Origin: Terrabacter sp. Root85
GTDB lineage: Bacteria > Actinomycetota > Actinomycetes > Actinomycetales > Dermatophilaceae
Length of the DNA: 64,000 nt
Assembly: GCF_001429185.1 (NCBI RefSeq)
Contig: NZ_LMIW01000010.1
Span: 1 to 64,000, forward strand
Reading direction: 5' to 3'
Below are positions 1 through 64,000 of the stretch, piece after piece (position 1 is the first letter of the stretch; the number at the start of each line of letters is the position of its first letter). Under the pieces are notes generated by a model. It ran no database searches. It saw only the letters and a program-made list of their open reading frames with translations, and was not told the DNA's origin. A program made the translations under genes and the position numbers.

Positions 1-48
1 TTCGATCAGCTCCCACTGAGCATCGGTCAGCACGGCAGAACGCGACAT
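1..48 (-). CDS. IS5-family transposase, N-terminal fragment (cut by window edge)
   Basis: Read on the minus strand from the ATG at 48, the sequence gives MSRSAVLTDAQWELIE and then leaves the window. This opening is typical of actinobacterial IS5-group transposases (DUF4096/DDE type), which cut and paste the element. Only 16 residues are visible, so the catalytic residues and intactness cannot be judged. No passenger gene is seen between the start codon and the probable element end near 95. Confidence 0.7.
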   Translation of the reverse strand, partial: MSRSAVLTDAQWELIE

Positions 49-95
49 GCATCAACCATCACAGCCGACCGTGCCCACATTCAGGAGACACGCCC
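1..95 (-). mobile_element. End of an IS5-type insertion sequence
   Basis: Upstream of the transposase start lies AGGAGACACGCCCTAG (82-97). GGAGACACGC is typical of the terminal inverted repeats of this IS group, and the adjoining CTAG fits the YTAR target duplication known for IS5-group elements. The other end lies outside the window, so the border is approximate. Confidence 0.5.
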
Positions 96-289
96 TAGTC
101 CACGGCTCCGTCGAAGTCCGACCATCCCGCTGATGGGTGCGTGTCATAGCGCCGACGGCAGCCCTGCGCGAGACCGCGCCATGGGTCCAGTAGCCTGTCC
201 CCGTTGGTCGGCCCGACAGGGCCTCGTTACAGCGAGGGTTAAAGCGACCCTTGCAGCGAGGTTTTCAGCGAGGGTTCCAGCCATGCCCC

Positions 290-365
290 GCCCTCGTAGC
301 TCAGGGGATAGAGCACCGCTCTCCTAAAGCGGGTGTCGCAGGTTCGAATCCTGCCGGGGGCACCA
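290..365 (+). tRNA. tRNA-Arg (anticodon CCT)
   Basis: A 76-nt cloverleaf can be drawn by eye. The acceptor GCCCTCG pairs with CGGGGGC. The D arm contains AGCTCAGGGGATAGAGC, and the T arm contains GGTTCGAATCC. The anticodon stem CCGCT/AGCGG closes the loop CTCCTAA, so the anticodon is CCT and reads AGG. The CCA end is encoded (363-365). The gene sits about 200 bp from the IS end. The preceding 230-280 region holds three imperfect copies of CAGCGAGGNTT with no evident role. Confidence 0.95.
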
Positions 366-454
366 CCAAGAATTTCGCAACCGAGCGGCCATCGCCCAGC
401 TCTCGTCACCGAGCGACCAGGGCGACCGCTAATCCACGGATCCACGAGCCACCC

Positions 455-754
455 TCACGACAGCACGCCGACCAGCTGCGCCACGGTCGGCGAACCGTCC
501 CGCCCGTCCGGCGTCGTGAACACGCGACAGGCCAGGGCCGGCTGCTCCGTCCCCGAGGCGAACGGGTCCGTGCCGTCGATGAGGATCGTGGGCGAGCCGA
601 TGAAGTCGAGTCGCTCGGCGTCCTCGATGGTCTCGATCCGCACTCGCAGAATCGGCTCGTCCCCATGGCCCACTTCGGCCAGTGCCGAGCGGAGCCTCTC
701 CTCGGCCATCACCCAGTTCGGGCACCCGTCGAAGTAGAGCAGCCGCACGTCCAT
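455..754 (-). CDS. Small thioredoxin-like protein
   Basis: The protein is 99 aa if translation begins at the ATG at 754, giving MDVRLLYFDGCPNW. An upstream in-frame start at 808 would add 18 residues. The opening beta strand followed by FDGCPNW and the later SPTILIDG (cis-Pro loop) are typical of a thioredoxin-fold family often annotated as thioredoxin-like or alkylmercury-lyase-like. Only one cysteine is present in the active-site position, so classical disulfide exchange is unlikely. No partner gene is adjacent. The exact role is unknown. Confidence 0.65.
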   Translation of the reverse strand: MDVRLLYFDGCPNWVMAEERLRSALAEVGHGDEPILRVRIETIEDAERLDFIGSPTILIDGTDPFASGTEQPALACRVFTTPDGRDGSPTVAQLVGVLS

Positions 755-891
755 CAGCCCATCATGCGCTCCGTGGACAGCAACGCGGACCGGGCCCGAC
801 TCGGTCACCTCGCAGCCGCAGCATCAGCGGCTCCCAGCTGGGTGGACGAAACGCTCGTCACACGACACTCGGTGCTCCTAGAGTCACTGCC

Positions 892-930
892 ATGGCGGGG
901 CGTGGGCGGCTGGACTGCTCCCGACGATGA
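892..930 (+). CDS. Possible 12-codon leaderless leader peptide before the phosphatase gene
   Basis: The ATG at 892 lies 7 nt after TAGAGT (879-884), a spacing typical of leaderless actinobacterial transcripts. The frame reads MAGRGRLDCSRR and stops at TGA 928-930. That stop overlaps the ATG (927) of the large phosphatase gene as ATGA, an arrangement that couples translation. The peptide has no recognised homologue. It may simply be the way ribosomes reach the 927 start. A later true start for the downstream gene would weaken the idea. Confidence 0.4.
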   Translation: MAGRGRLDCSRR

Positions 931-3149
931 CGACAGGCGTGGGGGCGGTGGAGACCTCGGGCCCTGCAGCCCTGCCCTCCCGCGTCACCCAGGATCTGGA
1001 CGGCAAGGACACACCGGACATCTCCCCCGCCGCCACCCGGACGCGACGCCTCGTCCGCCTGGCCGCCATCGCCGTCGCCTACTACCTCGGCGCCCGCCTC
1101 GGCCTGAGCCTCTCGCTCGTCGGCAACGACGTGACCCCGTTCTGGCCGCCGACCGGTGTCGCCGTCGCCGCGCTCATCGTCTTCGGGCGGTCCTACTGGC
1201 CGGCCGTCGCCGTCGCGGCCCTTGCAGTCAACCTGCCGATCAGCGCCAACCCGCTGGCCGCGGCGGTCACGGCCGTCGGCAACACCCTCGCACCCGTCGT
1301 CGCGGTCACCCTCCTCCAGCGGGTGGGCTTCCGCCGCCAGCTCGACCGTCAGCGCGACGCCCTCGCGATCGTCTTCCTCGGCGCCCTCGCCAGCATGCTC
1401 GTCAGCGCGACGATCGGCGCGGCGACCCTCCTCGCCTCGGGCTCGATCACGACCGGGCAGCTGCCCGCGACCTGGGCTGTGTGGTGGACGGGCGACGCCA
1501 TGGGCGTCCTCACCGTCGCGCCCTTCCTGCTGTGCCTGCCTCTCTTCTGGGAGCAGCGTCGCTGGCCGCTGCGGCTGTGGCTCGAGGCCATGGCGATCCT
1601 CATGGTGGCAACACTCGTCGTGGCGGCCGCCGTCACCACGGGGCTGCACATCTTCTTCCTCACCCTCCCGCTGCTGGGCTGGGCCGCCTGGCGCCTCCAG
1701 CTGCGAGGAGCCGCCCCTGCTGCGCTGATCGCCACCCTCCTCGCCACGGCGGCAGCCACCCGGCAGCGAGGTCCCTTCGAGGGCAAGACGCTGCTCGAGC
1801 AGATGGTGACGCTCCAGGCCTTCAACGCCTGCGTCGCGCTCACCTCCTTCTTCCTCGCCGCCCTCGTCAGCGAGCGCATGCAGACCGCCGCCGCCCTCGA
1901 GAAGGCCGCGTCCGAGCTCGAGCGACGGGTCGAGCAGCGCACCGCCCAGCTGTCGGCGGCCAACACCCGGCTCGTCCAGGAGATCCAGGAGCGCTCCGAG
2001 GCCCAGGAGCTGCTGAGCCACGAGGAGGCCCGGGCGCAGCGCGAGCACCAGATCGCCGAAACCCTGCAGCGCAGCCTCCTGCCCGACCGACTCCCCGACG
2101 TGCCCGGGGTCGCCCTCGCCGCGCGCTACGTGCCTGCGACGGCCGACGTGCAGGTCGGCGGCGACTGGTACGACGTCGTCCAGCTCCCTGGCGGCCTCAT
2201 CGGACTCGCCATCGGCGACGTCGCGGGCCACGGCCTCACCGCCGCCGCGACGATGGTCCAGGTCCGGATGGCCCTGCGCGCGTACGCCCTCCAGGACCCG
2301 TCGCCACCCGCCGTCATGCGCGGCGTCCACCAGCTCGTCGCCCAGCTCCCGGTCCCCGAGATGGTCACCCTCATCTATCTCGTCTTCGACCCGGCCACGC
2401 GCCGCATCCGCTGGACCAACGCGGGCCACCCGCCTGCGCTCGCCTTCGCGGGTGGTCAGGGCACCTACCTCGAGGGCGCCCTCTCCCCTCCCGTCGGCGT
2501 CACCGTCGACGGCTCGTTCACCGAGGCCAGCCAGGTCCTGCCACCGGGGGCGACCCTCCTGCTCTACACCGACGGGCTCGTCGAGCGGCGCGGTGTCTCA
2601 CTCACCGCCGGCCTCGACCGGCTCGACCGCGAGGCCTCCGCCGTCCCCGACGACGACATCGAGGCCCTCTGCGAGCGCCTCATCGACACCTTCCTCGACG
2701 AGGACCATATCGAGGACGACGTCGCGATCCTCGCCATGCGCCCCCTGCCGTCGGTCGACGGCGAGCTCGACGTCCGGCTGCCCGCCGAGGCCCGCAACCT
2801 CGTGCAGGTCCGCAGCGCCCTGCGCCGCTGGCTCAAGGAGGCCACCGTCTCCGAGGCCGACGTCAACGAGGTCCTCGTCGCCTGCGGGGAGGCCTGCGCC
2901 AACGTCGTGCAGCACGCCTACAGCGGGCAGGGGTCGGCCGGTGAGCTCGTCGTCGAGGCCCGGCTCGACGGCGACGCCCTCGAGGTGCGCATCCGTGACC
3001 ACGGCCACTGGCGCCCCGCCGCCGACCGCGGCGGCGGCTGGGGACTCCAGCTCATGGACGCCCTCATGGACGACGTCGACGTCGAGCACACCCCCGGTGG
3101 CACCGACGTCCGCCTGCGCCGTCGCGTCCACGTGGGGGTCGAGGCATGA
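927..3149 (+). CDS. MASE1 sensor / SpoIIE-type PP2C phosphatase / HATPase protein
   Basis: This is a 740-aa multidomain regulator. Residues about 40-310 are hydrophobic and match MASE1, with several membrane spans and the motif FWPPTGVAVA. Residues about 320-385 form a coiled coil. Residues about 390-610 are a SpoIIE/RsbU-like Ser phosphatase (VGGDWYDVV, GDVAGHG, LLLYTDGLVE). Residues about 620-735 are an RsbW-like HATPase with the N-box stretch GEACANVVQHAY and the G-box GGWGLQLMD. Such proteins dephosphorylate a STAS anti-anti-sigma factor and may also act as its anti-sigma kinase. The next gene is exactly such a STAS protein and overlaps it by ATGA. The membrane MASE1 part probably senses an unknown signal. 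Confidence 0.88.
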   Translation: MTTGVGAVETSGPAALPSRVTQDLDGKDTPDISPAATRTRRLVRLAAIAVAYYLGARLGLSLSLVGNDVTPFWPPTGVAVAALIVFGRSYWPAVAVAALAVNLPISANPLAAAVTAVGNTLAPVVAVTLLQRVGFRRQLDRQRDALAIVFLGALASMLVSATIGAATLLASGSITTGQLPATWAVWWTGDAMGVLTVAPFLLCLPLFWEQRRWPLRLWLEAMAILMVATLVVAAAVTTGLHIFFLTLPLLGWAAWRLQLRGAAPAALIATLLATAAATRQRGPFEGKTLLEQMVTLQAFNACVALTSFFLAALVSERMQTAAALEKAASELERRVEQRTAQLSAANTRLVQEIQERSEAQELLSHEEARAQREHQIAETLQRSLLPDRLPDVPGVALAARYVPATADVQVGGDWYDVVQLPGGLIGLAIGDVAGHGLTAAATMVQVRMALRAYALQDPSPPAVMRGVHQLVAQLPVPEMVTLIYLVFDPATRRIRWTNAGHPPALAFAGGQGTYLEGALSPPVGVTVDGSFTEASQVLPPGATLLLYTDGLVERRGVSLTAGLDRLDREASAVPDDDIEALCERLIDTFLDEDHIEDDVAILAMRPLPSVDGELDVRLPAEARNLVQVRSALRRWLKEATVSEADVNEVLVACGEACANVVQHAYSGQGSAGELVVEARLDGDALEVRIRDHGHWRPAADRGGGWGLQLMDALMDDVDVEHTPGGTDVRLRRRVHVGVEA

Positions 3150-3613
3150 GCGACCTCGCCCGCGTCGACGCGCGCCGCGCCGGCACCACCCAGCTCGTCC
3201 GCATCACCGGCGAGCTCGACCTGTCCAACGCGCGCGAGCTCACCGACGCCCTCGGACACGCGGTCCCCGACGACGTCACGCTCGTCGTCGTCGACCTCAG
3301 CGGCACGACCTACCTCGACAGCGGCGGCATCGCCGCGTTCTTCCGCCTCTCCCAGCGACTACGGGACCGCCGACAGGACCTCCGGCTCGTCGTCCCCCAC
3401 GACTCGCCCATCCGCGCCGTCGTCGAGCTGACCCGGCTGAGCCAGGTGATCCCCGTCGACGAGAGTGCCCCCGACCTCCCCGGCCAGATGGCGTATGCCG
3501 CCCTCCCGCCCGACGGCGCGCCCGCCCCGTCCCAGCCCCCACCCACCACAGACCTGCCCGATCCCGGGGACCCTGACCTGGCCGAGCCCGAGGGCGATCA
3601 GCGCAACGGGTAG
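3146..3613 (+). CDS. STAS-domain anti-anti-sigma factor
   Basis: The protein is 155 aa. Residues 1-110 are a STAS fold containing TTYLDSGGIAAF, in which the Ser after Asp is the usual phosphorylation site. The tail is Pro-rich and disordered. In partner switching the unphosphorylated STAS protein captures an anti-sigma factor and frees the sigma factor. It is translationally coupled (ATGA) to the phosphatase/kinase upstream, which is its likely partner. Its last 16 bp overlap the end of the convergent sigma gene, so antisense interference is possible. An octamer GTATGCCG lies at 3493. Confidence 0.85.
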   Translation: MSDLARVDARRAGTTQLVRITGELDLSNARELTDALGHAVPDDVTLVVVDLSGTTYLDSGGIAAFFRLSQRLRDRRQDLRLVVPHDSPIRAVVELTRLSQVIPVDESAPDLPGQMAYAALPPDGAPAPSQPPPTTDLPDPGDPDLAEPEGDQRNG

Positions 3614-5382
3614 CTGCCCGACCCGGGCAGCGTCGCTCCGGAGCGGTCGGTGAAGCGGGCCACGAGGTCCCCCGAGAGACGGGGCTGCACGCGGGTGACC
3701 TCGACGACGACCTCCCCGGCGCGCAGCCGCCCGTCGAACTGCGCCGTCGGCTGGCTCACGTGCTCGACGACCCGGGCGCCGTGCACGTCGCGCACCGAGG
3801 TGAGGAGCCAGCCGGCCGGCGCCGTCAGGTGCGCGAGATAGCCGCGGTCGCTCGGCGTGAACGTCAGGCTCGTCACCGTGCCGACCGGAGCGGGAGGCGG
3901 CGCGACCTTGGTCGTCGGGGTCGGCCGGCTGCTCGTCGGCGTCGGCGTCGTCGTCGGGCTCGGGCTCGGACGGCTCGTCGAGGTGGCACTCGTGCCGGTG
4001 GAGGTCGGTGCGGGGCGCGACGGCGGCCTCGTCTGCCGGTCGGCGCTCCCGCTCCGGCCGCCCGACGACCGGAAACGCGAGACGTTCTCGGCCGTCGCCA
4101 TGCCGATCACCGGTCGCGGCGCGGTCGACGACGGCACCGACGAGCTCGTCGTCTCGGCCGGGTAGGGCGACTCCGTCCCGTCCACCGGTCCGGCCGACGA
4201 GTCCCGGCCCACCGGCGCGTCGGCCGAGACCCGTCCGGCCGGCTGGAGCTGGAGCAGGACGAGCGCCGTCGCGACGACGAGTGCAGCCGCAGCCAGCACC
4301 GCGGCCGCCGAGCGACCCGGCACCGACAGCACGCGACCGTTGACCCCGCCCGAGCCACCTCCGGGCCCACCTCCACTGACGTCGGCGGCGAACTCTGACA
4401 GGTCGTCGGCCCCGTCCATGAGCGAGGCCACGCCCACGGCGACCGGGATCGTGGCACCGCCCGTCGCTGCGACCGCACCCACGCCCGCTGCACCGGCGCC
4501 GACCGTGCCGTCGCCCACCGTGCCGTCGCCCACCGCGTCGGCGACACCGACCCCCGACGCCACCGCGAACGCCCCGGGCAGGAGCACCGGCGCGACGCGC
4601 AGCCGGATGGCCGCGTCGACGTCGACGACGTCGAGCACCGCTGCCCGGCACCGGGCGCAGCCGTCGAGGTGCTCGTCGACGCGCTCGCGAGCCTTGACCG
4701 GGAGCGAGTCGCGCACGTAGCCACCGAGATGGCGTCGCACCGCCCGACATTCGGCGTCGCCGGCGTTCGCGACGAGCTCGGAGAGGAAGGTCTGGCGCAG
4801 CCGCTCGCGTGCCCGCTTGCTCCGGCTCGCGATGCCGTTCGGCGTCGTGCCCAGCCCGGGGGCGATCTGGTGCGGCTTCTCCTCGTGCACGACCAGACGC
4901 CAGAGCAGCGACCGGGACTCGTCGGGCAGCGAACGCCAGGCCGCCCAGACGGCGTCGCGCTCCTCGGCGTCGACGGCCTCGTCCTCCGCCGAGGCAGCCG
5001 TGCGGGTGTCGACGGTCGTCTCGTCGTCGGTCAGCACGACCCGGTTCGTGTAGCGCCGCGCCACGTCGATGTTGGCGCGGCGCAACGTGCTGAGCAGGTA
5101 GGGCCGGAAGGCGGTGTCGGGCCCGCCCCCACCACGGAGGGCATCGAGGGTGCGGGTGAAGCTCTCGCTGACGAGGTCGTCGACGTCGCTCGGCGAGGCG
5201 ACCCGGGAGGCGAGCCGTCGGGCCGCGGGCTCGTGCCGCGACCACAGCGCGGAGTAGGCGGCGTCGTCGCCCGCCCGAACCCGGTCGACGAGCGCCGCGT
5301 CGCTCTCGGGTCCGTCGACGCGTACGCCCTCGTCCGCCCCATCCACGGACTCGCCGCCGTGCTCGTCGTGCGCCCGCTCCAC
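3598..5382 (-). CDS. Fused ECF-type sigma factor and membrane anti-sigma protein
   Basis: The protein is 594 aa, far longer than an ordinary ECF sigma factor (about 200 aa). Residues about 28-100 resemble sigma region 2 and about 140-200 region 4 (LRQTFLSELV follows the helix-turn-helix). A zinc anti-sigma motif follows at about 215-250 (HLGGYV then HLDGCARC). A Gly/Ala-rich stretch leads to one membrane span near 350-370 (AAAVLAAAALVVATALVLL), then a long Ser/Thr/Pro tail that should lie outside the cell, and a final beta-rich domain. The sigma factor is thus probably held at the membrane by its own C-terminal half. The start is GTG at 5382. Its convergence with the phosphatase/STAS pair suggests one regulatory locus, but the link is inference. 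Confidence 0.82.
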   Translation of the reverse strand: MERAHDEHGGESVDGADEGVRVDGPESDAALVDRVRAGDDAAYSALWSRHEPAARRLASRVASPSDVDDLVSESFTRTLDALRGGGGPDTAFRPYLLSTLRRANIDVARRYTNRVVLTDDETTVDTRTAASAEDEAVDAEERDAVWAAWRSLPDESRSLLWRLVVHEEKPHQIAPGLGTTPNGIASRSKRARERLRQTFLSELVANAGDAECRAVRRHLGGYVRDSLPVKARERVDEHLDGCARCRAAVLDVVDVDAAIRLRVAPVLLPGAFAVASGVGVADAVGDGTVGDGTVGAGAAGVGAVAATGGATIPVAVGVASLMDGADDLSEFAADVSGGGPGGGSGGVNGRVLSVPGRSAAAVLAAAALVVATALVLLQLQPAGRVSADAPVGRDSSAGPVDGTESPYPAETTSSSVPSSTAPRPVIGMATAENVSRFRSSGGRSGSADRQTRPPSRPAPTSTGTSATSTSRPSPSPTTTPTPTSSRPTPTTKVAPPPAPVGTVTSLTFTPSDRGYLAHLTAPAGWLLTSVRDVHGARVVEHVSQPTAQFDGRLRAGEVVVEVTRVQPRLSGDLVARFTDRSGATLPGSGSYPLR

Positions 5383-5871
5383 GATCTTCTGTCCCCCACC
5401 CGTACGCCGACGTCTCGTCGGCTGTCTCGACCCAAGCTCCAGCAGGGTGCGTGACCGGGCGCCGGGTCCCGTCCCCGACCCGTCGGCGCGTCAGCAACGC
5501 ACCTCACGCATCCTCCCCCCTGGAGATGCGCGAGGGACCGAATCATGGCGCGACATGCCCGCGGATGTACAGGGTTGACGGCGTGCCGGGTGATTTGCGT
5601 GCGTTTGCGACACACCTCGGGCGCCGCTACGTCTTCCCCCGTGAGGCGCCGCGCCGGACGCGTGGGAGGGGACCCGGGCGAGCCGGTGGGGGCGACGACC
5701 GGCGCATCACGGACGGCGGCGACGGGCTGCGGTCCGACGGGTGGTGGGTGCTCCCGAGGAGGGGACGGGAGCACCCACCGACGCCCGGGCGGGCTTGCCC
5801 AAGATCCGGATCCGACCCGGACCTGCATGCGACGATGGAGACTCCACGACCCGTCACCCCAGGAGCAGCAC
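5383..5871. other. 489-bp intergenic region with hairpins, no gene seen
   Basis: No frame in this gap looks coding. Its ORFs are Arg/Pro-rich shadows with no motifs. It must hold the promoter of the fused sigma gene (minus) and of the AhpD-like gene (plus). Two inverted repeats stand out: CTCACGCATC facing GATGCGCGAG at about 5502-5537, and the perfect stem listed separately at 5743-5779. Confidence 0.5.
5743..5779. repeat. Perfect 14-bp inverted repeat (stem-loop)
   Basis: GGTGGGTGCTCCCG (5743-5756) is followed after 9 nt by its exact complement CGGGAGCACCCACC (5766-5779). There is no T-run on either side and no gene ends here, so it is not an obvious terminator. It lies about 90 bp upstream of the AhpD-like start and may be a regulatory structure or an operator. 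Confidence 0.6.
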
Positions 5872-6483
5872 ATGACGGCGACCGACCCGAGCCACGGCTT
5901 CCTCAGCGAGCCGGCTCTGACACCGGAGCTCGAGGCCTACTTCGCGAGCGACGTCACCGACCATGGCTACGTCATGAACCTCAGCCGCGTCTGGGCCCAG
6001 TCGCCCGCGGCCCACGACACGCTTTTCGCGCTCCTGGCCGACATGGTCTCCGTCGCCGGCCTGAGCTTCCGGCAGCGCGGCATCCTCATCGCCGCGACCG
6101 CCTCGACCATCGGCGACTCCTACTGTGCGCTCGCGTGGGGTGGCCGCCTCGCCACCGCAGCCGGCGAGGAGGTCGCAGGCGCCGTGCTCCGCGGAGACGA
6201 CGAGCCCCTCGACGCCGCCGACGCCGCCCTGGCGACGTGGGCCCGGACCGTGGCGAGCACCCCGAACGCCACCACTCCCGCCGATCTCGAGCCGTTGCGC
6301 GCCGTCGGCTTCGACGACCGGCAGATCTTCGCGATCACGGTCTTCGTCGCGCTGCGCCGAGCCTTCTCGACCGTCAACGACGCCCTCGGCCCGCTCCCCG
6401 ACCACCAGCTTCGCGCCGACGCCCCACCCGCCGTGGACGACGCGGTCTCCTTCGGCCGCCCGGCCGCGGACCAGCCCTCCTGA
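5872..6483 (+). CDS. AhpD-like / carboxymuconolactone decarboxylase-family protein
   Basis: The protein is 203 aa. The ATG at 5872 is chosen because AGGAG lies at 5861-5865. The in-frame ORF extends upstream without homology-like sequence. The all-helical layout and the motif TIGDSYCALAWGG, with a Cys in the AhpD active-site region, place it in the AhpD/CMD superfamily often called peroxidase-related. The second Cys of the classical AhpD CxxC is missing (CALA), so a thiol-disulfide peroxidase cycle like that of mycobacterial AhpD is doubtful. No operon partner is evident. The downstream gene is convergent. Confidence 0.75.
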   Translation: MTATDPSHGFLSEPALTPELEAYFASDVTDHGYVMNLSRVWAQSPAAHDTLFALLADMVSVAGLSFRQRGILIAATASTIGDSYCALAWGGRLATAAGEEVAGAVLRGDDEPLDAADAALATWARTVASTPNATTPADLEPLRAVGFDDRQIFAITVFVALRRAFSTVNDALGPLPDHQLRADAPPAVDDAVSFGRPAADQPS

Positions 6484-6544
6484 CCGAGGGCGTATGCCGT
6501 CCGCCCGGCTCCCCGGGTCGGGCACCCGGCCCGCGCGTTCGCGC

Positions 6545-7228
6545 TCAGACGGTCTGCGTGGCCACCCCGCGCAGCAGCGCGAGGTAGTCCTCGACCGGGT
6601 GGGCTCCGGTCACGGCGGCATACCCGTTGGCGACGACGAACGGCGTCGACGTCACACCCATGGACCGCGCCTGCTGCTCGTCCTCACGCACCTGTTCGGC
6701 GTACTCGTCGGAGGCGAGCACGGCCGACACCCGCCGCTCGTCGAGACCGCACTCGCCGGCGAGGCGCTGCAGGACCTCACGGTCGTCGATGGCGAGGCCC
6801 TCGCCGAAGTGCGCGGAGTGGAAGCGCTCGACCGCCGCGGAGCGCAGCGCGGGCCCGCCCATCTCGCCGGCGAGGGCGCAGAGCCGGTGCGCGTCGAAGG
6901 TGTTGGCGCGCACCGCGCGGTCCCAGTCGAAGACGAGGTCGTCGGCCTCGGCCACCTCGCTGGCCTTGGCGTTCATGAGCCGGCCGGCGCCCGCGTCGCC
7001 GCCGTGGCGCACCGAGAGGTGGTCGCTGACGGGCACGGAGCCACCGACCGGGACGTCCGGGTCGAGCTCGAAGGAGCGCAGGCGCACCGTGACGTCGTGC
7101 GGCCGCTCGAAGGCGGCAACGGCAGCCTCGACACGGCGCTTGGCGACCCACGAGTAGGGGCAGACCAGGTCGCTCCAGAGGTCGAGCTCGATGATGGTCG
7201 TGGACTCGGCAGCAGGCTGATCGGTCAT
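6545..7228 (-). CDS. DsbA-family oxidoreductase, FrnE type
   Basis: The protein is 227 aa from the ATG at 7228. A TTG at 7240 would add four residues. The N-terminal strand followed by WSDLVCPYSWVAKRR is the FrnE/DsbA active-site helix, and VTSTPFVVANGYAAVTGA gives the cis-Pro loop and C-terminal thioredoxin strands around a helical insertion. The usual CxxC is reduced to CPYS, as in many cytoplasmic FrnE-like proteins and 2-hydroxychromene isomerases, so the reaction is uncertain. There is no signal peptide, so the protein is cytoplasmic. It lies downstream of the NlpC/P60 gene but is separated from it by a strong terminator. Confidence 0.8.
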   Translation of the reverse strand: MTDQPAAESTTIIELDLWSDLVCPYSWVAKRRVEAAVAAFERPHDVTVRLRSFELDPDVPVGGSVPVSDHLSVRHGGDAGAGRLMNAKASEVAEADDLVFDWDRAVRANTFDAHRLCALAGEMGGPALRSAAVERFHSAHFGEGLAIDDREVLQRLAGECGLDERRVSAVLASDEYAEQVREDEQQARSMGVTSTPFVVANGYAAVTGAHPVEDYLALLRGVATQTV

Positions 7229-7269
7229 CGACTCAGTCAACCACGGTGGCTGACGGGGCCGGAAAAGCG

Positions 7270-7301
7270 CTGCGCCCCCACCGGATCCGGTGGGGGCGCA
7301 G
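7270..7301 (-). terminator. Intrinsic terminator after the NlpC/P60 gene
   Basis: This is a 32-bp perfect palindrome with arm CTGCGCCCCCACCGGA. On the minus strand it is followed within three bases by TTTT (AAAA at 7263-7266 on plus). It sits 24 bp past the hydrolase stop and should also isolate the DsbA gene from read-through. Confidence 0.85.
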
Positions 7302-7324
7302 GGTGTGGCGTGAGAGGTGACCGC

Positions 7325-8101
7325 TCAGATGCGGCCGTACATCGACGGCGTCGTCCAGATGGAGTGGTTGCCGATGACGGTGCCGGGACGCTGGGCGTCG
7401 ATCATGCGGCCCGGGCTGACGTAGATGCCCACGTGGTAGATCGGCGAGCCGAAGAAGACGAGGTCGCCGGGGCGCGGGTTGCTGACCGGGGTCGAGGCCG
7501 CGGCCTGCGCCGACGCGGTGCGCGGGATCGAGATGCCGGCCTGGCGGTAGACGTAGGACGTGAAGCCGGAGCAGTCGAAGCCGGAGGGCGTCGTGCCGCC
7601 GTAGACGTAGGGAACACCGAAGTACGACTGGGCGATGCCGATGATGCCCGTGGCGCTGGGGTTGGGCGCGACGTTGAGGGCGGCCCGGGTGGTCGAGCCG
7701 GAGCGCGACGCGCGCTGCTGGGTGGCCTCACGCTCGGCGGCGGCCTTCTCGGCGGCCTTCTTCGCGGCGCGCTCGGACTTGACCTGGACGTCCTCGATGA
7801 CGACCGGCTTGACCGAGGCCTGCTTGAGGGCGGGCTTGGCGTAACCGATCGCCGACAGGGCGTTGCCGGCCTTGAGCGTGCCGACGGCGGGGCCGACGGC
7901 CGCGGGACCGGCGACCGTGCTGGCGGAGCCGTCAGCGGCGTTCGCGGTGCCGGCGAACGAAGCGACGAGACCACCCGAGGCCGCGACGATGGCGGCACCC
8001 TTCACGGCGGGCTGGGCCGACTCCTTGGCGATCGTCTTGAGCTCCGAGATCGCGTTGAAGCGACCGGGGGCGCGGTGGCGCCCGGGAACGTTCTGAGCCA
8101 C
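7325..8101 (-). CDS. Secreted NlpC/P60 peptidoglycan hydrolase
   Basis: The protein is 258 aa from the GTG at 8101, chosen because GAGAGG lies 6 nt upstream and because the riboswitch occupies the longer reading frame. Residues about 1-55 form a long export signal ending in FAGTANAA. Residues about 55-145 are an Ala/Lys-rich linker. Residues about 150-258 are an NlpC/P60 domain with Cys in GFDCSGFTSYVY, and His in PGDLVFFGSPIYHVGIY. Such enzymes cut the stem peptide of peptidoglycan outside the cell. The c-di-AMP riboswitch in the leader would turn the gene down when c-di-AMP is high, as known for cell-wall hydrolases of actinobacteria. Confidence 0.88.
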   Translation of the reverse strand: MAQNVPGRHRAPGRFNAISELKTIAKESAQPAVKGAAIVAASGGLVASFAGTANAADGSASTVAGPAAVGPAVGTLKAGNALSAIGYAKPALKQASVKPVVIEDVQVKSERAAKKAAEKAAAEREATQQRASRSGSTTRAALNVAPNPSATGIIGIAQSYFGVPYVYGGTTPSGFDCSGFTSYVYRQAGISIPRTASAQAAASTPVSNPRPGDLVFFGSPIYHVGIYVSPGRMIDAQRPGTVIGNHSIWTTPSMYGRI

Positions 8102-8107
8102 GTTTGA

Positions 8108-8275
8108 CCTCTCGACGCCTACGAGGTGAGCTGTCGGGTTCGGGCTGGAGGTACTGCCCGGCCTTCGCTCGGACCGGTCTCGGTCCACGGAGGGCTTCAC
8201 CCCGAGGGCGTCTCTCGACGCCCGGAGAAAGTGGTTCCCCCGCTCCTGCCATGCGGTTCGTACTGAGCCTCAGGT
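8108..8275 (-). promoter_or_regulatory. Probable ydaO-type (c-di-AMP) riboswitch
   Basis: The minus-strand leader contains, in order, GCGGGGGAACCAC (8229-8241), CGGGGTGAAGCC (about 8193-8204), a GC hairpin, and CGAACCCGACAGCTC followed by CCTCGTAGGCG just upstream of the SD. This order and these blocks match what I know of actinobacterial ydaO leaders in front of rpf and NlpC/P60 genes. Borders are approximate because no covariance model was run. Confidence 0.82.
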
Positions 8276-8486
8276 CGATGGCAGGACTAGGCGGTCCGAC
8301 CCGGGGCACTCACTCGACGGGGAGAGCAAGTTCGCCCACCGTACCCAAGTAGGAGTGCCTTGTCACCTTCGAGTTCCCGGAAGTCAAAGAAATTTCAGCG
8401 ACCTCCGGACGGGGCCGGACGAGGTGTGGCAAGGCCTGCCAAAACGACCCGGCAAACCGGGGCATACCCTGCCGGATACGGCGTGT

Positions 8487-9182
8487 TCAGGCGGCCTGGC
8501 AGAAGACGTGGACGGCCACGTCGTCGGGCAGGGAGACGCCCGTGGACGGCTCGCTGCCCTCGCGGACGGCGACGACCCGGCCGCCGTCACGGACGACCTC
8601 GACGCGGGCGCCGGGCACGACGCCGGCACTCGTCAGCAGCGCGAGCGCCTCCGGGTCGACCTGGACGGGCTCACCGATGCGACGGATCGTCACGACCGTC
8701 GGCGCGGCCCCCACGGCGGCGGTCAGGGTGCTGAGGCCGGTGAGGAAGTCCTCGTCCTGGCGCACCCCGAGCTCCTCGAGACCGGGGATGGGGTTGCCGT
8801 AGGGCGACTCGAGCCCCTCGCCGATGAGGCCGAGGATCTTGCGCTCGACCTTCTCGGACATGACGTGCTCCCACCGGCAGGCCTCGTCGTGGGCGTACTC
8901 CCACTCGAGGCCGATGACGTCGACGAGCAGCCGCTCGGCGAGGCGGTGCTTGCGCATGACGCGGGTCGCGAGCAGCCGGCCGTGGTCGGACAGCTCGAGG
9001 TGACGGTCGCCCGAGACCGCGACGAGCCCGTCGCGCTCCATGCGGGCGACGGTCTGCGACACGGTGGGGCCCGAGTGGCCGAGACGCTCGGCGATGCGCG
9101 CGCGGAGGGGCACGATGCCCTCCTCCTCGAGCTCGAAGATGGTGCGCAGGTACATCTCGGTGGTGTCGATCAGGTCCGTCAC
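8487..9182 (-). CDS. ideR: DtxR/IdeR family iron-dependent repressor
   Basis: The protein is 231 aa from the GTG at 9182, preceded by GAGAAGG. An ATG two codons earlier overlaps that SD. The N-terminal winged helix begins TDLIDTTEMYLRTIFELEEEG, the hallmark of IdeR/DtxR. The dimer/metal segment contains DEACRWEHVMS, with the Cys, Glu and His of the primary metal site. The C-terminal SH3/FeoA-like domain (about 150-231) is present, so the length matches IdeR (about 230 aa). With Fe(II) it should repress iron-uptake genes and may activate storage. A good candidate target box lies at 34919-34937. Confidence 0.92.
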   Translation of the reverse strand: MTDLIDTTEMYLRTIFELEEEGIVPLRARIAERLGHSGPTVSQTVARMERDGLVAVSGDRHLELSDHGRLLATRVMRKHRLAERLLVDVIGLEWEYAHDEACRWEHVMSEKVERKILGLIGEGLESPYGNPIPGLEELGVRQDEDFLTGLSTLTAAVGAAPTVVTIRRIGEPVQVDPEALALLTSAGVVPGARVEVVRDGGRVVAVREGSEPSTGVSLPDDVAVHVFCQAA

Positions 9183-9211
9183 GGTCATACCTTCTCAGAA
9201 TCGGAGAGCGG

Positions 9212-10465
9212 TCAGGGACCGCCCGTCAGTGGCCCCGGCGTCGGCCCGGTCCTCGCGCGTCGGGTCGGGTCGTGCCGTGGCACCCAGATGCGCAGCCAGC
9301 CCGCCCCGACCACGGCACCCACGCCGAGCACGACGGCGGAGGCGCCGAGCGACATGATGGCGCTCAGCCCTGACAACGCCAGCGGACCCGCCGCCCTTCC
9401 CACGTCCGCGCAGAGCCGCCAACCGCCGAGGAACTGCGCGCGTCCGTCTGCGGGCGAGGCGTCGGCGCCCAGGGTCATGATGAGCCCCGCCCCGAGGCCG
9501 TTGCCGAGACCGAGCACGGTCGCCGCGGCCGTCACGGCGACGAGGCTCGTGGCGAGCGGGAGCAGCATCATGCCGAGGCCGAGCACGAGCATGCTGGGCA
9601 CGGCGGCCGCGACCCGGCCGTGGCGGTCCATGAGCCAGCCCGAGGGGTAGAAGAGCGCCATGTCGAGCGCCCCGGCGACCCCGAAGACGAGCGACGTCTG
9701 TGCCGGGGAGAAGCCGACCGACTCGGCCCACAGCGGCACGAGGGCCTCGCGGATGGCGCGCGCCCCGGCCACGCACATGGCCCCGGTGCCGAGCGTCAGG
9801 AGGACGTGCCGGTGCTGCAGGAGCACGGATGCCACGCTGCGCGGCGGTCCGCCGCCCCGGATCCGGTGCGCCGAGCCGGTGATGTCCGGCGCGACGAGGA
9901 CGAGGACGAACGCGGCGATGCTCGCGACGCCGCCGACGGCATACGCCGCCTCGGTGCCCCACCTCGCGATGACGAGCGATCCGATGAACGGGCCGACGAA
10001 GTAGCCGATGCGGTGCACGCCACCCAACGTCGACAGGGCCCGCGCCCGCATCGCCACCGGGACCGCCTCGGTGAGGTAGGCCTGCCGGGCCAGGCCGAAG
10101 AGCGAGCCGGCGAGCCCGATGACGAACACCCCGACGAAGAGCATGACGAGACCGCCGGCCAGAGCCGCGACGAGCATGCCCATGGCCTCGATCACGGCCG
10201 CGACGAGCAGCGCCCGGCGCTCCCCGATACGGGCCGCGAGGGCACCGGACGGCAGGTCGCCGAGCAGCTGACCCACGCCCAGCATCGCGACGAGCAGCGC
10301 CGCGACGCCGACCGAGGCGCCGAGCTCACGCGCCGACACGGCGATGATCGGGGACACCGCGCCCGCGCCCGTCGAGCCCAGGAGGGTGGGCCCGTAGGCC
10401 GACAGCGCGATGGCACGCAGGCTGCCGCTGCGCCCCTCCGCGCCGTCGCCCTGAATCTCGGTCAC
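9212..10465 (-). CDS. MFS transporter
   Basis: The protein is 417 aa with about 12 hydrophobic spans and a GERRALLVAA-type cytoplasmic loop after TM2, as in the major facilitator superfamily. The substrate is unknown. The GTG start at 10465 lies 8 nt after TAGGGT (10474-10479 on the complement), so the mRNA is probably leaderless. It ends 29 bp before ideR on the same strand, so it may read into ideR, but ideR has its own SD. Confidence 0.8.
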   Translation of the reverse strand: MTEIQGDGAEGRSGSLRAIALSAYGPTLLGSTGAGAVSPIIAVSARELGASVGVAALLVAMLGVGQLLGDLPSGALAARIGERRALLVAAVIEAMGMLVAALAGGLVMLFVGVFVIGLAGSLFGLARQAYLTEAVPVAMRARALSTLGGVHRIGYFVGPFIGSLVIARWGTEAAYAVGGVASIAAFVLVLVAPDITGSAHRIRGGGPPRSVASVLLQHRHVLLTLGTGAMCVAGARAIREALVPLWAESVGFSPAQTSLVFGVAGALDMALFYPSGWLMDRHGRVAAAVPSMLVLGLGMMLLPLATSLVAVTAAATVLGLGNGLGAGLIMTLGADASPADGRAQFLGGWRLCADVGRAAGPLALSGLSAIMSLGASAVVLGVGAVVGAGWLRIWVPRHDPTRRARTGPTPGPLTGGP

Positions 10466-10543
10466 GCCACAGGACCCTAACGATCGGGTTACTCGGGTGG
10501 CCGGGCCGACCAGCCGACGAAAGCATTGGCCCGTGGCCGGGAC

Positions 10544-10882
10544 TCAGAGGACGAGCAGACCGATGGCGGTGGAGGCGGCGTTGGCGGCGACGACCGCCAG
10601 CGCCACCGTCACCGCGTCCTCGCGCGCCCGCACCCGCCAGCCCGCGACGAGGAGCACGGTCTCCACGGCGGCGACGGCGACCTCCGCCCCCACGAGCTGC
10701 CACGGTGACCCGAAGCCCGTCGACACGGCATACAGCACGGGGTGGGTCACGACGTTGACGCCGACCGCGCCGACGAGCGCGCGGCCCCACCCGGCCCAGC
10801 CTGCCGCGCGCGCGAACGCCACGAGCACGGGCACCTCGACGGCCAGCGTCAGCGCCAGGGCCTGCAGCGCAGCGGGGCTCAC
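10544..10882 (-). CDS. Small membrane protein of unknown function
   Basis: The protein is 112 aa from the GTG at 10882. It has three or four hydrophobic helices (LALTLAVEVPVLVAFARA, GAVGVNVVTHPVLYAV, VAVAAVETVLLVAG, AVTVALAVVAANAASTAIGLL) and few charges. It is divergent from, and its start nearly abuts, the polytopic membrane gene that follows on plus, so the two probably share a promoter region. I do not recognise the family. Confidence 0.6.
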   Translation of the reverse strand: MSPAALQALALTLAVEVPVLVAFARAAGWAGWGRALVGAVGVNVVTHPVLYAVSTGFGSPWQLVGAEVAVAAVETVLLVAGWRVRAREDAVTVALAVVAANAASTAIGLLVL

Positions 10883-10915
10883 CTCGTGACCGCGCGGCCC
10901 CGAGCGGGCGGCTCC

Positions 10916-12079
10916 GTGACCGACGCGCCCGACCCGGCCGTCGCGGTGCATCGTTCGAGCACCATCACGCTCCTCGTGCTGATGGCAGTCTGCCTCGCGC
11001 TCGCGATCGCCCTCGGGGCGCCGATCGCGACCGCCGTGATCGGTCTCATCCTCTTCGGCATCCTGCACAACCTCCTCGAGGTCCGCTACGTCGCGGGCCG
11101 CTTCGCCGGCCTGCTCGGGCGGCCCTTCCTCGAGCTGCTCGCCGCACTCGTCACCGGCATCGTGGTCTGCCGGCTCCTCGCCGGTGTGGTCGGGCGGCCC
11201 GCGCTGCTCGCCGAGATCGTGCTCGGCTACGTCATCCTCGCGGCTGCCGCCCGTCACGGGCTCGACGGCCGGCGGCGCGTCGCCGCCTGGGTCCTCGTCG
11301 GTGCCGCGGCTGCCGTCTCGCTGACCTTCCCGACGTACCACTTCGTCGTGCTGACCCACCTGCACAACGTCGTGCCCCTCTTCTTCCTCTGGGAGTGGTC
11401 GCGCCGGATCACTTCGCGTCGCGGGCGGCAGGCGTTCCGGGCCGTGCAGCTGCTGTGGGTCGTCGCCATCCCGGCGGTGGTCCTGCTCGGGTTCCTCGAC
11501 GGGTGGCTCAGCGCCGACCCCGGCATCGTGCGCAGCGTCGTCGGCGACGGCCAGACCGTCCTCGCCGCGAGCGCCCCGCCGAGCGCCGCGGCGACGGTGC
11601 TCGGGATGCGCTTCCTCACCGTCTTCGCCTTCATGCAGACGATGCACTACGTCGTGTGGGTGGCGCTGCTCCCCCGCGTCGCTCCGGACGCCTCGGCGGC
11701 CTTCGAGGCCCGCGTGCCGTGGGTGACCGGTCCGCGGCTCTGGGCCGTCGGATTCGTCGCCGCCGCACTCTTCGCCGTCCTCTTCGGGCTCGACTTCGCC
11801 CAGGGCAAGACGTTGTATGCCGCCCTGGCAAGCTATCACGCCTACCTCGAGCTGCCCGTGCTGCTCGCCCTGCTCGTGGGGGCCCGCAGCCTGTCCTCGC
11901 CCTCCCGCTCCGCCGACCGCCGTGACGGCGCCGGCTCGGGGACCGGGACGACCCCGCCGACCCCGCCGACCCCCACACCGCCGACGCCGCTCCCTCCGGC
12001 GGGCGGCGGGTCACGCGGCGCCGAGCTGAGGCCCGAGGCCACGGCGGCGGTCGCCCCGGACACCGAGGTGGGGCCATGA
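10916..12079 (+). CDS. Polytopic membrane protein with intramembrane histidines, unknown
   Basis: The protein is 387 aa from the GTG at 10916. A GTG at 10886 would overlap the divergent gene's start region. It has about nine hydrophobic segments and a Pro/Thr tail. Histidines sit next to or in the membrane at GILHNLLEVRY, PTYHFVVLTHLHNVV, MQTMHYVVW and ASYHAYLELP. This pattern resembles metal- or heme-binding membrane enzymes, but I cannot match it to a family. The next gene overlaps it by ATGA, so they form an operon. GTATGCCG lies at 11815. Confidence 0.65.
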   Translation: MTDAPDPAVAVHRSSTITLLVLMAVCLALAIALGAPIATAVIGLILFGILHNLLEVRYVAGRFAGLLGRPFLELLAALVTGIVVCRLLAGVVGRPALLAEIVLGYVILAAAARHGLDGRRRVAAWVLVGAAAAVSLTFPTYHFVVLTHLHNVVPLFFLWEWSRRITSRRGRQAFRAVQLLWVVAIPAVVLLGFLDGWLSADPGIVRSVVGDGQTVLAASAPPSAAATVLGMRFLTVFAFMQTMHYVVWVALLPRVAPDASAAFEARVPWVTGPRLWAVGFVAAALFAVLFGLDFAQGKTLYAALASYHAYLELPVLLALLVGARSLSSPSRSADRRDGAGSGTGTTPPTPPTPTPPTPLPPAGGGSRGAELRPEATAAVAPDTEVGP

Positions 12080-12423
12080 CGGTGCCCGTGTCTGTGGGAC
12101 TGGCCGCGGCCCTGCCGGTGGACGCCACGGCACCGCCGGACGCGGCCTGGGGCCCGATGGTCGTCGTGGCGCTGGTCGTCGTCGCAGTCGTGGCCGCGGT
12201 CGTCGCCTTCGCCCGGATCAGCCGACGTCGGACCAGCGCCGACGACCCGACCCGCAGCGGTGCCGGCGCCGGTGTCGGTGGCGAAGCCGATGCCGGCGTA
12301 GGTGCTGGCGCCACGAGTGGCACGACGACCGACGACCCGCTGCCGACCGACCCGCAGCAGCACCGACCAGGGCAGCCCGGCGGTTCAGACGGCCCCGACG
12401 GCCCCGCCGGACAACCCTCGTAA
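12076..12423 (+). CDS. Small single-span membrane protein
   Basis: The protein is 115 aa: a short N-terminal segment, one membrane helix near residues 27-47 (MVVVALVVVAVVAAVVAF) followed by RISRRR as a stop-transfer, then a Gly/Ala/Asp/Pro-rich disordered tail. It starts by ATGA overlap with the polytopic protein and is probably its accessory subunit. No catalytic motif is seen. Confidence 0.55.
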   Translation: MTVPVSVGLAAALPVDATAPPDAAWGPMVVVALVVVAVVAAVVAFARISRRRTSADDPTRSGAGAGVGGEADAGVGAGATSGTTTDDPLPTDPQQHRPGQPGGSDGPDGPAGQPS

Positions 12424-12429
12424 AAGGTC

Positions 12430-12461
12430 TTGCCGCCCGTCAGGCCCCGACGTACGGTCGT
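12430..12461 (+). promoter_or_regulatory. Candidate promoter of the 12-codon ORF transcript
   Basis: TTGCCG (12430-12435) and TACGGT (12453-12458) are separated by 17 bp, close to the housekeeping consensus. Transcription would start near 12465, just before the long Shine-Dalgarno, giving a short transcript that ends at the hairpin at 12562-12591. Confidence 0.4.
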
Positions 12462-12493
12462 GACATCGAAACCGAAGGGAGGTGATCCGAGAA

Positions 12494-12532
12494 GTGATTT
12501 CTTCCGGAGCGTGTGAGGTGGCCACGCGATAG
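12494..12532 (+). CDS. 12-codon ORF with near-complete anti-SD complementarity
   Basis: The GTG at 12494 opens MISSGACEVATR and stops at TAG. Eleven bases, GGAGGTGATCC (12478-12488), are the exact complement of the 16S 3' end GGATCACCTCC, far longer than any other SD seen in this window. A promoter precedes it and an intrinsic terminator follows, so the whole unit is a transcript of about 130 nt standing alone between pdxH (convergent) and the membrane operon. A small stem CATCCA/TGGATG follows the stop. It could make a micropeptide, or act as an RNA that binds the 30S anti-SD. Confidence 0.5.
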   Translation: MISSGACEVATR

Positions 12533-12561
12533 CCGCGTCCCCATCCACACCATGGATGAAG

Positions 12562-12591
12562 CAGGGCAGTCCGACTCGTCGGGCTGCCCTG
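12562..12591. terminator. Intrinsic terminator between the micro-ORF and pdxH
   Basis: CAGGGCAGTCCGA pairs with TCGGGCTGCCCTG across CTCG, with one G-T pair, and is followed by a weak TTCC on plus. It serves the short plus-strand transcript and probably also the convergent pdxH. Confidence 0.7.
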
Positions 12592-12617
12592 TTCCGTGTC
12601 CGGGGTGTGGGCGGGAC

Positions 12618-13334
12618 TCAGGGCTGGAGACGCAGCCGCGTCCACGAGTCGGCGTCGGCGAGGTCGCCGTCGCCCGTGCGGCGGAAGACGATCCGGTCGT
12701 GGAGGCGGTTGCGCCGCCCGGCCCAGAACTCGACCTCGTCGCAGACGATGCGCCACCCGCCCCAGAAGTCCGGCACCGGCACGTCGTGATCGCTGCCCGT
12801 GTCGGGGAAGCGCTCGAGCACGTCCTGCCACTTGCGCTCGAGCTCGGCCCGGTCGGCGGCCGGGCGCGACTGGTCCGACGCCCAGGCCGACAGCCGCGAG
12901 CCGTAGGGCCGGGCGTCGAAGTAGGCCTCGACCTCGTCGCGGCCGACGAGCTCTGCCGTGCCCCGGAAGCGGATCGCGCGGTAGATGGCGGGCCAGGTCA
13001 GGGCCGCCGCGACACGAGGGTTGGACTGCAGGTGCTCGCTCTTGGCCGAGCCGAGGTTGGTCACGAAGCCCGGGCCGCGCTCGTCGAAGAAGCGCATGAG
13101 GACGGTGCGCACGTCCGGCGCGCCCGTCGCGTCGACGGTGGCCACCGAGATGGCGGTCGGCTCGGGCACGTCGTCGCGGTCCTCGGCGGCCGTGAGCGCG
13201 GCATCGACCCAGGCCCTGGCCTGAAGGTAGGGCGATGCGGCCACGTCGGACTCGACGAGGCCGTCGCCGGAGTAGTCGACGCGGCGTACGGCGGCGAGGC
13301 CCTCCCGGGCCGGCTCGCGAGATGAGCTGTCCAT
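12618..13334 (-). CDS. pdxH: Pyridoxamine 5'-phosphate oxidase
   Basis: The 238-aa flavoprotein oxidises PNP/PMP to pyridoxal 5'-phosphate using FMN and oxygen. Family features are the FMN-binding RTVLMRFFDERGPGFVTN, SAKSEHLQSNPRVAA, the substrate segment RPYGSRLSAWASDQS, and the C-terminal FWGGWRI...EFWAGRRNRLHDR...RLRLQP. Length and ends match the family. The ATG lies 6 nt after TAGTGT (13341-13346 on the complement), so translation is probably leaderless. Confidence 0.95.
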   Translation of the reverse strand: MDSSSREPAREGLAAVRRVDYSGDGLVESDVAASPYLQARAWVDAALTAAEDRDDVPEPTAISVATVDATGAPDVRTVLMRFFDERGPGFVTNLGSAKSEHLQSNPRVAAALTWPAIYRAIRFRGTAELVGRDEVEAYFDARPYGSRLSAWASDQSRPAADRAELERKWQDVLERFPDTGSDHDVPVPDFWGGWRIVCDEVEFWAGRRNRLHDRIVFRRTGDGDLADADSWTRLRLQP

Positions 13335-13445
13335 GACCCCACACTAGGGTTGGCCCGAGAAGGTCCGCGCGGACGTCAGGCCACGGCGCGCGCGGTCCCG
13401 GCGACAGCCCCGGCCCGTCCGGGGCGCTGTGAGGAGTCACCAACC

Positions 13446-13850
13446 ATGGCAGGCAAGGGCAAGCTCGTCACCCAGACCGTCAAGCTCGGCATCAAGTACG
13501 GCCCCCAGATCTGGGTGGCCACGCAGGCGCTGCGCGAGCCCGCCAAGGAGGCCGCCAACAAGGCGATCTCGAGCGAGCGTGCTCGTCGCCAGGCGATGGC
13601 GCACGCGAAGTCGCTCGCCGACGGCAGCATCCTCAAGGTCTACAAGGGCGACGTCGCCCACTGGGTCGTCTTCAGCGGTGACGAGGCGGTCGGCGTCCAC
13701 CCCGAGACCGACATGCTGCTGACGGCCCTCGTCGAGCGGGCCGACCTGACGAAGCGGATCCGGCCCGACGACAAGGTCAAGGCCACCGACCGCGCCAAGG
13801 ACGCCGCCACTGCGGCGCTGCGTCGGGCCAAGCCCAACCAGATCAACTGA
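13446..13850 (+). CDS. Small basic helical protein, unknown
   Basis: The protein is 134 aa from the ATG at 13446, with GAGGAG about 12 nt upstream. The longer frame to 13350 has no such signal. The first 60 residues are Lys/Arg/Ala-rich helix (KLVTQTVKLGIKYGPQIWVATQ), the middle contains the motif HWVVFSGDEAVGVHP, and the end is Lys-rich. It is probably cytoplasmic. Similar short proteins occur in actinobacteria without assigned function. Confidence 0.6.
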   Translation: MAGKGKLVTQTVKLGIKYGPQIWVATQALREPAKEAANKAISSERARRQAMAHAKSLADGSILKVYKGDVAHWVVFSGDEAVGVHPETDMLLTALVERADLTKRIRPDDKVKATDRAKDAATAALRRAKPNQIN

Positions 13851-13889
13851 CGCGCGCGCGGGGCGCAGCGTGCTCACGCCGCCCTGCGC

Positions 13890-14516
13890 TCAGTCGGCGA
13901 CGAGGATCCCGAGCTCGGCCGCGAACGCGTCGGCGAGGTCGATGACCTGCGGGCGGCTCATCGTCGCGCCCTTGAGCCCGGCGAGACCCACCGGCGAACG
14001 GAGCGTGGCCCCAGAGAGGTCGAGCGCGGCATACGTCCCGCGACCGAAGGTCGGTGACACGAGCGTGCACCCCTCGAAGGTCAGGCCGTCGACGGTGGCT
14101 TCCTGGAGGTCGAGCTCGACGACGACGCAGTCGACGAAGGCGACGTCCTTGAGCCGGGCGCCGCGCAGGTTGAGGAAGTCGACCTTGCCGCCACGCACCG
14201 TGACGTCGCGCCACGTCGAGCCCCAGGCGGAGACGGCGGCCAGCCGGCACCCCTCGATGGTCGTCTCGATGATGCTCGCCTCGGCCAGCGTCACGCCGAC
14301 GCCGCCCACGCGCTCCCACTCGCACTCCGACCAGCGCGAGCCCTCGAGGTGCGCCTCGTCGAGCGTGCCGCCGAGCACCGAGCACTCGAGGAACGAGTGG
14401 CCCTCGGCGTGGGTCCCGGTGAAGTCGGTGCCCTCGAAGCGGACCGCGTCGTGATGTTGGTCTCGGGTGGCGAACACGGCGTCACGAAACACGGTCTGGT
14501 CGGCGGCTGACGGCAT
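13890..14516 (-). CDS. Pentapeptide-repeat protein
   Basis: The protein is 208 aa. Repeats of about five residues with a central hydrophobic position run through residues 20-180 (for example LNLRGARLKDVAFVDC, LDLSGATLRSPVGLAGL), giving a right-handed beta helix in known members. Some relatives mimic DNA and protect gyrase, but nothing here points to that. GTATGCCG copies lie at 14027 and across its start at 14511. It is divergent from citA with about 95 bp between. Confidence 0.75.
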   Translation of the reverse strand: MPSAADQTVFRDAVFATRDQHHDAVRFEGTDFTGTHAEGHSFLECSVLGGTLDEAHLEGSRWSECEWERVGGVGVTLAEASIIETTIEGCRLAAVSAWGSTWRDVTVRGGKVDFLNLRGARLKDVAFVDCVVVELDLQEATVDGLTFEGCTLVSPTFGRGTYAALDLSGATLRSPVGLAGLKGATMSRPQVIDLADAFAAELGILVAD

Positions 14517-14611
14517 ACGGTGAGTCTGTCAGCCGGGACCGACGCCCACCGTCCGCATCCCGGCTGCGGCCTCCACACCGCGGTGGTACCGCCTGCACAG
14601 CAAGGACGCAC

Positions 14612-15733
14612 ATGGCAGACAGCACGCCCGACCCCGACTTCAAGCCAGGACTCGAGGGCGTCATCGCCTTCGAGTCGACCATTGCAGAGCCGGACAAGGA
14701 GGGTGGGGCGCTGCGCTACCGCGGTGTCGACATCAACGACCTCGTCGGGCACGTCGACTTCGCCCACGTGTGGGGCCTGCTCGTCGACAACGAGTTCGAC
14801 CCCGGCCTGCCGCCGGCCGAGCCCTATCCCCTGCCCGTGCACACCGGGGACGTACGCGTCGACGTCCAGTCCGCGCTCGCCATGCTCGCACCGGTGTGGG
14901 GTTTCAAGCCGACGCTCGACATCGACGCCGACGAGGTGCGCGACAACCTCGCCCGCGCCGCCGTCATGGCCCTGTCGTTCGTCGGGCAGTCGGCCCGTGG
15001 GCTCGACAAGCCGATGGTCCCGCAGAGCGAGGTCGACAAGGCCCGCACCATCACCGAGCGCTTCATGATCCGCTGGCGCGGCGAGCCGGACCCGAAGCAC
15101 GTGGAGGCCGTCGACGCCTACTGGGTCTCCGCCGCCGAGCACGGCATGAACGCCTCGACGTTCACCGCCCGCGTCATCACCTCGACCGGTGCCGACGTCG
15201 CCGCCGCGCTCTCGGGCGCCGTCGGGGCGATGTCCGGTCCGCTCCACGGTGGTGCACCCTCGCGCGTGCTCCACATGCTCGACGGGGTCGAGCAGCAGGG
15301 CGATGCCACGGCCTACGTCAAGGGCGTCCTCGACAAGGGCGAGCGCCTCATGGGCTTCGGCCACCGCGTCTACCGTGCCGAGGACCCCCGCGCCCGCGTG
15401 CTGCGCTCCGCGTGCGAGCGCCTCGGTGCGCCCCGCTACGAGGCCGCGGCCGCCCTCGAGAAGGCCGCGCTCGACGAGCTGCACGCCCGCCGACCCGACC
15501 GGGTGCTCGCGACGAACGTCGAGTTCTGGGCCGCCGTCATCCTCGACTTCGCGGAGGTCCCGCCGTCGATGTTCACGCCGATGTTCACGTGTGCGCGCAC
15601 GGCCGGATGGTCCGCGCACATCCTCGAGCAGAAGCAGACCGGCCGGCTCATCCGGCCGTCGTCGCGCTACATCGGCGAGGGTCCGCGCAAGCCCGAGGAC
15701 GTCGCCGGCTGGACGCCCGACATCTCCCACTGA
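14612..15733 (+). CDS. citA: Citrate synthase (citrate synthase 2 type)
   Basis: The 373-aa enzyme condenses oxaloacetate and acetyl-CoA. Visible family blocks are GALRYRGVDINDL near the N-terminus, the active-site His in AMSGPLHGGAPSRVLHML, the second His in MGFGHRVYRAEDPRARVL, and the C-terminal FTPMFTCARTAGWSAHILEQ, including the substrate-binding Arg. The length fits actinobacterial CitA, which is shorter than the 430-aa GltA. It stands alone, followed by a repeat-rich gap. Confidence 0.93.
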   Translation: MADSTPDPDFKPGLEGVIAFESTIAEPDKEGGALRYRGVDINDLVGHVDFAHVWGLLVDNEFDPGLPPAEPYPLPVHTGDVRVDVQSALAMLAPVWGFKPTLDIDADEVRDNLARAAVMALSFVGQSARGLDKPMVPQSEVDKARTITERFMIRWRGEPDPKHVEAVDAYWVSAAEHGMNASTFTARVITSTGADVAAALSGAVGAMSGPLHGGAPSRVLHMLDGVEQQGDATAYVKGVLDKGERLMGFGHRVYRAEDPRARVLRSACERLGAPRYEAAAALEKAALDELHARRPDRVLATNVEFWAAVILDFAEVPPSMFTPMFTCARTAGWSAHILEQKQTGRLIRPSSRYIGEGPRKPEDVAGWTPDISH

Positions 15734-16062
15734 CAGCAGGCCCACCCCGTCGAGTGGCCCCGTCGTCACACCCGGGACTGGGACCGATGCGACCGCTGGG
15801 GCCACGCGGCCACTCGAGTGAGCGCGTCGCACCAGTCGAGCGATCGCGGCGTCCCAGGAGCGTGTGGCAGGTGGGACGACGGGGCCACTCGAGTGGGACC
15901 GGGCGCTCACTCGAGTGGGACCAGGCGCTCACTCGAGTGGTGACCGGCACTGAGCGGCGGTCGCCGCACCCGACGTCCCGCTGAGCTCTCGACGCGCGGA
16001 CCTGCCCGCTCGCGCGTAGCCTCGCGAGCGGAGCCAGCAGGTCACCGAGTCGGGGAGTCAGC
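15734..16062. other. 329-bp gap with phased palindromes
   Basis: No coding frame is convincing. The gap carries a set of CACTCGAGTG palindromes (listed separately), presumably the terminator region of citA and the promoter of the sugar dehydrogenase gene. Confidence 0.5.
15811..15939. repeat. Four copies of CACTCGAGTG, three at exact 22-bp spacing
   Basis: Exact copies of the palindrome begin at 15811, 15886, 15908 and 15930. The last three are 22 bp apart, and the units between them are near-identical (GGGACCGGGCGCT versus GGGACCAGGCGCT). A half copy, GTCGAGTGG, lies at about 15750. Two helical turns per unit would place bound proteins on one face. It could equally be a short tandem repeat. 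Confidence 0.8.
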
Positions 16063-18066
16063 ATGGTGCAGCGACTGCGAGTCCGAGGATCGATCGCCCT
16101 CGTCGGCGCCCTGGTCGCGGGAGGTGCGCTCGCCGTCCAGCCCACGCCCACGGCCGAGGCGGCGCCGACCCTCCAGGCCACGACGGTCGTGTCCGGCCTC
16201 AGCTACCCGTGGGACATCACCTGGGTCGGCGACCTCATGCTCTACGACCTGCGTGCCGGACAGGTCTGGAGCAAGCGAGGCGGCAACGCCCCTCGACGCG
16301 TCGCCATCTCGGGCTTCCCCTCGCTCTACGTCAACAGCGAGGGCGGCCTGCTCGGCATGGTCTCCGACCCATCCGCGGCGACGAACAAGCGCTTCTACAC
16401 CTGCCAGGCCGTACGCGACTCGGCGGGCAACCCGCTCGACGTGCGCGTCCTGCGCTGGCGACTGACCGGCGACACCACCGCGGTCTCCGACGGGTCGCCG
16501 GTCGTCACCGGGCTGCCCGTCACGAGCGGTCGCCACTCCGGCTGCCGGCTGCGCTTCGGCGGTGACGGCAAGCTCTACGTCGGCACCGGCGACGCGGCCA
16601 CGGGGACCAACCCTCAGAACCTCGGCTCGCTCGGCGGCAAGGTGCTCCGGGTCAACGCCAACGGCACGGTCCCGACCGACAACCCCTTCTACTCCCGCGG
16701 TGGCAACGCCCGCTACGTCTGGAACTACGGGCACCGCAACATCCAGGGACTCGCCGTGCGGCCCGGCACGACCGAGCTGTGGTCGGCCGAGCACGGCACG
16801 AGCCGCGACGACGAGATCAACCTCTCGGTCCGCGGCGGCAACTACGGCTGGGATCCCGTGCCCGGCTACGACGAGACCACCCCGATGACCGACCTCGGCA
16901 AGTTCCCGACCGCCCGCGTGGCCCTGTGGTCCTCGGGCGACCCGACCGTGGCGACGAGCGGGGCCACCTTCCTGCGCGGCTCGGCCTGGGGTGAGTGGCA
17001 GGGTGCTCTCGCCGTCGGCCTGCTCAAGGGCCAGGGCATCTACCTCATGCGCTTCAACCCGTCCCCCACGACGACCCGCCCCGCGACGGTGACCCGGATG
17101 GCGATCGCCCAGGGCTACGGCCGCATCCGAGCCGTGCAGCTCGGGCCCGACGGGGCGCTGTGGTTCACGACCTCCAACGGCACCGACGACAAGATCGTCC
17201 GCATCACCCCGAGAGCCACGGTGCCGAGACGGTCCGGCGGCAGCCTCATCTCGCCCGTCGGCGTCACCGCCGCGCGCACCGGGTCGCAGGTCACGACCTT
17301 CATCCGCGGCACCAACGACGCCGTCTCGTTCAAGCGCAGCACCAACGACGGGGCCTCGTGGGGTTCCTGGATCTCGGCCGGGGTCACCTCCACCGATGCA
17401 CCGTCGGCGACGAGCTCACGCTCCGGGCGCGTCGACCTCTTCACCCGCAACAGCGCGAGGCAGCTCGTCCACACGTGGTACCAGGACGGCATACGCAAGG
17501 GGTCGGCCAACCTCGGCGGCACCGTCGTCGCCCAGCACGGGGCCTCGCTCGGCAACGGGACGATGGACGTCTTCGCCGTCGCGACCACCGGATCGGCCTG
17601 GCGCAAGCACTTCGACGGCACGCGGTGGAAAGGCTGGATCTCGGCGGGCGGGGTCTTCACGTCGGGCCTGTCCGCGTCGGCGAACCCCGCGAGCGGCGGC
17701 AACCTCGTGACGGGCCGCGGCACCAACGGTGCGACCTACGAGCGGACCTTCTACCCGACGACCGCGACGAGCAGCTGGGTCCAGCGCGGCGACAACCTCG
17801 CGGCGTGGTCCGACCGCGCCCTCGGCGACGCCTGGCCCGGTCGAGCCCTCGTCGCCGTCGGCAACGGGGTCGACGGCCGCGCGGTCGTCCAGCGCGGCAG
17901 CCTCCTCGTCGGGACACCTCAGGCCTTCACGTCGGCCCCCGACGTCGTGACGCGCGCCGACGGCACCTTCCTGCTCTTCGGCCGGGGCTCGGGCGGCGAG
18001 CTGCGGGTCTACGACGGGCGGGTCGGCGCCTTCACGAGCACGTCGCTCGGCGGCATCGTCCGCTGA
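16063..18066 (+). CDS. Secreted PQQ-dependent sugar dehydrogenase-like beta-propeller protein
   Basis: The protein is 667 aa, with GGGGAG upstream of the ATG. A Sec signal (residues 1-33, ending AEAAP) is followed by a six-bladed GSDH/sGDH propeller at about 40-385. Landmarks are LSYPWDITWVGD, the conserved His in SGRHSGCRLRF, GGKVLRVNANG, WNYGHRNIQGLAV, and LWSAEHGTSRDDEINL. These are typical of soluble PQQ glucose/aldose sugar dehydrogenases. Residues about 390-667 form a second propeller of repeating WxSWISAG-type blades, as in PLL-like lectins, probably for binding surface sugars. Substrate and cofactor are inferred. No PQQ biosynthesis genes are in the window. Confidence 0.8.
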   Translation: MVQRLRVRGSIALVGALVAGGALAVQPTPTAEAAPTLQATTVVSGLSYPWDITWVGDLMLYDLRAGQVWSKRGGNAPRRVAISGFPSLYVNSEGGLLGMVSDPSAATNKRFYTCQAVRDSAGNPLDVRVLRWRLTGDTTAVSDGSPVVTGLPVTSGRHSGCRLRFGGDGKLYVGTGDAATGTNPQNLGSLGGKVLRVNANGTVPTDNPFYSRGGNARYVWNYGHRNIQGLAVRPGTTELWSAEHGTSRDDEINLSVRGGNYGWDPVPGYDETTPMTDLGKFPTARVALWSSGDPTVATSGATFLRGSAWGEWQGALAVGLLKGQGIYLMRFNPSPTTTRPATVTRMAIAQGYGRIRAVQLGPDGALWFTTSNGTDDKIVRITPRATVPRRSGGSLISPVGVTAARTGSQVTTFIRGTNDAVSFKRSTNDGASWGSWISAGVTSTDAPSATSSRSGRVDLFTRNSARQLVHTWYQDGIRKGSANLGGTVVAQHGASLGNGTMDVFAVATTGSAWRKHFDGTRWKGWISAGGVFTSGLSASANPASGGNLVTGRGTNGATYERTFYPTTATSSWVQRGDNLAAWSDRALGDAWPGRALVAVGNGVDGRAVVQRGSLLVGTPQAFTSAPDVVTRADGTFLLFGRGSGGELRVYDGRVGAFTSTSLGGIVR

Positions 18067-18106
18067 CGCCACCGGACCGGGCGCACCCACGCGTGCGCGC
18101 CGGTCT

Positions 18107-18136
18107 CAGGAGTGCGCGATGCACCGCGCACTCCTG
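18107..18136. terminator. Bidirectional hairpin between convergent genes
   Basis: CAGGAGTGCGCG (18107-18118) and CGCGCACTCCTG (18125-18136) form a perfect 12-bp stem with a 6-nt loop, 41 bp past the sugar dehydrogenase stop and 40 bp before the pseudogene end. There is no T-run. Part of the arm (GCGCACTCCTGG) recurs near 18890. Confidence 0.6.
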
Positions 18137-18175
18137 GGGCCGAGGGCCACCTGCGGGACGAGCGCACACCTGCGC

Positions 18176-18784
18176 TCACGCTGCCCAACGTCGAGAGTCG
18201 ACGATGGCTGCCTGGGTGCGAGCCCGGATGAGGGCGACGTCGTCGAGCGGGGGCCCAGACGTAGCGCGCGAAGAGCCACCCCTTGCGCCGCATGGCGTCC
18301 TCGCGCCGCTTCTCCCCGAAGGCGGCGCGCTTGTCGGCGTACTTCTCGGCGCCGTCGAACTCGACGAGGACCCGCGTGCCCTCGATCCGGAAGTCCGCGT
18401 ACCGGTCCCCGACATCCGTGGCCACCTCGAACTGCGGCTCGAGCCGGTAGCCGAGGGCCCGCAGCCGGTGGCCGATGACGCTCTCCCCCGGCGACTCGAT
18501 GCGCGGCGTCGGCCGCCACGAGGGCGCTGAGCGGCACCCCCTCCAACCCGGCCTGCACGACACCGACCGCGGTCGCCACCCGGTCGTCCGAGGTGCCGTG
18601 CGCGAGGCCGTATGCCGGGAGCGAGCGGTGGATCTTCACGTCGCGTCCGTGGCGCGTCGGGCCCACGCCGAGGGGTCAGCAGGCCGGCGCGCACGGCTCG
18701 CGCGACGGCAGCCGGGCCGTGGCCGGCAGCGCAGAGTCGGGCAGCGCTGACGACGTCGCGGTGGGCGAGCTGGTCGAGATCCAT
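18176..18784 (-). pseudogene. Frameshifted AbiEi-like/DUF559 endonuclease-fold gene
   Basis: Three minus-strand frames must be joined to read one protein. The first is MDLDQLAHRDVVSAARL (AbiEi-like N-terminal helix-turn-helix) from 18784. The second is KIHRSLPAYGLAHGTSDD and LEGVPLSALVAAD. The third is SPGESVIGHRLRALGY with YADFRIEGTRVLVEFDGAEK and RRKGWLFARYVW, which is DUF559/VSR-like nuclease chemistry. The end (DDVALIRARTQAAIVDS) returns to the first frame. At least three frame changes are needed, so the gene is decayed unless these are sequencing errors. Intact relatives in actinobacteria are about 290 aa. Confidence 0.7.
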
Positions 18785-20231
<1,447 letters not shown>

Positions 20232-20249
20232 CCGCCCGCCCGCGTCCCC

Positions 20250-20285
20250 AGAGGGCCAGCTCCCGTATGCCGGGCGCTGGCTCTC
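20250..20285 (+). terminator. Probable serC terminator with GTATGCCG in its loop
   Basis: AGAGGGCCAGC and GCTGGCTCTC pair with one mismatch, 20 bp after the serC stop. The loop holds the octamer GTATGCCG (20265-20272). No T-run follows. Confidence 0.55.
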
Positions 20286-20384
20286 GGCGCGCACGCCCGC
20301 TGTGAGCGCGTGACCTTTGGGTACGTCCCTCGTTGATCCGTGCAGACCGCCAAAGGGGGCGGCCGTCGCTTCCGAGGAGTCACC

Positions 20385-21731
20385 ATGGTCCGCATCGTCC
20401 GCGCAGGCACCACCGCGCGCCGGGTCGCTGCAGCCGTGCCGGTCATCGCCCTGGCGACCGCCGGCATCGCGTTCGCCGCCACCCGCGGCAGCGACACCGT
20501 CGCACCGACGTCGGCGATCACCGTGCCCGACCAGGCCATCACCGAGGGCAGCCCGCTCTACCCGCAGGCCGGCCCGGCGCCCGCGCCGATGCAGCTGCCC
20601 CCGATCTACCAGACCTTCACCCAGGACTACGCCCGCGTGAACGTGGCCGGGCCGGCCAAGGGCGCGATCATGGCGATCGACTCGCTCGCGCCGGTCCGCC
20701 TGGACGCGAACGGCATACCCGCGGTGGCCGTCACGGCCTACCAGCGCGCAGCCGGCGTCCTCGGCAGCATCAAGCCCGGGTGCGGCATCGACTGGGCCCT
20801 GCTCGGGGCCATCGGCCGCGTCGAGAGCAACCACGCGCGCTTCGGCGGCAACGTCCTCGACGCGAGCGGCATCGCCCGGCCCGGCATCATCGGCATCCCG
20901 CTCGACGGGTCCCGCGGCACGGCCCGCATCACCGACACCGACGGCGGTGCCCTCGACCGCGACACGACGTTCGACCGCGCCGTCGGCCCGATGCAGTTCA
21001 TCCCGACGTCGTGGTCCATGGCGGGCCGTGACGGTGACGGCGACGGGGTCGCCAACCCGCAGAGCCTGACCGACGCGACCACCGGCGCGGGCGTCCTGCT
21101 CTGCTCGGGCGGCACCGACCTGCGCAATCCCGGTGCGGCCTACGACGCCGTGCTGCGCTACAACCACTCCGACTCCTACGTGCGCACGGTGCTGTCCATC
21201 GCCGACGCGTACCGCCGCGGCGTGGCCGTGGTCCCGATGAGCGCGATCCCCGCCGCCCGCCCCGCTGCCGGGAGTGGCTCGGCCACCCCCGAGGGCTCGG
21301 GCTTCGCGTATGCCGGTTCGCCGGCTCCCCGTTCGACGGCTTCGCCGAGCGCACGCCCCACACCGAGCTCCTCGGCGAAGCCGTCACCCGCACCGTCCAG
21401 CACCTCGAAGCCCTCGGCGTCACCGAAGCCGTCGGCGTCGCCCAAGCCGGTCCCGAAGCCGAAGCCCGGCGCGCCCGGCCTGCCGATCCCGCTGCCGTCG
21501 GTCCCCGCCGTCCCACTGCCGTCGGTGACGGTGCCGCTTCCGCCCGTGCCGAAGGTGCCCGTCCCGACCCTGCCGGCCGAGATCGTTCGGCTGCTCGCCC
21601 TGCCGCACCTGCCGCTGCTGAGCGGCGACCCCAAGGACCTCGTCCGGGTGCTCGACCCGCTCACCGCGAAGGTCGTCTGCGTCCTCGACACCAAGGTCGT
21701 GACGTGTCCCACCGGAGGTCTGCTCGGCTGA
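20385..21731 (+). CDS. Secreted lytic transglycosylase (SLT/MltB-like)
   Basis: The protein is 448 aa from the ATG at 20385, preceded by GAGGAG. A signal/anchor helix (VAAAVPVIALATAGIAFAA) is followed by a catalytic region at about 100-280: IDWALLGAIGRVESNHARFGG carries the catalytic Glu, and RAVGPMQFIPTSW and NPGAAYDAVLRYNHSDSYVRTV match MltB-type lytic transglycosylases. The C-terminal 170 residues are Pro/Ser/Lys-rich low complexity ending with two Cys (VVCVLDTKVVTC). It should cleave glycan strands outside the membrane. The tail may span the wall. Confidence 0.85.
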   Translation: MVRIVRAGTTARRVAAAVPVIALATAGIAFAATRGSDTVAPTSAITVPDQAITEGSPLYPQAGPAPAPMQLPPIYQTFTQDYARVNVAGPAKGAIMAIDSLAPVRLDANGIPAVAVTAYQRAAGVLGSIKPGCGIDWALLGAIGRVESNHARFGGNVLDASGIARPGIIGIPLDGSRGTARITDTDGGALDRDTTFDRAVGPMQFIPTSWSMAGRDGDGDGVANPQSLTDATTGAGVLLCSGGTDLRNPGAAYDAVLRYNHSDSYVRTVLSIADAYRRGVAVVPMSAIPAARPAAGSGSATPEGSGFAYAGSPAPRSTASPSARPTPSSSAKPSPAPSSTSKPSASPKPSASPKPVPKPKPGAPGLPIPLPSVPAVPLPSVTVPLPPVPKVPVPTLPAEIVRLLALPHLPLLSGDPKDLVRVLDPLTAKVVCVLDTKVVTCPTGGLLG

Positions 21732-21765
21732 ACGACCCCCGTCGGCCGAGCAGCACCCCTTACCG

Positions 21766-21799
21766 CGAGAGCGGCCGCCCGTCCGGGCGGCCGCTCTCG
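21766..21799. terminator. Strong bidirectional terminator hairpin
   Basis: The arms CGAGAGCGGCCGCCCG and CGGGCGGCCGCTCTCG are exact complements around a minimal loop, 34 bp past the transglycosylase stop and 43 bp before the convergent ferritin stop. Only TCGT follows instead of a T-run. Confidence 0.8.
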
Positions 21800-21842
21800 T
21801 CGTCTCGGCGGCAGGCGTCAGCCGCGCGTGACGGGGCGACCG

Positions 21843-22373
21843 TCAGGCGCCGGCGCCGGCGATGGGCGGCGCGGAGGCGTCGGCCTCCTCGCTGCTGGCC
21901 TCGCGGCGGAGGTACTCCTCGATGTTCTCGACGTCGGCGCGGTTGCGCCGGACGACGGTCAGCAGGTCGGACATCGAGCTGACCTCCTCGACCTGCTCCT
22001 TGATGAACCACTGCATGAACTGGTCGGACGCGAAGTCGTGCTCCTCGCGGGCGACGGCGGTCAGCGCGTTGATCTGGTCGCTGACGCGCTTCTCCTGGAC
22101 CAGGGCGAGTTCGACGGGCTCGACGATGTCAGCGAAGGTGTTGGTCGGCGCGGCCACGCCCGGGATCGCCACCGTCGAGTCGGTGTCCAGGAGGTACTGG
22201 ACCATCATCATCGCGTGGTCGCGCTCCTCGACCGCCTGCCGGTAGAAGAGCGCTGCCATCTGCGGCATCGTCAGGGTGTCGTAGTAGACCGCGATCGCGA
22301 CGTACTGCTGGTGGGCGGCGTACTCGTGGCCGATCTGCTCGTTGAGCAGGTCGACGAACCTCTGGGCGGCCAT
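21843..22373 (-). CDS. Ferritin
   Basis: The protein is 176 aa from the ATG at 22373, preceded by GGAGGAG. The four-helix ferroxidase site is visible: Glu in LNEQIGHEYAAHQQYVA, EERDHAMMM in helix B, and Glu/Gln in EEHDFASDQFMQWFIKEQVEE. There is no heme-ligand Met at the usual bacterioferritin place, so it is a BfrB/Ftn-type iron store in the cytosol. No clear IdeR box was found just upstream, although ferritins are often iron-activated in related bacteria. Confidence 0.92.
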   Translation of the reverse strand: MAAQRFVDLLNEQIGHEYAAHQQYVAIAVYYDTLTMPQMAALFYRQAVEERDHAMMMVQYLLDTDSTVAIPGVAAPTNTFADIVEPVELALVQEKRVSDQINALTAVAREEHDFASDQFMQWFIKEQVEEVSSMSDLLTVVRRNRADVENIEEYLRREASSEEADASAPPIAGAGA

Positions 22374-22512
22374 GGTGGCTCCTCCGCACTGGTCTCGACG
22401 GGTGGGGCAGACGCCCATCCTAGGGACGCGGTCCGGTCCCGTTTGCGCCCGCCCACACGTCGGTCCGCACCGTGGGGAGGGGCCTGGCCCGGGTCGGGCC
22501 TCGCCCGACGGC

Positions 22513-22602
22513 TCAGCGGTTGACGAACGCGGCGATGACGGCGATGGCGATGAAGAGCACGAGCGCCGCGACCGTGATGCGGTGGCGGAACTTGAAGTTC
22601 AC
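22513..22602 (-). CDS. 29-aa single-helix membrane microprotein coupled to the MFS gene
   Basis: The GTG at 22602 overlaps the MFS stop as GTGA. The frame reads MNFKFRHRITVAALVLF then IAIAVIAAFVNR and stops at 22513: a basic N-terminus, one ideal membrane helix, and a short tail. The coupling and composition argue for a real small accessory protein of the transporter. No family is known to me. Confidence 0.6.
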   Translation of the reverse strand: MNFKFRHRITVAALVLFIAIAVIAAFVNR

Positions 22603-23885
22603 TTGGTCACCTCGGGGGCCGAGGACACCACCGAGGCGAGCTGGATCCGGAGTCGGGGGCGCCGCTGGGTCTGGATGGTCACCGCGACATTCTGCCGACG
22701 TGCGACCCAGAGTCCAACCGCGGCGAGGCTGAGGCCCACCGCGATGGTGCCGATGGCGATCGTCCAGCGGGGCCCCCAGACGTCACCGATCCACCCGATG
22801 ACGGGCGCGCCGATGGGCGTGCCTCCCATGAAGATCGCCATGTAGAGGGCCATGACCCGTCCCCGCATCACCGGGTCGACGCTGACCTGGACCATGGCGT
22901 TGGCCGTGGTGAGCGCGGTCAGGGCGGCGAGGCCGGTCGGCACGAGGAAGACGGCGAACATGACGTAGTTCGGCGCCGTCGAGAGGAAGGCCGTCGACAC
23001 CGTGAAGCCGGCGAGCGCGACGAGGAGGACCCGCATCCGGGGCCGGGCGCGACGGGCCGAGAGCAGGGCGGCGGTCAAGGAGCCGACCGCCATGATCGAG
23101 CCGAGCAGGCCGTACTCCCCCGGACCCTTGTCGAAGACCTTGGTGGCCATGAGCGCCATCGTCAGCTGGAAGTTCATCCCGAACGTCCCGAGGACGAAGA
23201 CGAGCGCCATGATGAGCACGAGGTCGGGCCGTCCCTTGACGTAGCGCAGTCCCTCACGGATCTGACCCTTGCCTCGGGCGCGCGGTGAGGGCGTCAGCAG
23301 GCTGGTGTTCATCCGCAGGAGCGCCACGAGGACGAAGACGAAGGTCGCGGCGTTCACGTAGAGCGCGGGCGCGATGCCGAACCACGCGATGACGAGGCCG
23401 GCGACGGCGGGCCCGACGAGGCGGCCGAGGTTGAACGAGGCACTGTTGAGCGCGACGGCGTTGGGCAGGTGCTCGGTGTCGACCATCTCGGAGACGAACG
23501 TCTGCCGGGCCGGGTTGTCGACGGCCGTCGCGACGCCCTGGAGGAAGGCGAGGGCGTAGACGTGCCACAGCTCGACGACCCCGGCCGCGGTGAGCACCGC
23601 GAGCAGCAGGGCGGTGACGAGCAGCGCCGTCTGGGTGAGGAAGAGGATGCGCCGCTTCGGGAAGCGGTCGACGAGCATCCCCGCGAACGGCGCGAGGATG
23701 AGGAAGGGCAGGAACTGCAGTCCCGTGACGATGCCGAGCGCCGTCGACGAGTGGTCGGTGAGGACCGTGAGGACGAGCCAGTCCTGGGCGACGCGCCCCA
23801 TCCACGTGCCGACGTTGGAGACGATCGCGCCGGAGGCGTAGATGCGGTAGTTCGGGATCGAGAGGGAGTGGAAGGTGGGGCTCAT
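22599..23885 (-). CDS. MFS exporter of the EntS/DHA3 type
   Basis: The protein is 428 aa from the ATG at 23885, which overlaps the marR stop as ATGA. Twelve membrane spans, with LVDRFPKRRILFLTQTALL after TM2 and QTFVSEMV, NAVALNSASFNLGRLVGPAVAG in TM4-5, are typical of the DHA3 group that includes enterobactin exporter EntS and macrolide pumps. The substrate is unknown. MarR control and a partial iron-box-like operator leave both drug and siderophore export open. Confidence 0.82.
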   Translation of the reverse strand: MSPTFHSLSIPNYRIYASGAIVSNVGTWMGRVAQDWLVLTVLTDHSSTALGIVTGLQFLPFLILAPFAGMLVDRFPKRRILFLTQTALLVTALLLAVLTAAGVVELWHVYALAFLQGVATAVDNPARQTFVSEMVDTEHLPNAVALNSASFNLGRLVGPAVAGLVIAWFGIAPALYVNAATFVFVLVALLRMNTSLLTPSPRARGKGQIREGLRYVKGRPDLVLIMALVFVLGTFGMNFQLTMALMATKVFDKGPGEYGLLGSIMAVGSLTAALLSARRARPRMRVLLVALAGFTVSTAFLSTAPNYVMFAVFLVPTGLAALTALTTANAMVQVSVDPVMRGRVMALYMAIFMGGTPIGAPVIGWIGDVWGPRWTIAIGTIAVGLSLAAVGLWVARRQNVAVTIQTQRRPRLRIQLASVVSSAPEVTK

Positions 23886-24331
23886 TCGCTGGCCACCTTG
23901 GCCAGCACGGCGGCGGCCCGCTGGAGCAGCTCGCGCTCGTCGTCGGTGAGCTGCTCGAAGCGCGAGAGCATCCACTCGTCGCGGTGCTTCCGGATCCGCT
24001 TGAGCGCCTTGCGGCCCTCGGGGGTCAGCGACAGGATCACCTGTCGGCCGTCGGTGGGGTCGTCGGCCCGGGCGACGTAGCCGCGCTCCACGAGCATGTT
24101 GGTCGTGCGCTTCATGCTCGGGGCGGACACGCGCTCGATGTCGGCCAGCTCGCTGTTGGTGCGGGCCGTGGCCTCGAGGCGGCAGAGCACGGAGAACTGG
24201 TGCGGGGGCAGCTCACGGTCGGACTCGAAACGGACCCGCCGCGAGATGCGCATGCAGGCGAGTCGGATGTCGTTGGAGAGTGAGACGAGCTCGGCTCTGG
24301 AGAGCCGGATGGTCGGGTTCTTGGCAGTCAA
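23882..24331 (-). CDS. MarR family transcriptional regulator
   Basis: The protein is 149 aa, with a probable TTG start at 24331 after GAGG. The winged helix contains LPPHQFSVLCRLEA, NSELADIERVSAPSMKRTTNMLVERGYVARADDPTDGRQVILSLTPEGR, the classical MarR recognition helix and wing. It is first in a MarR-MFS-microprotein operon with overlapping codons and probably represses it through the inverted repeat at 24365-24390 until a ligand binds. Confidence 0.88.
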   Translation of the reverse strand: MTAKNPTIRLSRAELVSLSNDIRLACMRISRRVRFESDRELPPHQFSVLCRLEATARTNSELADIERVSAPSMKRTTNMLVERGYVARADDPTDGRQVILSLTPEGRKALKRIRKHRDEWMLSRFEQLTDDERELLQRAAAVLAKVASE

Positions 24332-24364
24332 GGGCGGATCCTCGGAAGTGCAGTCTGGTGATGC

Positions 24365-24390
24365 TTAGCCTAACTCATTACCTCGGCTAA
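24365..24390. promoter_or_regulatory. Inverted-repeat operator upstream of marR
   Basis: TTAGCC (24365-24370) and GGCTAA (24385-24390) are inverted with 14 bp between, in an AT-rich patch 35-60 bp before the marR start. The minus-strand core GTTAGGCTAA matches the middle of the IdeR box, but the flanks do not, so a MarR site is the simpler reading. Confidence 0.5.
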
Positions 24391-24441
24391 CCATTCCCAA
24401 CCCTGGACAGACCGGGCACGCTCCGATCCGCAGACCCGACG

Positions 24442-24480
24442 CGTGAAGGCCCCCTCCCGAGCGGGAGGAGGCCTTCACGG
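24442..24480 (-). terminator. Terminator of the purine permease gene
   Basis: GTGAAGGCC-CCCTCCC pairs with GGGAGG-AGGCCTTCAC, with a small bulge, 52 bp past the permease stop. The octamer in reverse (24478-24485) overlaps the stem base. There is no T-run. Confidence 0.65.
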
Positions 24481-24532
24481 CATACGTGCTCTGGTGTGGT
24501 GTGGAGCGAACCGCCTTGTGCGGCAGCGTCAC

Positions 24533-26029
24533 TCAGGTGAGCATCGACTCCAGCGGCGCCTTGATGAAGTAGACGACGAAGAACGCGGCGACGATCCACA
24601 GCAGCGGATGGATCTCGCGGCGCTTGCCACGAGCCATCTTGACGAGCACCCAGGCGATGAAGCCGGCGCCGATGCCGACGGTGATGTTGTAGGTGAACGG
24701 CATGAGCACGATGGTGAGGAAGGCCGGCAGGGCGACCTCCATGTCGTCCCAGTCGATGTTCTTGACCTGGGTCATCATGAGGAAGCCGACGATGACGAGC
24801 GCCGGGGCCGCCGCCTCGGACGGCACGACGGCGAAGAGCGGAGCGAGGAAGGTCGCGAGCAGGAAGAGCACGCCCGTCACGACCGACGCGAGGCCGGTGC
24901 GGGCCCCCTCCTCGACGCCCGACGCGGACTCGATGTAGGACGTGTTGCTGCTGACGCCACCGGCGCCACCCGCGATCGCGGCGACCGAGTCGACGACGAG
25001 GATGCGGTCGGTGTGCGGCGGGTTGCCGTCCTCGTCGAGGAGCTTGGCCTCGGTGCCGATCGCGACGACGGTTCCCATCGTGTCGAAGAAGTCGGCGAGC
25101 AGGAGCGAGAAGACGAACATGACGGCCGTGACGACGCCGATCTTCTCGAACGAGCCGAGCAGGCTGAACTGGCCGAGGATCCCGAGGTCCGGGGTGTTGG
25201 TGATCGAGTCGGGCAGCTTCGGCACGGTGAGGGCCCACGCCGACGGGTTGGTCAGGGCGCCCTTGTCGTCGAAGACCCGCGGGCCGATGCTGAAGACCGC
25301 CTCGAGCAGCATCGCGAGGACGGTCGCCGCGACGATGCCGATGAGGATCGCGCCCTTGACCTTGCGGATGAGCAGGACCGCGATGAGGAAGACGCCGACG
25401 ACGAAGACGAGGGTCGGCCAGCCGTCGAGGCTACCGCCGATGCCGAGCTCGCTCGGGACCGAGCCGGGGGTCGTGGGACGGCGCGCGAAGCCGGCGTCGA
25501 TGACGCCGATGTAGGCGATGAAGAGGCCGATGCCGACGGAGATCGCGACCTTGAGCGGCCCCGGGATCGCCTTGAAGACCGCCTTGCGGAAGCCGGTCAG
25601 CACGAGCACGAGGATGATGACACCCTCGATGACGACGAGGCCCATGAGGTCGGCGAAGGTGATCTTGTCGGCTGAGTGGGTGATGACCATGCCGGTGATG
25701 AGGCCGTTGATGCCGAGCCCCGCAGCCAGCGCGATCGGGAAGTTCGCGACGAGCCCCATGAGGATCGACATGACGCCGGCGATGACCGCCGTGCCGACCG
25801 CGACGAGGAGCTTGCTCTCGGTCAGGTCGGTCGTGCCACCGATCATGGTGCCCGAGCCGTCGACGACGCCCGAGAGGATGATGGGGTTGAGGACCACGAT
25901 GTAGACCATCGTGAAGAAGGTGACGAAGCCGCCCCGGACCTCGCGAGCGACGGTCGACCCGCGCTCGGTGATCTTGAAGAAGCCGTCGAGCCCGGTCAGT
26001 GTGGGCGCTTTGCGTGTATCCGTCGACAT
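24533..26029 (-). CDS. NCS2 family purine permease (AzgA type)
   Basis: The protein is 498 aa from the ATG at 26029, with about 13 membrane spans. Landmarks are FFTMVYIVVLNPIILS, the conserved AAGLGINGL, DFFDTMGTVVAIG, and AGGVSSNTSYIESASGVEEGARTGLASV, which mark the AzgA/GhxP group importing adenine, guanine or hypoxanthine with protons. The mRNA may be leaderless, as no SD is seen. It is divergent from the DUF2530 gene, an arrangement common in actinobacteria. Confidence 0.88.
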   Translation of the reverse strand: MSTDTRKAPTLTGLDGFFKITERGSTVAREVRGGFVTFFTMVYIVVLNPIILSGVVDGSGTMIGGTTDLTESKLLVAVGTAVIAGVMSILMGLVANFPIALAAGLGINGLITGMVITHSADKITFADLMGLVVIEGVIILVLVLTGFRKAVFKAIPGPLKVAISVGIGLFIAYIGVIDAGFARRPTTPGSVPSELGIGGSLDGWPTLVFVVGVFLIAVLLIRKVKGAILIGIVAATVLAMLLEAVFSIGPRVFDDKGALTNPSAWALTVPKLPDSITNTPDLGILGQFSLLGSFEKIGVVTAVMFVFSLLLADFFDTMGTVVAIGTEAKLLDEDGNPPHTDRILVVDSVAAIAGGAGGVSSNTSYIESASGVEEGARTGLASVVTGVLFLLATFLAPLFAVVPSEAAAPALVIVGFLMMTQVKNIDWDDMEVALPAFLTIVLMPFTYNITVGIGAGFIAWVLVKMARGKRREIHPLLWIVAAFFVVYFIKAPLESMLT

Positions 26030-26087
26030 GGCGCACACCCTAGTGGCGGCGCGTTTCGTGTGTGTGACGAGACCCTAGGCTGTCCAC

Positions 26088-26372
26088 GTGACCGACGAGA
26101 CCACCCCCGACGTGCCGACCGACGTGCCGTCCGCGGCGTCCGAGCCGACGACGCCGGAGCAGATCGCGCCGCTGCCCGTGCCGATGCTGCGGATCATCGA
26201 GGTCGGGCTCGCGGCGTGGGTCGTGGCCCTCGTCGTCATCCTCGCCGTGCCTGCCCTCCACGAGGGTGACCGCGACTGGTGGCCGTGGACGTGCGTGGCC
26301 GGCTTCGTGCTCGGCGCCATCGGCTGGGTCTACGTGTGGCGCGGGCGCGGCAACGCGAGCGACGCCGACTGA
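26088..26372 (+). CDS. DUF2530 small membrane protein
   Basis: The protein is 94 aa. A Thr/Pro/Glu-rich N-terminus is followed by two membrane helices (VGLAAWVVALVVILAVPAL and DWWPWTCVAGFVLGAIGWVYVW), the DUF2530 pattern. The GTG start lies 6 nt after TAGGCT (26076-26081), so it is probably leaderless. Function is unknown. It sits between the purine permease and the DUF3027 gene. Confidence 0.8.
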   Translation: MTDETTPDVPTDVPSAASEPTTPEQIAPLPVPMLRIIEVGLAAWVVALVVILAVPALHEGDRDWWPWTCVAGFVLGAIGWVYVWRGRGNASDAD

Positions 26373-26422
26373 GCCGCACCCACCCCGGTCCCACCACCTC
26401 ACCCACCGCCCCCGGGAAACGC

Positions 26423-26453
26423 ACGAACCACCCGGGTATGCCGGGTGGTTCGT
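26423..26453. terminator. Hairpin terminator whose loop is GTATG
   Basis: ACGAACCACCCGG (26423-26435) and CCGGGTGGTTCGT (26441-26453) form a perfect 13-bp stem around GTATG, so the octamer GTATGCCG spans loop and stem. It separates the convergent DUF2530 and DUF3027 genes. Confidence 0.8.
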
Positions 26454-26468
26454 CGTGGTCGGGCGCGG

Positions 26469-27305
26469 TCAGTCGGTGACGGGGTCGTCCGAGCCGTGCG
26501 ACTCCTCAGCCTGATCGGACTGCTCGGCCTGGTCCTCGTCGTCCCGGTCGACGCGCTCGGCCGGCTCGAGGTCGACCGCGAACTCGTCGACGATCGGCTC
26601 CCCGATCGGCGTCGGCTCGGGGTGGTCCAGGTCGGTCTCGGAGTGGGCCCCGCAGCCGTGGTCGAGCGAGACGACCCGGCCGTCGGACGGGCTCCACTCG
26701 TTGGCGCACACGCCGAACGTCGCGCGCAGCGCGCCGGCCATCGGCAGGAAGTATCCGCACGTCGTGCAGTGCTCGGTGGCCTTCGTCGCGATCTCGGCGG
26801 TCGGGCCGTGGTCGCCGTCGTACCAGCGGCTCGCCGCGACCTCCCGCCCCTCGGCGGAGAGCACGCGCGGGCGTCCGAGCCCGAGCTCGAAGAAGGCCAT
26901 CTGGTCGACGTCCTCCTCGCCCGTGGCCTCGAAGCCGGCCTCGAGGTTGGGGTCGTCGGGGCGGAAGGGCAGCACGTCGCCGGCGCCGAGGTCTCCGGGA
27001 GCGAGCCGGTCGGCATACGGCAGCCACTCGGGCGCGAGGACGGCGTCGGGACCGGGCAGCAGGTTGGTCTCGCAGACCGTCGCCACCTTGGCGCGCGACA
27101 CCCGGGCGACGCTGACGCCCCAGCGCCAGCCGCGGTAGCCCGGCGACGTGCACTCGAACCAGTGCATGCCGAGGCGCTCCTCGAGCAGGTCCATGCCGAG
27201 GTGCGCGCCGATGGTTCCGGGCTCGGCGACGTCCTCGAGGACGCTGCGGGCGAGGTCGGACGCGGCCAGCAGCACGGCGTCCGTCTTGGGGGCGGTGACG
27301 GTCAT
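26469..27305 (-). CDS. DUF3027 family protein
   Basis: The protein is 278 aa from the ATG at 27305, preceded by GGAGAAG. It contains FECTSPGYRGWRWGVSVARV, a zinc-finger-like HCTTCGYFLPMAG with a later CANEWSP and HGCGAHSE, and an acidic tail. This pattern fits DUF3027, an actinobacterial family of unknown role. It starts 4 bp after the cold-shock gene stop, so they form an operon. The Cys/His pairs suggest a bound metal. Confidence 0.8.
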   Translation of the reverse strand: MTVTAPKTDAVLLAASDLARSVLEDVAEPGTIGAHLGMDLLEERLGMHWFECTSPGYRGWRWGVSVARVSRAKVATVCETNLLPGPDAVLAPEWLPYADRLAPGDLGAGDVLPFRPDDPNLEAGFEATGEEDVDQMAFFELGLGRPRVLSAEGREVAASRWYDGDHGPTAEIATKATEHCTTCGYFLPMAGALRATFGVCANEWSPSDGRVVSLDHGCGAHSETDLDHPEPTPIGEPIVDEFAVDLEPAERVDRDDEDQAEQSDQAEESHGSDDPVTD

Positions 27306-27309
27306 CAGC

Positions 27310-27705
27310 TCACTTCTCCAGCTCGTCCGCGAGGCCGCGCAGGGCGCGAGCGACGTTGGAGACGAGCTTGCGGTCGGGACGGCGTCCGGAGCGGTAGCCG
27401 TTGCCGACGCCGTCGAGGAGCTGCACGACGTCCTCGATGATGACGGTGAGCTCCTCCGGCGTCCTGCGGGTCTGTGCGGTCTTGTTGGCGGCGACGGACT
27501 GGACCGGGTCGAGCACCTTGACCGACAGCGCCTGGGCACCCTTGCGGCCCTCGACGATGCCGAACTCGACACGCACGCCCTTCTTCAGGGTCGTGACGCC
27601 CGCGGGGAGCGCGTTCGCGTGCAGGAAGACGTCCGCGCCCGAGTCCTCGGAGATGAATCCGAAGCCCTTGTCCGCGTCGTAGAACCTGACCTTGCCAGTC
27701 GGCAC
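27310..27705 (-). CDS. Cold-shock domain protein with C-terminal extension
   Basis: The protein is 131 aa from the GTG at 27705, after GAGGTGG. Residues 1-66 are a cold-shock domain (TGKVRFYDADKGFGFISEDSG with RNP1, DVFLHANALP with RNP2), which binds single-stranded nucleic acids. Residues about 75-131 are a helical extension absent from CspA, as in mycobacterial CspB-like proteins. It is cotranscribed with the DUF3027 gene. Confidence 0.88.
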   Translation of the reverse strand: MPTGKVRFYDADKGFGFISEDSGADVFLHANALPAGVTTLKKGVRVEFGIVEGRKGAQALSVKVLDPVQSVAANKTAQTRRTPEELTVIIEDVVQLLDGVGNGYRSGRRPDRKLVSNVARALRGLADELEK

Positions 27706-27860
27706 AGTCCACCTCGTTCAGATCTCGGTCGGCCGCGTCACGGCACGACTCGATGGCGCTCCTTGCGCTCCGCTCCAGCCTAACGGCTCGGGGCAAGCCG
27801 GATTCCGCGCCGCGCAGGCGCCGAGGCCCCGACCGCCGGCCGACCGACCTACGCTGGGGC

Positions 27861-28337
27861 ATGCCCACGCCCCTGCACCTCGAGTCGTCCCGCGCCCTGC
27901 CCGTCGAGGTCGCCGACGCCTACGACCGCCTGCTCCCCCACCCGCTGACCGACCTCATGTCGCGGCGCTACGGGCTGCTGCCGCCGATCCGCGAGGTGCG
28001 CGACCAGACCGGTCCGTGGGGCGAGGTCGGGCAGACCCGGACCATCGCCCTGGCCGACGGCGGGACGATGCGCGAGCGCCTGACCGAGGTCGTGCGGCCC
28101 GAGCGCTTCGACTACGTGCTCACCGACTTCACCGGGGCGTTCAAGCCGCTCGTCTCACACGTCGACGGCCGCTGGGCCTTCGCGCCGGAGGGCACGGGCG
28201 TGCGGGTGACGTGGAGCTGGACGCTGCACCCGACGAGCACGTATGCCGCCCGCGTCCTACCGCTCGTCGGCCGGATGTGGCGGGGCTACGCACGTCAGGC
28301 CCTCGAGCAGACGTCGGACGTGCTGCTCGACCGCTGA
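27861..28337 (+). CDS. SRPBCC (START-like) fold protein
   Basis: The protein is 158 aa. The sequence LPVEVADAYDRLLPHPLTDL, GPWGEVGQTRTIALADGGTMRERLTEV and GTGVRVTWSWTLHPTS alternates strands and ends in a long helix, as in polyketide-cyclase/START-like SRPBCC proteins that bind hydrophobic ligands. The ATG lies 5 nt after TACGCT (27850-27855), so it is leaderless. The ligand is unknown. GTATGCCG lies at 28241. Confidence 0.7.
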   Translation: MPTPLHLESSRALPVEVADAYDRLLPHPLTDLMSRRYGLLPPIREVRDQTGPWGEVGQTRTIALADGGTMRERLTEVVRPERFDYVLTDFTGAFKPLVSHVDGRWAFAPEGTGVRVTWSWTLHPTSTYAARVLPLVGRMWRGYARQALEQTSDVLLDR

Positions 28338-28367
28338 GGCGTCACGTGGCCGGTCGGGCTGACGGGG

Positions 28368-29309
28368 TCAGGCCGGGGAGATGCCCCACGTGCCGGTCCA
28401 CTCCTCGCCCGGGGCGAGCACGACGAGTCCGTGCCCGGAGTTGAAGGCGTCGGCCGGGCAGCTCATCGGCTCGACGGCGATGCCGACCTCGCCCTTGCGG
28501 TCCTCGGCGATCGCGGTGAAGACCTGCAGCCACGGGAAGGCGGCATCGGCCCAGAGCGTCGTCGTGCGGTCGGCGGCCGACACCGTGGCGCGCCACATGC
28601 CGTCGGGGTCGCGAAGGACGTCGGTGTAGGCGGTGTCGAGGCGCGCCTCGCCGACTGGGCGGCGATCGCGGAAGTCGTACGGCTCGCCGTCGACCGGACG
28701 GTTCGCGGCGGGGAGCAGTCGCTCGTCGACCTCGACCCACGTCGACCCCGGGATGCGCAGCTCCACGTCGGGCAGCAGGGTCTCGCCGATGGCGAGGTAG
28801 GGGTGGGCGCCGTAGCCGAAGGGCGCCTCCGACGGGCCGACGTTGCGGGCGGCCGTCGTCACGACGAGGCCCGAGTCGTCGAGCAGGTAGGTGGTGCGCA
28901 GGTCGAGGAAGTGGTCCCACCCCGGCTGCGGGTGCAGGCGGTAGCCCACGGTGACGCGGTCGTCCTCGAGCTCGATGAGCTCCCAGAGCGCCCAGCGCAC
29001 GAGTCCGTGGCTCGCGTTGCCACGGGCGACCTCGGTGACCGACAGCTGGTGCTCGGTGCCTGCGAACGTGAAGCGCCCGTCGCGGATCCGGTTGGGCCAG
29101 GGCATGAGCTGCTGCCCTCGGCCGGACGCGCAGGTCTCGTCGGCGGCGTAGCCCGCGACGACGTCGACGCCGTCACGGGTGAACGTGCGCAGGCCGCCCC
29201 CGACCTCGACGACGGTCGCCTCGAACGGGCCGTGCCCGATGGTCCACTGCTGCCCGGTCGGGTGCGCCGGGGCGTTCTCGGCGGGTGTCGCCGGTGAGAG
29301 CGCGCTCAT
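28368..29309 (-). CDS. Aldose 1-epimerase family protein
   Basis: The protein is 313 aa. Mutarotase features are QLMPWPNRIRDGRFTF, ASHGLVRWALWE with the conserved His, FGYGAHPYLAIG with the second His, LDTAYTDV, and a late catalytic Glu region (IAVEPMSCPADAFNSG). It probably interconverts anomers of an unidentified hexose in the cytosol. The ATG is 7 nt after TAGCGT (29317-29322, complement), so it is leaderless. It is divergent from the helicase-associated gene. Confidence 0.85.
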   Translation of the reverse strand: MSALSPATPAENAPAHPTGQQWTIGHGPFEATVVEVGGGLRTFTRDGVDVVAGYAADETCASGRGQQLMPWPNRIRDGRFTFAGTEHQLSVTEVARGNASHGLVRWALWELIELEDDRVTVGYRLHPQPGWDHFLDLRTTYLLDDSGLVVTTAARNVGPSEAPFGYGAHPYLAIGETLLPDVELRIPGSTWVEVDERLLPAANRPVDGEPYDFRDRRPVGEARLDTAYTDVLRDPDGMWRATVSAADRTTTLWADAAFPWLQVFTAIAEDRKGEVGIAVEPMSCPADAFNSGHGLVVLAPGEEWTGTWGISPA

Positions 29310-29379
29310 GGGGGCAACGCTAGCGGGCGCGTCCCAGGCGCGAGTCGGAGGCACGGCGTGCGGGCAGTAGGTTGGGAGG

Positions 29380-31800
29380 ATGGCCACCTCGAGCCGGAGC
29401 CTCGCCGACGACATCCGCGGTCGCAGCGACGCAGAGCTCATCGACCTCGTGCTCGCGCGCCCGGATCTCGCGCGCCCCGCCCCGGCCGACCTGACGAGCC
29501 TCGCCGCCCGCGCCGGCACCCGGGCCAGCGTGCAACGCGCCGTCGAGGCGCTCGACCGCGGCCACCTGCAGGTGCTCGAGGCCGTCGTCGTCGCGGGCGA
29601 CGCCGCCGAACGCAGCACGCTGCTGCACCTGCTCGGCACCGACGACGCCGCGACCGTCGACGCGATCGTGCAGGACCTGTGGCAGTCGGCCCTGCTCTGG
29701 CGCGGCGCCGACGGCGACCACGTCGTGCGCACCGTGCCCGAGGTCCTCGGCACGGCGGTCGCCGGGCTCGGCGCGCCGATGCGTGAGCTGCGGCCCTCGT
29801 CGCTCCCCGAGCACGCCGACCCCGACCACATCCGGGCCGCCGTCGCCGAGGCGCCCGACGACTCGCGGGCGATGCTCGAGCGGATGACGTGGGGGCCGGC
29901 CTTCGGCGTGCTGCCCACGGCCACGCCCGGACGCACGACGGCCCGGTGGCTGCTCGAGCACCACCTGCTCGTCCCCGTCTCGACCGACCGCGTCGCGCTC
30001 CCCCGCGAGGTCGGGCTCGTGCTGCGGCAAGGCCGCCTGCACCGGTCAGCCGAGCTGACGGCGCCCGACATCGAGGCCCGACCCGTCTCGCTCGTCGACG
30101 CAGCTGCCGGCGGTGCCGCGAGCGAGTGCCTGACCCACCTCGACGAGCTGGCCGCGACCTGGGGCGCCGAGCCACCCCGGGTGCTGCGCGCCGGCGGCCT
30201 GTCGGTGCGGGACCTCCGCGTCACCCAGATGGCGCTCGACCTCGACCCCGAGCACACCGCCTTCGTCGTCGAGCTGGCGTATGCCGCCGGGCTCGTCGCC
30301 GACGACGGCGAGGTCGTGCCGGTGTGGGCCCCCACGTCCGAGATCGACGAGTGGAGCTCGAGCGAGGCCGGGCACCGGTGGTCGACGCTGGCCGTGGCCT
30401 GGCTCGGGTCGACCCGAGCACCACACCTCGTCGGTCGGCGCAGCACGGGCACCGGGCCGGCCAACGCCCTCGGCCCCGACGTGCAGTGGCCGGCGATCCG
30501 TGCGATCCGCCGCGAGGTGCTGCGCGAGCTGGCGTCCCTCGAGCCGGGCCACGCTGCCGACCACACCTCGCTGCGCGAGCGCCTGGCGTGGCGCCGGCCG
30601 AACCGGTCCGCCGCCGTCCTCGACGAGGCCGTCGAGGCGGTGCTGCGCGAGAGCGAGTGGCTCGGCGTGACCGGTCGCGGCGCCCTGTCCGAGGCCGGCC
30701 GCGCGCTCGTCGCCCCGCTCCTCCCCCCGCCCGCACCCCCAGTTCGAGGTGGTGGCGCGAGCAAGGCGGGTGTCGCGAACACCTCGAACGGCAGGCGCCC
30801 CGCCCGCGGTCGAGGTGATCGCGCGAACGGCAGCGCTGCCGACATCACCTCGAACGGGCAGACGTCGGCCGAGCCGGGAGCCGTGGCCGAGGCCGTCGCC
30901 GCGGCGATGTCGGCCCACCTGCCCTCGCCCGTCGACCACATCCTCGTCCAGGCCGACCTCACCGCCGTCGCCCCCGGGCCGCTCGTCGGCGGCCTCGGGT
31001 CGTTCATGCGCCTCGCCGCCGACGTCGAGTCCCGCGGCGGCGCCACCGTCTACCGCTTCACCCCCGAGTCGGTGCGCCGCGCGCTCGACGCCGGGTGGAC
31101 CGCGGCCGACTTCACCGAGACGGTGCGCCGGTCGAGCCGCACCCCGGTGCCGCAGCCGCTCGAGTACCTCGTCGCCGACGTCGCGCGCAAGCACGGCCAG
31201 ACCCGGATCGGCGGCGCGGCGGCCTACATCCGGTCCGACGACGAGGCCGTGCTCGACACGATGCTCGCGTCGCGCGACCTCACGCCTCTCCGGCTGCGGC
31301 GGCTCGCGCCGACGGTGCTCGTCTCGTCGGCGGACCCGCGCGTCCTCGTCGAGCTCTTGCGCGACAACGGTTTCGCCCCCGTCCACGAGGGGCAGGACGG
31401 CGCCGTCGTCCACGCCGAGACACCTCGCCGACGGGCGGGTGCACGCCGCCGGGGTCCCGGTCCGATGGTCTCCCCGGTCGACCGGCCCTACACCCAGTCG
31501 CTCGTCGACGGGCTGCGCGCGGCCGAGGCGACCGCCGACCAGCGCCGCGTCGAGGACGAGACCCGACCCGGACCGCGCATCCAGGCGATGGACCCCGTCG
31601 TGACCCTCTCGCTGCTGCGTGACGCCGTCGCCGACCGGCACGGCGTCTGGATCGGCTACTCCGACGGCCACGGAGCCACGAGCCGCCACCTCATCCACCC
31701 GCAGAAGGTCGAGGGCGGCCGCGTCCGAGCCACCGACGAGTCCGGCCACGAGAAGTCGTTCTCGGTCCACCGCATCACCGGCGCGACGCTCGAGAGCTGA
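29380..31800 (+). CDS. Helicase-associated protein (XPB partner, Rv0862c-like)
   Basis: The protein is 806 aa. The N-terminal half is helical with repeated winged-helix-like segments (LTSLAARAGTRASVQRAVEALDRGHLQVLEAVV). The C-terminal third contains VDHILVQADLTAVAPGPLVGGL, YRFTPESVRRALDAGWTAADFTETVRRSSRTPVPQPL and a WYL-like end (VWIGYSDGHGATSRHLIHPQKVEGG). This matches the helicase_C_3/helicase-associated family encoded beside XPB helicases in actinobacteria. The ATG follows TAGGTT by 6 nt (leaderless). Residues about 450-495 are a low-complexity linker made by two DNA hairpin repeats (30742-30855). A role in DNA repair with XPB is likely but unproven. Confidence 0.82.
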   Translation: MATSSRSLADDIRGRSDAELIDLVLARPDLARPAPADLTSLAARAGTRASVQRAVEALDRGHLQVLEAVVVAGDAAERSTLLHLLGTDDAATVDAIVQDLWQSALLWRGADGDHVVRTVPEVLGTAVAGLGAPMRELRPSSLPEHADPDHIRAAVAEAPDDSRAMLERMTWGPAFGVLPTATPGRTTARWLLEHHLLVPVSTDRVALPREVGLVLRQGRLHRSAELTAPDIEARPVSLVDAAAGGAASECLTHLDELAATWGAEPPRVLRAGGLSVRDLRVTQMALDLDPEHTAFVVELAYAAGLVADDGEVVPVWAPTSEIDEWSSSEAGHRWSTLAVAWLGSTRAPHLVGRRSTGTGPANALGPDVQWPAIRAIRREVLRELASLEPGHAADHTSLRERLAWRRPNRSAAVLDEAVEAVLRESEWLGVTGRGALSEAGRALVAPLLPPPAPPVRGGGASKAGVANTSNGRRPARGRGDRANGSAADITSNGQTSAEPGAVAEAVAAAMSAHLPSPVDHILVQADLTAVAPGPLVGGLGSFMRLAADVESRGGATVYRFTPESVRRALDAGWTAADFTETVRRSSRTPVPQPLEYLVADVARKHGQTRIGGAAAYIRSDDEAVLDTMLASRDLTPLRLRRLAPTVLVSSADPRVLVELLRDNGFAPVHEGQDGAVVHAETPRRRAGARRRGPGPMVSPVDRPYTQSLVDGLRAAEATADQRRVEDETRPGPRIQAMDPVVTLSLLRDAVADRHGVWIGYSDGHGATSRHLIHPQKVEGGRVRATDESGHEKSFSVHRITGATLES
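30742..30855. repeat. Two tandem hairpin repeats inside the helicase-associated gene
   Basis: GTTCGAGGTG (30742-30751) faces CACCTCGAAC (30780-30789). TCGAGGTGAT (30810-30819) faces ATCACCTCGA (30844-30853), with the palindrome CGGCAGCGCTGCCG between. The left halves share TCGAGGTGNTNGCGCGANC. They encode a repetitive, presumably disordered linker, as if a palindromic element had entered the frame. Confidence 0.65.
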
Positions 31801-31806
31801 GCAGCC

Positions 31807-32181
31807 TTGGCAGGCAACGACGTCCGCGGGGGTCACCGGCCGGCATACGTGCTCCACGACCACCGGAAGCCGCGGCCGCACTTCGACCTGCGGCTCGAGG
31901 AGGAGGGCGTCCTGCGCTCGTGGGCGGTGCCCAAGGGCCTGCCGACGACGAGCCGGCACGACCGCCTGGCCGTCGCGGTCGACGACCACGACCTGGACCA
32001 CCTGACCTACACCGACGAGCACAAGTCGGTCGCTGACACCGGCTGGTGGGAGGAGGAGTCCCGCGACGACCACCGGATCGTCTTCGTGCTCCACGGGCAG
32101 ACCGGGTCACGCCGCTACGCCCTGATCCGGACCGACCGCGACTGGCTGCTCCACCTCACCAAGGACCAGCCCTCCGACTGA
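31807..32181 (+). CDS. LigD-type 3'-phosphoesterase domain protein
   Basis: The protein is 124 aa, with TTG at 31807 as the apparent start, 6 bp after the previous stop. The order YVLHDHRKPRPHFDLRLEEEGVLRSWAVPKGLP, HEDHxLDH-like DDHDLDHLTY, DTGWWEEE and GxxxxRRYALIRT is that of the polymerase-ligase phosphoesterase domain, which removes 3' phosphates or ribonucleotides during end joining. The usual His and Arg of the site (HDHRKPRPHFDLRL) are present. As a stand-alone domain next to XPB genes it may serve repair of 3' ends. Confidence 0.8.
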   Translation: MAGNDVRGGHRPAYVLHDHRKPRPHFDLRLEEEGVLRSWAVPKGLPTTSRHDRLAVAVDDHDLDHLTYTDEHKSVADTGWWEEESRDDHRIVFVLHGQTGSRRYALIRTDRDWLLHLTKDQPSD

Positions 32182-32193
32182 CGCGTGGGCGGG

Positions 32194-33126
32194 TCAGGCG
32201 CCGGCGAGGGCGCGCACGACGTTGCTCGGCGACGGGCGGCCGAGCTGCTGCGCCATCCACACCGACGTCTCGACGAGTGCATCGAGGTCGACCCCGGTCT
32301 CGACGCCCGCGCCGTGCAGGGCCCAGACGAGGTCCTCGGTGGCGAGGTTGCCGGTCGCGGACTTCGCGTAGGGGCAGCCGCCCAGGCCCCCCGCGGCCGC
32401 GTCGACGACCGAGACGCCGTCGCCCAGGGCGGCCATCGTGTTGGCGAGCGCCTGACCGTACGTGTCGTGGAAGTGCACGGCGATGCGGTCGGTGCCGATG
32501 CCGCGGGCGTCGAGCGCCTCGAGGAGCCGGTGGACGTGGCCCGTCGTGCCGACGCCGATGGTGTCGCCGAGGCTCAGCTCGTGGCAGCCGAGGTCCATGA
32601 GCCGCTCGGCCGTGTCGACGACCTGCTCGATCGGCACCGGACCCTCCCACGGGTCGCCGAAGCACATCGAGACGTAGGCGCGCACCCACATCCCGTCAGC
32701 GAGGGCACGCTTCACGACCGGCTCGAACATGGCGTACTGCTCGCTCACCGACCGGTTGAGGTTCTTCTGCGCGAAGGTCTCGGTGGCCGAGCCGAAGATC
32801 GCGATCGCACCGAGCCCGAGCTCCTCGGCGCGGTCGAGGCCTCGCTCGTTGGGCACGAGGGCCGGACGGCGGCGCCCGAGCCCGTCGGCGCCGAGGCCGG
32901 CGAGCACCTCCTCGGCGTCACCCATCTGCGGCACCCACCTCGCCGGGACGAACGAGGTCGTCTCGATGGTGCCGAGCCCGGCAGCCTCGAGACGGCGGAT
33001 GAACTCGACCTTCGTCGCGGCCGGGACGATCGTCTTCTCGTTCTGCAGGCCGTCGCGCGGACCGACCTCGTAGATCGTCACCTTCGGGGGCAGCCCCGTC
33101 GCCGCCTCGACCTGTGGGGATCGCAT
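32194..33126 (-). CDS. Hydroxymethylglutaryl-CoA lyase
   Basis: The 310-aa TIM-barrel enzyme splits HMG-CoA to acetyl-CoA and acetoacetate, the last step of leucine breakdown. Signature segments are YEVGPRDGLQNE, TSFVPARWVPQM, HFHDTYGQALAN with the metal His, and AGGLGGCPYAKSATGNLATED with the catalytic Cys loop. No other leucine-degradation gene is in the window. It is divergent from the XPB gene. Confidence 0.92.
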   Translation of the reverse strand: MRSPQVEAATGLPPKVTIYEVGPRDGLQNEKTIVPAATKVEFIRRLEAAGLGTIETTSFVPARWVPQMGDAEEVLAGLGADGLGRRRPALVPNERGLDRAEELGLGAIAIFGSATETFAQKNLNRSVSEQYAMFEPVVKRALADGMWVRAYVSMCFGDPWEGPVPIEQVVDTAERLMDLGCHELSLGDTIGVGTTGHVHRLLEALDARGIGTDRIAVHFHDTYGQALANTMAALGDGVSVVDAAAGGLGGCPYAKSATGNLATEDLVWALHGAGVETGVDLDALVETSVWMAQQLGRPSPSNVVRALAGA

Positions 33127-33229
33127 GCGCCCATACTGTCACCAGCACGCCCCGCGCCCGGGCCGAGGTATCGGCTCACGGGGGGCCCGACGGAATACCT
33201 CGACCCACGCTCGGAGTTGTCCCCACACG

Positions 33230-34882
33230 ATGAATGACGGACCCCTGATCGTCCAGAGCGACAAGACCCTCCTCCTCGAGGTCGACCACCCGAACGCCGA
33301 GGCCGCACGCCGGGCCATCGCCCCGTTCGCCGAGCTCGAGCGTGCCCCGGAGCACGTGCACACCTACCGCATCACGCCGCTCGGCCTGTGGAACGCCCGC
33401 GCGGCCGGCCACGACGCCGAGCAGGTCGTCGACGCCCTCATCACCCACAGCCGGTATGCCGTGCCCAACGCGCTGCTCGTCGACGTGGCCGACACGATGG
33501 ACCGCTACGGCCGCCTCACCCTCACCAAGGAGGGTCTGGCCGACAGCCCCGAGGGCACCCGGCTCGTGCTGCGCACGACCGACCGGCCCGTCCTCGAGGA
33601 GGTGCTGCGGCACAAGAAGATCAAGCCGCTGACCGGCGAGCGCCTCGACGACCTCGCCGTCGTCGTGCACCCGAGCGAGCGCGGCACCCTCAAGCAGGAG
33701 CTGCTCAAGGTCGGCTGGCCCGCCGAGGACCTCGCCGGCTACGTCGACGGTGAGGCCCACCCCATCGACCTCGACCAGGCCGACTGGCACCTGCGCCCCT
33801 ACCAGCAGCACGCCGTCGACGGCTTCTGGCACGGGGGCTCCGGCGTCGTCGTCCTCCCCTGTGGCGCGGGCAAGACGCTCGTCGGCGCGGGCGCCATGGC
33901 CGCGGCCAAGGCTACGACCCTCATCCTCGTCACCAACACGGTCAGCGCGCGGCAGTGGAAGGACGAGCTGATCAAACGCACGACCCTGACCGAGGAGGAG
34001 ATCGGCGAGTACTCCGGTGCGCGCAAGGAGATCCGCCCGGTCACGATCGCGACCTACCAGGTGCTGACGACGAAGCGGAAGGGTGCCTACGCGCACCTCG
34101 ACCTGCTCGACGCCCGCGACTGGGGCCTCATCGTCTACGACGAGGTGCACCTGCTGCCGGCCCCGATCTTCCGGATGACCGCCGACCTGCAGGCGCGCCG
34201 CCGCCTCGGCCTCACCGCGACCCTCGTGCGCGAGGACGGCCGCGAGGCCGACGTCTTCAGCCTCATCGGCCCGAAGCGCTTCGACGCGCCGTGGAAGGAC
34301 ATCGAGGCCCAGGGCTACATCGCTCCCGCCGACTGCGTCGAGGTGCGCGTCACGCTGCCCGAGGGCCAGCGCCTCGCGTATGCCGTGAGCGAGCCCGAGG
34401 ACCGCTACCGCCTCGCGTCGTGCTCCGACGCCAAGCTCCCCGTCGTCGAGACGCTGGCCGAGCAGCACGCCGGCGAGCCGACGCTCGTCATCGGGCAGTA
34501 CCTCGACCAGCTCCACGAGGTGGCCGAGCGGCTCGGTGCCGAGGTCATCACCGGAGAGACGACGGTCAAGGAGCGCCAGCGCCTCTACGACGCCTTCCGC
34601 ACGGGCGAGATCACGACGCTCGTCGTCAGCAAGGTCGCCAACTTCTCCATCGACCTGCCCGAGGCGAGCGTCGCGATCCAGATCAGCGGCACCTTCGGCT
34701 CGCGCCAGGAGGAGGCCCAGCGCCTCGGACGCGTCCTGCGCCCCAAGGGTGACGGGCGCACCGCGCACTTCTACACGATCGTCAGCCGCGACACGGTCGA
34801 CGCCGACTTCGCCGCGCACCGACAGCGCTTCCTGGCCGAGCAGGGGTACGCGTACCGCATCGTCGACGCCGACGACCTCTGA
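33230..34882 (+). CDS. XPB/Ssl2-type DNA repair helicase
   Basis: The protein is 550 aa from the ATG at 33230. The longer frame begins outside the homologous part. Residues about 1-175 form the N-terminal damage-recognition and helicase-associated region (IVQSDKTLLLEVDHPNAEAARRAI). RecA1 holds Walker A PCGAGKT and Walker B YDEVHLL. RecA2 has TTLVVSKVANFSIDLPEA and the arginine-finger motif QRLGRVLRPKGDG. The domains match archaeal/actinobacterial XPB, a 3'-5' helicase thought to act in nucleotide excision repair. Its helicase-associated partner lies 1.4 kb away. Confidence 0.93.
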   Translation: MNDGPLIVQSDKTLLLEVDHPNAEAARRAIAPFAELERAPEHVHTYRITPLGLWNARAAGHDAEQVVDALITHSRYAVPNALLVDVADTMDRYGRLTLTKEGLADSPEGTRLVLRTTDRPVLEEVLRHKKIKPLTGERLDDLAVVVHPSERGTLKQELLKVGWPAEDLAGYVDGEAHPIDLDQADWHLRPYQQHAVDGFWHGGSGVVVLPCGAGKTLVGAGAMAAAKATTLILVTNTVSARQWKDELIKRTTLTEEEIGEYSGARKEIRPVTIATYQVLTTKRKGAYAHLDLLDARDWGLIVYDEVHLLPAPIFRMTADLQARRRLGLTATLVREDGREADVFSLIGPKRFDAPWKDIEAQGYIAPADCVEVRVTLPEGQRLAYAVSEPEDRYRLASCSDAKLPVVETLAEQHAGEPTLVIGQYLDQLHEVAERLGAEVITGETTVKERQRLYDAFRTGEITTLVVSKVANFSIDLPEASVAIQISGTFGSRQEEAQRLGRVLRPKGDGRTAHFYTIVSRDTVDADFAAHRQRFLAEQGYAYRIVDADDL

Positions 34883-34918
34883 GCCTCGGGGGCCGTCTCA
34901 ACCCGTGACTCAATGAGG

Positions 34919-34937
34919 TCAGGCAAGCCTTACCTTT
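34919..34937 (+). promoter_or_regulatory. IdeR/DtxR iron box in a promoter
   Basis: TCAGGCAAGCCTTACCTTT matches the DtxR/IdeR consensus TWAGGTWAGSCTWACCTWA at 16 of 19 positions by my count. It ends 1 bp before the -10 TAGCAT (34939-34944), so bound IdeR would block RNA polymerase. A second inverted pairing, AGGTCAGGC/GCCTTACCT, extends over 34916-34935. Confidence 0.75.
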
Positions 34938-34951
34938 TTAGCATCGACGGC

Positions 34952-35128
34952 GTGGGCAAGCTCAAGGCCAAGGACGTGGCGAAGCTCAAGCCGAAGTCCA
35001 CGTGCTGCAAGGACATCCCGCGGTGCACGAGGTGCCCCGTGGTGATCAAGCGACTGTGCGCGCAGGACTGCGCCTCGATGTGCGGCAAGGACTTCAAGAA
35101 GGCCCTCGCCAAGGCCCGCAAGCGCTGA
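34952..35128 (+). CDS. 58-aa Cys-rich leaderless protein under an iron box
   Basis: The GTG at 34952 lies 7 nt after TAGCAT and has no SD. The ATG at 34913 would put the iron box inside the gene. The protein is Lys-rich with CCKDIPRCTRCPVVIKRLC and later CASMC, eight Cys (counting the DC before CASMC) in 58 residues, in a family of small actinobacterial proteins that I recall only as hypothetical. It probably binds a metal or a cluster. Iron-starvation induction is inferred from the box. It lies between XPB and the two-component genes. Confidence 0.7.
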   Translation: MGKLKAKDVAKLKPKSTCCKDIPRCTRCPVVIKRLCAQDCASMCGKDFKKALAKARKR

Positions 35129-35159
35129 CCCGGCGCGCACCCACGAAAGGAATTCGCGA

Positions 35160-35181
35160 CTCCCAGCGAACTCCCAGCGAA
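35160..35181 (+). promoter_or_regulatory. Tandem 11-bp repeats upstream of the response regulator
   Basis: CTCCCAGCGAA occurs twice head to tail (35160-35170, 35171-35181), followed by CACCCTGACA. OmpR-type regulators bind direct repeats one helical turn apart, so this is a likely autoregulation site 20 bp before the GTG. Confidence 0.5.
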
Positions 35182-35199
35182 CACCCTGACACTGGGACC

Positions 35200-35922
35200 G
35201 TGGACACCCAGACAGCTGCGGCACCCGAGGCTCGCCTGCTCGTCGTCGAGGACGAGCCGAACATCCGCGAGCTCCTCGCGACCTCACTCCGCTTCGCCGG
35301 CTTCGAGGTCGAGACGGCCGGTGACGGCACGACCGCCCTCGCCATGGCCGCCGAGTCCGAGCCCGACCTCGTCGTGCTCGACGTCATGCTCCCCGACGTC
35401 GACGGCTTCGAGGTGACCCGTCGCCTGCGCGACCGCGGCCGACAGCAGCCGATCGTCTTCGTCACCGCTCGCGACGCGACGGGCGACAAGATCCAGGGCC
35501 TCACCGTGGGCGGGGACGACTACGTCACCAAGCCGTTCAGCCTCGAGGAGGTCATCGCCCGCATCCGGGCGGTCCTGCGCCGCACCCGCGGGCAGGCCGA
35601 CGACGGCGCCACGCTGCGCTTCCACGACCTCGAGCTCAACGAGGACAGCCACGAGGTGCGCCGCGGTGGCCGCATCATCGACCTGTCCCCCACCGAGTTC
35701 AAGCTGCTGCGCTACCTGCTGCTCAACCCCAACCGGGTGCTCTCCAAGCTGCAGATCCTCGACCACGTCTGGGACTACGACTTCCGCGGCGAGTCCGGCA
35801 TCGTCGAGTCCTACATCTCCTACCTCCGGCGCAAGATCGATGCCGACGGCCCCTCGCTCATCCACACCAAGCGCGGCGTGGGTTACGTTCTCCGGGTGCC
35901 CCCAGAGCTGACCGCCTCCTGA
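35200..35922 (+). CDS. OmpR-family response regulator
   Basis: The protein is 240 aa from the GTG at 35200. The receiver domain (residues 11-125) holds the acidic VVEDEP, the phospho-acceptor Asp61 in LVVLDVML, the switch Thr in FVTARD, and Lys in DDYVTKPFSLEE. The C-terminal winged helix (about 140-236) contains LSPTEFKLLRYLLLNPNRVLSK, HVWDYDF and YISYLRRKID, with the hairpin TKRGVGYVL. It is followed 4 bp later by the histidine kinase. In mycobacteria similar pairs (MprAB, TcrX, PrrA types) control stress and wall genes. The nearby HtrA gene is a likely target. Confidence 0.93.
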   Translation: MDTQTAAAPEARLLVVEDEPNIRELLATSLRFAGFEVETAGDGTTALAMAAESEPDLVVLDVMLPDVDGFEVTRRLRDRGRQQPIVFVTARDATGDKIQGLTVGGDDYVTKPFSLEEVIARIRAVLRRTRGQADDGATLRFHDLELNEDSHEVRRGGRIIDLSPTEFKLLRYLLLNPNRVLSKLQILDHVWDYDFRGESGIVESYISYLRRKIDADGPSLIHTKRGVGYVLRVPPELTAS

Positions 35923-35926
35923 CCGG

Positions 35927-37462
35927 ATGGCCGACCTGACCGCCCCGGCGGCCGACGCGACCGTCCCCGGCGCCGCGCTGCGCGGACGCTCCCTGACCCG
36001 GCGCCTGCGGGCCATGCCCCTGCGTTGGCGCCTGCTGGCCGTCACCCTCGGGCTCATCGCCGTGGCCCTTGCCGTCACCTCACTCGTGGTCAGCGCACTG
36101 CTGCGCGCCTACCTCGTCAACCAGACGGAGCAGGAGCTCGACGTCTACGCGGCAAGCCTGGCCTCGGTCGACCTCGCCGAGCTGCAGGTCACGGGCTCGC
36201 AGCTGCCGTCGAACTTCACCGCGAAGGTGCTCGACCTGGCGACCGGCAAGGTGACCAACCTGCGCGATGCCGCCCTGCTGGAGCCGACGACCCCGGCGCT
36301 GCCGATTCCCAGGATCACCGACGCGAACGTCCTCGAACCGTCGACCTTCCAGGTCGACTCCGCCACCGGTGACGGCCAGTGGCTCGCTCTCGCCAAGGTC
36401 AACGACGAGGGCACCGGGATCGTCGAGGTCGCGTTGCCCCTGCGGCCGCTCGAGGCCACCGTCGACCAGTTCCTGCTCTACGCCGGCGGGATCGGCGCCA
36501 TCGCCCTGCTCGCCATCGCCCTGCTCGGCTGGTACCTCATCGCGCGCACCTTCCGGCCGCTGACCCGCATCGAGGACACCGCGGCCAAGATCGCCGTGGG
36601 CGACCTGACGCAGCGCATCGACGTGCCGGACACCGACGACGAGGTCGCGTCACTCTCCCGGTCGCTCAACGCGATGCTCGCCCGGATCGAGCAGAGCTTC
36701 GCCGTGCGCGAGGCCAACGAGGAGAAGATGCGCCGCTTCATCGCCGACGCCTCCCACGAGCTGCGCACGCCGCTCGCAGCCGTCGGCGGCTACGCCGAGC
36801 TCTACCGACAGGGTGCCCTGCCCACGACCGACGCCGTGACCGGCGCCATGGGGCGCATCGAGTCCGAGGCGCACCGGATGAGCGGGCTCGTCGAGGACCT
36901 GCTGACCCTCGCGCGCCTCGATGGCGAGCGCCCGCTCGAGCTGCAGACCGTCGACCTCGCCGTCCTCGCGGCCGACGCGGCCCAGGACGCGCGCACCATC
37001 GCGCCGGGCAGGCACATCGTCGCGACCGGCATCAACGGACCGATCGAGCCGACGGAGCTGCGGGCCGACGAGCACCAGCTGCGGCAGGTGGTGACCAACC
37101 TCGTGACCAACGCGCGCGTGCACACGCCCGACGGCACCCCCATCGAGATCCTCGTCGGACGGGTCGACGCCCAGCACGTCGCGCTCCACGTGCGCGACCA
37201 CGGACACGGCATACCCGTCGACGCCCGCGCCGACGTCTTCGAGCGTTTCTACCGCGCCGACCGCAGCCGAAGCCGTGGCCAGGGCGGTGGCAACGGGCTC
37301 GGGCTGGCCATCGTCCACGCGATCATCGAGGCCCACGACGGCACGGTCCGGGTCGACGAGACTCCCGGCGGTGGAGCCACCGTCGTCGTCGAGCTCCCGA
37401 TCACCCGGGCCACGAGTGAGCCACGTCACCATCGGTCGTCCCAAGGCACAGCGGATTCCTAG
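35927..37462 (+). CDS. Membrane sensor histidine kinase
   Basis: The protein is 511 aa. TM1 is at about residues 37-62, an extracytoplasmic sensor domain at about 65-185, TM2 at about 187-207, and HAMP at about 208-260. HisKA follows with the phospho-His in ADASHELRTPLAAVGGYAE. The HATPase contains NLVTNARVHTPDGTP, RDHGHGIPVDARADVFERFYRAD and GNGLGLAIVHAII. It phosphorylates the regulator encoded 4 bp upstream. The ATA codon in GHGIP lies within a GTATGCCG octamer (37207-37214). Confidence 0.93.
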   Translation: MADLTAPAADATVPGAALRGRSLTRRLRAMPLRWRLLAVTLGLIAVALAVTSLVVSALLRAYLVNQTEQELDVYAASLASVDLAELQVTGSQLPSNFTAKVLDLATGKVTNLRDAALLEPTTPALPIPRITDANVLEPSTFQVDSATGDGQWLALAKVNDEGTGIVEVALPLRPLEATVDQFLLYAGGIGAIALLAIALLGWYLIARTFRPLTRIEDTAAKIAVGDLTQRIDVPDTDDEVASLSRSLNAMLARIEQSFAVREANEEKMRRFIADASHELRTPLAAVGGYAELYRQGALPTTDAVTGAMGRIESEAHRMSGLVEDLLTLARLDGERPLELQTVDLAVLAADAAQDARTIAPGRHIVATGINGPIEPTELRADEHQLRQVVTNLVTNARVHTPDGTPIEILVGRVDAQHVALHVRDHGHGIPVDARADVFERFYRADRSRSRGQGGGNGLGLAIVHAIIEAHDGTVRVDETPGGGATVVVELPITRATSEPRHHRSSQGTADS

Positions 37463-37530
37463 GAACACCACAACGTCATCCAAAGCTGGGCCGATGTCAT
37501 GGAGACAACAGACCAGAGCGAGGAGGAGCC

Positions 37531-38817
37531 ATGACCCTGGCACCTGAGGACCACACCCAGCAGATCCCGCAGGGCAGCTACTACAGCCAGTCCGCACCAC
37601 CCGCGCCGCCGGCCCCGCCGACGCCGCCCCTGGGTGAGGGCAGCCGTCCGGCGCCCAAGCGCGAGAGCCGCGTCGGCCAGACCATCGGCGTCGCGCTGCT
37701 CGCAGCCGTCCTCGCGAGCGGTGGCACGTATGCCGTCACGCAGCTCGGCGACCAGGGCACCGCCGCGGCGACGACGTCCACCACGTCGACGACGAACCAG
37801 AACCAGGGCTCCTCGCCGACGGTCGTGCAGGGCAACGCCACCGCTCCCGACTGGACCGCGGTCTCCGCCGCCGTGACGCCGAGCGTCGTCAGCATCAACG
37901 TCACGACCCAGCAGGGGTCGGGCGCCGGCTCCGGCGTCGTCTTCGACAAGAGCGGCCACATCCTGACCAACAACCACGTCGTCGGCGACGCGACCGGCAA
38001 CGGCGCCATCACCGTGACGCTGAACGACGGGCGCACCTACGGCGCGACCATCGTCGGCACGGACCCCTCGACCGACCTCGCCGTCATCACGCTGACCAAC
38101 GGACCGAGCGACCTGACCCCGATCACCCTCGGGGACTCCGAGGCCCTCAAGGTCGGCGACCCGGCGATGGCCGTCGGCAACCCGCTCGGCCTGTCGGGCA
38201 CCGTCACCACGGGCATCGTGTCGGCGCTCAACCGTCCGGTCAGCACCGGGACGGCGAGCGAGTCGCCCCTCGGTCAGCAGCAGACGTCCGGCGACGAGGT
38301 CGTGACGAACGCCATCCAGACGTCGGCCGCGATCAACCCGGGCAACTCCGGTGGCGCGCTCGTCAACGCCAAGGGCGAGCTCATCGGCATCAACAGCTCG
38401 ATCGCGTCGCTGGGCCAGAGCTCGAGCGGCAGCCAGAGCGGCAACATCGGCATCGGCTTCGCCATCCCCGTCAAGGAGGCCAAGTCGATCGCCGACCAGC
38501 TCATCAAGAGCGGCAAGGCCCAGCACGCGTTCCTCGGGGTCAGCACCCGCGACACGGTGGTCTCCGACGGCAGCGCCAAGCGTGCCGGCGCCCAGGTCGT
38601 AGCCGTCAACGGCGGGACGCCCGCCGCGAACGCCGGCATCAAGAACGGCGACGTCATCATCGCCGTCGACGGTCAGCGCATCGACTCCGCGACGGCCCTC
38701 GTCGCCCAGATCCGCGAGATGACGGCCGGCGACAAGACCACGCTCACGGTGATCCGGGGCGGCGCCCGCCAGGACGTCCCCGTGACGCTCGCGGTCAAGC
38801 CGGCCAGCTCGAACTGA
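37531..38817 (+). CDS. HtrA/PepD-like membrane serine protease with PDZ domain
   Basis: The protein is 428 aa, with AGGAGGAG before the ATG. A Pro-rich cytosolic N-terminus precedes one membrane helix (VGQTIGVALLAAVLASGGTYAVT) and a Ser/Thr linker. The trypsin-like domain has His in ILTNNHVVGD, Asp in STDLAVITL and Ser in INPGNSGGALVN. A C-terminal PDZ domain (about 330-420) has FLGVSTRD and AGIKNGDVIIAVDG. It degrades or refolds damaged exported proteins. It lies 68 bp after the histidine kinase, as pepD lies after mprAB in mycobacteria, so it may be controlled by, and signal to, that pair. Confidence 0.9.
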   Translation: MTLAPEDHTQQIPQGSYYSQSAPPAPPAPPTPPLGEGSRPAPKRESRVGQTIGVALLAAVLASGGTYAVTQLGDQGTAAATTSTTSTTNQNQGSSPTVVQGNATAPDWTAVSAAVTPSVVSINVTTQQGSGAGSGVVFDKSGHILTNNHVVGDATGNGAITVTLNDGRTYGATIVGTDPSTDLAVITLTNGPSDLTPITLGDSEALKVGDPAMAVGNPLGLSGTVTTGIVSALNRPVSTGTASESPLGQQQTSGDEVVTNAIQTSAAINPGNSGGALVNAKGELIGINSSIASLGQSSSGSQSGNIGIGFAIPVKEAKSIADQLIKSGKAQHAFLGVSTRDTVVSDGSAKRAGAQVVAVNGGTPAANAGIKNGDVIIAVDGQRIDSATALVAQIREMTAGDKTTLTVIRGGARQDVPVTLAVKPASSN

Positions 38818-39035
38818 CCCCTCCACTTCGCGCCGGGTCACGGACAGGGTGACGACACGCTGGACGTGACCCGGGCGAGGCCAACCTCCCCGGTCTCGTA
38901 TGCCGTCGGGCTCGCGCCCGTCCCCACCACCACGCTCCTGGTGGCTCGGACGGTCGCCGGCCCGGCGGCATACCCTGTCTCCGGGCCGGGACCGCGGATT
39001 GGGGGCGGAGCGAGCCGCCCGCGTACCCTTGCGCG

Positions 39036-40556
39036 GTGAGTGAGACCGAGAACGAGCTGGACCCCGCTGCCGTCGTGCACCTCGACCCCGAGGACGTCGC
39101 GACTGCGGTGCGTGTGCTGGCCCTGGCGCCCTCGCTCGAGATCGACGACCCGGACTTCGAGACCCTGAAGCGGGCCGCTTCGCTGATGTACAAGCGGCTC
39201 AAGAAGGACCGGCGCAACGCGAAGACGTGGGCCGAGCGCAAGGCCGACCGGCAGGTCATCGAGTCGACGGCCACCGGATCCCCCATGCGGATCGACGATG
39301 AGACCAAGGGAATCCCCTTGGTCTCCAACGCAACCGGCGCCTTCGCCGGTGAGCTCATCAACCCGCGCGGGTGCTACATCTGCAAGACCGACTACACGCT
39401 CGTCGACGCGTTCTACCACTGGCTCTGCCCGGACTGCGCGGCTCGCTCGCACGCGAAGCGTGACCAGCGCACCGACCTCACGGGCAAGCGCGCCCTGCTC
39501 ACCGGGGGCCGCGCGAAGATCGGGATGTACATCGCGCTGCGCCTGCTGCGCGACGGCGCCCACACGACGATCACGACGCGCTTCCCCAAGGACGCGATGC
39601 GCCGCTTCGCCGCCATGGAGGACTCGGCGGACTGGATCCACCGGCTCAAGATCGTCGGCATCGACCTGCGCGACCCCACCCAGGTCGTGGCCCTGACCGA
39701 CGAGGTCAGCGCGGCCGGCCCGCTCGACATCCTCATCAACAACGCCGCCCAGACGGTGCGCCGCTCCCCCGGCGCCTACAGCAACCTCGTCGAACTCGAG
39801 TCGGCTCCGCTGCCCGACGGCGTGGCCCTGCCCGAGATGGTGACCTTCGACCGGATCAGCGAGGCGCACCCCGCCTCGATCGCCGGGGCGCTCGGCACCC
39901 ACGCGATCGCCCACCACGACAGCGAGTCGGTCGAGCACGCGATCGCGGCCCAGACGGCCGCGTCGATGACAGCCCTGGCCCTGACCGCCGGGCACGCGAG
40001 CCTCGAGGCCCACCGGGCCGGCACCGCCGTCGACGCCGGCGGTCTGCTGCCCGACCTCCAGCGCACCAACTCGTGGACGCAGAAGGTCGAGGAGGTCGAC
40101 CCGCTCGAGCTGCTCGAGGTGCAGCTGTGCAACTCGACGGCGCCCTTCATCCTCGTCTCGCGTCTGCGGCCGGCGATGCGGGCCGCGGTCGCGGGCGGCG
40201 CACGGCGGGCTTACGTCGTCAACGTGTCCGCCATGGAGGGGCAGTTCTCCCGCCGCTACAAGGGGCCCGGCCACCCACACACGAACATGGCCAAGGCCGC
40301 CCTCAACATGATGACCCGCACGAGCGCGGGCGAGATGTTCGAGACCGATCGCATCCTCATGACGGCCGTCGACACCGGCTGGATCACCGACGAGCGCCCG
40401 CACGACGAGAAGCTGCGCATCGCCGCCGAGGGCTGGCACGCCCCGCTCGACCTCGTCGACGGCGCCGCCCGCGTCTACGACCCGATCGTGCGCGGCGAGG
40501 CCGGCGAGGACCTCTACGGCTGTTTCGTCAAGGACTACGAGCCCAGCCCCTGGTGA
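39036..40556 (+). CDS. Short-chain dehydrogenase-like protein with zinc-ribbon segment
   Basis: The protein is 506 aa, twice a normal SDR. Residues about 1-105 are helical, about 111-135 carry CYICKTDY and WLCPDCAA (CxxC...CxxC, a zinc ribbon), and about 148-500 form a Rossmann domain (ALLTGGRAKIGMYIALRLL, ILINNAAQT, NVSAMEGQF, HPHTNMAKAALNMMTRTS). The usual YxxxK is TNMAK, so the catalytic Tyr is replaced by Thr. The cofactor fold seems kept, but activity is uncertain. GTG follows TACCCT (39024-39029) by 6 nt. I recall relatives in plants and actinobacteria, without known function. Confidence 0.75.
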   Translation: MSETENELDPAAVVHLDPEDVATAVRVLALAPSLEIDDPDFETLKRAASLMYKRLKKDRRNAKTWAERKADRQVIESTATGSPMRIDDETKGIPLVSNATGAFAGELINPRGCYICKTDYTLVDAFYHWLCPDCAARSHAKRDQRTDLTGKRALLTGGRAKIGMYIALRLLRDGAHTTITTRFPKDAMRRFAAMEDSADWIHRLKIVGIDLRDPTQVVALTDEVSAAGPLDILINNAAQTVRRSPGAYSNLVELESAPLPDGVALPEMVTFDRISEAHPASIAGALGTHAIAHHDSESVEHAIAAQTAASMTALALTAGHASLEAHRAGTAVDAGGLLPDLQRTNSWTQKVEEVDPLELLEVQLCNSTAPFILVSRLRPAMRAAVAGGARRAYVVNVSAMEGQFSRRYKGPGHPHTNMAKAALNMMTRTSAGEMFETDRILMTAVDTGWITDERPHDEKLRIAAEGWHAPLDLVDGAARVYDPIVRGEAGEDLYGCFVKDYEPSPW

Positions 40557-40581
40557 CCTCGGGCACCCCTAACCCCGCTAT

Positions 40582-40622
40582 CGCGGTGGTTCGCCGGCGC
40601 CTGGTGCCGGGAGTCCACCGCG
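40582..40622. repeat. Imperfect palindrome with CCGGCGCC/GGTGCCGG core
   Basis: CGCGGTGG and CCACCGCG form the outer stem, CCGGC/GCCGG the inner stem, with a small internal loop. It lies 26 bp after the SDR gene and could terminate it. Its core resembles the hairpin at 41156-41200. Confidence 0.6.
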
Positions 40623-40727
40623 GAGTGACAGGGGAGGCCCCGTCACGGGCGGAGGCACAAACGCGACCCTCGGCCACCGCGGACACGGGTATGCCGTCGC
40701 GTGCCTCATCGGCGTAGCGTCCCGTCC

Positions 40728-41126
40728 ATGATCACTGCCGTGCACAACCTCGTGTACTCCGACGACGCAGCGGCGACGCGCGCCTTCTTCCGCGACGTCC
40801 TCCAGTGGCCCTGCGTGACCGACGACGGCTCGGACGGCGCCGACGACACGAACGCCTGGCTCATCTTCGGGACCGGCCCGAGCGAGCTCGGGGTGCATCC
40901 GACGCGCGGGCCTGAGGGGTCGACGTGGTCGGCGCCGCGGCACCATGCGATCTCGCTCATGTGCGACGACCTGCGCTCGACGATGGACGAGCTCACCGCG
41001 CGCGGAGCGGTGTTCACGACCGAGCCCACGGACCACGGCTACGGCCTCGTCGTCATGCTGGCGATCCCGGGAGCCGACGAGATCCAGCTCTACGAACCAC
41101 ACCACACGACGGCCTACGACCGCTGA
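40728..41126 (+). CDS. VOC (glyoxalase/bleomycin-resistance fold) protein
   Basis: The protein is 132 aa with paired beta-alpha-beta-beta-beta modules: ITAVHNLVYSDDAAATRAFFRDVLQW with a metal-ligand His, then HHAISLMCDDLRSTMDELTARG and VVMLAIPGADEIQLYEP with the closing Glu. The substrate is not predictable. The ATG lies 7 nt after TAGCGT (leaderless). Palindromes of similar core flank it on both sides. Confidence 0.82.
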   Translation: MITAVHNLVYSDDAAATRAFFRDVLQWPCVTDDGSDGADDTNAWLIFGTGPSELGVHPTRGPEGSTWSAPRHHAISLMCDDLRSTMDELTARGAVFTTEPTDHGYGLVVMLAIPGADEIQLYEPHHTTAYDR

Positions 41127-41155
41127 CCGGCCGGCCCCGGCGTCCGGGGCACCTG

Positions 41156-41200
41156 TTCGTGGAGATCCTTCGGCACCTGGTGCCGGAAGATCTCCACGAA
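41156..41200. terminator. Long hairpin between the VOC and GNAT genes
   Basis: Arms of 22 bases, starting TTCGTGGAGATCCTTCGG and ending GAAGATCTCCACGAA, are complementary except at two positions, with a one-base turn. It lies 29 bp past the VOC stop and 8 bp before the convergent GNAT stop. Its length is unusual for a terminator here. Confidence 0.75.
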
Positions 41201-41207
41201 CCAGCGG

Positions 41208-41723
41208 TCAGCGGAGAGGCTTGGCGTACCAGACCTCGGCGTAGTCGCCGTCGTTGAACGCCGGCACCTCGACGTAGCCCCGCCGGAGGTAGAGCGCGCG
41301 GGCCTCGACGAGGTCGAGGCGCGTGTCGAGCCGGACCGTCGTCGCACCGAGGTCACGCGCGGCCTCCTCCGCCGCGGCCAGCAGCGCCGCGGCCAGTCCG
41401 GACCCGCGCGCCTCGGGTCGCACGAACATCCGCTTCAGCTCCACGACGTCGGACCGGCCCGGGACGAGTCGGACACCGGCGCAGCCGACGAGCCGCGCCC
41501 CGGACCGGGCGACGACGAAGGCTCCCGTCGGTGGCGCGAGGTCGTCGCTCGGCATCTCCGCGAGGCTCCGCTCGATCTCCTCGGGCGTCGAGTCGCGGTC
41601 CTCGTGCAGCCGGAACCACCGGTCGCTGACGTCGACGAGGTAGTCGCGCAGCAAGATCGCCGACGCGGCCGACGTGACGTCGGCCCGCTCGACGACCCAC
41701 CCGCCCCGGGACACCCGGCTCAC
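41208..41723 (-). CDS. GNAT family N-acetyltransferase
   Basis: The protein is 171 aa. The acetyl-CoA-binding motif is visible as ELKRMFVRPEARGSGLAAALLAAAEEAARDLG (motif A, R-x-x-G-x-G/A), followed by LYLRRGYVEVPAF (motif B). The acceptor is unknown. Its start overlaps the nucleotidyltransferase stop (ATGA), so the pair is an operon downstream of pepN. Confidence 0.85.
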   Translation of the reverse strand: MSRVSRGGWVVERADVTSAASAILLRDYLVDVSDRWFRLHEDRDSTPEEIERSLAEMPSDDLAPPTGAFVVARSGARLVGCAGVRLVPGRSDVVELKRMFVRPEARGSGLAAALLAAAEEAARDLGATTVRLDTRLDLVEARALYLRRGYVEVPAFNDGDYAEVWYAKPLR

Positions 41724-42544
41724 CGATCGGCGGGCTCCGTGAGTGCGACGCCGTCGGCGATGACCTCCGTCATGAACGCGATGAGGTCACGGCGACGACG
41801 ACCGGGGTCAGTGGCATACGTCGACGGGTCGTCGGGACGCTCCCGCACCCGGAGGCCCTCCTCGACGATCTCGCGGTGGTGCGGGTATGCCTCGCGTGCC
41901 CACCGACCCGCCCCCGACTTCGACGTGGGCTGCCCGGTGACGAGCAGGTGGACGAGCCGCGGCGCCCCCAGGGCACCCCACTCGGCGGCCTGGGGCAAGG
42001 ACGCCTCCCGCGGGTGGTGCTCCATCGCCTCGAGCTGCGGGCGCCAGAAGGTGTCGAGGTTCTCGCGGGTGGAGTCGTGCAGCGCGGTGTCGTCACTCGC
42101 GATCGCGATGTCACGGATGTGCTTGCCGCGCAGCGTGATCCCGTGGTCACGCAGCTCGCGCCACGTGATCTCCTTGAGGTCGCAGTGGGTGCCGACGTCG
42201 AACCACTGGTGCAGGACGCCAGGTCCTTCGGGCACGTCGCCCGGAGCGCCGGCCAGGTCGCTCTCGAGAACGTAGAAGCCGTCGTAGTCGGGCTCGGGCC
42301 AGCGCTGGGCCAGCTCGCCGTGGACCTCCCGGAGCACCTCGACGTCCGCCTCGGTGGGGCGGCGAGTGGTGACCGCGACGAAGTCGATGTCGCTGCCGCC
42401 GTGGAACTCGCCGTCGAACCCGATCGAGCCGTGGAGGTGGAGACCGTCGAGCAGCCCCGGCAGGCGTTCGTCGAGGAGCGCGAGATGAGAGCCGCACACG
42501 TCGCGGACGACGTCCGGGAGCTCGTCGCGGGTCGGGACGCCCAC
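41720..42544 (-). CDS. AadA-like nucleotidyltransferase domain protein
   Basis: The protein is 274 aa from the GTG at 42544, 5 bp after the pepN stop. LHGSIGFDGEFHGGSDIDFVAV is the pol-beta-type G-S...D-x-D motif. The helical C-terminal half (DUF4111-like, APRLVHLLVTG, WAREAYPHHREIVEEGLRVR) is as in ANT(3'')/AadA enzymes. Relatives adenylate aminoglycosides, but many chromosomal versions have no proven resistance role, so resistance should not be assumed. Confidence 0.75.
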   Translation of the reverse strand: MGVPTRDELPDVVRDVCGSHLALLDERLPGLLDGLHLHGSIGFDGEFHGGSDIDFVAVTTRRPTEADVEVLREVHGELAQRWPEPDYDGFYVLESDLAGAPGDVPEGPGVLHQWFDVGTHCDLKEITWRELRDHGITLRGKHIRDIAIASDDTALHDSTRENLDTFWRPQLEAMEHHPREASLPQAAEWGALGAPRLVHLLVTGQPTSKSGAGRWAREAYPHHREIVEEGLRVRERPDDPSTYATDPGRRRRDLIAFMTEVIADGVALTEPADR

Positions 42545-42549
42545 CGCGG

Positions 42550-45048
42550 TCAGACGGCCGCGCCGAACGTCGCCCGCGACGCGAGGGCCTCACGCAGCTC
42601 GGCGTCGGCGTCGACGAGAGAGCGGTGGACCGCGGGGGTGAGGTCGTCACGCGCGATGGCCGCGGCGCTGAGCCGTGCCGTCTCGTCGTCGAAGACCCGC
42701 GGGAAGGCGACGAGGACGACGCGCGACAGGGCGTCCTCCCCGACCCAGGCCGACATCGCCGGGACGTCCGTGAAGTAGCGCGGCACGTAGTCGGCGACGA
42801 GGGCCGCGCCGGGCGCGACCCAGAAGCCGCGCGCGAGATGGACCATCTCGTAGTTGGAGCGGCCCTCGCGGCCGGTCAGCTGCTCCCACGCCCAGGCCTT
42901 GGCCTCCGCATCGGGCAGGCTCGCCCGGCACATCAGCGCGTTGAGGCCGCCCTGGAGGGTGTCGTCCTTGGCGCGGAACGCCTCCACCTCCGAGACCCCG
43001 ATCAGCCCGCGCGCCGCGAGGTTGCGCACGACGATCCAGCGGAAGTCACCGTCGTCCTCGAGTCCGGCCGGCAGACCCTGACCGTCGGCCCACGCGCGCA
43101 GCAGGGCCTCGTCGTCGCTCGTGCCGGCGACGAGGCGGGCCGCGGCGAGCGACTCGGTCGTGCCGGCCGTGGCCCGCTCGAGCAGCCCCACCGCAGCCCG
43201 GTTGAGACGGGCCATGGCCGCCTCCTGCGACTCGCGCGGCACGAAGTACGGCACGATCCGGTGCTCGGCGTAGGCCGCGACCCGGGTCAGGATCGAGGAG
43301 TTCGCCTCGAGCGGCCACGCGGCGTCGAAGACGTCGAGGAAGGCCTCGGGCGAGACCGTCGCGCCGTGCACGCCGTCGATGAGCGCGGACCACACGACGG
43401 CGCGGGCCTGCTCGTCGGGGATCTGGCCGAGCTGGGACGGCAGCGCGGCCACGGTGGCGTCGGACAGGCGTACGCGAGCCCACGTCAGGTCGGACGCGTT
43501 GGGCACGACGACGGCGGGCTCCGGGGTCCCCTCGAGCCCGGCGAGGGTGGTCTCGGGTCCGGTGACGGTGGCCATGACACGACCGAGCTCGCGTCCGTCG
43601 GTCCACCCCGCGACGTCGAAGGCGTGCGGGCGGTCGGCCGGCCGGTCCGCCGGCGCCTCGCGGCGCACGACGGCCGACTCGACGACGCCTGCCTGCTCCT
43701 CGACGTCGACCGAGATCGTGTCGCGGTCGGCCGTCAGCAGCCAGGCCCGCGACCAGGCCTCGAGGTCCTTGCCGCTCGCGGTCTCGATCGCGGCGAGGAA
43801 GTCGGCGAGCGTGCCGTTGCCGTAGGACTTGTCGTTCAGGTAGGCGCGGACGCCGGCGATGAACTGGTCGTCACCGACGTACGCGATGAGCTGGCGCAGC
43901 GTGGCCGCGCCCTTGGCGTACGAGATGCCGTCGAAGTTCTGCAGCGCGCTCTGCGCGTCGAGCGCCTCGACGCCGGCGACGGGGTGGGTCGACGGGGAGC
44001 GCTCGGCGCCGTAGCCCCACACCTTGCGCACGATCGAGGAGTCGACCCAGGCGTCGGTGTACTCGGTGGCGTCGACGAGGCACCGGTGCGACATGTACTC
44101 GGCGAACGACTCGTTGAGCCAGAGGTCGTCCCACCACTTCATCGTCACGATGTCGCCGAACCACATGTGCGACATCTCGTGGCTGACGGTGTTGGCCCGG
44201 GTCAGCAGCTCGTCGCGCGTCGCTGCACCGCGGTAGAGGTACTGGTCGCGGAAGGTCACGCAGCCGGGGTTCTCCATCGCGCCGGCGTTGAACTCCGGCA
44301 CGAAGACCTGGTGGTACTCGCCGAACGGGTAGCGGATGCCGAAGAGCCCGTGGAAGTAGTCGAACGACCGCTTCGTCACGTCGAAGAGCTCGGCCGCGTG
44401 CCGCTCGAGCGGCTCGCGCAGCGAGGCCCGCGCGTGGAGGCCCAGGGGTATGCCGTCGTGCTCGTCGTGGACGGAGACGTACGGTCCCGCGCACACGGTC
44501 ATGAAGTACGTCGCGAGCGGCTTCGTCGTGGCGAGGCTCCACGTGCCGGCGCCCGCCTCGGAGGCGGCGCCGTTGCCGATGACCGTCCAGTCGAGGGGCG
44601 CGTGGACCATGACGTCGTAGGGCGCCTTGAGGTCGGGCTGGTCGAAGCAGGCGTAGACGCTCGGCGCGGCGTCGAGGAAGAGGTGGCCGTAGACGTAGTC
44701 GAGGTCGTCGGCGGGGTCGGTGGCCCGGTGCAGCCCCTGCCCGTCGTGGCTGTAGGCCATGGTCGCGGCCACGACGAGCTCGTTGTCGGCGGCCAGTCCC
44801 GCCAGTGGGAGGCGGCCGTCGACGACGCCGGCCGGGTCGAGCGACTCGCCGTTGAGCGAGATCGTCTCGACCGAGCGGGCCTTGAGGTCGATCCACGAGT
44901 CCGCGCCGGGCTCGGCGCACGTGAACCGGACGCTGGTGCGCGAGCCGAAGACCTCCGACCCCTGGTCGAGGTCGAGCTCGACGGCATACGACGTGACGGT
45001 GATCAGCGAGGATCGCTCGCGGGCTTCGGCAAGGGTGAGACTGCGCAT
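42550..45048 (-). CDS. pepN: Aminopeptidase N (M1 metallopeptidase)
   Basis: The 832-aa zinc enzyme removes N-terminal residues from peptides. The exopeptidase motif GAMEN (in FNAGAMENPGC) and the zinc site HEMSHMWFGD followed 18 residues later by NESFAEYM are intact. The N-terminal beta saddle and C-terminal helical ERAP1-like half (to 832) match actinobacterial PepN in length. It is first of a pepN-nucleotidyltransferase-GNAT operon. The ATA codon in DGIPLG coincides with an octamer at 44448. Confidence 0.95.
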   Translation of the reverse strand: MRSLTLAEARERSSLITVTSYAVELDLDQGSEVFGSRTSVRFTCAEPGADSWIDLKARSVETISLNGESLDPAGVVDGRLPLAGLAADNELVVAATMAYSHDGQGLHRATDPADDLDYVYGHLFLDAAPSVYACFDQPDLKAPYDVMVHAPLDWTVIGNGAASEAGAGTWSLATTKPLATYFMTVCAGPYVSVHDEHDGIPLGLHARASLREPLERHAAELFDVTKRSFDYFHGLFGIRYPFGEYHQVFVPEFNAGAMENPGCVTFRDQYLYRGAATRDELLTRANTVSHEMSHMWFGDIVTMKWWDDLWLNESFAEYMSHRCLVDATEYTDAWVDSSIVRKVWGYGAERSPSTHPVAGVEALDAQSALQNFDGISYAKGAATLRQLIAYVGDDQFIAGVRAYLNDKSYGNGTLADFLAAIETASGKDLEAWSRAWLLTADRDTISVDVEEQAGVVESAVVRREAPADRPADRPHAFDVAGWTDGRELGRVMATVTGPETTLAGLEGTPEPAVVVPNASDLTWARVRLSDATVAALPSQLGQIPDEQARAVVWSALIDGVHGATVSPEAFLDVFDAAWPLEANSSILTRVAAYAEHRIVPYFVPRESQEAAMARLNRAAVGLLERATAGTTESLAAARLVAGTSDDEALLRAWADGQGLPAGLEDDGDFRWIVVRNLAARGLIGVSEVEAFRAKDDTLQGGLNALMCRASLPDAEAKAWAWEQLTGREGRSNYEMVHLARGFWVAPGAALVADYVPRYFTDVPAMSAWVGEDALSRVVLVAFPRVFDDETARLSAAAIARDDLTPAVHRSLVDADAELREALASRATFGAAV

Positions 45049-45120
45049 AGGGGCGAGCCTGCCAGATCGACGGGCCCGCCGTCGCCGGGGTTGCCCCCTC
45101 GTCGTGTCGACCCCGCCCGG

Positions 45121-45996
45121 TCAGCGGTGGAGCGGACCGCCGGCCATGCTCTCGAGGCGCGCGATGCGCTGGTCCATCGGCGGGTGCGTCGAGAGGAACC
45201 GGGTGACGTCCTGCGCCCGGAAGGGGCTCGCGATCATCATGTGGCTCGCGTTGACGATGTCCTGGGAGGGTGCGAGCGGTGCGCGGGCGACGCCGGACTC
45301 GAGCTTGCGCAGGGCCGAGGCGAGAGCGAGCGGGTCACCGGTCAGCTTCGCGCCGTCCTCGTCGGCGTCGTACTCGCGGGTGCGGCTGATCGCCATCTGG
45401 ATCATCATCGCGGCCATCGGCGCGAGCAGGCTCATCGCGAGCAGCGCGAACGGGTTGGGGCGGTCCTCGTCGGAGCCACCGCCGCCGAAGATGCTCGAGA
45501 ACATCAGCATCTGGCCGATCGAGGTGATGACGCCGGCAACCGCGGCGGCGACCGAGCTGGTGAGGATGTCGCGGTTGTAGACGTGCATGAGCTCGTGACC
45601 GAGCACGCCGCGCAGCTCGCGCTCGTCGAGCAGGCCGAGGATGCCCTCGGTGCAGCAGACCGCGGCGTTCGACGGGTTGCGGCCCGTCGCGAAGGCGTTC
45701 GGCGCCTGGGTGGGGCTGATGTAGAGGCGCGGCATCGGCTTGCCGGCTGCCGTCGAGAGCTCGCGCACGATGCGGTACATCGCCGGCGCCTGCGCCTCGG
45801 AGACCGGGTAGGCGTGCATGGCCCGGATCGCGAGCTTGTCGCTGTTCCAGTAGCCGTAGAACGTCATCGCGACGCCGATCAGCGCGAAGAACCAGATGAA
45901 GCGCCCGCCACCGACGAGCGCGCCGATCCCGAGCAGCAGGGCCCAGATGCCGCCGAAGAGCGCGGCCGTCTTGAGCCCGTTGAAGTGGTTGTGCAT
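45121..45996 (-). CDS. htpX: HtpX membrane M48 metalloprotease
   Basis: The protein is 291 aa from the ATG at 45996. Two N-terminal helices ([34 protein letters not shown]) precede [21 protein letters not shown] and the zinc site HELMH (134-138) with the downstream Glu in [13 protein letters not shown] further pair of membrane helices follows the site. HtpX degrades misfolded membrane proteins. A GGGAAC-N18-GTT element upstream points to control by a SigH/SigE-type stress sigma factor. Confidence 0.93.
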
Positions 45997-46004
45997 GTCG
46001 GGTG

Positions 46005-46031
46005 AACGAGCGGCCTGGAGCGCGTGTTCCC
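46005..46031 (-). promoter_or_regulatory. Candidate SigR/SigH-SigE-type promoter of htpX
   Basis: On the minus strand GGGAAC (46031-46026) and GTT (46007-46005) are 18 nt apart, the layout known for actinobacterial stress ECF sigma factors. The GTT is 8 nt before the start codon, so the mRNA would be leaderless or nearly so. Confidence 0.55.
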
Positions 46032-46121
46032 ACTGTGAATCCCCTGAGAGGTGACTGGGATCCACCTCGACGACCTCTGTGACCCAGATCTCGGTCAGAC
46101 ATCGTTGAACCGGCAACTTAT

Positions 46122-46140
46122 CTACTACATGCGGTAGTAG
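46122..46140. promoter_or_regulatory. Palindrome CTACTAC-N5-GTAGTAG between divergent genes
   Basis: A 7-bp perfect inverted repeat with loop ATGCG sits in the most AT-rich patch of the htpX/46188 intergenic region, about 50 bp before the plus-strand start. It looks like a dimeric repressor operator. The protein is unknown. Confidence 0.5.
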
Positions 46141-46187
46141 TTTGGCGGTGTTGGGGAAACCGACATCCCATCCGATGAAAGAAGCAC

Positions 46188-46808
46188 ATGATGCGCAAGA
46201 CACTCGACCGGCTGATCTCGTGGACGGGCCTCATCATGGCCGTCGTGCTGGCGGTGGCCGGCGCGCTTCTGATCTACGCGAGCAGCTTCGTCGCCAACAA
46301 CGTCAAGGAGCAGCTGAGCCAGCAGAACATCACGATGCCGGCCGCCGCCGCGCTCGAGACCCAGGACCAGAAGGACGCCCTGCTGCAGTACGCCGGCCAG
46401 AAGATGGAGAACGGCGCCCAGGCCAAGGCCTTCGCCGACCACTACATCCTCGTGCACATGAACACCCAGGCGAACAACAAGACGTACTCGGAGGTGTCCG
46501 CCGAGTACATGTTGGCCGTCAAGGACCCGAACGCGGACCCGGCCCAGGTCACGGCCCTCGGCGACCTCCGCCAGAGCCTCTTCATGGGCAACACGCTCCG
46601 GGGCCTGCTGCTCAACGCCTACGCCTTCGGCACTATGGGCACGATCGCCCTCTGGGCCGGCATCGCCTCCTTCGTCGGAGCGGCCCTGCTGCTCGTGCTC
46701 TCGCTGCTCGGCCTGCGCCACGCCAAGACCGTCGAGGACGAGGCGACCGGTCTCGCGAAGCCGACCGAGCCCACGGGTGACGCCCGGGCGGTGCCCCAGA
46801 CCGCCTGA
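46188..46808 (+). CDS. Two-span membrane protein, unknown
   Basis: The protein is 206 aa. TM1 is at about residues 12-34 ([22 protein letters not shown]). A loop of about 110 residues, rich in Gln/Asn/Ala and probably outside, follows ([21 protein letters not shown]). TM2 lies at about 150-175, and the tail is cytosolic. I recall similar actinobacterial proteins, without function. It is divergent from htpX and separated from it by the palindrome above. A strong terminator follows. Confidence 0.65.
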
Positions 46809-46819
46809 CCGCTCCACCG

Positions 46820-46862
46820 CTGACGACGACCCCGAGGCCCACGGCCTCGGGGTCGTCGTCAG
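46820..46862. terminator. 20-bp-stem bidirectional terminator overlapping the nuoN stop
   Basis: CTGACGACGACCCCGAGGCC (46820-46839) and its exact complement (46843-46862) enclose CAC. The nuoN stop codon (46859-46861) lies within the stem, so nuoN ends inside its own terminator. Confidence 0.85.
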
Positions 46863-48454
46863 CCGAGGAGGCGCAGGAGCAGGTCGGGCTGGACGCTGAC
46901 GACGACGAGGATGGCCGACGCGAGGACGAGCCCGGCGACCATGACCGGTCGCCGCCGCGCGACGGCCACCGGGGCGGGACCCGGGCCTTCCGAGCCCGCG
47001 GCACCGGCCACCACGTCGGGGGCGGTGATCACGGCACGCAGCCAGCGCAGGTAGACGGCGACGCCGACGACGGCGTTGACCGCCGCGACGACCGCGAGCC
47101 AGACCCAGCCCTCGGCGACGACCGGCCGCAGGGCCGTGATCTTGCCGACGAGGCCGATGATGCCGGGCGGCAGTCCCGCGAGCGAGGTCAGCGCCAGGGC
47201 GAGCGCGCCGGCCCGCCACGGGCTGCGCTGCCACAGACCCTCGTAGGCCGCGATGGACCGCCCCTCCCCGGGCCGGTCGCGCAGGGTGACCGCGACGACG
47301 GCGAAGGCGACGAGCGTCGCGATGACGTAGGTGAGCAGGTAGGTGGCGCTGGCGCCGACGCCGAGCGCGGAGATGCTGACGAGCGGCAGCACGACCCACC
47401 CGGCCTGCGCGACCGTCGACCACGCGAGCAGGCGCACGACGTCGTCCTGGCGCAGCGCCATGAGGTTGCCGAGCGTCATGCTCAGTGAGGCGAGCAGCGC
47501 GATCGACACCAGGGCGGGCGTCCCGAGAGCGGCGACCGCGCGGAGCACGACGAGCAGTGCCGCGAGCGCCGCGATCTTGGAGACCGTCGCGAGGAACGTC
47601 GCGACGGGCACCGACGAGCCGGCGTATGCCGTGGGCGTCCACGCGTGGAACGGCACGAGCGAGAGCTTGAAGCCGACCCCGGCGACGACGAGGACCGTCG
47701 CCAGCGCGACGACGCCTCCCGAGACCGACGGGAAGACGACGGACGTCGGGGCGCCCGACGCGGCCGAGAACGCGCCACCGGAGGACAGCGCGGCGTCCGG
47801 GGTCAGGAACGGGCTTCCCGTCGCGGCGAACCAGAGGGCGACGCCGAGCACGAGCAGGGCGAAGGACACGAGGGACGTCACGAGCAGCTGGGTGGCGCCG
47901 GCCACGGCCGACCGGCGCCCGGAGAGGGCGACGAGCGCGATGACGGGCAGGGTCGCGAGCTCGAGGGCGACGAGCCACGTGCCGACGTCGCGGCTCGCTG
48001 CCACGACGATCGTGCCGGCGAGGGCCGCGAGGAGCAGTACGGCCTCGACCGGCTCACGGGTGCTGTCGGTCGGGCGCCGACGGCGGGTGCGGGGCCAGGC
48101 CAGGGCGATGCAGACGAGGGCGGAGACGGCGGCTGCGAGCTGGAGGGTGCTGCCGAGCGCATCGGCCTGCCACAGGCAGACCTGCGGCAGGCCGTCGACG
48201 CCGGCCGCCGTGGCGCCGCCCGTGGCCTGTCCGGTCCGACCGGTCAGGCAGAACGTCTCGCGCGTCGACCCGCCGCCGAGCGCGAGCCCGGGCACCGTGG
48301 CCACGGCGGACCCGAGCGCGGCCAGGGCGGCGACGGCATAAGGCACCTGGCGCAGGCGCGGGTTGACGAGATCGAGCACGAGCACGAGCACGAGCCCGGC
48401 GACCGGCAGGATCGCCGGAAGCAGGATGCTGTAGTCGATGGCGAGGCCCTTCAC
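46859..48454 (-). CDS. nuoN: NADH-quinone oxidoreductase subunit N
   Basis: The protein is 531 aa from the GTG at 48454, overlapping nuoM as GTGA. It is an antiporter-like proton-pumping subunit with about 14 spans. Visible parts are VLVVAGVGFKLSLVPFHAWTPTAYAGSSVPVATFLATVSK with the Lys and Pro of the broken helix, and MALRQDDVVRLLAWSTVAQAGW. It is the last gene of the ten-gene operon. Confidence 0.92.
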   Translation of the reverse strand: MKGLAIDYSILLPAILPVAGLVLVLVLDLVNPRLRQVPYAVAALAALGSAVATVPGLALGGGSTRETFCLTGRTGQATGGATAAGVDGLPQVCLWQADALGSTLQLAAAVSALVCIALAWPRTRRRRPTDSTREPVEAVLLLAALAGTIVVAASRDVGTWLVALELATLPVIALVALSGRRSAVAGATQLLVTSLVSFALLVLGVALWFAATGSPFLTPDAALSSGGAFSAASGAPTSVVFPSVSGGVVALATVLVVAGVGFKLSLVPFHAWTPTAYAGSSVPVATFLATVSKIAALAALLVVLRAVAALGTPALVSIALLASLSMTLGNLMALRQDDVVRLLAWSTVAQAGWVVLPLVSISALGVGASATYLLTYVIATLVAFAVVAVTLRDRPGEGRSIAAYEGLWQRSPWRAGALALALTSLAGLPPGIIGLVGKITALRPVVAEGWVWLAVVAAVNAVVGVAVYLRWLRAVITAPDVVAGAAGSEGPGPAPVAVARRRPVMVAGLVLASAILVVVSVQPDLLLRLLG

Positions 48455-49956
48455 GGCGAGACCCCCAGTCCGGAGAGCAGGCCGGACGTCGCGGCGTCCG
48501 AGAGGCCGAGCAGCAGGTGCGGGAGCAGGCCGAGCGTGATGATGACCACGACGAGCGTCATGACGACCGCCCAACGGGCGCCACGGGCGTCCGCCACGGG
48601 CTCGGCCGCAGCCCCCTGCGCGGCGTCGCTGCCCTCACCCGCCCAGACGATGCGGGCGACCCGGAGCGCGTAGGCCGCCGCCAGCGCGAGCCCCACGGCA
48701 CCGAGCACGACGCAGACGCGCAGGAGCGCGACGGGCCGGTCGGGGGCGGGCGACCACGCGGCGTACAACGCGAGGAACTCACCCCAGAAGCTGACGAGGC
48801 CCGGGAGCCCGAGCGCGGCCGCCAGGCCGACGACGAGGGCGAGGCCGAAGCGGGGAGCCTTGTCACGCAGGGCGGCCCGGGCGACGTGGAGGTCGGAGGA
48901 CCCCCACTGCTCCTTGAGGTCGCCGACGATGAAGAAGAGGAGGGCCGCGACGACGCCGTGGGCGATGTTGCCGAAGAGCGCCGCCTGCAGTCCCGTCTCG
49001 CTGCCCGACGCGATGGCGAGGGCGACGAAGCCCATGTGCGCGACCGAGCTGTAGGCGATGAGGCGCTTGAGGTCGCGCTCGACGAGGCAGGCGAGCCCTC
49101 CCCAGAGGATGCCGACGACGCCGAGGATCGCGAGGACCGGACTCAGCTGCGCGACTCCTGCGGGCACGGTGCCGACCGCGAGCCGGACGATGCCGTAGGT
49201 GCCCATCTTGAGCAGGACGGCGGCGAGGAGCACCGAGCCGGCGGTGGGGGCGATGGTGTGCGCCGAGGGCAGCCACGTGTGCAGCGGCCACAGGGGCACC
49301 TTGATGCCGAGCCCGAGGAGCAGGATCGCGGCGATCGCGACCTGGAGCGGCCGGGACAGCCCGGCTCCGTGGCGCTCGGCGAGGACCGTGAGGTCGCTCG
49401 TGCCCTGGTGGTGGACGAGGAAGAGGATGCCGACGAGCATCAGCGTCGAGCCGAGCACCGTGAAGAGCACGAAGCGGCCGGCGGCGTCGGCGCGGGTCTC
49501 GTCGCGCACGTGGTCGTCGCCGAAGCGGCGGACGAGCACCCACATCGGCACGAGGACGACCTCGAAGGCGATGAAGAAGAGGATCGCGTCGCGCGCCATG
49601 AACGTGGCGAGCGCCCCCGCCTCGACGAGCAGGATGCAGCCGAGGAAGGTCGACCCGGTGCCTCCCTTGGGGATCGGCCCGGACAGGGCGTGCGCGACGA
49701 CGGCGACGGTGAGCAGCGCGGTGAGGAGCACGAGGGCCGCCGAGATCCCGTCGACGCCGAAGTGCCACCGGACGCCGAGCGATCGGATCCACGGCACGTC
49801 CACCTCGTGGCGGCCCCACACGACGACGACGGCGAGCACCGCCGTGACGACGGTGGATCCGAGCGCGATGCCGCGCTCGACGGTGGACTCGCCGGGGATC
49901 GCGATGAGCGCGATCGCCGCGAGGAGCGGCAGCAGGAGCACGAGGGTCAGCGCCAT
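48451..49956 (-). CDS. nuoM: NADH-quinone oxidoreductase subunit M
   Basis: The 501-aa antiporter-like subunit has Glu in FIAFEVVLVPMWVLV, Lys in LGLGIKVPLWPLHTWLPSAHTIAPTAGSVLLAAVLLKMGTYG and ERDLKRLIAYSSVAHMGFV, all conserved in NuoM/Mrp proteins. It carries one proton channel. Its last 15 residues of DNA overlap nuoN by 4 bp, and nuoL overlaps its start by 10 bp. Confidence 0.94.
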   Translation of the reverse strand: MALTLVLLLPLLAAIALIAIPGESTVERGIALGSTVVTAVLAVVVVWGRHEVDVPWIRSLGVRWHFGVDGISAALVLLTALLTVAVVAHALSGPIPKGGTGSTFLGCILLVEAGALATFMARDAILFFIAFEVVLVPMWVLVRRFGDDHVRDETRADAAGRFVLFTVLGSTLMLVGILFLVHHQGTSDLTVLAERHGAGLSRPLQVAIAAILLLGLGIKVPLWPLHTWLPSAHTIAPTAGSVLLAAVLLKMGTYGIVRLAVGTVPAGVAQLSPVLAILGVVGILWGGLACLVERDLKRLIAYSSVAHMGFVALAIASGSETGLQAALFGNIAHGVVAALLFFIVGDLKEQWGSSDLHVARAALRDKAPRFGLALVVGLAAALGLPGLVSFWGEFLALYAAWSPAPDRPVALLRVCVVLGAVGLALAAAYALRVARIVWAGEGSDAAQGAAAEPVADARGARWAVVMTLVVVIITLGLLPHLLLGLSDAATSGLLSGLGVSP

Positions 49957-51860
49957 GCGGCCACCCCCAGGACGGCGACGACCACGACGCCGACGAGCAG
50001 GCTGAGCAGCGACAGCGAGGGCACGGCGCGATGGCTCCGCTCCCCCGCCCGGCCGGCGGCCCGGGCGACGACGGCGGTCGCCCGCGGGTAGGCGTCGACG
50101 ACGTCACGGTCCAGCGCCACGACGAGACGCGCGACCGCGGTGACCGCCCGGCCGAAGCCGACGTATGCCGTGTCGACGCCGAAGCCGCGCACCGCCGGCT
50201 CCCGGACGCGGCTGGGGATCCGGTCGGCGACGTCGAGCCGGCCGCGGTCGCTGAGGGACCACACGGCATACGCGGCGCCGGCGACGAGCAGGACGGACAG
50301 CAGGGCGCTGAGGAGCCCGACGTGCACACCACCGCGGAGGCTGGCGAGGAAGAGGGTGCCGACGACGGTGAGGGCGGCCAGGACGGACACGACGAGCGCG
50401 GCCGGGAGCGTGATGGGGGCGTGGCCGTGGGCGTGGACGCGCTCGACCTCGGCGTCGTCGGCGCTGTCGGTGGTGGTCACGACGGCGACGTCCTCCTCGG
50501 CGACGACGGCGGGCTCGACGTCGGGCAGACGGCCCGTCGCGGCCACGGGGGTGTCGAGCAGCAGCCAGGCGCGGGTGCAGTAGGCCGCCGTGAGGACGAC
50601 GGTGACGAAGAGGGCGACGACGACGAGCCAGGCGCGGAAACCGCCACCACCCGTCGCGCCCTCGAGCGCGGCGTCGATGACGGTGTCCTTGGTGAAGAAG
50701 CCGATGAGCGGCGGTACGCCGGCGAGGGCGGCGAGGCCGATCCCCATCGACCAGCGCAAGGCGCCGGTCGGACGCAGTCGACCGCGCAGGGCGGCGACGG
50801 CGGTCGCGCCGGCGAGCACCGAGAGCCAGCCGGCCCCGAGGAAGAGCAGCGCCTTGAAGAAGGCGTGGCCGACGAGGTGCGCGATGCCGGCACCGGGCCC
50901 GAGCTCGGCCGGTGCCGCGGCGAGCGCCGAGAGCATGATCGCGATCTGGCTCAGGGTCGAGTAGGCGAGCATCCGCTTGAGGTCGGTCTGCACGAGCGCG
51001 AGCAGGGCGGCGTAGACCATGGTCACGGCTGTCAGGACGGCGAGCAGGGTGCGCGCGCCGTCGTGACCGGCGTAGAGCGAGAAGAGGCGGGCGATGACGT
51101 ACGTGCCGGCTGCGACCATCGTCGCCGCGTGGATGAGGGCCGACGCCGGGGTCGGGCCCTCCATGGCGTCGGGGAGCCAGTCGTGGAACGGCACGAGACC
51201 CGACTTGCCGGCCACACCGATGACGATGCCGACGAGACCGATCGTGAGCAGCGTGCCGTCCCCGCCGGCCGTGAGCACGGCCATGAGGTCGGTCGACCGG
51301 GCCCGCACCGAGAGCGCGACGATGCCCACGACCATGGCGATGTCGGCCACGCGGGTGACGATGAAGGCCTTGTAGGCCGCTCGCCTCGCCGCCGCACGCT
51401 CGCTGTCGTGGCCGATGAGCAGCCACGAGCACCAGCCCATGACCTCCCAGCCGACGAGCATGAGCACGAGGTCGCCCGACTGGACGAGGAGCAGCATGCC
51501 GGCCGCGAAGAGCGAGACGGTCGCGGCGAACTGGCCGTAGCGGGGGTCGTCGCGGAGGTACCACGCGGTGAAGACCTGGATGCCGAGGACGACGAGGGCG
51601 ACGACGAACGCCACGAGGCCCGAGACACGGTCGGAGAGCAGGTGCAGCGGCACGGAGAGGTCGCCGAGCGGGAGACTGCCGATCGACTCGATGTCGGCCG
51701 TGCGCGACGGTGCGACCCACTGGATGAGCCCGAGCACCGCGACGTAGGCCGACACCGACACGGCGACGGCCGCCGCGAGCCCGCGCCGGCGCCGCGTGAG
51801 CAGCCCCACGAGGGCCGCCAGCGCCGGGAGCACGATGATCATCCGAACGATCCAGCTCAT
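49947..51860 (-). CDS. nuoL: NADH-quinone oxidoreductase subunit L
   Basis: The 637-aa distal proton-pumping subunit has GWEVMGWCSWLLIGHD with the key Glu, GKSGLVPFHDWLPDAMEGPTPASALIHAATMVAAGTYV, and QTDLKRMLAYSTLSQIAIM. The long lateral helix region near the C-terminus is present. An acidic insertion (DSADDAEVERVHAHGHAP) lies in a loop. The ATG at 51860 overlaps the nuoK stop. Octamers lie at 50163 and 50264. Confidence 0.94.
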   Translation of the reverse strand: MSWIVRMIIVLPALAALVGLLTRRRRGLAAAVAVSVSAYVAVLGLIQWVAPSRTADIESIGSLPLGDLSVPLHLLSDRVSGLVAFVVALVVLGIQVFTAWYLRDDPRYGQFAATVSLFAAGMLLLVQSGDLVLMLVGWEVMGWCSWLLIGHDSERAAARRAAYKAFIVTRVADIAMVVGIVALSVRARSTDLMAVLTAGGDGTLLTIGLVGIVIGVAGKSGLVPFHDWLPDAMEGPTPASALIHAATMVAAGTYVIARLFSLYAGHDGARTLLAVLTAVTMVYAALLALVQTDLKRMLAYSTLSQIAIMLSALAAAPAELGPGAGIAHLVGHAFFKALLFLGAGWLSVLAGATAVAALRGRLRPTGALRWSMGIGLAALAGVPPLIGFFTKDTVIDAALEGATGGGGFRAWLVVVALFVTVVLTAAYCTRAWLLLDTPVAATGRLPDVEPAVVAEEDVAVVTTTDSADDAEVERVHAHGHAPITLPAALVVSVLAALTVVGTLFLASLRGGVHVGLLSALLSVLLVAGAAYAVWSLSDRGRLDVADRIPSRVREPAVRGFGVDTAYVGFGRAVTAVARLVVALDRDVVDAYPRATAVVARAAGRAGERSHRAVPSLSLLSLLVGVVVVAVLGVAAWR

Positions 51861-52339
51861 GCGACGCCCTCCCCCGCTGCCGCCGGCTCACGCGTCGCGT
51901 CGTGCGGGTGGCCGTCCCGGTCCTCGGCGCGCGGGTCCTCGGCGTCGTCGGCGTCGCCGGTGTCGCCGGTGTCGTCGGCGTCCCCGGTGTCGTCGGTGTC
52001 GGCCCCGTAGCCGTCGCCGGCGTCGTCCGGCCCGTCGGTGAGGTCGGGAACCGCCGTGAGGTCGATGTGCCCCGTGCGGCGGAACATCACGAGGATGATC
52101 GCGAGCGCCACCGTGATCTCGGCGGCGGCGATCGTGATGACGAAGAGGGTGAGCACCGGACCGGCCGAGAGCGGCGCGCCCGGGCGGGACCCCGCCGTGA
52201 CGAGCAGCAGGTTCGCGGCGTTGAGGATGAGCTCGACACCGATGAGGACGAGCACGGCGTTGCGGCGTGCGAGGACCCCGTAGACGCCGATGCCGGCCAG
52301 GAGCGCCGACAGGGCGGCCGGCAGCGAGAGGTGGATCAT
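51857..52339 (-). CDS. nuoK: NADH-quinone oxidoreductase subunit K with acidic tail
   Basis: The protein is 160 aa. Residues 1-100 are normal NuoK: three helices with the Glu residues in LVLIGVELILNAANLLLV and TIAAAEITVALAIILVMFRR. Standard NuoK ends near residue 100. Here about 60 more residues follow, rich in Asp/Gly/Thr (YGADTDDTGDADDTGD repeats). The tail is encoded by short repeats of GTCGTCGGCGTC type and is probably disordered in the cytosol. Confidence 0.92.
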   Translation of the reverse strand: MIHLSLPAALSALLAGIGVYGVLARRNAVLVLIGVELILNAANLLLVTAGSRPGAPLSAGPVLTLFVITIAAAEITVALAIILVMFRRTGHIDLTAVPDLTDGPDDAGDGYGADTDDTGDADDTGDTGDADDAEDPRAEDRDGHPHDATREPAAAGEGVA

Positions 52340-52911
52340 CCGCGACCGTCCGCCCGTGCTCCCGACGGGACGGTGGCCGGCCGGCGCGCGCCGTGGCCGC
52401 CGTCGCGGTGCAGGACCAGACGCGACACGGCGAAGGCGCCGATGAGCGCGACGAGGAGCAGCACCGAGAGCAGCTCGAAGGGCCAGACCCACGTGCCGAA
52501 GACCGCCTGTGCCACCTGCGGCGTGGTCGTCGTCGGGGTGTCGAGGTCGGCGGTCGCGCCGGAGAAGAGCGGGAGCAGGAGCGAGGCGAGCAGTGCGGTC
52601 GTCGCGGCGCCGAGGAGGGCCCCGGCGAGGCGCTGCCGCCACGGGGTGTCGATCTCGGCGTGGGGACCGATCGGCGCACGGGTCAGCATGAGCGCGAAGA
52701 GGACGAGCACGACGATGGCGCCGACGTAGACGAGCAGCTGGACGAGGCCGACGAGCTCCTGCCCGAGGACGAGGTAGGCACCCGCGAGTGAGCCGAGCGA
52801 CACGAGCAGCCACAAGGCGGCGTGGACGACCTGCTTCGTCGTCACCGACAGCAGCGCCGACAGCGCCGTCACGGCGCCGACCGCGGTGAAGACGATGTCG
52901 CGGGTCGTCAC
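52336..52911 (-). CDS. nuoJ: NADH-quinone oxidoreductase subunit J
   Basis: The 191-aa membrane subunit with five spans contains [47 protein letters not shown], the pi-bulge helix TM3 of NuoJ that couples quinone chemistry to proton flow. It overlaps nuoI and nuoK by 4 bp each. Length is normal. Confidence 0.94.
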
Positions 52912-53759
52912 TCGCTCCCCTCCTCGTCGGTCGACACCGTCGGCAGGACCTGGGTCGAGTCTCCTTGTGCCGCAGCCTGGTCCGCGGCCCGCTCGGCCTC
53001 GGCACCGTCGGCGGGCGGGAGGACCGAGGTCTGCTCGGCAGCCGAAAGGCTCTCGGTGGGCTCAGCGGCGGGCAGCGCGGCCGTCCGCTCGACCGCCGGC
53101 ATGACCCGGGTCTGCTCGGCCGCCGGCTGAGCCGCCGGCTCGGGCGCGGCGAGCGGCGGCGGGGTCGTGGTCTCCCGGCGCACCCGCGTCGGTCGGGCCG
53201 CGGCCCCGGCACCGCGCGTACCTGCAGCGGCAGCGGCTGCTCCGGCGGACCCCCGGGCGGGCTTCGCCGCGGCCGTGACCTCGGCAGGGTCGGCACTGCC
53301 CGGGTCGAGAGCGGGCGGCGCCGGGACGGTGGCCATCCACGCGCCGAGGCGGTCCTTCTCGTGGAGCAGGTCGCGGATGTCGGTCTCGGCGTACTCGAAC
53401 TCGGGGCTCCAGTGCAGCGCGTCGAACGGGCAGACCTCGATGCAGATGCCGCAGTACATGCAGAGCGAGAAGTCGATGGCGAAGCGGTCGAGGACGTTGC
53501 GCTGGCGGGCGCGGCCGCCGGGCGTCGTCGGCGGCAGCTCCTCCTTGTGCGAGTCGATGTAGATGCACCAGTCGGGGCACTCGCGCGCGCAGAGCATGCA
53601 CGAGGTGCAGTTCTCCTCGGTCAGCGCGATGACGCCGCGTGACCGGGGCGGCAGCGCGGGTGAGACGTCGGGGTACTCGGCCGTGTGCGTGTGCCGGGTC
53701 AGCGACTTCGCCGTCGTCGCGAGTCCCTTGACGAGCCCCGGAATGATCCCTTCAGCCAT
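52908..53759 (-). CDS. nuoI: NADH-quinone oxidoreductase subunit I with repeat tail
   Basis: The protein is 283 aa. The ferredoxin-like core (1-150) binds clusters N6a/N6b through Cys51, 54, 57, 61 and Cys100, 103, 106, 110, all present. Usual NuoI is 160-220 aa. Here about 130 residues of Ala/Pro/Glu-rich tail follow, with a recurring T-x-x-(L/M)-P unit ([31 protein letters not shown]). The tail may be phosphorylated or bind a partner. There is a 27-bp gap to nuoH, the largest in the operon. Confidence 0.93.
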
Positions 53760-53786
53760 GTCGCTCCACCCTCGATCGGTCGTCGG

Positions 53787-54755
53787 TCACGAGAAGACCA
53801 CCACCCCGACGGCGGTCAGGGCGAGCTGGACGAGCGCCATCGGCACGAGCCACACCCAGGCGAGGCGCTGGAGCTGGTCCTCGCGCATGCGCGGCCACGA
53901 CACGCGGAGCCAGATGACGACGACCGCGACGAGGAAGCCCTTGAGGACCGTCCACACCCAGCCGAGCCACTGCTCGAACGGCCCTGCCCAGCCGCCGAGG
54001 TAGAGCACGGCGAAGAGCAGCGACATGACGACGATGCCGGCGTACTCGGCGAGCAGGAAGAAGGCGAACCGCAGGCCGGTGTACTCGGTGAAGGCGCCGA
54101 AGACGATCTCGGAGTCGGCGAGCGGCATGTCGAACGGCGGGCGCTGCAGCTCGGCGAGGGCCGCGACGAGGAAGACGACGGCGCCGGGCAGCTGCCAGAG
54201 CAGCCACCACGGGTTCCACGCCTCCGCGATGGAGACGAGCGACAGGCTTCCGGCGGCGAGGGCGACCGAGGCGACCGCGAGGACCATCGGCAGCTCGTAG
54301 GACACGAGCTGCGCGGCGGCGCGCATCGCCCCGAGCAGGGAGTACTTGTTGGCCGAGGCCCACCCGGCCATGAGCGTGCCGATGACGCCGACCCCGATCA
54401 CGGCGAGCACGAGCACGACGCTCGCGTCGACGTCGGCCCCGACGACCCGTGGCGAGAGCGGGATGACGGCGAGCGCCACGAGGTAGGGGATGAGCGCGAC
54501 GAAGGGGGCGAGGCGGAAGACCCAGCGGTCGGCCCGGGCCGGAGTGATGTCCTCCTTCTGGACGAACTTCACCCCGTCGGCGACGAGCTGGGCCCACCCG
54601 TGGAAGCCACCGGCATACATCGGCCCGAGGCGACCCTGCATGTGCGCCATGACCTTGTGCTCGGTCTGGCCGACGAGCAGCGGCAGCACGAGGAAGGCGG
54701 CGAGCACCGCGACGGCGCGCAGCACGACCTCGAGCCAGGGAGCGAGGTCGCTCAT
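53787..54755 (-). CDS. nuoH: NADH-quinone oxidoreductase subunit H
   Basis: The 322-aa membrane anchor of the quinone chamber has QTEHKVMAHMQGRLGPMYAGGFHGWAQLVADGVKFVQKEDITPARADR, GWASANKYSLLGAMRAAAQLVSYELPM and ALAELQRPPFDMPLADSEIVFGAFTEYTG. These carry the charged residues of the E-channel. Its start overlaps nuoC by ATGA, so nuoD, E, F and G, which normally lie between, are absent. Confidence 0.95.
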   Translation of the reverse strand: MSDLAPWLEVVLRAVAVLAAFLVLPLLVGQTEHKVMAHMQGRLGPMYAGGFHGWAQLVADGVKFVQKEDITPARADRWVFRLAPFVALIPYLVALAVIPLSPRVVGADVDASVVLVLAVIGVGVIGTLMAGWASANKYSLLGAMRAAAQLVSYELPMVLAVASVALAAGSLSLVSIAEAWNPWWLLWQLPGAVVFLVAALAELQRPPFDMPLADSEIVFGAFTEYTGLRFAFFLLAEYAGIVVMSLLFAVLYLGGWAGPFEQWLGWVWTVLKGFLVAVVVIWLRVSWPRMREDQLQRLAWVWLVPMALVQLALTAVGVVVFS

Positions 54756-55279
54756 CGCGGCCCCCACTCGGGTCCGGGCACGCCGGGCGCCTGGACGCGC
54801 CGGCGGCCGGGTGCACGGGCGGAGTCGTGGCCCTCGCCGGGCTCCTTGGCACCGGGCCAGGCCTTGCTGGCGCGAGCCGCGAGGACGAAGGACTTGCGCA
54901 GCGGCGTGCCCTCGAAGCCGTCCGGCAGCAGGAGCGGGCGCAGGCCGAGGCCGCTGCCGTCGTCGAAGCCGTCGAAGTCGATGCCGAACATCTCGTGGGT
55001 CTCGCGCTCGTGCCACGCCGCGCCCCGGAAGATCCCCGTCAACGACGGGACCGGCAGACCCCCGGTGACGCGAGTGCGCAGCAGCACCGACCTCAGCGCG
55101 CCCGGCGTGCGGGTGTCGAGCAGGTGGCAGACGACGTCGAAGCCCGCGTCGTCGCCCTCGCGGTCGGTCTCGTCGACGGCCGTCAGCCAGTCGAAGTACG
55201 CGTAGCCCTCCTCACGGAGCGAGAGCACCGTGCTCGACCACTCCCCGAACGGCACGTCACGCACGTCGGTGACCTTCAC
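54752..55279 (-). CDS. nuoC: NADH-quinone oxidoreductase subunit C (30-kDa type)
   Basis: The protein is 175 aa from the GTG at 55279. The 30-kDa signature appears as [19 protein letters not shown] with the downstream [19 protein letters not shown]. No 49-kDa (NuoD) domain is fused to it. The protein ends with a basic tail ([15 protein letters not shown]). In normal complex I NuoC bridges NuoB, NuoI and NuoD. Confidence 0.9.
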
Positions 55280-55923
55280 CGGCCGTCCTCCCCCGGCTTC
55301 GCGCCACGGCGCAGGAGGGGACGGCGGAGGTCGCCGGCGCTGCCGACGCGGGTGCCGGCATACCTGCCCTTGAGCTTCTGCGTCGACAGGCGCTCGGCGG
55401 CGATCTGCTCCTGGAGGCGGATGATGCCGTGCAGCAGCGCCTCGGGGCGCGGCGGGCAGCCGGGGACGTAGACGTCGACGGGCACGATCTGGTCGACGCC
55501 CTTCGTCACGGAGTAGGAGTCCCAGTAGGGGCCGCCGGAGTTGGAGCAGGCGCCGAAGGAGATGACGTACTTCGGCTCGGGCATCTGGTCGTAGAGGCGG
55601 CGGATCGCCGGGGCCATCTTGTCGGTGACGGTGCCCGAGACGACCATGAGGTCGGCCTGGCGCGGGCCCGGCGCGAAGGGGATGACGCCGAGGCGGATGA
55701 AGTCGTGACGACCCATCGAGGCCGCGATGAACTCGATGGCGCAGCAGGCGAGCCCGAAGTTGAAGACCCAGAGGGAGTAGCGGCGGCCCCAGTTGAGGAC
55801 GACCTTGATCGGCTTGGGCGCGTGGGCGCCGAGGACGCCCATCGACGCCGGTCCGATGGTCGGCATCGGCAGGCTGACCGGCTGGCTCGCCGACTGGCCG
55901 GGCTGGCTCGGCGGCTGATCCAT
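55276..55923 (-). CDS. nuoB: NADH-quinone oxidoreductase subunit B
   Basis: The 215-aa subunit holds cluster N2 with Cys60-Cys61 (GLACCAIEF), Cys126 (FGACSNSGG) and Cys156 ([12 protein letters not shown]), all present, so it can pass electrons to quinone. The N-terminal 35 residues are Ser/Pro/Gln-rich, longer than usual. The start overlaps the nuoA stop by one base (TGATG) and the end overlaps nuoC by 4 bp. Confidence 0.95.
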
Positions 55924-56282
55924 CACACCCACCTCAGCAGACCGCGGCGGCCCGCGTGGGCCAGGCCGAGCACGATGACGCCGATGAAGATGCCCATCTC
56001 GACGAGGCTCGCGCGGCCGAGGTCGGCGTCGCGGATGACGGTCGCCCACGGGAAGAGGTAGACCGCGTCGACGGCGAAGACGACGTAGAGGAAGGAGAAG
56101 ACGAAGTAGCGGACCTTCGTCTGCGCCCAGCCCTCGCCGACCGGGTCGACACCGGACTCGTACGTCGCCAGCTTGGCCGCGTGGGGTGCGCGCGGGGCGA
56201 GGAGCCGTCGCACGAGCATCGCCGCCGTGACGAGCAGGACGCCCGCCCCCAGCACCGCTGCGACGGCCACGTACCCGGACAT
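55923..56282 (-). CDS. nuoA: NADH-quinone oxidoreductase subunit A
   Basis: The 119-aa subunit has three spans: [21 protein letters not shown], the conserved loop [40 protein letters not shown], and a last helix. It opens the operon. The ATG is 7 nt after TAGGCT (56290-56295, complement), so the operon mRNA is probably leaderless. Confidence 0.95.
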
Positions 56283-56355
56283 GACGGCCAGCCTATCCAT
56301 GCCGGTACGCGAGTGGCACGGAGTGGTCAGCCGCATCCGGGCTACCCTGCGGCGC

Positions 56356-56664
56356 ATGGTCGACAGGGGTGGACAAGACCGGGTGGGCTCGCCGCACGAG
56401 GCGACGACCCAGGTGCCCGACGACGTGCCCGACGACGCGCCGCTCGACGTGACGGACCCGGGCGTGGACCCGGACGTGGACCCCGGCCTGGACCCCGGCC
56501 TGGACCCGGGCGTCGACCCGGGCGTCGACCAGCTCGGCTGGGACGCCACCGCCCTCGTCGTGGCGCACGTGGTCCTCGCCCTCGGCATCGGGGCGGCGGT
56601 CGGCGCCGTCGGGGGGCGCTACCTCCGCGGTCGGCACGTCCCGGTGGGCGCCTCGGTGCGTTGA
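56356..56664 (+). CDS. Small membrane protein with Asp-Pro repeats
   Basis: The protein is 102 aa from the ATG at 56356, 7 nt after TACCCT (56343-56348). Residues about 30-58 are a run of VDPG/LDPG/VDPD units encoded by imperfect 12-bp DNA repeats. One membrane helix follows (ALVVAHVVLALGIGAAVGAVGG), then a short basic tail. It is divergent from nuoA and upstream of korA. I do not recognise it. Confidence 0.55.
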   Translation: MVDRGGQDRVGSPHEATTQVPDDVPDDAPLDVTDPGVDPDVDPGLDPGLDPGVDPGVDQLGWDATALVVAHVVLALGIGAAVGAVGGRYLRGRHVPVGASVR

Positions 56665-56819
56665 CCGCGGCTCACCCTGTGTCGGCACCGCGTCGACCCG
56701 CGTCGTCCACGTTGTGGCAGGTGCACGATCTGAGGCCCGACGAGACATAGCATGGAAAGTGCCCGCCGCACAGGGCCCCGGGCAGTGAATCGTATGGAAG
56801 TTCGAGGACGTCGCAGAGC

Positions 56820-58714
<1,895 letters not shown>

Positions 58715-58718
<4 letters not shown>

Positions 58719-59803
58719 CCACCGACCTGGGTATGCCGTCCAGCGGGCCAGGCGCCCCCGGTGCCCACGGCACCGCCGGCGTCCCACGCCTCACCGACGG
58801 CACCGCGCTGACGAAGAAGGACTTCACGTCCGACCAGGAGGTGCGCTGGTGCCCCGGGTGCGGGGACTACGCGATCCTCGCCGCCGTGCAGGGCTTCCTC
58901 CCCGAGCTCGGGCTCAAGCGCGAGAACATCGTCTTCGTCTCGGGCATCGGGTGCAGCTCGCGCTTCCCCTACTACCTCGACACCTACGGCATGCACTCGA
59001 TCCACGGCCGTGCCCCGGCCATCGCGACCGGCCTCGCGGCGACGCGAGAGGACCTCTCGGTCTGGGTCGTCACCGGCGACGGCGACGCCCTGTCGATCGG
59101 TGGCAACCACCTCATCCACGCCCTGCGCCGCAACGTCAACCTCAAGATCCTGCTCTTCAACAACGAGATCTACGGCCTGACGAAGGGGCAGTACTCCCCC
59201 ACCTCGCACGTCGGCCAGGTGACGAAGTCGACGCCGCTGGGCTCGCTCGACACGCCCTTCAACCCCGTGTCGCTCGCGCTCGGCGCCGAGGCGAGCTTCG
59301 TGGCCCGCACGATGGACTCCGACCGCCAACACCTGACGTCGGTGCTGCGTGCCGCGGCCGAGCACCGTGGGTCGGCGCTCGTCGAGATCTACCAGAACTG
59401 CCCGATCTTCAACGACGGCGTCTTCGACGTGCTCAAGGACCGCACCGAGGCGGCCGCCCGCATCCTGCACCTCGCCGACGGCGAGGAGGTCGGCACCGCC
59501 GAGACGGTCGTCGTGCGTGACGACCGCGGGTCGCTCGCCGTCGTGCCGCGCGCCGAGGCCGACCCGGCCCGAATCGTGCGCCACGACGAGTCGGCCCACG
59601 ACCCGTCCGCGGCGTTCGCGCTCTCGCGGCTCGACAGCCCCGACCTCGGGCACGTCCCGATGGGGATCTTCCGCAACGTCCAGCGCCCGACCTACGACGA
59701 CTCGCTGCGCGAGCAGATCGCCTCGGCCCGCACGGGTGAGGTCACGGACGCCGACATCGACGCCCTGCTCGCCGGTCGGGACACCTGGACCGTGGGGGCG
59801 TGA
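58715..59803 (+). CDS. korB: 2-oxoacid:ferredoxin oxidoreductase, beta subunit
   Basis: The protein is 362 aa from the GTG at 58715, overlapping korA as GTGA, with AAGGAGG upstream. Cys46 and Cys49 (RWCPGCGDY) start the 4Fe-4S set, with GIGCSSRFPYY giving a third. The TPP motif is VVTGDGDALSIGGNHLIHALRRNVNLKILLFNNEIYGLTKGQ. A further Cys lies in YQNCPIFNDGVF. The order is complete for KorB. The substrate (2-oxoglutarate rather than pyruvate) is inferred from two-subunit type and length. Confidence 0.94.
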
Positions 59804-60801
59804 CCGCGCGCGAGACCGCTCCGTCCCTCGCGCCGAGCGAGTCCGGCACGCGCGGGACGGGGTCGACGGCACCCCACGGCGAGGTCGGGCGGGGCACCCT
59901 GCTCGGCTTCGCGGCCTACGGCCTCTGGGGGCTCTTCCCGCTCTACTTCGACGCGCTCAAACCCGCCGGGCCGTGGGAGATCCTCGCCCACCGCATCCTC
60001 TGGACGCTGCTCTTCTGCGTCGTCGTGCTGCTCGTCGTGCGCGACCTCGGCTGGATCAGGCCGCTGCTGCGTCGGCCGCGGCTGCTCGCCGGCACCGCGG
60101 TGGCGGCGGTGCTCATCGCGGTCAACTGGGTCGTCTACGTCGCGGCCGTGACGTCGGGCAACACGTCCGAGGCCGCGCTCGGCTACTTCCTCAACCCCCT
60201 AGTCACGGTCGCCCTCGGCGTCGTCGTGCTCGGTGAGCGCCTCCGCGTCCTCCAGTGGGTGGCCGTCGGCATCGGTGTCGTCGCGGGCGTCTACCTCGGC
60301 GTCTCCGGCGGACGCGTGCCGTGGGTGGCCCTGACGCTGGCGGTGTCCTTCGCGCTCTACGGGCTGACGAAGAAGAAGGTCGGCGTCAGCCTCGACGCCA
60401 TCCACGGGCTCACGGTCGAGACCGTCGTGCTCGCCCCCGTCGCCGTCGTGCTGCTGCTCGTCGTCGGCGCGCAGGGCGGCCTCGAGTTCGGCCTGCACGG
60501 TGGCGTGCACACGTCGCTGCTCGTCCTCTCCGGGCTGGTCACCGCGGTGCCGCTGCTGTGTTTCGCCGCCGCGGCGCGCCGCATCCCGCTCGTGTCGATC
60601 GGGCTCATCCAGTTCATCACCCCGGTCATGCAGCTGCTCTGCGCGGTGGTCCTGCTCGACGAGCACATGCCGTCCGAGCGGTGGATCGGCTTCGGCATCG
60701 TCTGGCTCGCGCTCGTCGTCCTCACCGTCGACTCGCTCCTCAGCCTGCGTGGCGCCCGGGCCGCGCGGCGCGACCTGCCCGTCGACGACTGCCCGCGCTG
60801 A
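59800..60801 (+). CDS. rarD: RarD-type EamA transporter
   Basis: The protein is 333 aa with about ten spans. GTLLGFAAYGLWGLFPLYFDALKPAGPWEILAHRILWTLLF and ALGYFLNPLVTVALGVVVLGERL are RarD hallmarks. A Ser/Thr-rich cytosolic N-terminus of about 30 residues precedes TM1. RarD is linked by name to chloramphenicol sensitivity, but its substrate is unclear. It overlaps korB by GTGA, so it is cotranscribed, which need not mean a shared function. Confidence 0.88.
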   Translation: MTARETAPSLAPSESGTRGTGSTAPHGEVGRGTLLGFAAYGLWGLFPLYFDALKPAGPWEILAHRILWTLLFCVVVLLVVRDLGWIRPLLRRPRLLAGTAVAAVLIAVNWVVYVAAVTSGNTSEAALGYFLNPLVTVALGVVVLGERLRVLQWVAVGIGVVAGVYLGVSGGRVPWVALTLAVSFALYGLTKKKVGVSLDAIHGLTVETVVLAPVAVVLLLVVGAQGGLEFGLHGGVHTSLLVLSGLVTAVPLLCFAAAARRIPLVSIGLIQFITPVMQLLCAVVLLDEHMPSERWIGFGIVWLALVVLTVDSLLSLRGARAARRDLPVDDCPR

Positions 60802-60839
60802 GGAGCCATTCGTCGCACCCGCGGTGACAGACTGCCGGT

Positions 60840-62408
60840 GTGAGCGACGTCGTCCTGGGCTCCCGCACCGGTCGGTTCGTCATCGCCGCTGCCGTGCTCG
60901 GCTCGGGGATGGCCCTGCTCGACGGGACCGTCGTCAACGTCGCGCTCGTCCGGATCGGCGAGGAGCTCGGCGCGAGCCTCGCCGAGCTGCAGTGGATCAC
61001 CAACGGCTACCTCCTCGCGCTCGCCTCGCTCATCCTCCTCGGCGGGTCGCTCGGTGACCGCTTCGGCCGCCGACGCGTCTTCGTCATCGGGGTCGTGTGG
61101 TTCACGGTGGCCTCCGCCGCCTGCGGTCTCGCGCAGTCACCCGTCCAGCTCATCGTCGGCCGGGTGCTCCAGGGCGTGGGAGGGGCGCTGCTGACGCCGG
61201 GCAGCCTGTCGATGATCCAGGCGTCCTTCCGTCCCGACGACCGCGGCAAGGCCATCGGCACGTGGTCCGGACTCGGCGGCATCGCCTCCGCCCTCGGGCC
61301 CTTCGTCGGCGGGTGGCTCGTGCAGTACGCGAGCTGGCGCTGGGCCTTCCTCGTCAACCTGCCCCTCGGCGCCGCGACCGTCTGGATCGCGCAGCTGCAC
61401 GTCCCCGAGACCAGGGACGACCGTGCCGACCACCACTTCGACGTGACCGGCGCGGTGCTCGCGACGCTCGCCCTGGGAACGACGACCTTCGCCCTGATCC
61501 AGCACGAGTCGCTCGGAGCGACGGCGGCCACCGGGGTCGGGCTCGTCGGCCTCGCCATCGGCGCGGCGTTCGTCGTCGTCGAGCGCCGTATCTCACACCC
61601 GATGGTCCCGCCCGCTCTCTTCGCGTCGCGCCAGTTCAGCGCGGCCAACGCGATGACCCTGCTCGTGTATGCCGCCCTGGGCGCCGTCTTCTTCTTCCTC
61701 ACCCTCCAGCTCCAGACCGTCCTCGGCTACGGCCCGCTGCTCGCCGGCATGGCCTCGCTGCCGGTCACCGTGCTCATGCTGCTCTTCGCGGCGCGGGGAG
61801 GTGCGCTCGCCTCCCGCATCGGGCCACGCCTGCCGATGACGGTCGGCCCGGTCGTGTGCGCGGTCGGCGCCCTCCTGCTGTCGGGTGTCGGCGCCGGCTC
61901 GACCTACTGGACCGGCGTCCTGCCCGGCATCTCCGTCTTCGGCCTCGGGCTCACCCTGCTCGTCGCGCCGCTGACGGCGACGGTCCTCGCCGCGGCTCCC
62001 GACCGCTACGCCGGCGTCGCCAGCGGGGTCAACAACGCCGTCGCGCGCGCGGGCAGTCTCCTCGCCGTCGCCGCACTGCCGGCCGTCGTCGGGCTCAGCG
62101 GCTCGGACTACGCCGTCCCCGAGGCCTTCTCGTCGGCGTACCGGACCGCGATGCTCCTGTGCGCCGGGATGCTCGCCGCCGGAGGTGTCGTGTCGTGGCT
62201 GCTCATCCGCAACCCCGCACCCGCGCCGTCCGGCACCGACGAGACGGGTGCCGAGCGGCAGGGGCGCGCCGCCGCAGCGGGGGCGACACGGCATACGCGA
62301 GCGGTTCCGGCCGGCTGGTCGTGCGCCGGCTCGGAGGGGTGCCCGGGGACGGCGCACCACCACGACGAGGACCTGCCCGCGCTGGGCGGGGCGCCGACCG
62401 GGCGCTGA
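60840..62408 (+). CDS. 14-TM MFS drug exporter (EmrB/QacA, DHA2)
   Basis: The protein is 522 aa. FVIAAAVLGSGMALLDGTVVNVALVRIGEELGAS, LQWITNGYLLALASLILLGGSLGDRFGRRRVFVIG and the TM5 motif C (GPFVGGWLVQYASWRWAFLVNLPLG) mark the DHA2 group. Such pumps expel drugs or dyes with protons. The last 60 residues form a His-containing tail (GTAHHHDED), not normal for the family. The GTG start is at 60840. An octamer lies at 61667 and another at 62289. Confidence 0.88.
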   Translation: MSDVVLGSRTGRFVIAAAVLGSGMALLDGTVVNVALVRIGEELGASLAELQWITNGYLLALASLILLGGSLGDRFGRRRVFVIGVVWFTVASAACGLAQSPVQLIVGRVLQGVGGALLTPGSLSMIQASFRPDDRGKAIGTWSGLGGIASALGPFVGGWLVQYASWRWAFLVNLPLGAATVWIAQLHVPETRDDRADHHFDVTGAVLATLALGTTTFALIQHESLGATAATGVGLVGLAIGAAFVVVERRISHPMVPPALFASRQFSAANAMTLLVYAALGAVFFFLTLQLQTVLGYGPLLAGMASLPVTVLMLLFAARGGALASRIGPRLPMTVGPVVCAVGALLLSGVGAGSTYWTGVLPGISVFGLGLTLLVAPLTATVLAAAPDRYAGVASGVNNAVARAGSLLAVAALPAVVGLSGSDYAVPEAFSSAYRTAMLLCAGMLAAGGVVSWLLIRNPAPAPSGTDETGAERQGRAAAAGATRHTRAVPAGWSCAGSEGCPGTAHHHDEDLPALGGAPTGR

Positions 62409-62440
62409 CGCAAGTCCGCCCCGCCCGGTCGGCCGCACTG

Positions 62441-64000
62441 TCAGGGCGTCGGGTCGGCCCAGCTCCCACCACGGATGTCGCTGTTGCCGAAGGTCGCCGG
62501 GCACGCCGCGAGGACGTCGGGCGGCGGCTTGGGGCTCGCCGTGTAGAGCGAGGCGCGGTACGAGTCGATCGCCGGGCAGTCGGCGGCGTGCGACGCGTCG
62601 TTCCAGACGCCGACCACGCCGTCGCGGGTCGCGGCCGCATAGACGTAGTCGCCGAGGAACTCGGCGGTCAGGCCGTTCTGGCTCGTCGCGCGCGGGTCGC
62701 CGACGGCGCTGCGGTCCAGTGACGACCACCCGCTCGGCACCCCGGCCACGATGTTCGCGTGCCAGACCTGACCGACGAGACCGCGGGACGACGCCGTGTC
62801 GTGCCGGTAGGGCGTCGTGAAGGCGTTGTCGACGACGTAGAGGTCGGTGCCGTCGGGAGACAGCGCCGGCGCGGTGTAGAGGGGGCGGTCCCCCGTCGGC
62901 AGCTCGAGCGCGGCCGGAGCGGTCCAGCTGGCGCCCGCCGTGGTGGAGCTCGTCCACAGCAGGCTCTCGTGGTCGAGTCCGGAGGCACCGTCTGCCCAGG
63001 TCATGACGATCTGGTTCGTGGCGCCGGCCCCGCTCGGGGCCCCGTTGGCGATGTCGACGCTCGGGCCTGCCGCCAGGTCGACGCGAGCTCCTGCGATCCC
63101 GTCCATGGTCGGGCGACCGAGCACGGGGTCGGTGACACCGGGCTCGGTGACCCGGGCGACGACCGTCGGGCCTGCCCAGTGGGCGCCGCCGTCGGTCGAG
63201 CGGTACATGAGCTGGAGATCGGTGCCCGCACGCCTGCCGATGCCGAAGACGTACACGTTGCCGTGGCTGTCCGTGCGGACCGTGCAGCCGTCAGGTTGCC
63301 CGTTGATCCCGTTGTCGGTCGCGGGGCCGACCTGCTTCGTCGTCCACGTGCCTCCGCCGTCCGTCGACCGCGCGACGATGAGGGGCGTCGGGAGGGCGTT
63401 GCCGCGGCTGTTGCTCCTGAACGAGGCCCAGCACACGTAGACGTTGCCGAAGAACCGACTCGACTCGGCGTTGTCGGCCCACACCTGCTCCTTGTCGGAG
63501 AACGTCGTCGACGACTGCTTGGAGATGATCACCGGGTCCTTCCACGCCGTGGCGTCACCCGCGGCTGCCGCGTGCGGGTCGTCGGTCCTCGACACCGCGA
63601 TGGCCTCGAAGCCCTTGAAGGTCGCGGACTCCTTGTCCGCCGAGACGTTCGAGGTGAGGTTCGCGTAGTAGAGGCGCGAGCCGTTGACCCACGAGAACGT
63701 CCCGTCCGACGCCGGACGCGGGCCGAACGCGACCGCCGGGTCACCGTCCGAGACGAGTCCCTTCGCGGCGTAGCCGGGGAGCGTGCCGATGGGGCCGGGG
63801 TGCGCGGTGCAGGCCGCGGGTCCGAGGCAGTCACGGGCCGTGAGGCCGGTGTAGGTCGGCTGCGTCCACCCGCTGCCGCCGGTGAACGAGAAGTACACCC
63901 CGGAGACACCCACGCCGTCCGTGAAGGGGCAGGTGGTCGGGTCCCCGGCCGCGCACGACTCGTCGTCGATCTCGTCGTTGGCCCCGGCCGCGACGACGCT
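62441..64000 (-). CDS. Sialidase-like BNR-repeat secreted protein (C-terminal part, cut by window edge)
   Basis: The reading frame is open from the right edge to the stop at 62441, about 520 residues seen. A first in-window GTG at 63913 is not likely the true start, since the frame continues with CPFTDGV-like sequence. At least three Asp-box/BNR units are visible (RSTDGGGTWTTKQV, RSTDGGAHWAGP, STTAGASWTAP), in a beta-propeller with Ala/Gly/Ser/Thr-rich blades, as in exo-alpha-sialidases and related secreted proteins. No catalytic set can be assigned from this part. Pairs of Cys suggest disulfides and an extracellular place. Confidence 0.7.
   Translation of the reverse strand, partial: SVVAAGANDEIDDESCAAGDPTTCPFTDGVGVSGVYFSFTGGSGWTQPTYTGLTARDCLGPAACTAHPGPIGTLPGYAAKGLVSDGDPAVAFGPRPASDGTFSWVNGSRLYYANLTSNVSADKESATFKGFEAIAVSRTDDPHAAAAGDATAWKDPVIISKQSSTTFSDKEQVWADNAESSRFFGNVYVCWASFRSNSRGNALPTPLIVARSTDGGGTWTTKQVGPATDNGINGQPDGCTVRTDSHGNVYVFGIGRRAGTDLQLMYRSTDGGAHWAGPTVVARVTEPGVTDPVLGRPTMDGIAGARVDLAAGPSVDIANGAPSGAGATNQIVMTWADGASGLDHESLLWTSSTTAGASWTAPAALELPTGDRPLYTAPALSPDGTDLYVVDNAFTTPYRHDTASSRGLVGQVWHANIVAGVPSGWSSLDRSAVGDPRATSQNGLTAEFLGDYVYAAATRDGVVGVWNDASHAADCPAIDSYRASLYTASPKPPPDVLAACPATFGNSDIRGGSWADPTP

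What the first reader, a model, noticed from the sequence alone, without database searches (positions are those of the whole stretch)
3493..62296. Octamer GTATGCCG is strongly over-represented across the whole window
I count at least 36 exact copies on the two strands (19 plus, 17 minus) and several 7/8 matches. With about 72% GC, base composition predicts about 2. Plus copies begin at 3493, 6492, 11815, 18610, 20265, 21308, 26436, 28241, 30279, 33454, 34378, 37728, 38898, 40689, 44448, 47624, 50163, 58731, 61667. Minus copies begin at 6616, 9937, 10726, 14027, 14511, 17487, 20711, 24478, 27011, 31841, 37207, 38966, 44982, 50264, 54611, 55356, 62289. They occur in different reading frames, forcing rare ATA, TAT or GCA codons (GGC-ATA-C, GCG-TAT-GCC), and also between genes, so selection acts on DNA, not on protein. 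Spacing averages about 1.7 kb with no strand bias. This resembles uptake, Chi-like, nucleoid or methylation motifs. Published signals of this size in Actinobacteria are unknown to me.
Basis: partly seen in the sequence, partly recalled or inferred. Interest (0 to 1): 0.8.

Follow-up and report, generated by a model that had tools for sequence, protein, structure and literature searches.

The report
Uptake-sequence-like octamer in Actinobacteria
An eight-letter DNA word, GTATGCCG, is repeated about one to five thousand times in the genomes of many members of a family of soil actinobacteria and behaves like the "self" tags that Haemophilus and Neisseria use to recognise their own DNA when taking it up; we found no report of such a signal in Gram-positive bacteria.

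Summary
Codon usage cannot explain it (140 coding copies, 7.5 expected). Copies are non-palindromic, without strand bias, 3-fold enriched between genes, and conserved between Terracoccus species (86%; flanks 52%). In 400 kb elsewhere in the genome, 20 of 182 copies form inverted, hairpin-like pairs (none in the window). The word is enriched in 28 of 51 other genera of the family and in none of 38 genomes outside it. Seven of the 23 remaining genera carry a one-letter variant instead. These are hallmarks of Haemophilus/Neisseria uptake sequences, dialects included. RecBCD-Chi is disfavoured (no RecC, no strand bias). Most likely: an uptake-sequence system served by comEA/comEC and Flp/Tad pili. 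Hint: tad-1, a pilus locus of the type needed for transformation in Micrococcus luteus, is interrupted by serine-integrase elements in 4 of 8 assessable genomes of the genus, the window's own included. Weak points: uptake untested, receptor unknown; motif state does not follow comEC or, once phylogeny is considered, tad-1.

The parts
3493..3500 (+). GTATGCCG copy
6492..6499 (+). GTATGCCG copy, outside predicted genes
6616..6623 (-). GTATGCCG copy
9937..9944 (-). GTATGCCG copy
10726..10733 (-). GTATGCCG copy, outside predicted genes
11815..11822 (+). GTATGCCG copy
14027..14034 (-). GTATGCCG copy
14511..14518 (-). GTATGCCG copy at a gene edge
17487..17494 (-). GTATGCCG copy
18610..18617 (+). GTATGCCG copy, outside predicted genes
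20265..20272 (+). GTATGCCG copy, outside predicted genes
20711..20718 (-). GTATGCCG copy
21308..21315 (+). GTATGCCG copy
24478..24485 (-). GTATGCCG copy, outside predicted genes
26436..26443 (+). GTATGCCG copy, outside predicted genes, in a hairpin
27011..27018 (-). GTATGCCG copy
28241..28248 (+). GTATGCCG copy
30279..30286 (+). GTATGCCG copy
31841..31848 (-). GTATGCCG copy, outside predicted genes
33454..33461 (+). GTATGCCG copy
34378..34385 (+). GTATGCCG copy
37207..37214 (-). GTATGCCG copy
37728..37735 (+). GTATGCCG copy
38898..38905 (+). GTATGCCG copy, outside predicted genes
38966..38973 (-). GTATGCCG copy, outside predicted genes; inverted relative to 38898, 68 bp away
40689..40696 (+). 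GTATGCCG copy, outside predicted genes
44448..44455 (+). GTATGCCG copy
44982..44989 (-). GTATGCCG copy
47624..47631 (+). GTATGCCG copy
50163..50170 (+). GTATGCCG copy
50264..50271 (-). GTATGCCG copy
54611..54618 (-). GTATGCCG copy
55356..55363 (-). GTATGCCG copy
58731..58738 (+). GTATGCCG copy
61667..61674 (+). GTATGCCG copy
62289..62296 (-). GTATGCCG copy
26410..26465 (+). terminator-like hairpin that carries the copy at 26436
   Evidence: -38.7 kcal/mol, z -5.0

Best explanation
GTATGCCG (core of a longer weak consensus) is a DNA-uptake-sequence-like self tag of the actinobacterial family that holds Terracoccus. Inferred mechanism: during natural transformation a surface DNA receptor, perhaps a minor pilin of the Flp/Tad pilus (TadE or TadF of the tad-1 type), prefers DNA that carries the word; ComEA and ComEC bring one strand in and it recombines. 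Because copies that arise by mutation are taken up and recombined more often, the word accumulates and is kept on resident DNA, while newly arrived DNA lacks it. When the receptor's specificity drifts the word drifts with it (dialects); when uptake is lost the word decays. Shown here: enrichment, distribution, conservation, dialects, absence in some genera, presence of comEA/comEC and tad genes. Inferred: uptake preference, the receptor, the drive, the direction of gains and losses.
For: 2,300 copies per genome; 28 of 51 other genera of the family enriched, none of 38 genomes outside it. Not explained by protein coding. Conserved in 140 of 163 aligned sites between five relatives of the genus and the window, against 170 of 325 flanking octamers and 11,352 of 18,698 permuted octamers. 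No strand bias in 400 kb (87+/95-) and more even than random (CV 0.75 vs 0.95, 0 of 500 simulations as low). 37% outside and 63% inside predicted genes; for H. influenzae uptake sequences 65% inside ORFs, about 10% as inverted repeats and no orientation bias are reported (passages of PMC1939737). In 400 kb, 10 of the 12 neighbouring pairs under 60 bp are inverted (+-), 6 of them exactly 22 bp apart, i.e. 20 of 182 sites; 4 of 5 such pairs folded give z of -3.1 to -8.0, one -0.8. Dialects: GGATGCCG 3,949 / 3,816 / 2,195 copies in G034 / G024 / G052 (reversed word 289 / 392 / 207); GTACGCCG 3,903 / 2,618 / 2,216 / 1,359 in G048 / G056 / G031 / G032 (reversed 310 / 161 / 143 / 167); GTATGCGG in sampled DNA of Nostocoides sp. 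F2B08. All labels together cluster on a ComEC tree (15 changes, shuffled mean 21.1, 0 of 200 as low), as known dialects follow phylogeny (passages of PMC12616744). ComEC in 57 of 60 family genomes, ComEA near it in 30 of 30 loci examined. A tad-1 locus with layout tadA-B-C-flp-tadE-tadF-tadG and mostly G/XXXXEF pilin sites like M. luteus tad-1, where both tad loci are needed for transformation (passages of PMC4322843 and PMC6370729). A mobile-looking island in Janibacter sp. HTCC2649 has 4 copies in 36.6 kb, 25.8 expected; 7.9 kb of the element inside G000 tadC has none where the genome average predicts 3.7.
Against: No uptake or transformation has been measured here. Motif and competence genes do not track each other: ComEC is in all 12 motif-less genomes, and the 3 of 60 genomes without a ComEC match (G037, G041, G042; 58, 81 and 95% complete drafts) all bear the motif; Tad ATPases are in motif-less genomes too. 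The tad-1 minor pilin TadF is missing or broken in 5 of 12 motif-less and 3 of 41 motif-bearing genomes (Fisher p 0.010), but independent pairs on the tree show no signal and have no power. In the window's own genome tad-1 is interrupted by an inserted element. ComEA shows no visible difference between motif-bearing and motif-less genomes. Inverted pairs under 60 bp are absent from the window and from the matching 80 kb of five relatives, and only 3 +- pairs appear in 13 named 20-kb loci. Even spacing is not seen for the words of G048 and G045. Taken alone, GTACGCCG carriers (3 changes, shuffled 3.9) and motif-less genomes (9, shuffled 11.7) cluster only weakly on the tree.
Confidence: 0.6

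Rival explanations
1. Binding site of an intracellular protein (nucleoid, chromosome organisation, repair or segregation) that needs a regularly spaced word; dialects reflect drift of that protein.
For: Even spacing in G000, conservation, genome-wide density of one per 0.9 to 4 kb in enriched genomes (computed).
Against: Absence from close relatives (e.g. G036, which falls near Terracoccus with support 86/30, is 81% complete and has 66 copies) is odd for a core structural function. Inverted pairs, 3-fold intergenic enrichment with a low in divergent gaps (0.69 per kb, against 2.86 in convergent gaps; computed) and no strand bias are the uptake-sequence pattern. Gradients along the chromosome were not tested.
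Confidence: 0.2
2. Recombination hotspot (Chi-like) read by a helicase-nuclease other than RecBCD, such as AdnAB.
For: Octamer size, variants between lineages, density in the Chi range (recalled).
Against: Chi is strand-biased (recalled); here 87+/95- in 400 kb with no marked bias in any 20-kb bin. RecC found in only 18 of 51 family genomes and absent from G000, G003, G006. AdnAB was not searched.
Confidence: 0.08
3. Methylation- or repair-driven mutation bias: 5mC deamination of GTACGCCG to GTATGCCG, or Vsr-like repair, makes the word without selection.
For: GTACGCCG is scarce in several GTATGCCG-rich genomes (e.g. 91 in G051, 93 in G012).
Against: The 12 motif-less genomes hold 166 to 574 GTACGCCG, too few to yield 939 to 4,724 GTATGCCG. 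It predicts neither the GGATGCCG and GTATGCGG dialects, nor intergenic inverted pairs, nor conservation above flanks.
Confidence: 0.04
4. Transcription terminators or another RNA-level element that happens to use this word.
For: Hairpin pairs, none of 10 in divergent gaps (p about 0.02), convergent gaps richest.
Against: 63% of copies lie in predicted genes, in both orientations; only about 11% are in inverted pairs in 400 kb and none in the window. Terminator use looks secondary, as described for known uptake sequences.
Confidence: 0.05

Closest known systems
DNA uptake sequences of Pasteurellaceae (USS) and Neisseriaceae (DUS)
   Same: Hundreds to thousands of non-palindromic short words, no strand bias, intergenic excess, a share of inverted terminator-like pairs, one orientation preferred in reading frames, dialects that follow phylogeny, a longer weak consensus.
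   Different: Unrelated word; high-GC Gram-positive actinobacteria; full-length PilB-like ATPases in only 3 of 55 genomes and instead Tad/Flp pili; absent from many genera of the family; receptor unknown; function untested.
HIP1 of cyanobacteria (GCGATCGC)
   Same: Highly iterated octamer, lineage-restricted, low in some members.
   Different: HIP1 is palindromic and linked to orphan methyltransferases (start of abstract of PMC4390886); this word is not palindromic.
Chi sites of RecBCD/AddAB
   Same: Octamer-sized, over-represented, varies between taxa (recalled).
   Different: No strand bias; RecC absent from the window's genome.
Natural transformation of Micrococcus luteus (comEA, comEC, tad-1, tad-2)
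   Same: Same phylum and a similar gene set by layout: comEA-comEC and two or more tad loci.
   Different: The phrase 'uptake sequence' does not occur in that paper's main text (term search).

Membership tests
DNA uptake sequence (DUS/USS) | Short word over-represented by hundreds to thousands of copies genome-wide | tested here: met
DNA uptake sequence (DUS/USS) | No orientation bias along the chromosome | tested here: met
   87+/95- in 400 contiguous kb; whole replichores not compared
DNA uptake sequence (DUS/USS) | Intergenic excess and a share of inverted, hairpin-forming pairs | tested here: met
   (400 kb of G000); no such pair in the window itself
DNA uptake sequence (DUS/USS) | Dialects that follow phylogeny within a family | tested here: met
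   all labels together 0 of 200 shuffles as low, GTACGCCG alone only weakly clustered
DNA uptake sequence (DUS/USS) | Competence genes present in carriers | tested here: met
   ComEC 57 of 60, the three misses being drafts, ComEA in 30 of 30 loci, Tad-type ATPase matches in 55 of 55, 54 over the cut-off; but also present in motif-less genomes
DNA uptake sequence (DUS/USS) | A receptor pilin that binds the word | tested here: inconclusive
   No ComP- or PpdA-like protein was searched for; full-length PilB-like ATPases in 3 of 55; TadF presence does not track the motif after phylogeny
DNA uptake sequence (DUS/USS) | DNA with the word is taken up or transforms better | not testable with these tools
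   needs a bench assay
RecBCD Chi site | RecBCD present | tested here: not met
   RecC (PF04257) absent from G000, present in 18 of 51 family genomes
RecBCD Chi site | Strand bias | tested here: not met
   400 kb
HIP1-like highly iterated palindrome | Palindromic word | tested here: not met
   the sequence itself: GTATGCCG vs CGGCATAC
HIP1-like highly iterated palindrome | Cognate orphan methyltransferase | not tested
   no methyltransferase search or methylome
KOPS-type polar motif | Strong strand skew from origin to terminus | tested here: not met
   no skew in 400 kb; ori and ter not located

The most novel reading that the evidence does not exclude
A third, independently evolved uptake-sequence system, the first in Gram-positive bacteria: an actinobacterial family marks its own DNA with GTATGCCG or one-letter dialects, reads it with a Tad/Flp-pilus minor pilin, and its phage-like elements repeatedly integrate by serine integrases into the tad-1 pilus genes, as prophages elsewhere do into competence genes.
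Probability: 0.5. Interest if true: 0.92.

Novelty: new variant of a known kind. Interest (0 to 1): 0.85.

Why it matters
The uptake sequences described in the papers seen here belong to two Gram-negative families. A convergent system in Gram-positive actinobacteria with Tad pili would show that self-tagging of DNA has evolved again with different machinery, would give a third test of why cells prefer their own DNA, and offers natural dialect switches and absences between related genera for finding the receptor. It would also imply transformation, present or past, in bacteria of soil and of wastewater phosphorus removal (Tetrasphaera; PMC9123174, start of abstract in the listing), and help to explain gene flow there.

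Tried and rejected
ComEC presence and Tad ATPase presence do not separate motif-bearing from motif-less genomes. The ComEA helix-hairpin-helix domain shows no visible difference between them. RecC as a Chi partner was rejected. Codon explanation rejected. The idea that tad-1 (TadF) presence sets the motif is only weakly supported: naive Fisher p 0.010, no support from independent pairs. An intragenic bias towards gene ends, as reported for Pasteurellaceae (PMC2346458), is not evident (copies per fifth of gene length 26, 23, 34, 22, 35). The top words of G049 in the first 80 kb look like a CRISPR array, not a dialect; another 40 kb gave none. G045's word CGAAGGGG (78 in 80 kb) resembles no other dialect and may be another kind of signal; it was not counted genome-wide, nor was GTATGCGG. 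G009 (GGATGCCG 1,336, reversed 310), G027 and G046 are weak or mixed: G009 and G046 were left out of the TadF table, G027 was counted there as motif-bearing; on the tree G009 and G046 were labelled as without motif and G027 as weak. Structure prediction of TadF was not attempted because the rule of that tool does not list loci of the whole-genome tools. The paper search for the bare octamer found 643 papers; none of the 20 listed titles was about bacterial uptake. Searches listed no title or abstract start that reports uptake sequences in Actinobacteria; this covers only the listed part of the held open-licence library.

The test (motif-poor island) was made after seeing a gap in the listing, so the P value of 1e-7 is post hoc, and only 36.6 kb of the gap were read. 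Gene calls are from a simple GC-frame caller written here, so coding and intergenic shares are approximate. The match of the tad loci to M. luteus tad-1 and tad-2 rests on gene order and pilin processing sites, not on an alignment with M. luteus proteins. Names such as prfB were recognised by eye from the sequence and not searched.


Full report
WHAT IS THERE. In the whole 4.87-Mb genome there are 1168 forward and 1132 reverse copies, against 112 and 125 of the reversed word. In 464 kb read directly, 218 copies stand against 2.6 to 6.0 expected from Markov models of orders 1 to 4 with the motif masked; the strongest octamer that does not overlap it has a z of 14 against 60. The organism is a Terracoccus by kinship: contig 10 of same-genus genome G003 (80,554 bases) has the length of NZ_KB911829.1, Terracoccus sp. 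273MFTsu3.1; NCBI places the genus in Intrasporangiaceae.

NOT A CODING EFFECT. Given the amino acids and the codon usage of 435 predicted genes, 7.45 coding copies are expected and 140 are seen; five control words give 10, 0, 1, 1 and 1 against 5.1, 4.5, 6.7, 1.3 and 4.0. The favoured frame is xxG-TAT-GCC-Gxx on the coding strand (83 of 140), although TAT is only 6.5% of Tyr codons. One preferred orientation inside reading frames is also reported for known uptake sequences (PMC2346458, part 1 of 3 of the text read).

ANATOMY. Copies outside predicted genes are 67 of 182 in 400 kb (60 clear, 7 at gene edges), where 11.0% of bases are non-coding. Their density per kb is 2.86 in convergent gaps, 2.15 and 1.0 in the two co-directional kinds, and 0.69 in divergent gaps (computed). 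In these 400 kb twelve neighbouring pairs lie under 60 bp; 10 are inverted as GTATGCCG...CGGCATAC, 8 of them 18-22 bp apart and 6 exactly 22. No pair under 60 bp occurs in the window; the matching 80 kb of five relatives have no inverted pair either, and 13 named 20-kb loci have three, so the pairs are unevenly distributed. Five pairs and one window hairpin were folded: five of six have z between -3.1 and -8.0, one pair has -0.8. Around the octamer both intergenic (78) and coding (140) copies prefer C at -1 and T at +8 and avoid A/T at +12 and +15; in coding copies the last two coincide with wobble positions of the favoured frame, in intergenic copies that excuse does not hold. Some of these preferences recur in other genera. 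There is no strand bias (87+/95-). Spacing is more even than random in G000 (CV 0.75 against 0.95, 0 of 500 as low) and weakly so in the window, G003 and G034 (P 0.044, 0.05, 0.014), not for the words of G048 and G045 (P 0.52, 0.58).

CONSERVATION. In five relatives of the genus (85 to 95% identity over the aligned window) 140 of 163 window copies are intact, against 170 of 325 flanking octamers and 11,352 of 18,698 octamers of the same composition (sums). In G006, 29 of 31 copies are intact where flanks keep 27 of 62. Where both sides align, most differing sites differ by one base. Sites without an alignment were set aside.

DISTRIBUTION. Of 98 genomes, all 9 of the window's genus are enriched. 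Of 51 other genera of the family, one genome each, 28 are enriched (27 with over 100 per Mb and at least 3 times the reversed word, plus G023 with 285 per Mb and ratio 2.5). None of the 38 genomes from 19 other families reaches 100 per Mb; ratios there stay at about 1 to 4 on small counts. Of the 80 named 20-kb loci (L061-L099) were counted: carriers include Knoellia, Pedococcus, Ornithinimicrobium, Nostocoides/Tetrasphaera, Phycicoccus elongatus, Metallococcus and Leekyejoonella; Mobilicoccus pelagius and two Phycicoccus loci have none, a third Phycicoccus has 2. Whole records: P. elongatus Lp2 2,614, T. australiensis 3,226, Janibacter sp. HTCC2649 2,982, N. jenkinsii 3,272 copies (reversed word 80, 522, 59, 383).

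DIALECTS. The 23 remaining genera were sampled, four with 80 kb, eighteen with 22.5 to 40 kb, and G049 with both; G023 was sampled beside them as a weak carrier. Three are weak or mixed (G009, G027, G046), and 12 show none. Genome-wide counts in 51 genomes confirm the first two: GGATGCCG 3,949, 3,816 and, beside 1,217 GTATGCCG, 2,195 in G034, G024, G052; the other 48 genomes have 260 to 1,336, the window's own 1,040. GTACGCCG 3,903, 2,618, 2,216, 1,359 in G048, G056, G031, G032; the others have 91 to 870. On a ComEC tree of 52 genomes all labels together need 15 changes (shuffled mean 21.1, 0 of 200 as low); the GGATGCCG pair is one side of a branch (93/99), and all four GTACGCCG carriers fall in one clade of ten (100/100) with three GTATGCCG carriers, two motif-less genomes and G027. 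Taken alone, GTACGCCG (3 changes, shuffled 3.9) and the motif-less label (9, shuffled 11.7) cluster weakly; near-identical Terracoccus rows help the overall test, and the bootstrap had not fully settled.

FOREIGN DNA. Two read parts of the HTCC2649 chromosome (180-200 and 220-236.6 kb) with a tyrosine integrase, an IS110 transposase, a primase-like protein and a heavy-metal ATPase have 4 copies where 25.8 are expected; they were picked because of a gap in a listing. The 7.9 kb read of the element inside G000 tadC has none, where the genome average predicts 3.7.

MACHINERY. ComEC is in 57 of 60 family genomes; the three misses (G037, G041, G042) are drafts of 58, 81 and 95% completeness that bear the motif, and all 12 motif-less genomes have ComEC. 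ComEA is near it in all 30 loci read. Tad-type ATPases match in 55 of 55 (54 over the cut-off), and full-length PilB-like ATPases occur in 3 of 55. One conserved locus (tadA-B-C-flp-tadE-tadF-tadG) matches by layout and, in most rows, by G/XXXXEF pilin sites the M. luteus tad-1 locus; there both tad-1 and tad-2 are needed for transformation (passages of PMC4322843 and PMC6370729). In the window's genus this locus is intact in G003, G004, G005 and G008, but interrupted in G000 (tadC, 10.2 kb), G001 (tadA, 8.7 kb), G007 (tadA, same site, 10.1 kb) and G006 (tadA, 5.5 kb); G002 (74% complete) cannot be judged because the pieces lie at contig ends. In two other genera, G036 has 34.8 kb at the G006 site, and in G034 tadC ends at the G000 site with most of the rest missing. 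A serine recombinase (Resolvase plus Recombinase domains) sits at a junction in all five insertions with both ends found; matches to phage head, terminase and endonuclease families occur in G001, G000 and G007. Disruption of competence genes by prophages or transposable elements is on record (title of PMC7029219 and start of abstract of PMC12955456, listing). This fits tad-1 being a transformation locus, but serine integrases may simply favour conserved genes.

LIMITS. Motif state does not follow ComEC, ComEA or tad-1 in a clean way: the tad-1 TadF is missing or broken in 5 of 12 motif-less and 3 of 41 motif-bearing genomes (of 55 searched; G009 and G046 left out), Fisher p 0.010; independent pairs show nothing and cannot reach significance. 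In the window's own genome tad-1 is interrupted, so present-day uptake in this strain is doubtful even if the history is right. Gradients along closed chromosomes, methylation and AdnAB were not tested.

VERDICT. The motif is real, large and under selection or drive on the DNA itself. Its pattern is close to that of USS/DUS; the features of those are taken from passages of PMC1939737 and PMC12616744. We file it as working like an uptake sequence; membership is open because uptake and receptor are untested.

Noticed in passing
window 15811-15939: Four copies of the palindrome CACTCGAGTG (0.16 expected) at 15811, 15886, 15908 and 15930, upstream of the predicted gene 16063-18066; looks like an operator array.
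   Followed up: partly
L241 12142-20000 (G000:C13, about 100,133-110,301): A 10.2-kb element with a serine recombinase and a terminase small subunit inside tadC of the window's own genome; elements at three recurrent sites in tadA/tadC of relatives.
   Followed up: partly
L193-L196 (G049:C1:1000001-1080000): About 79 copies of a repeat with GGGAGTGATTCC in 80 kb: perhaps a large CRISPR array.
   Followed up: no
L197-L200 (G045:C1:500001-580000): CGAAGGGG, 78 copies in 80 kb on both strands, unrelated in sequence to the other words; weakly seen in sister genome G046.
   Followed up: partly
L282-L283 (Janibacter sp. HTCC2649, 180-237 kb): Motif-poor island with integrase, IS110 transposase, primase-like protein and heavy-metal ATPase.
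   Followed up: partly
L220, L240 (G023): CTTTCGAT, 10 copies in 40 kb (33 times expected), beside the GTATGCCG copies.
   Followed up: no
L245 3597-4658 (G034): Predicted 353-aa protein made of repeats of VPDWQRQLFQKPL in the DNA that lies where part of tad-1 is missing.
   Followed up: no
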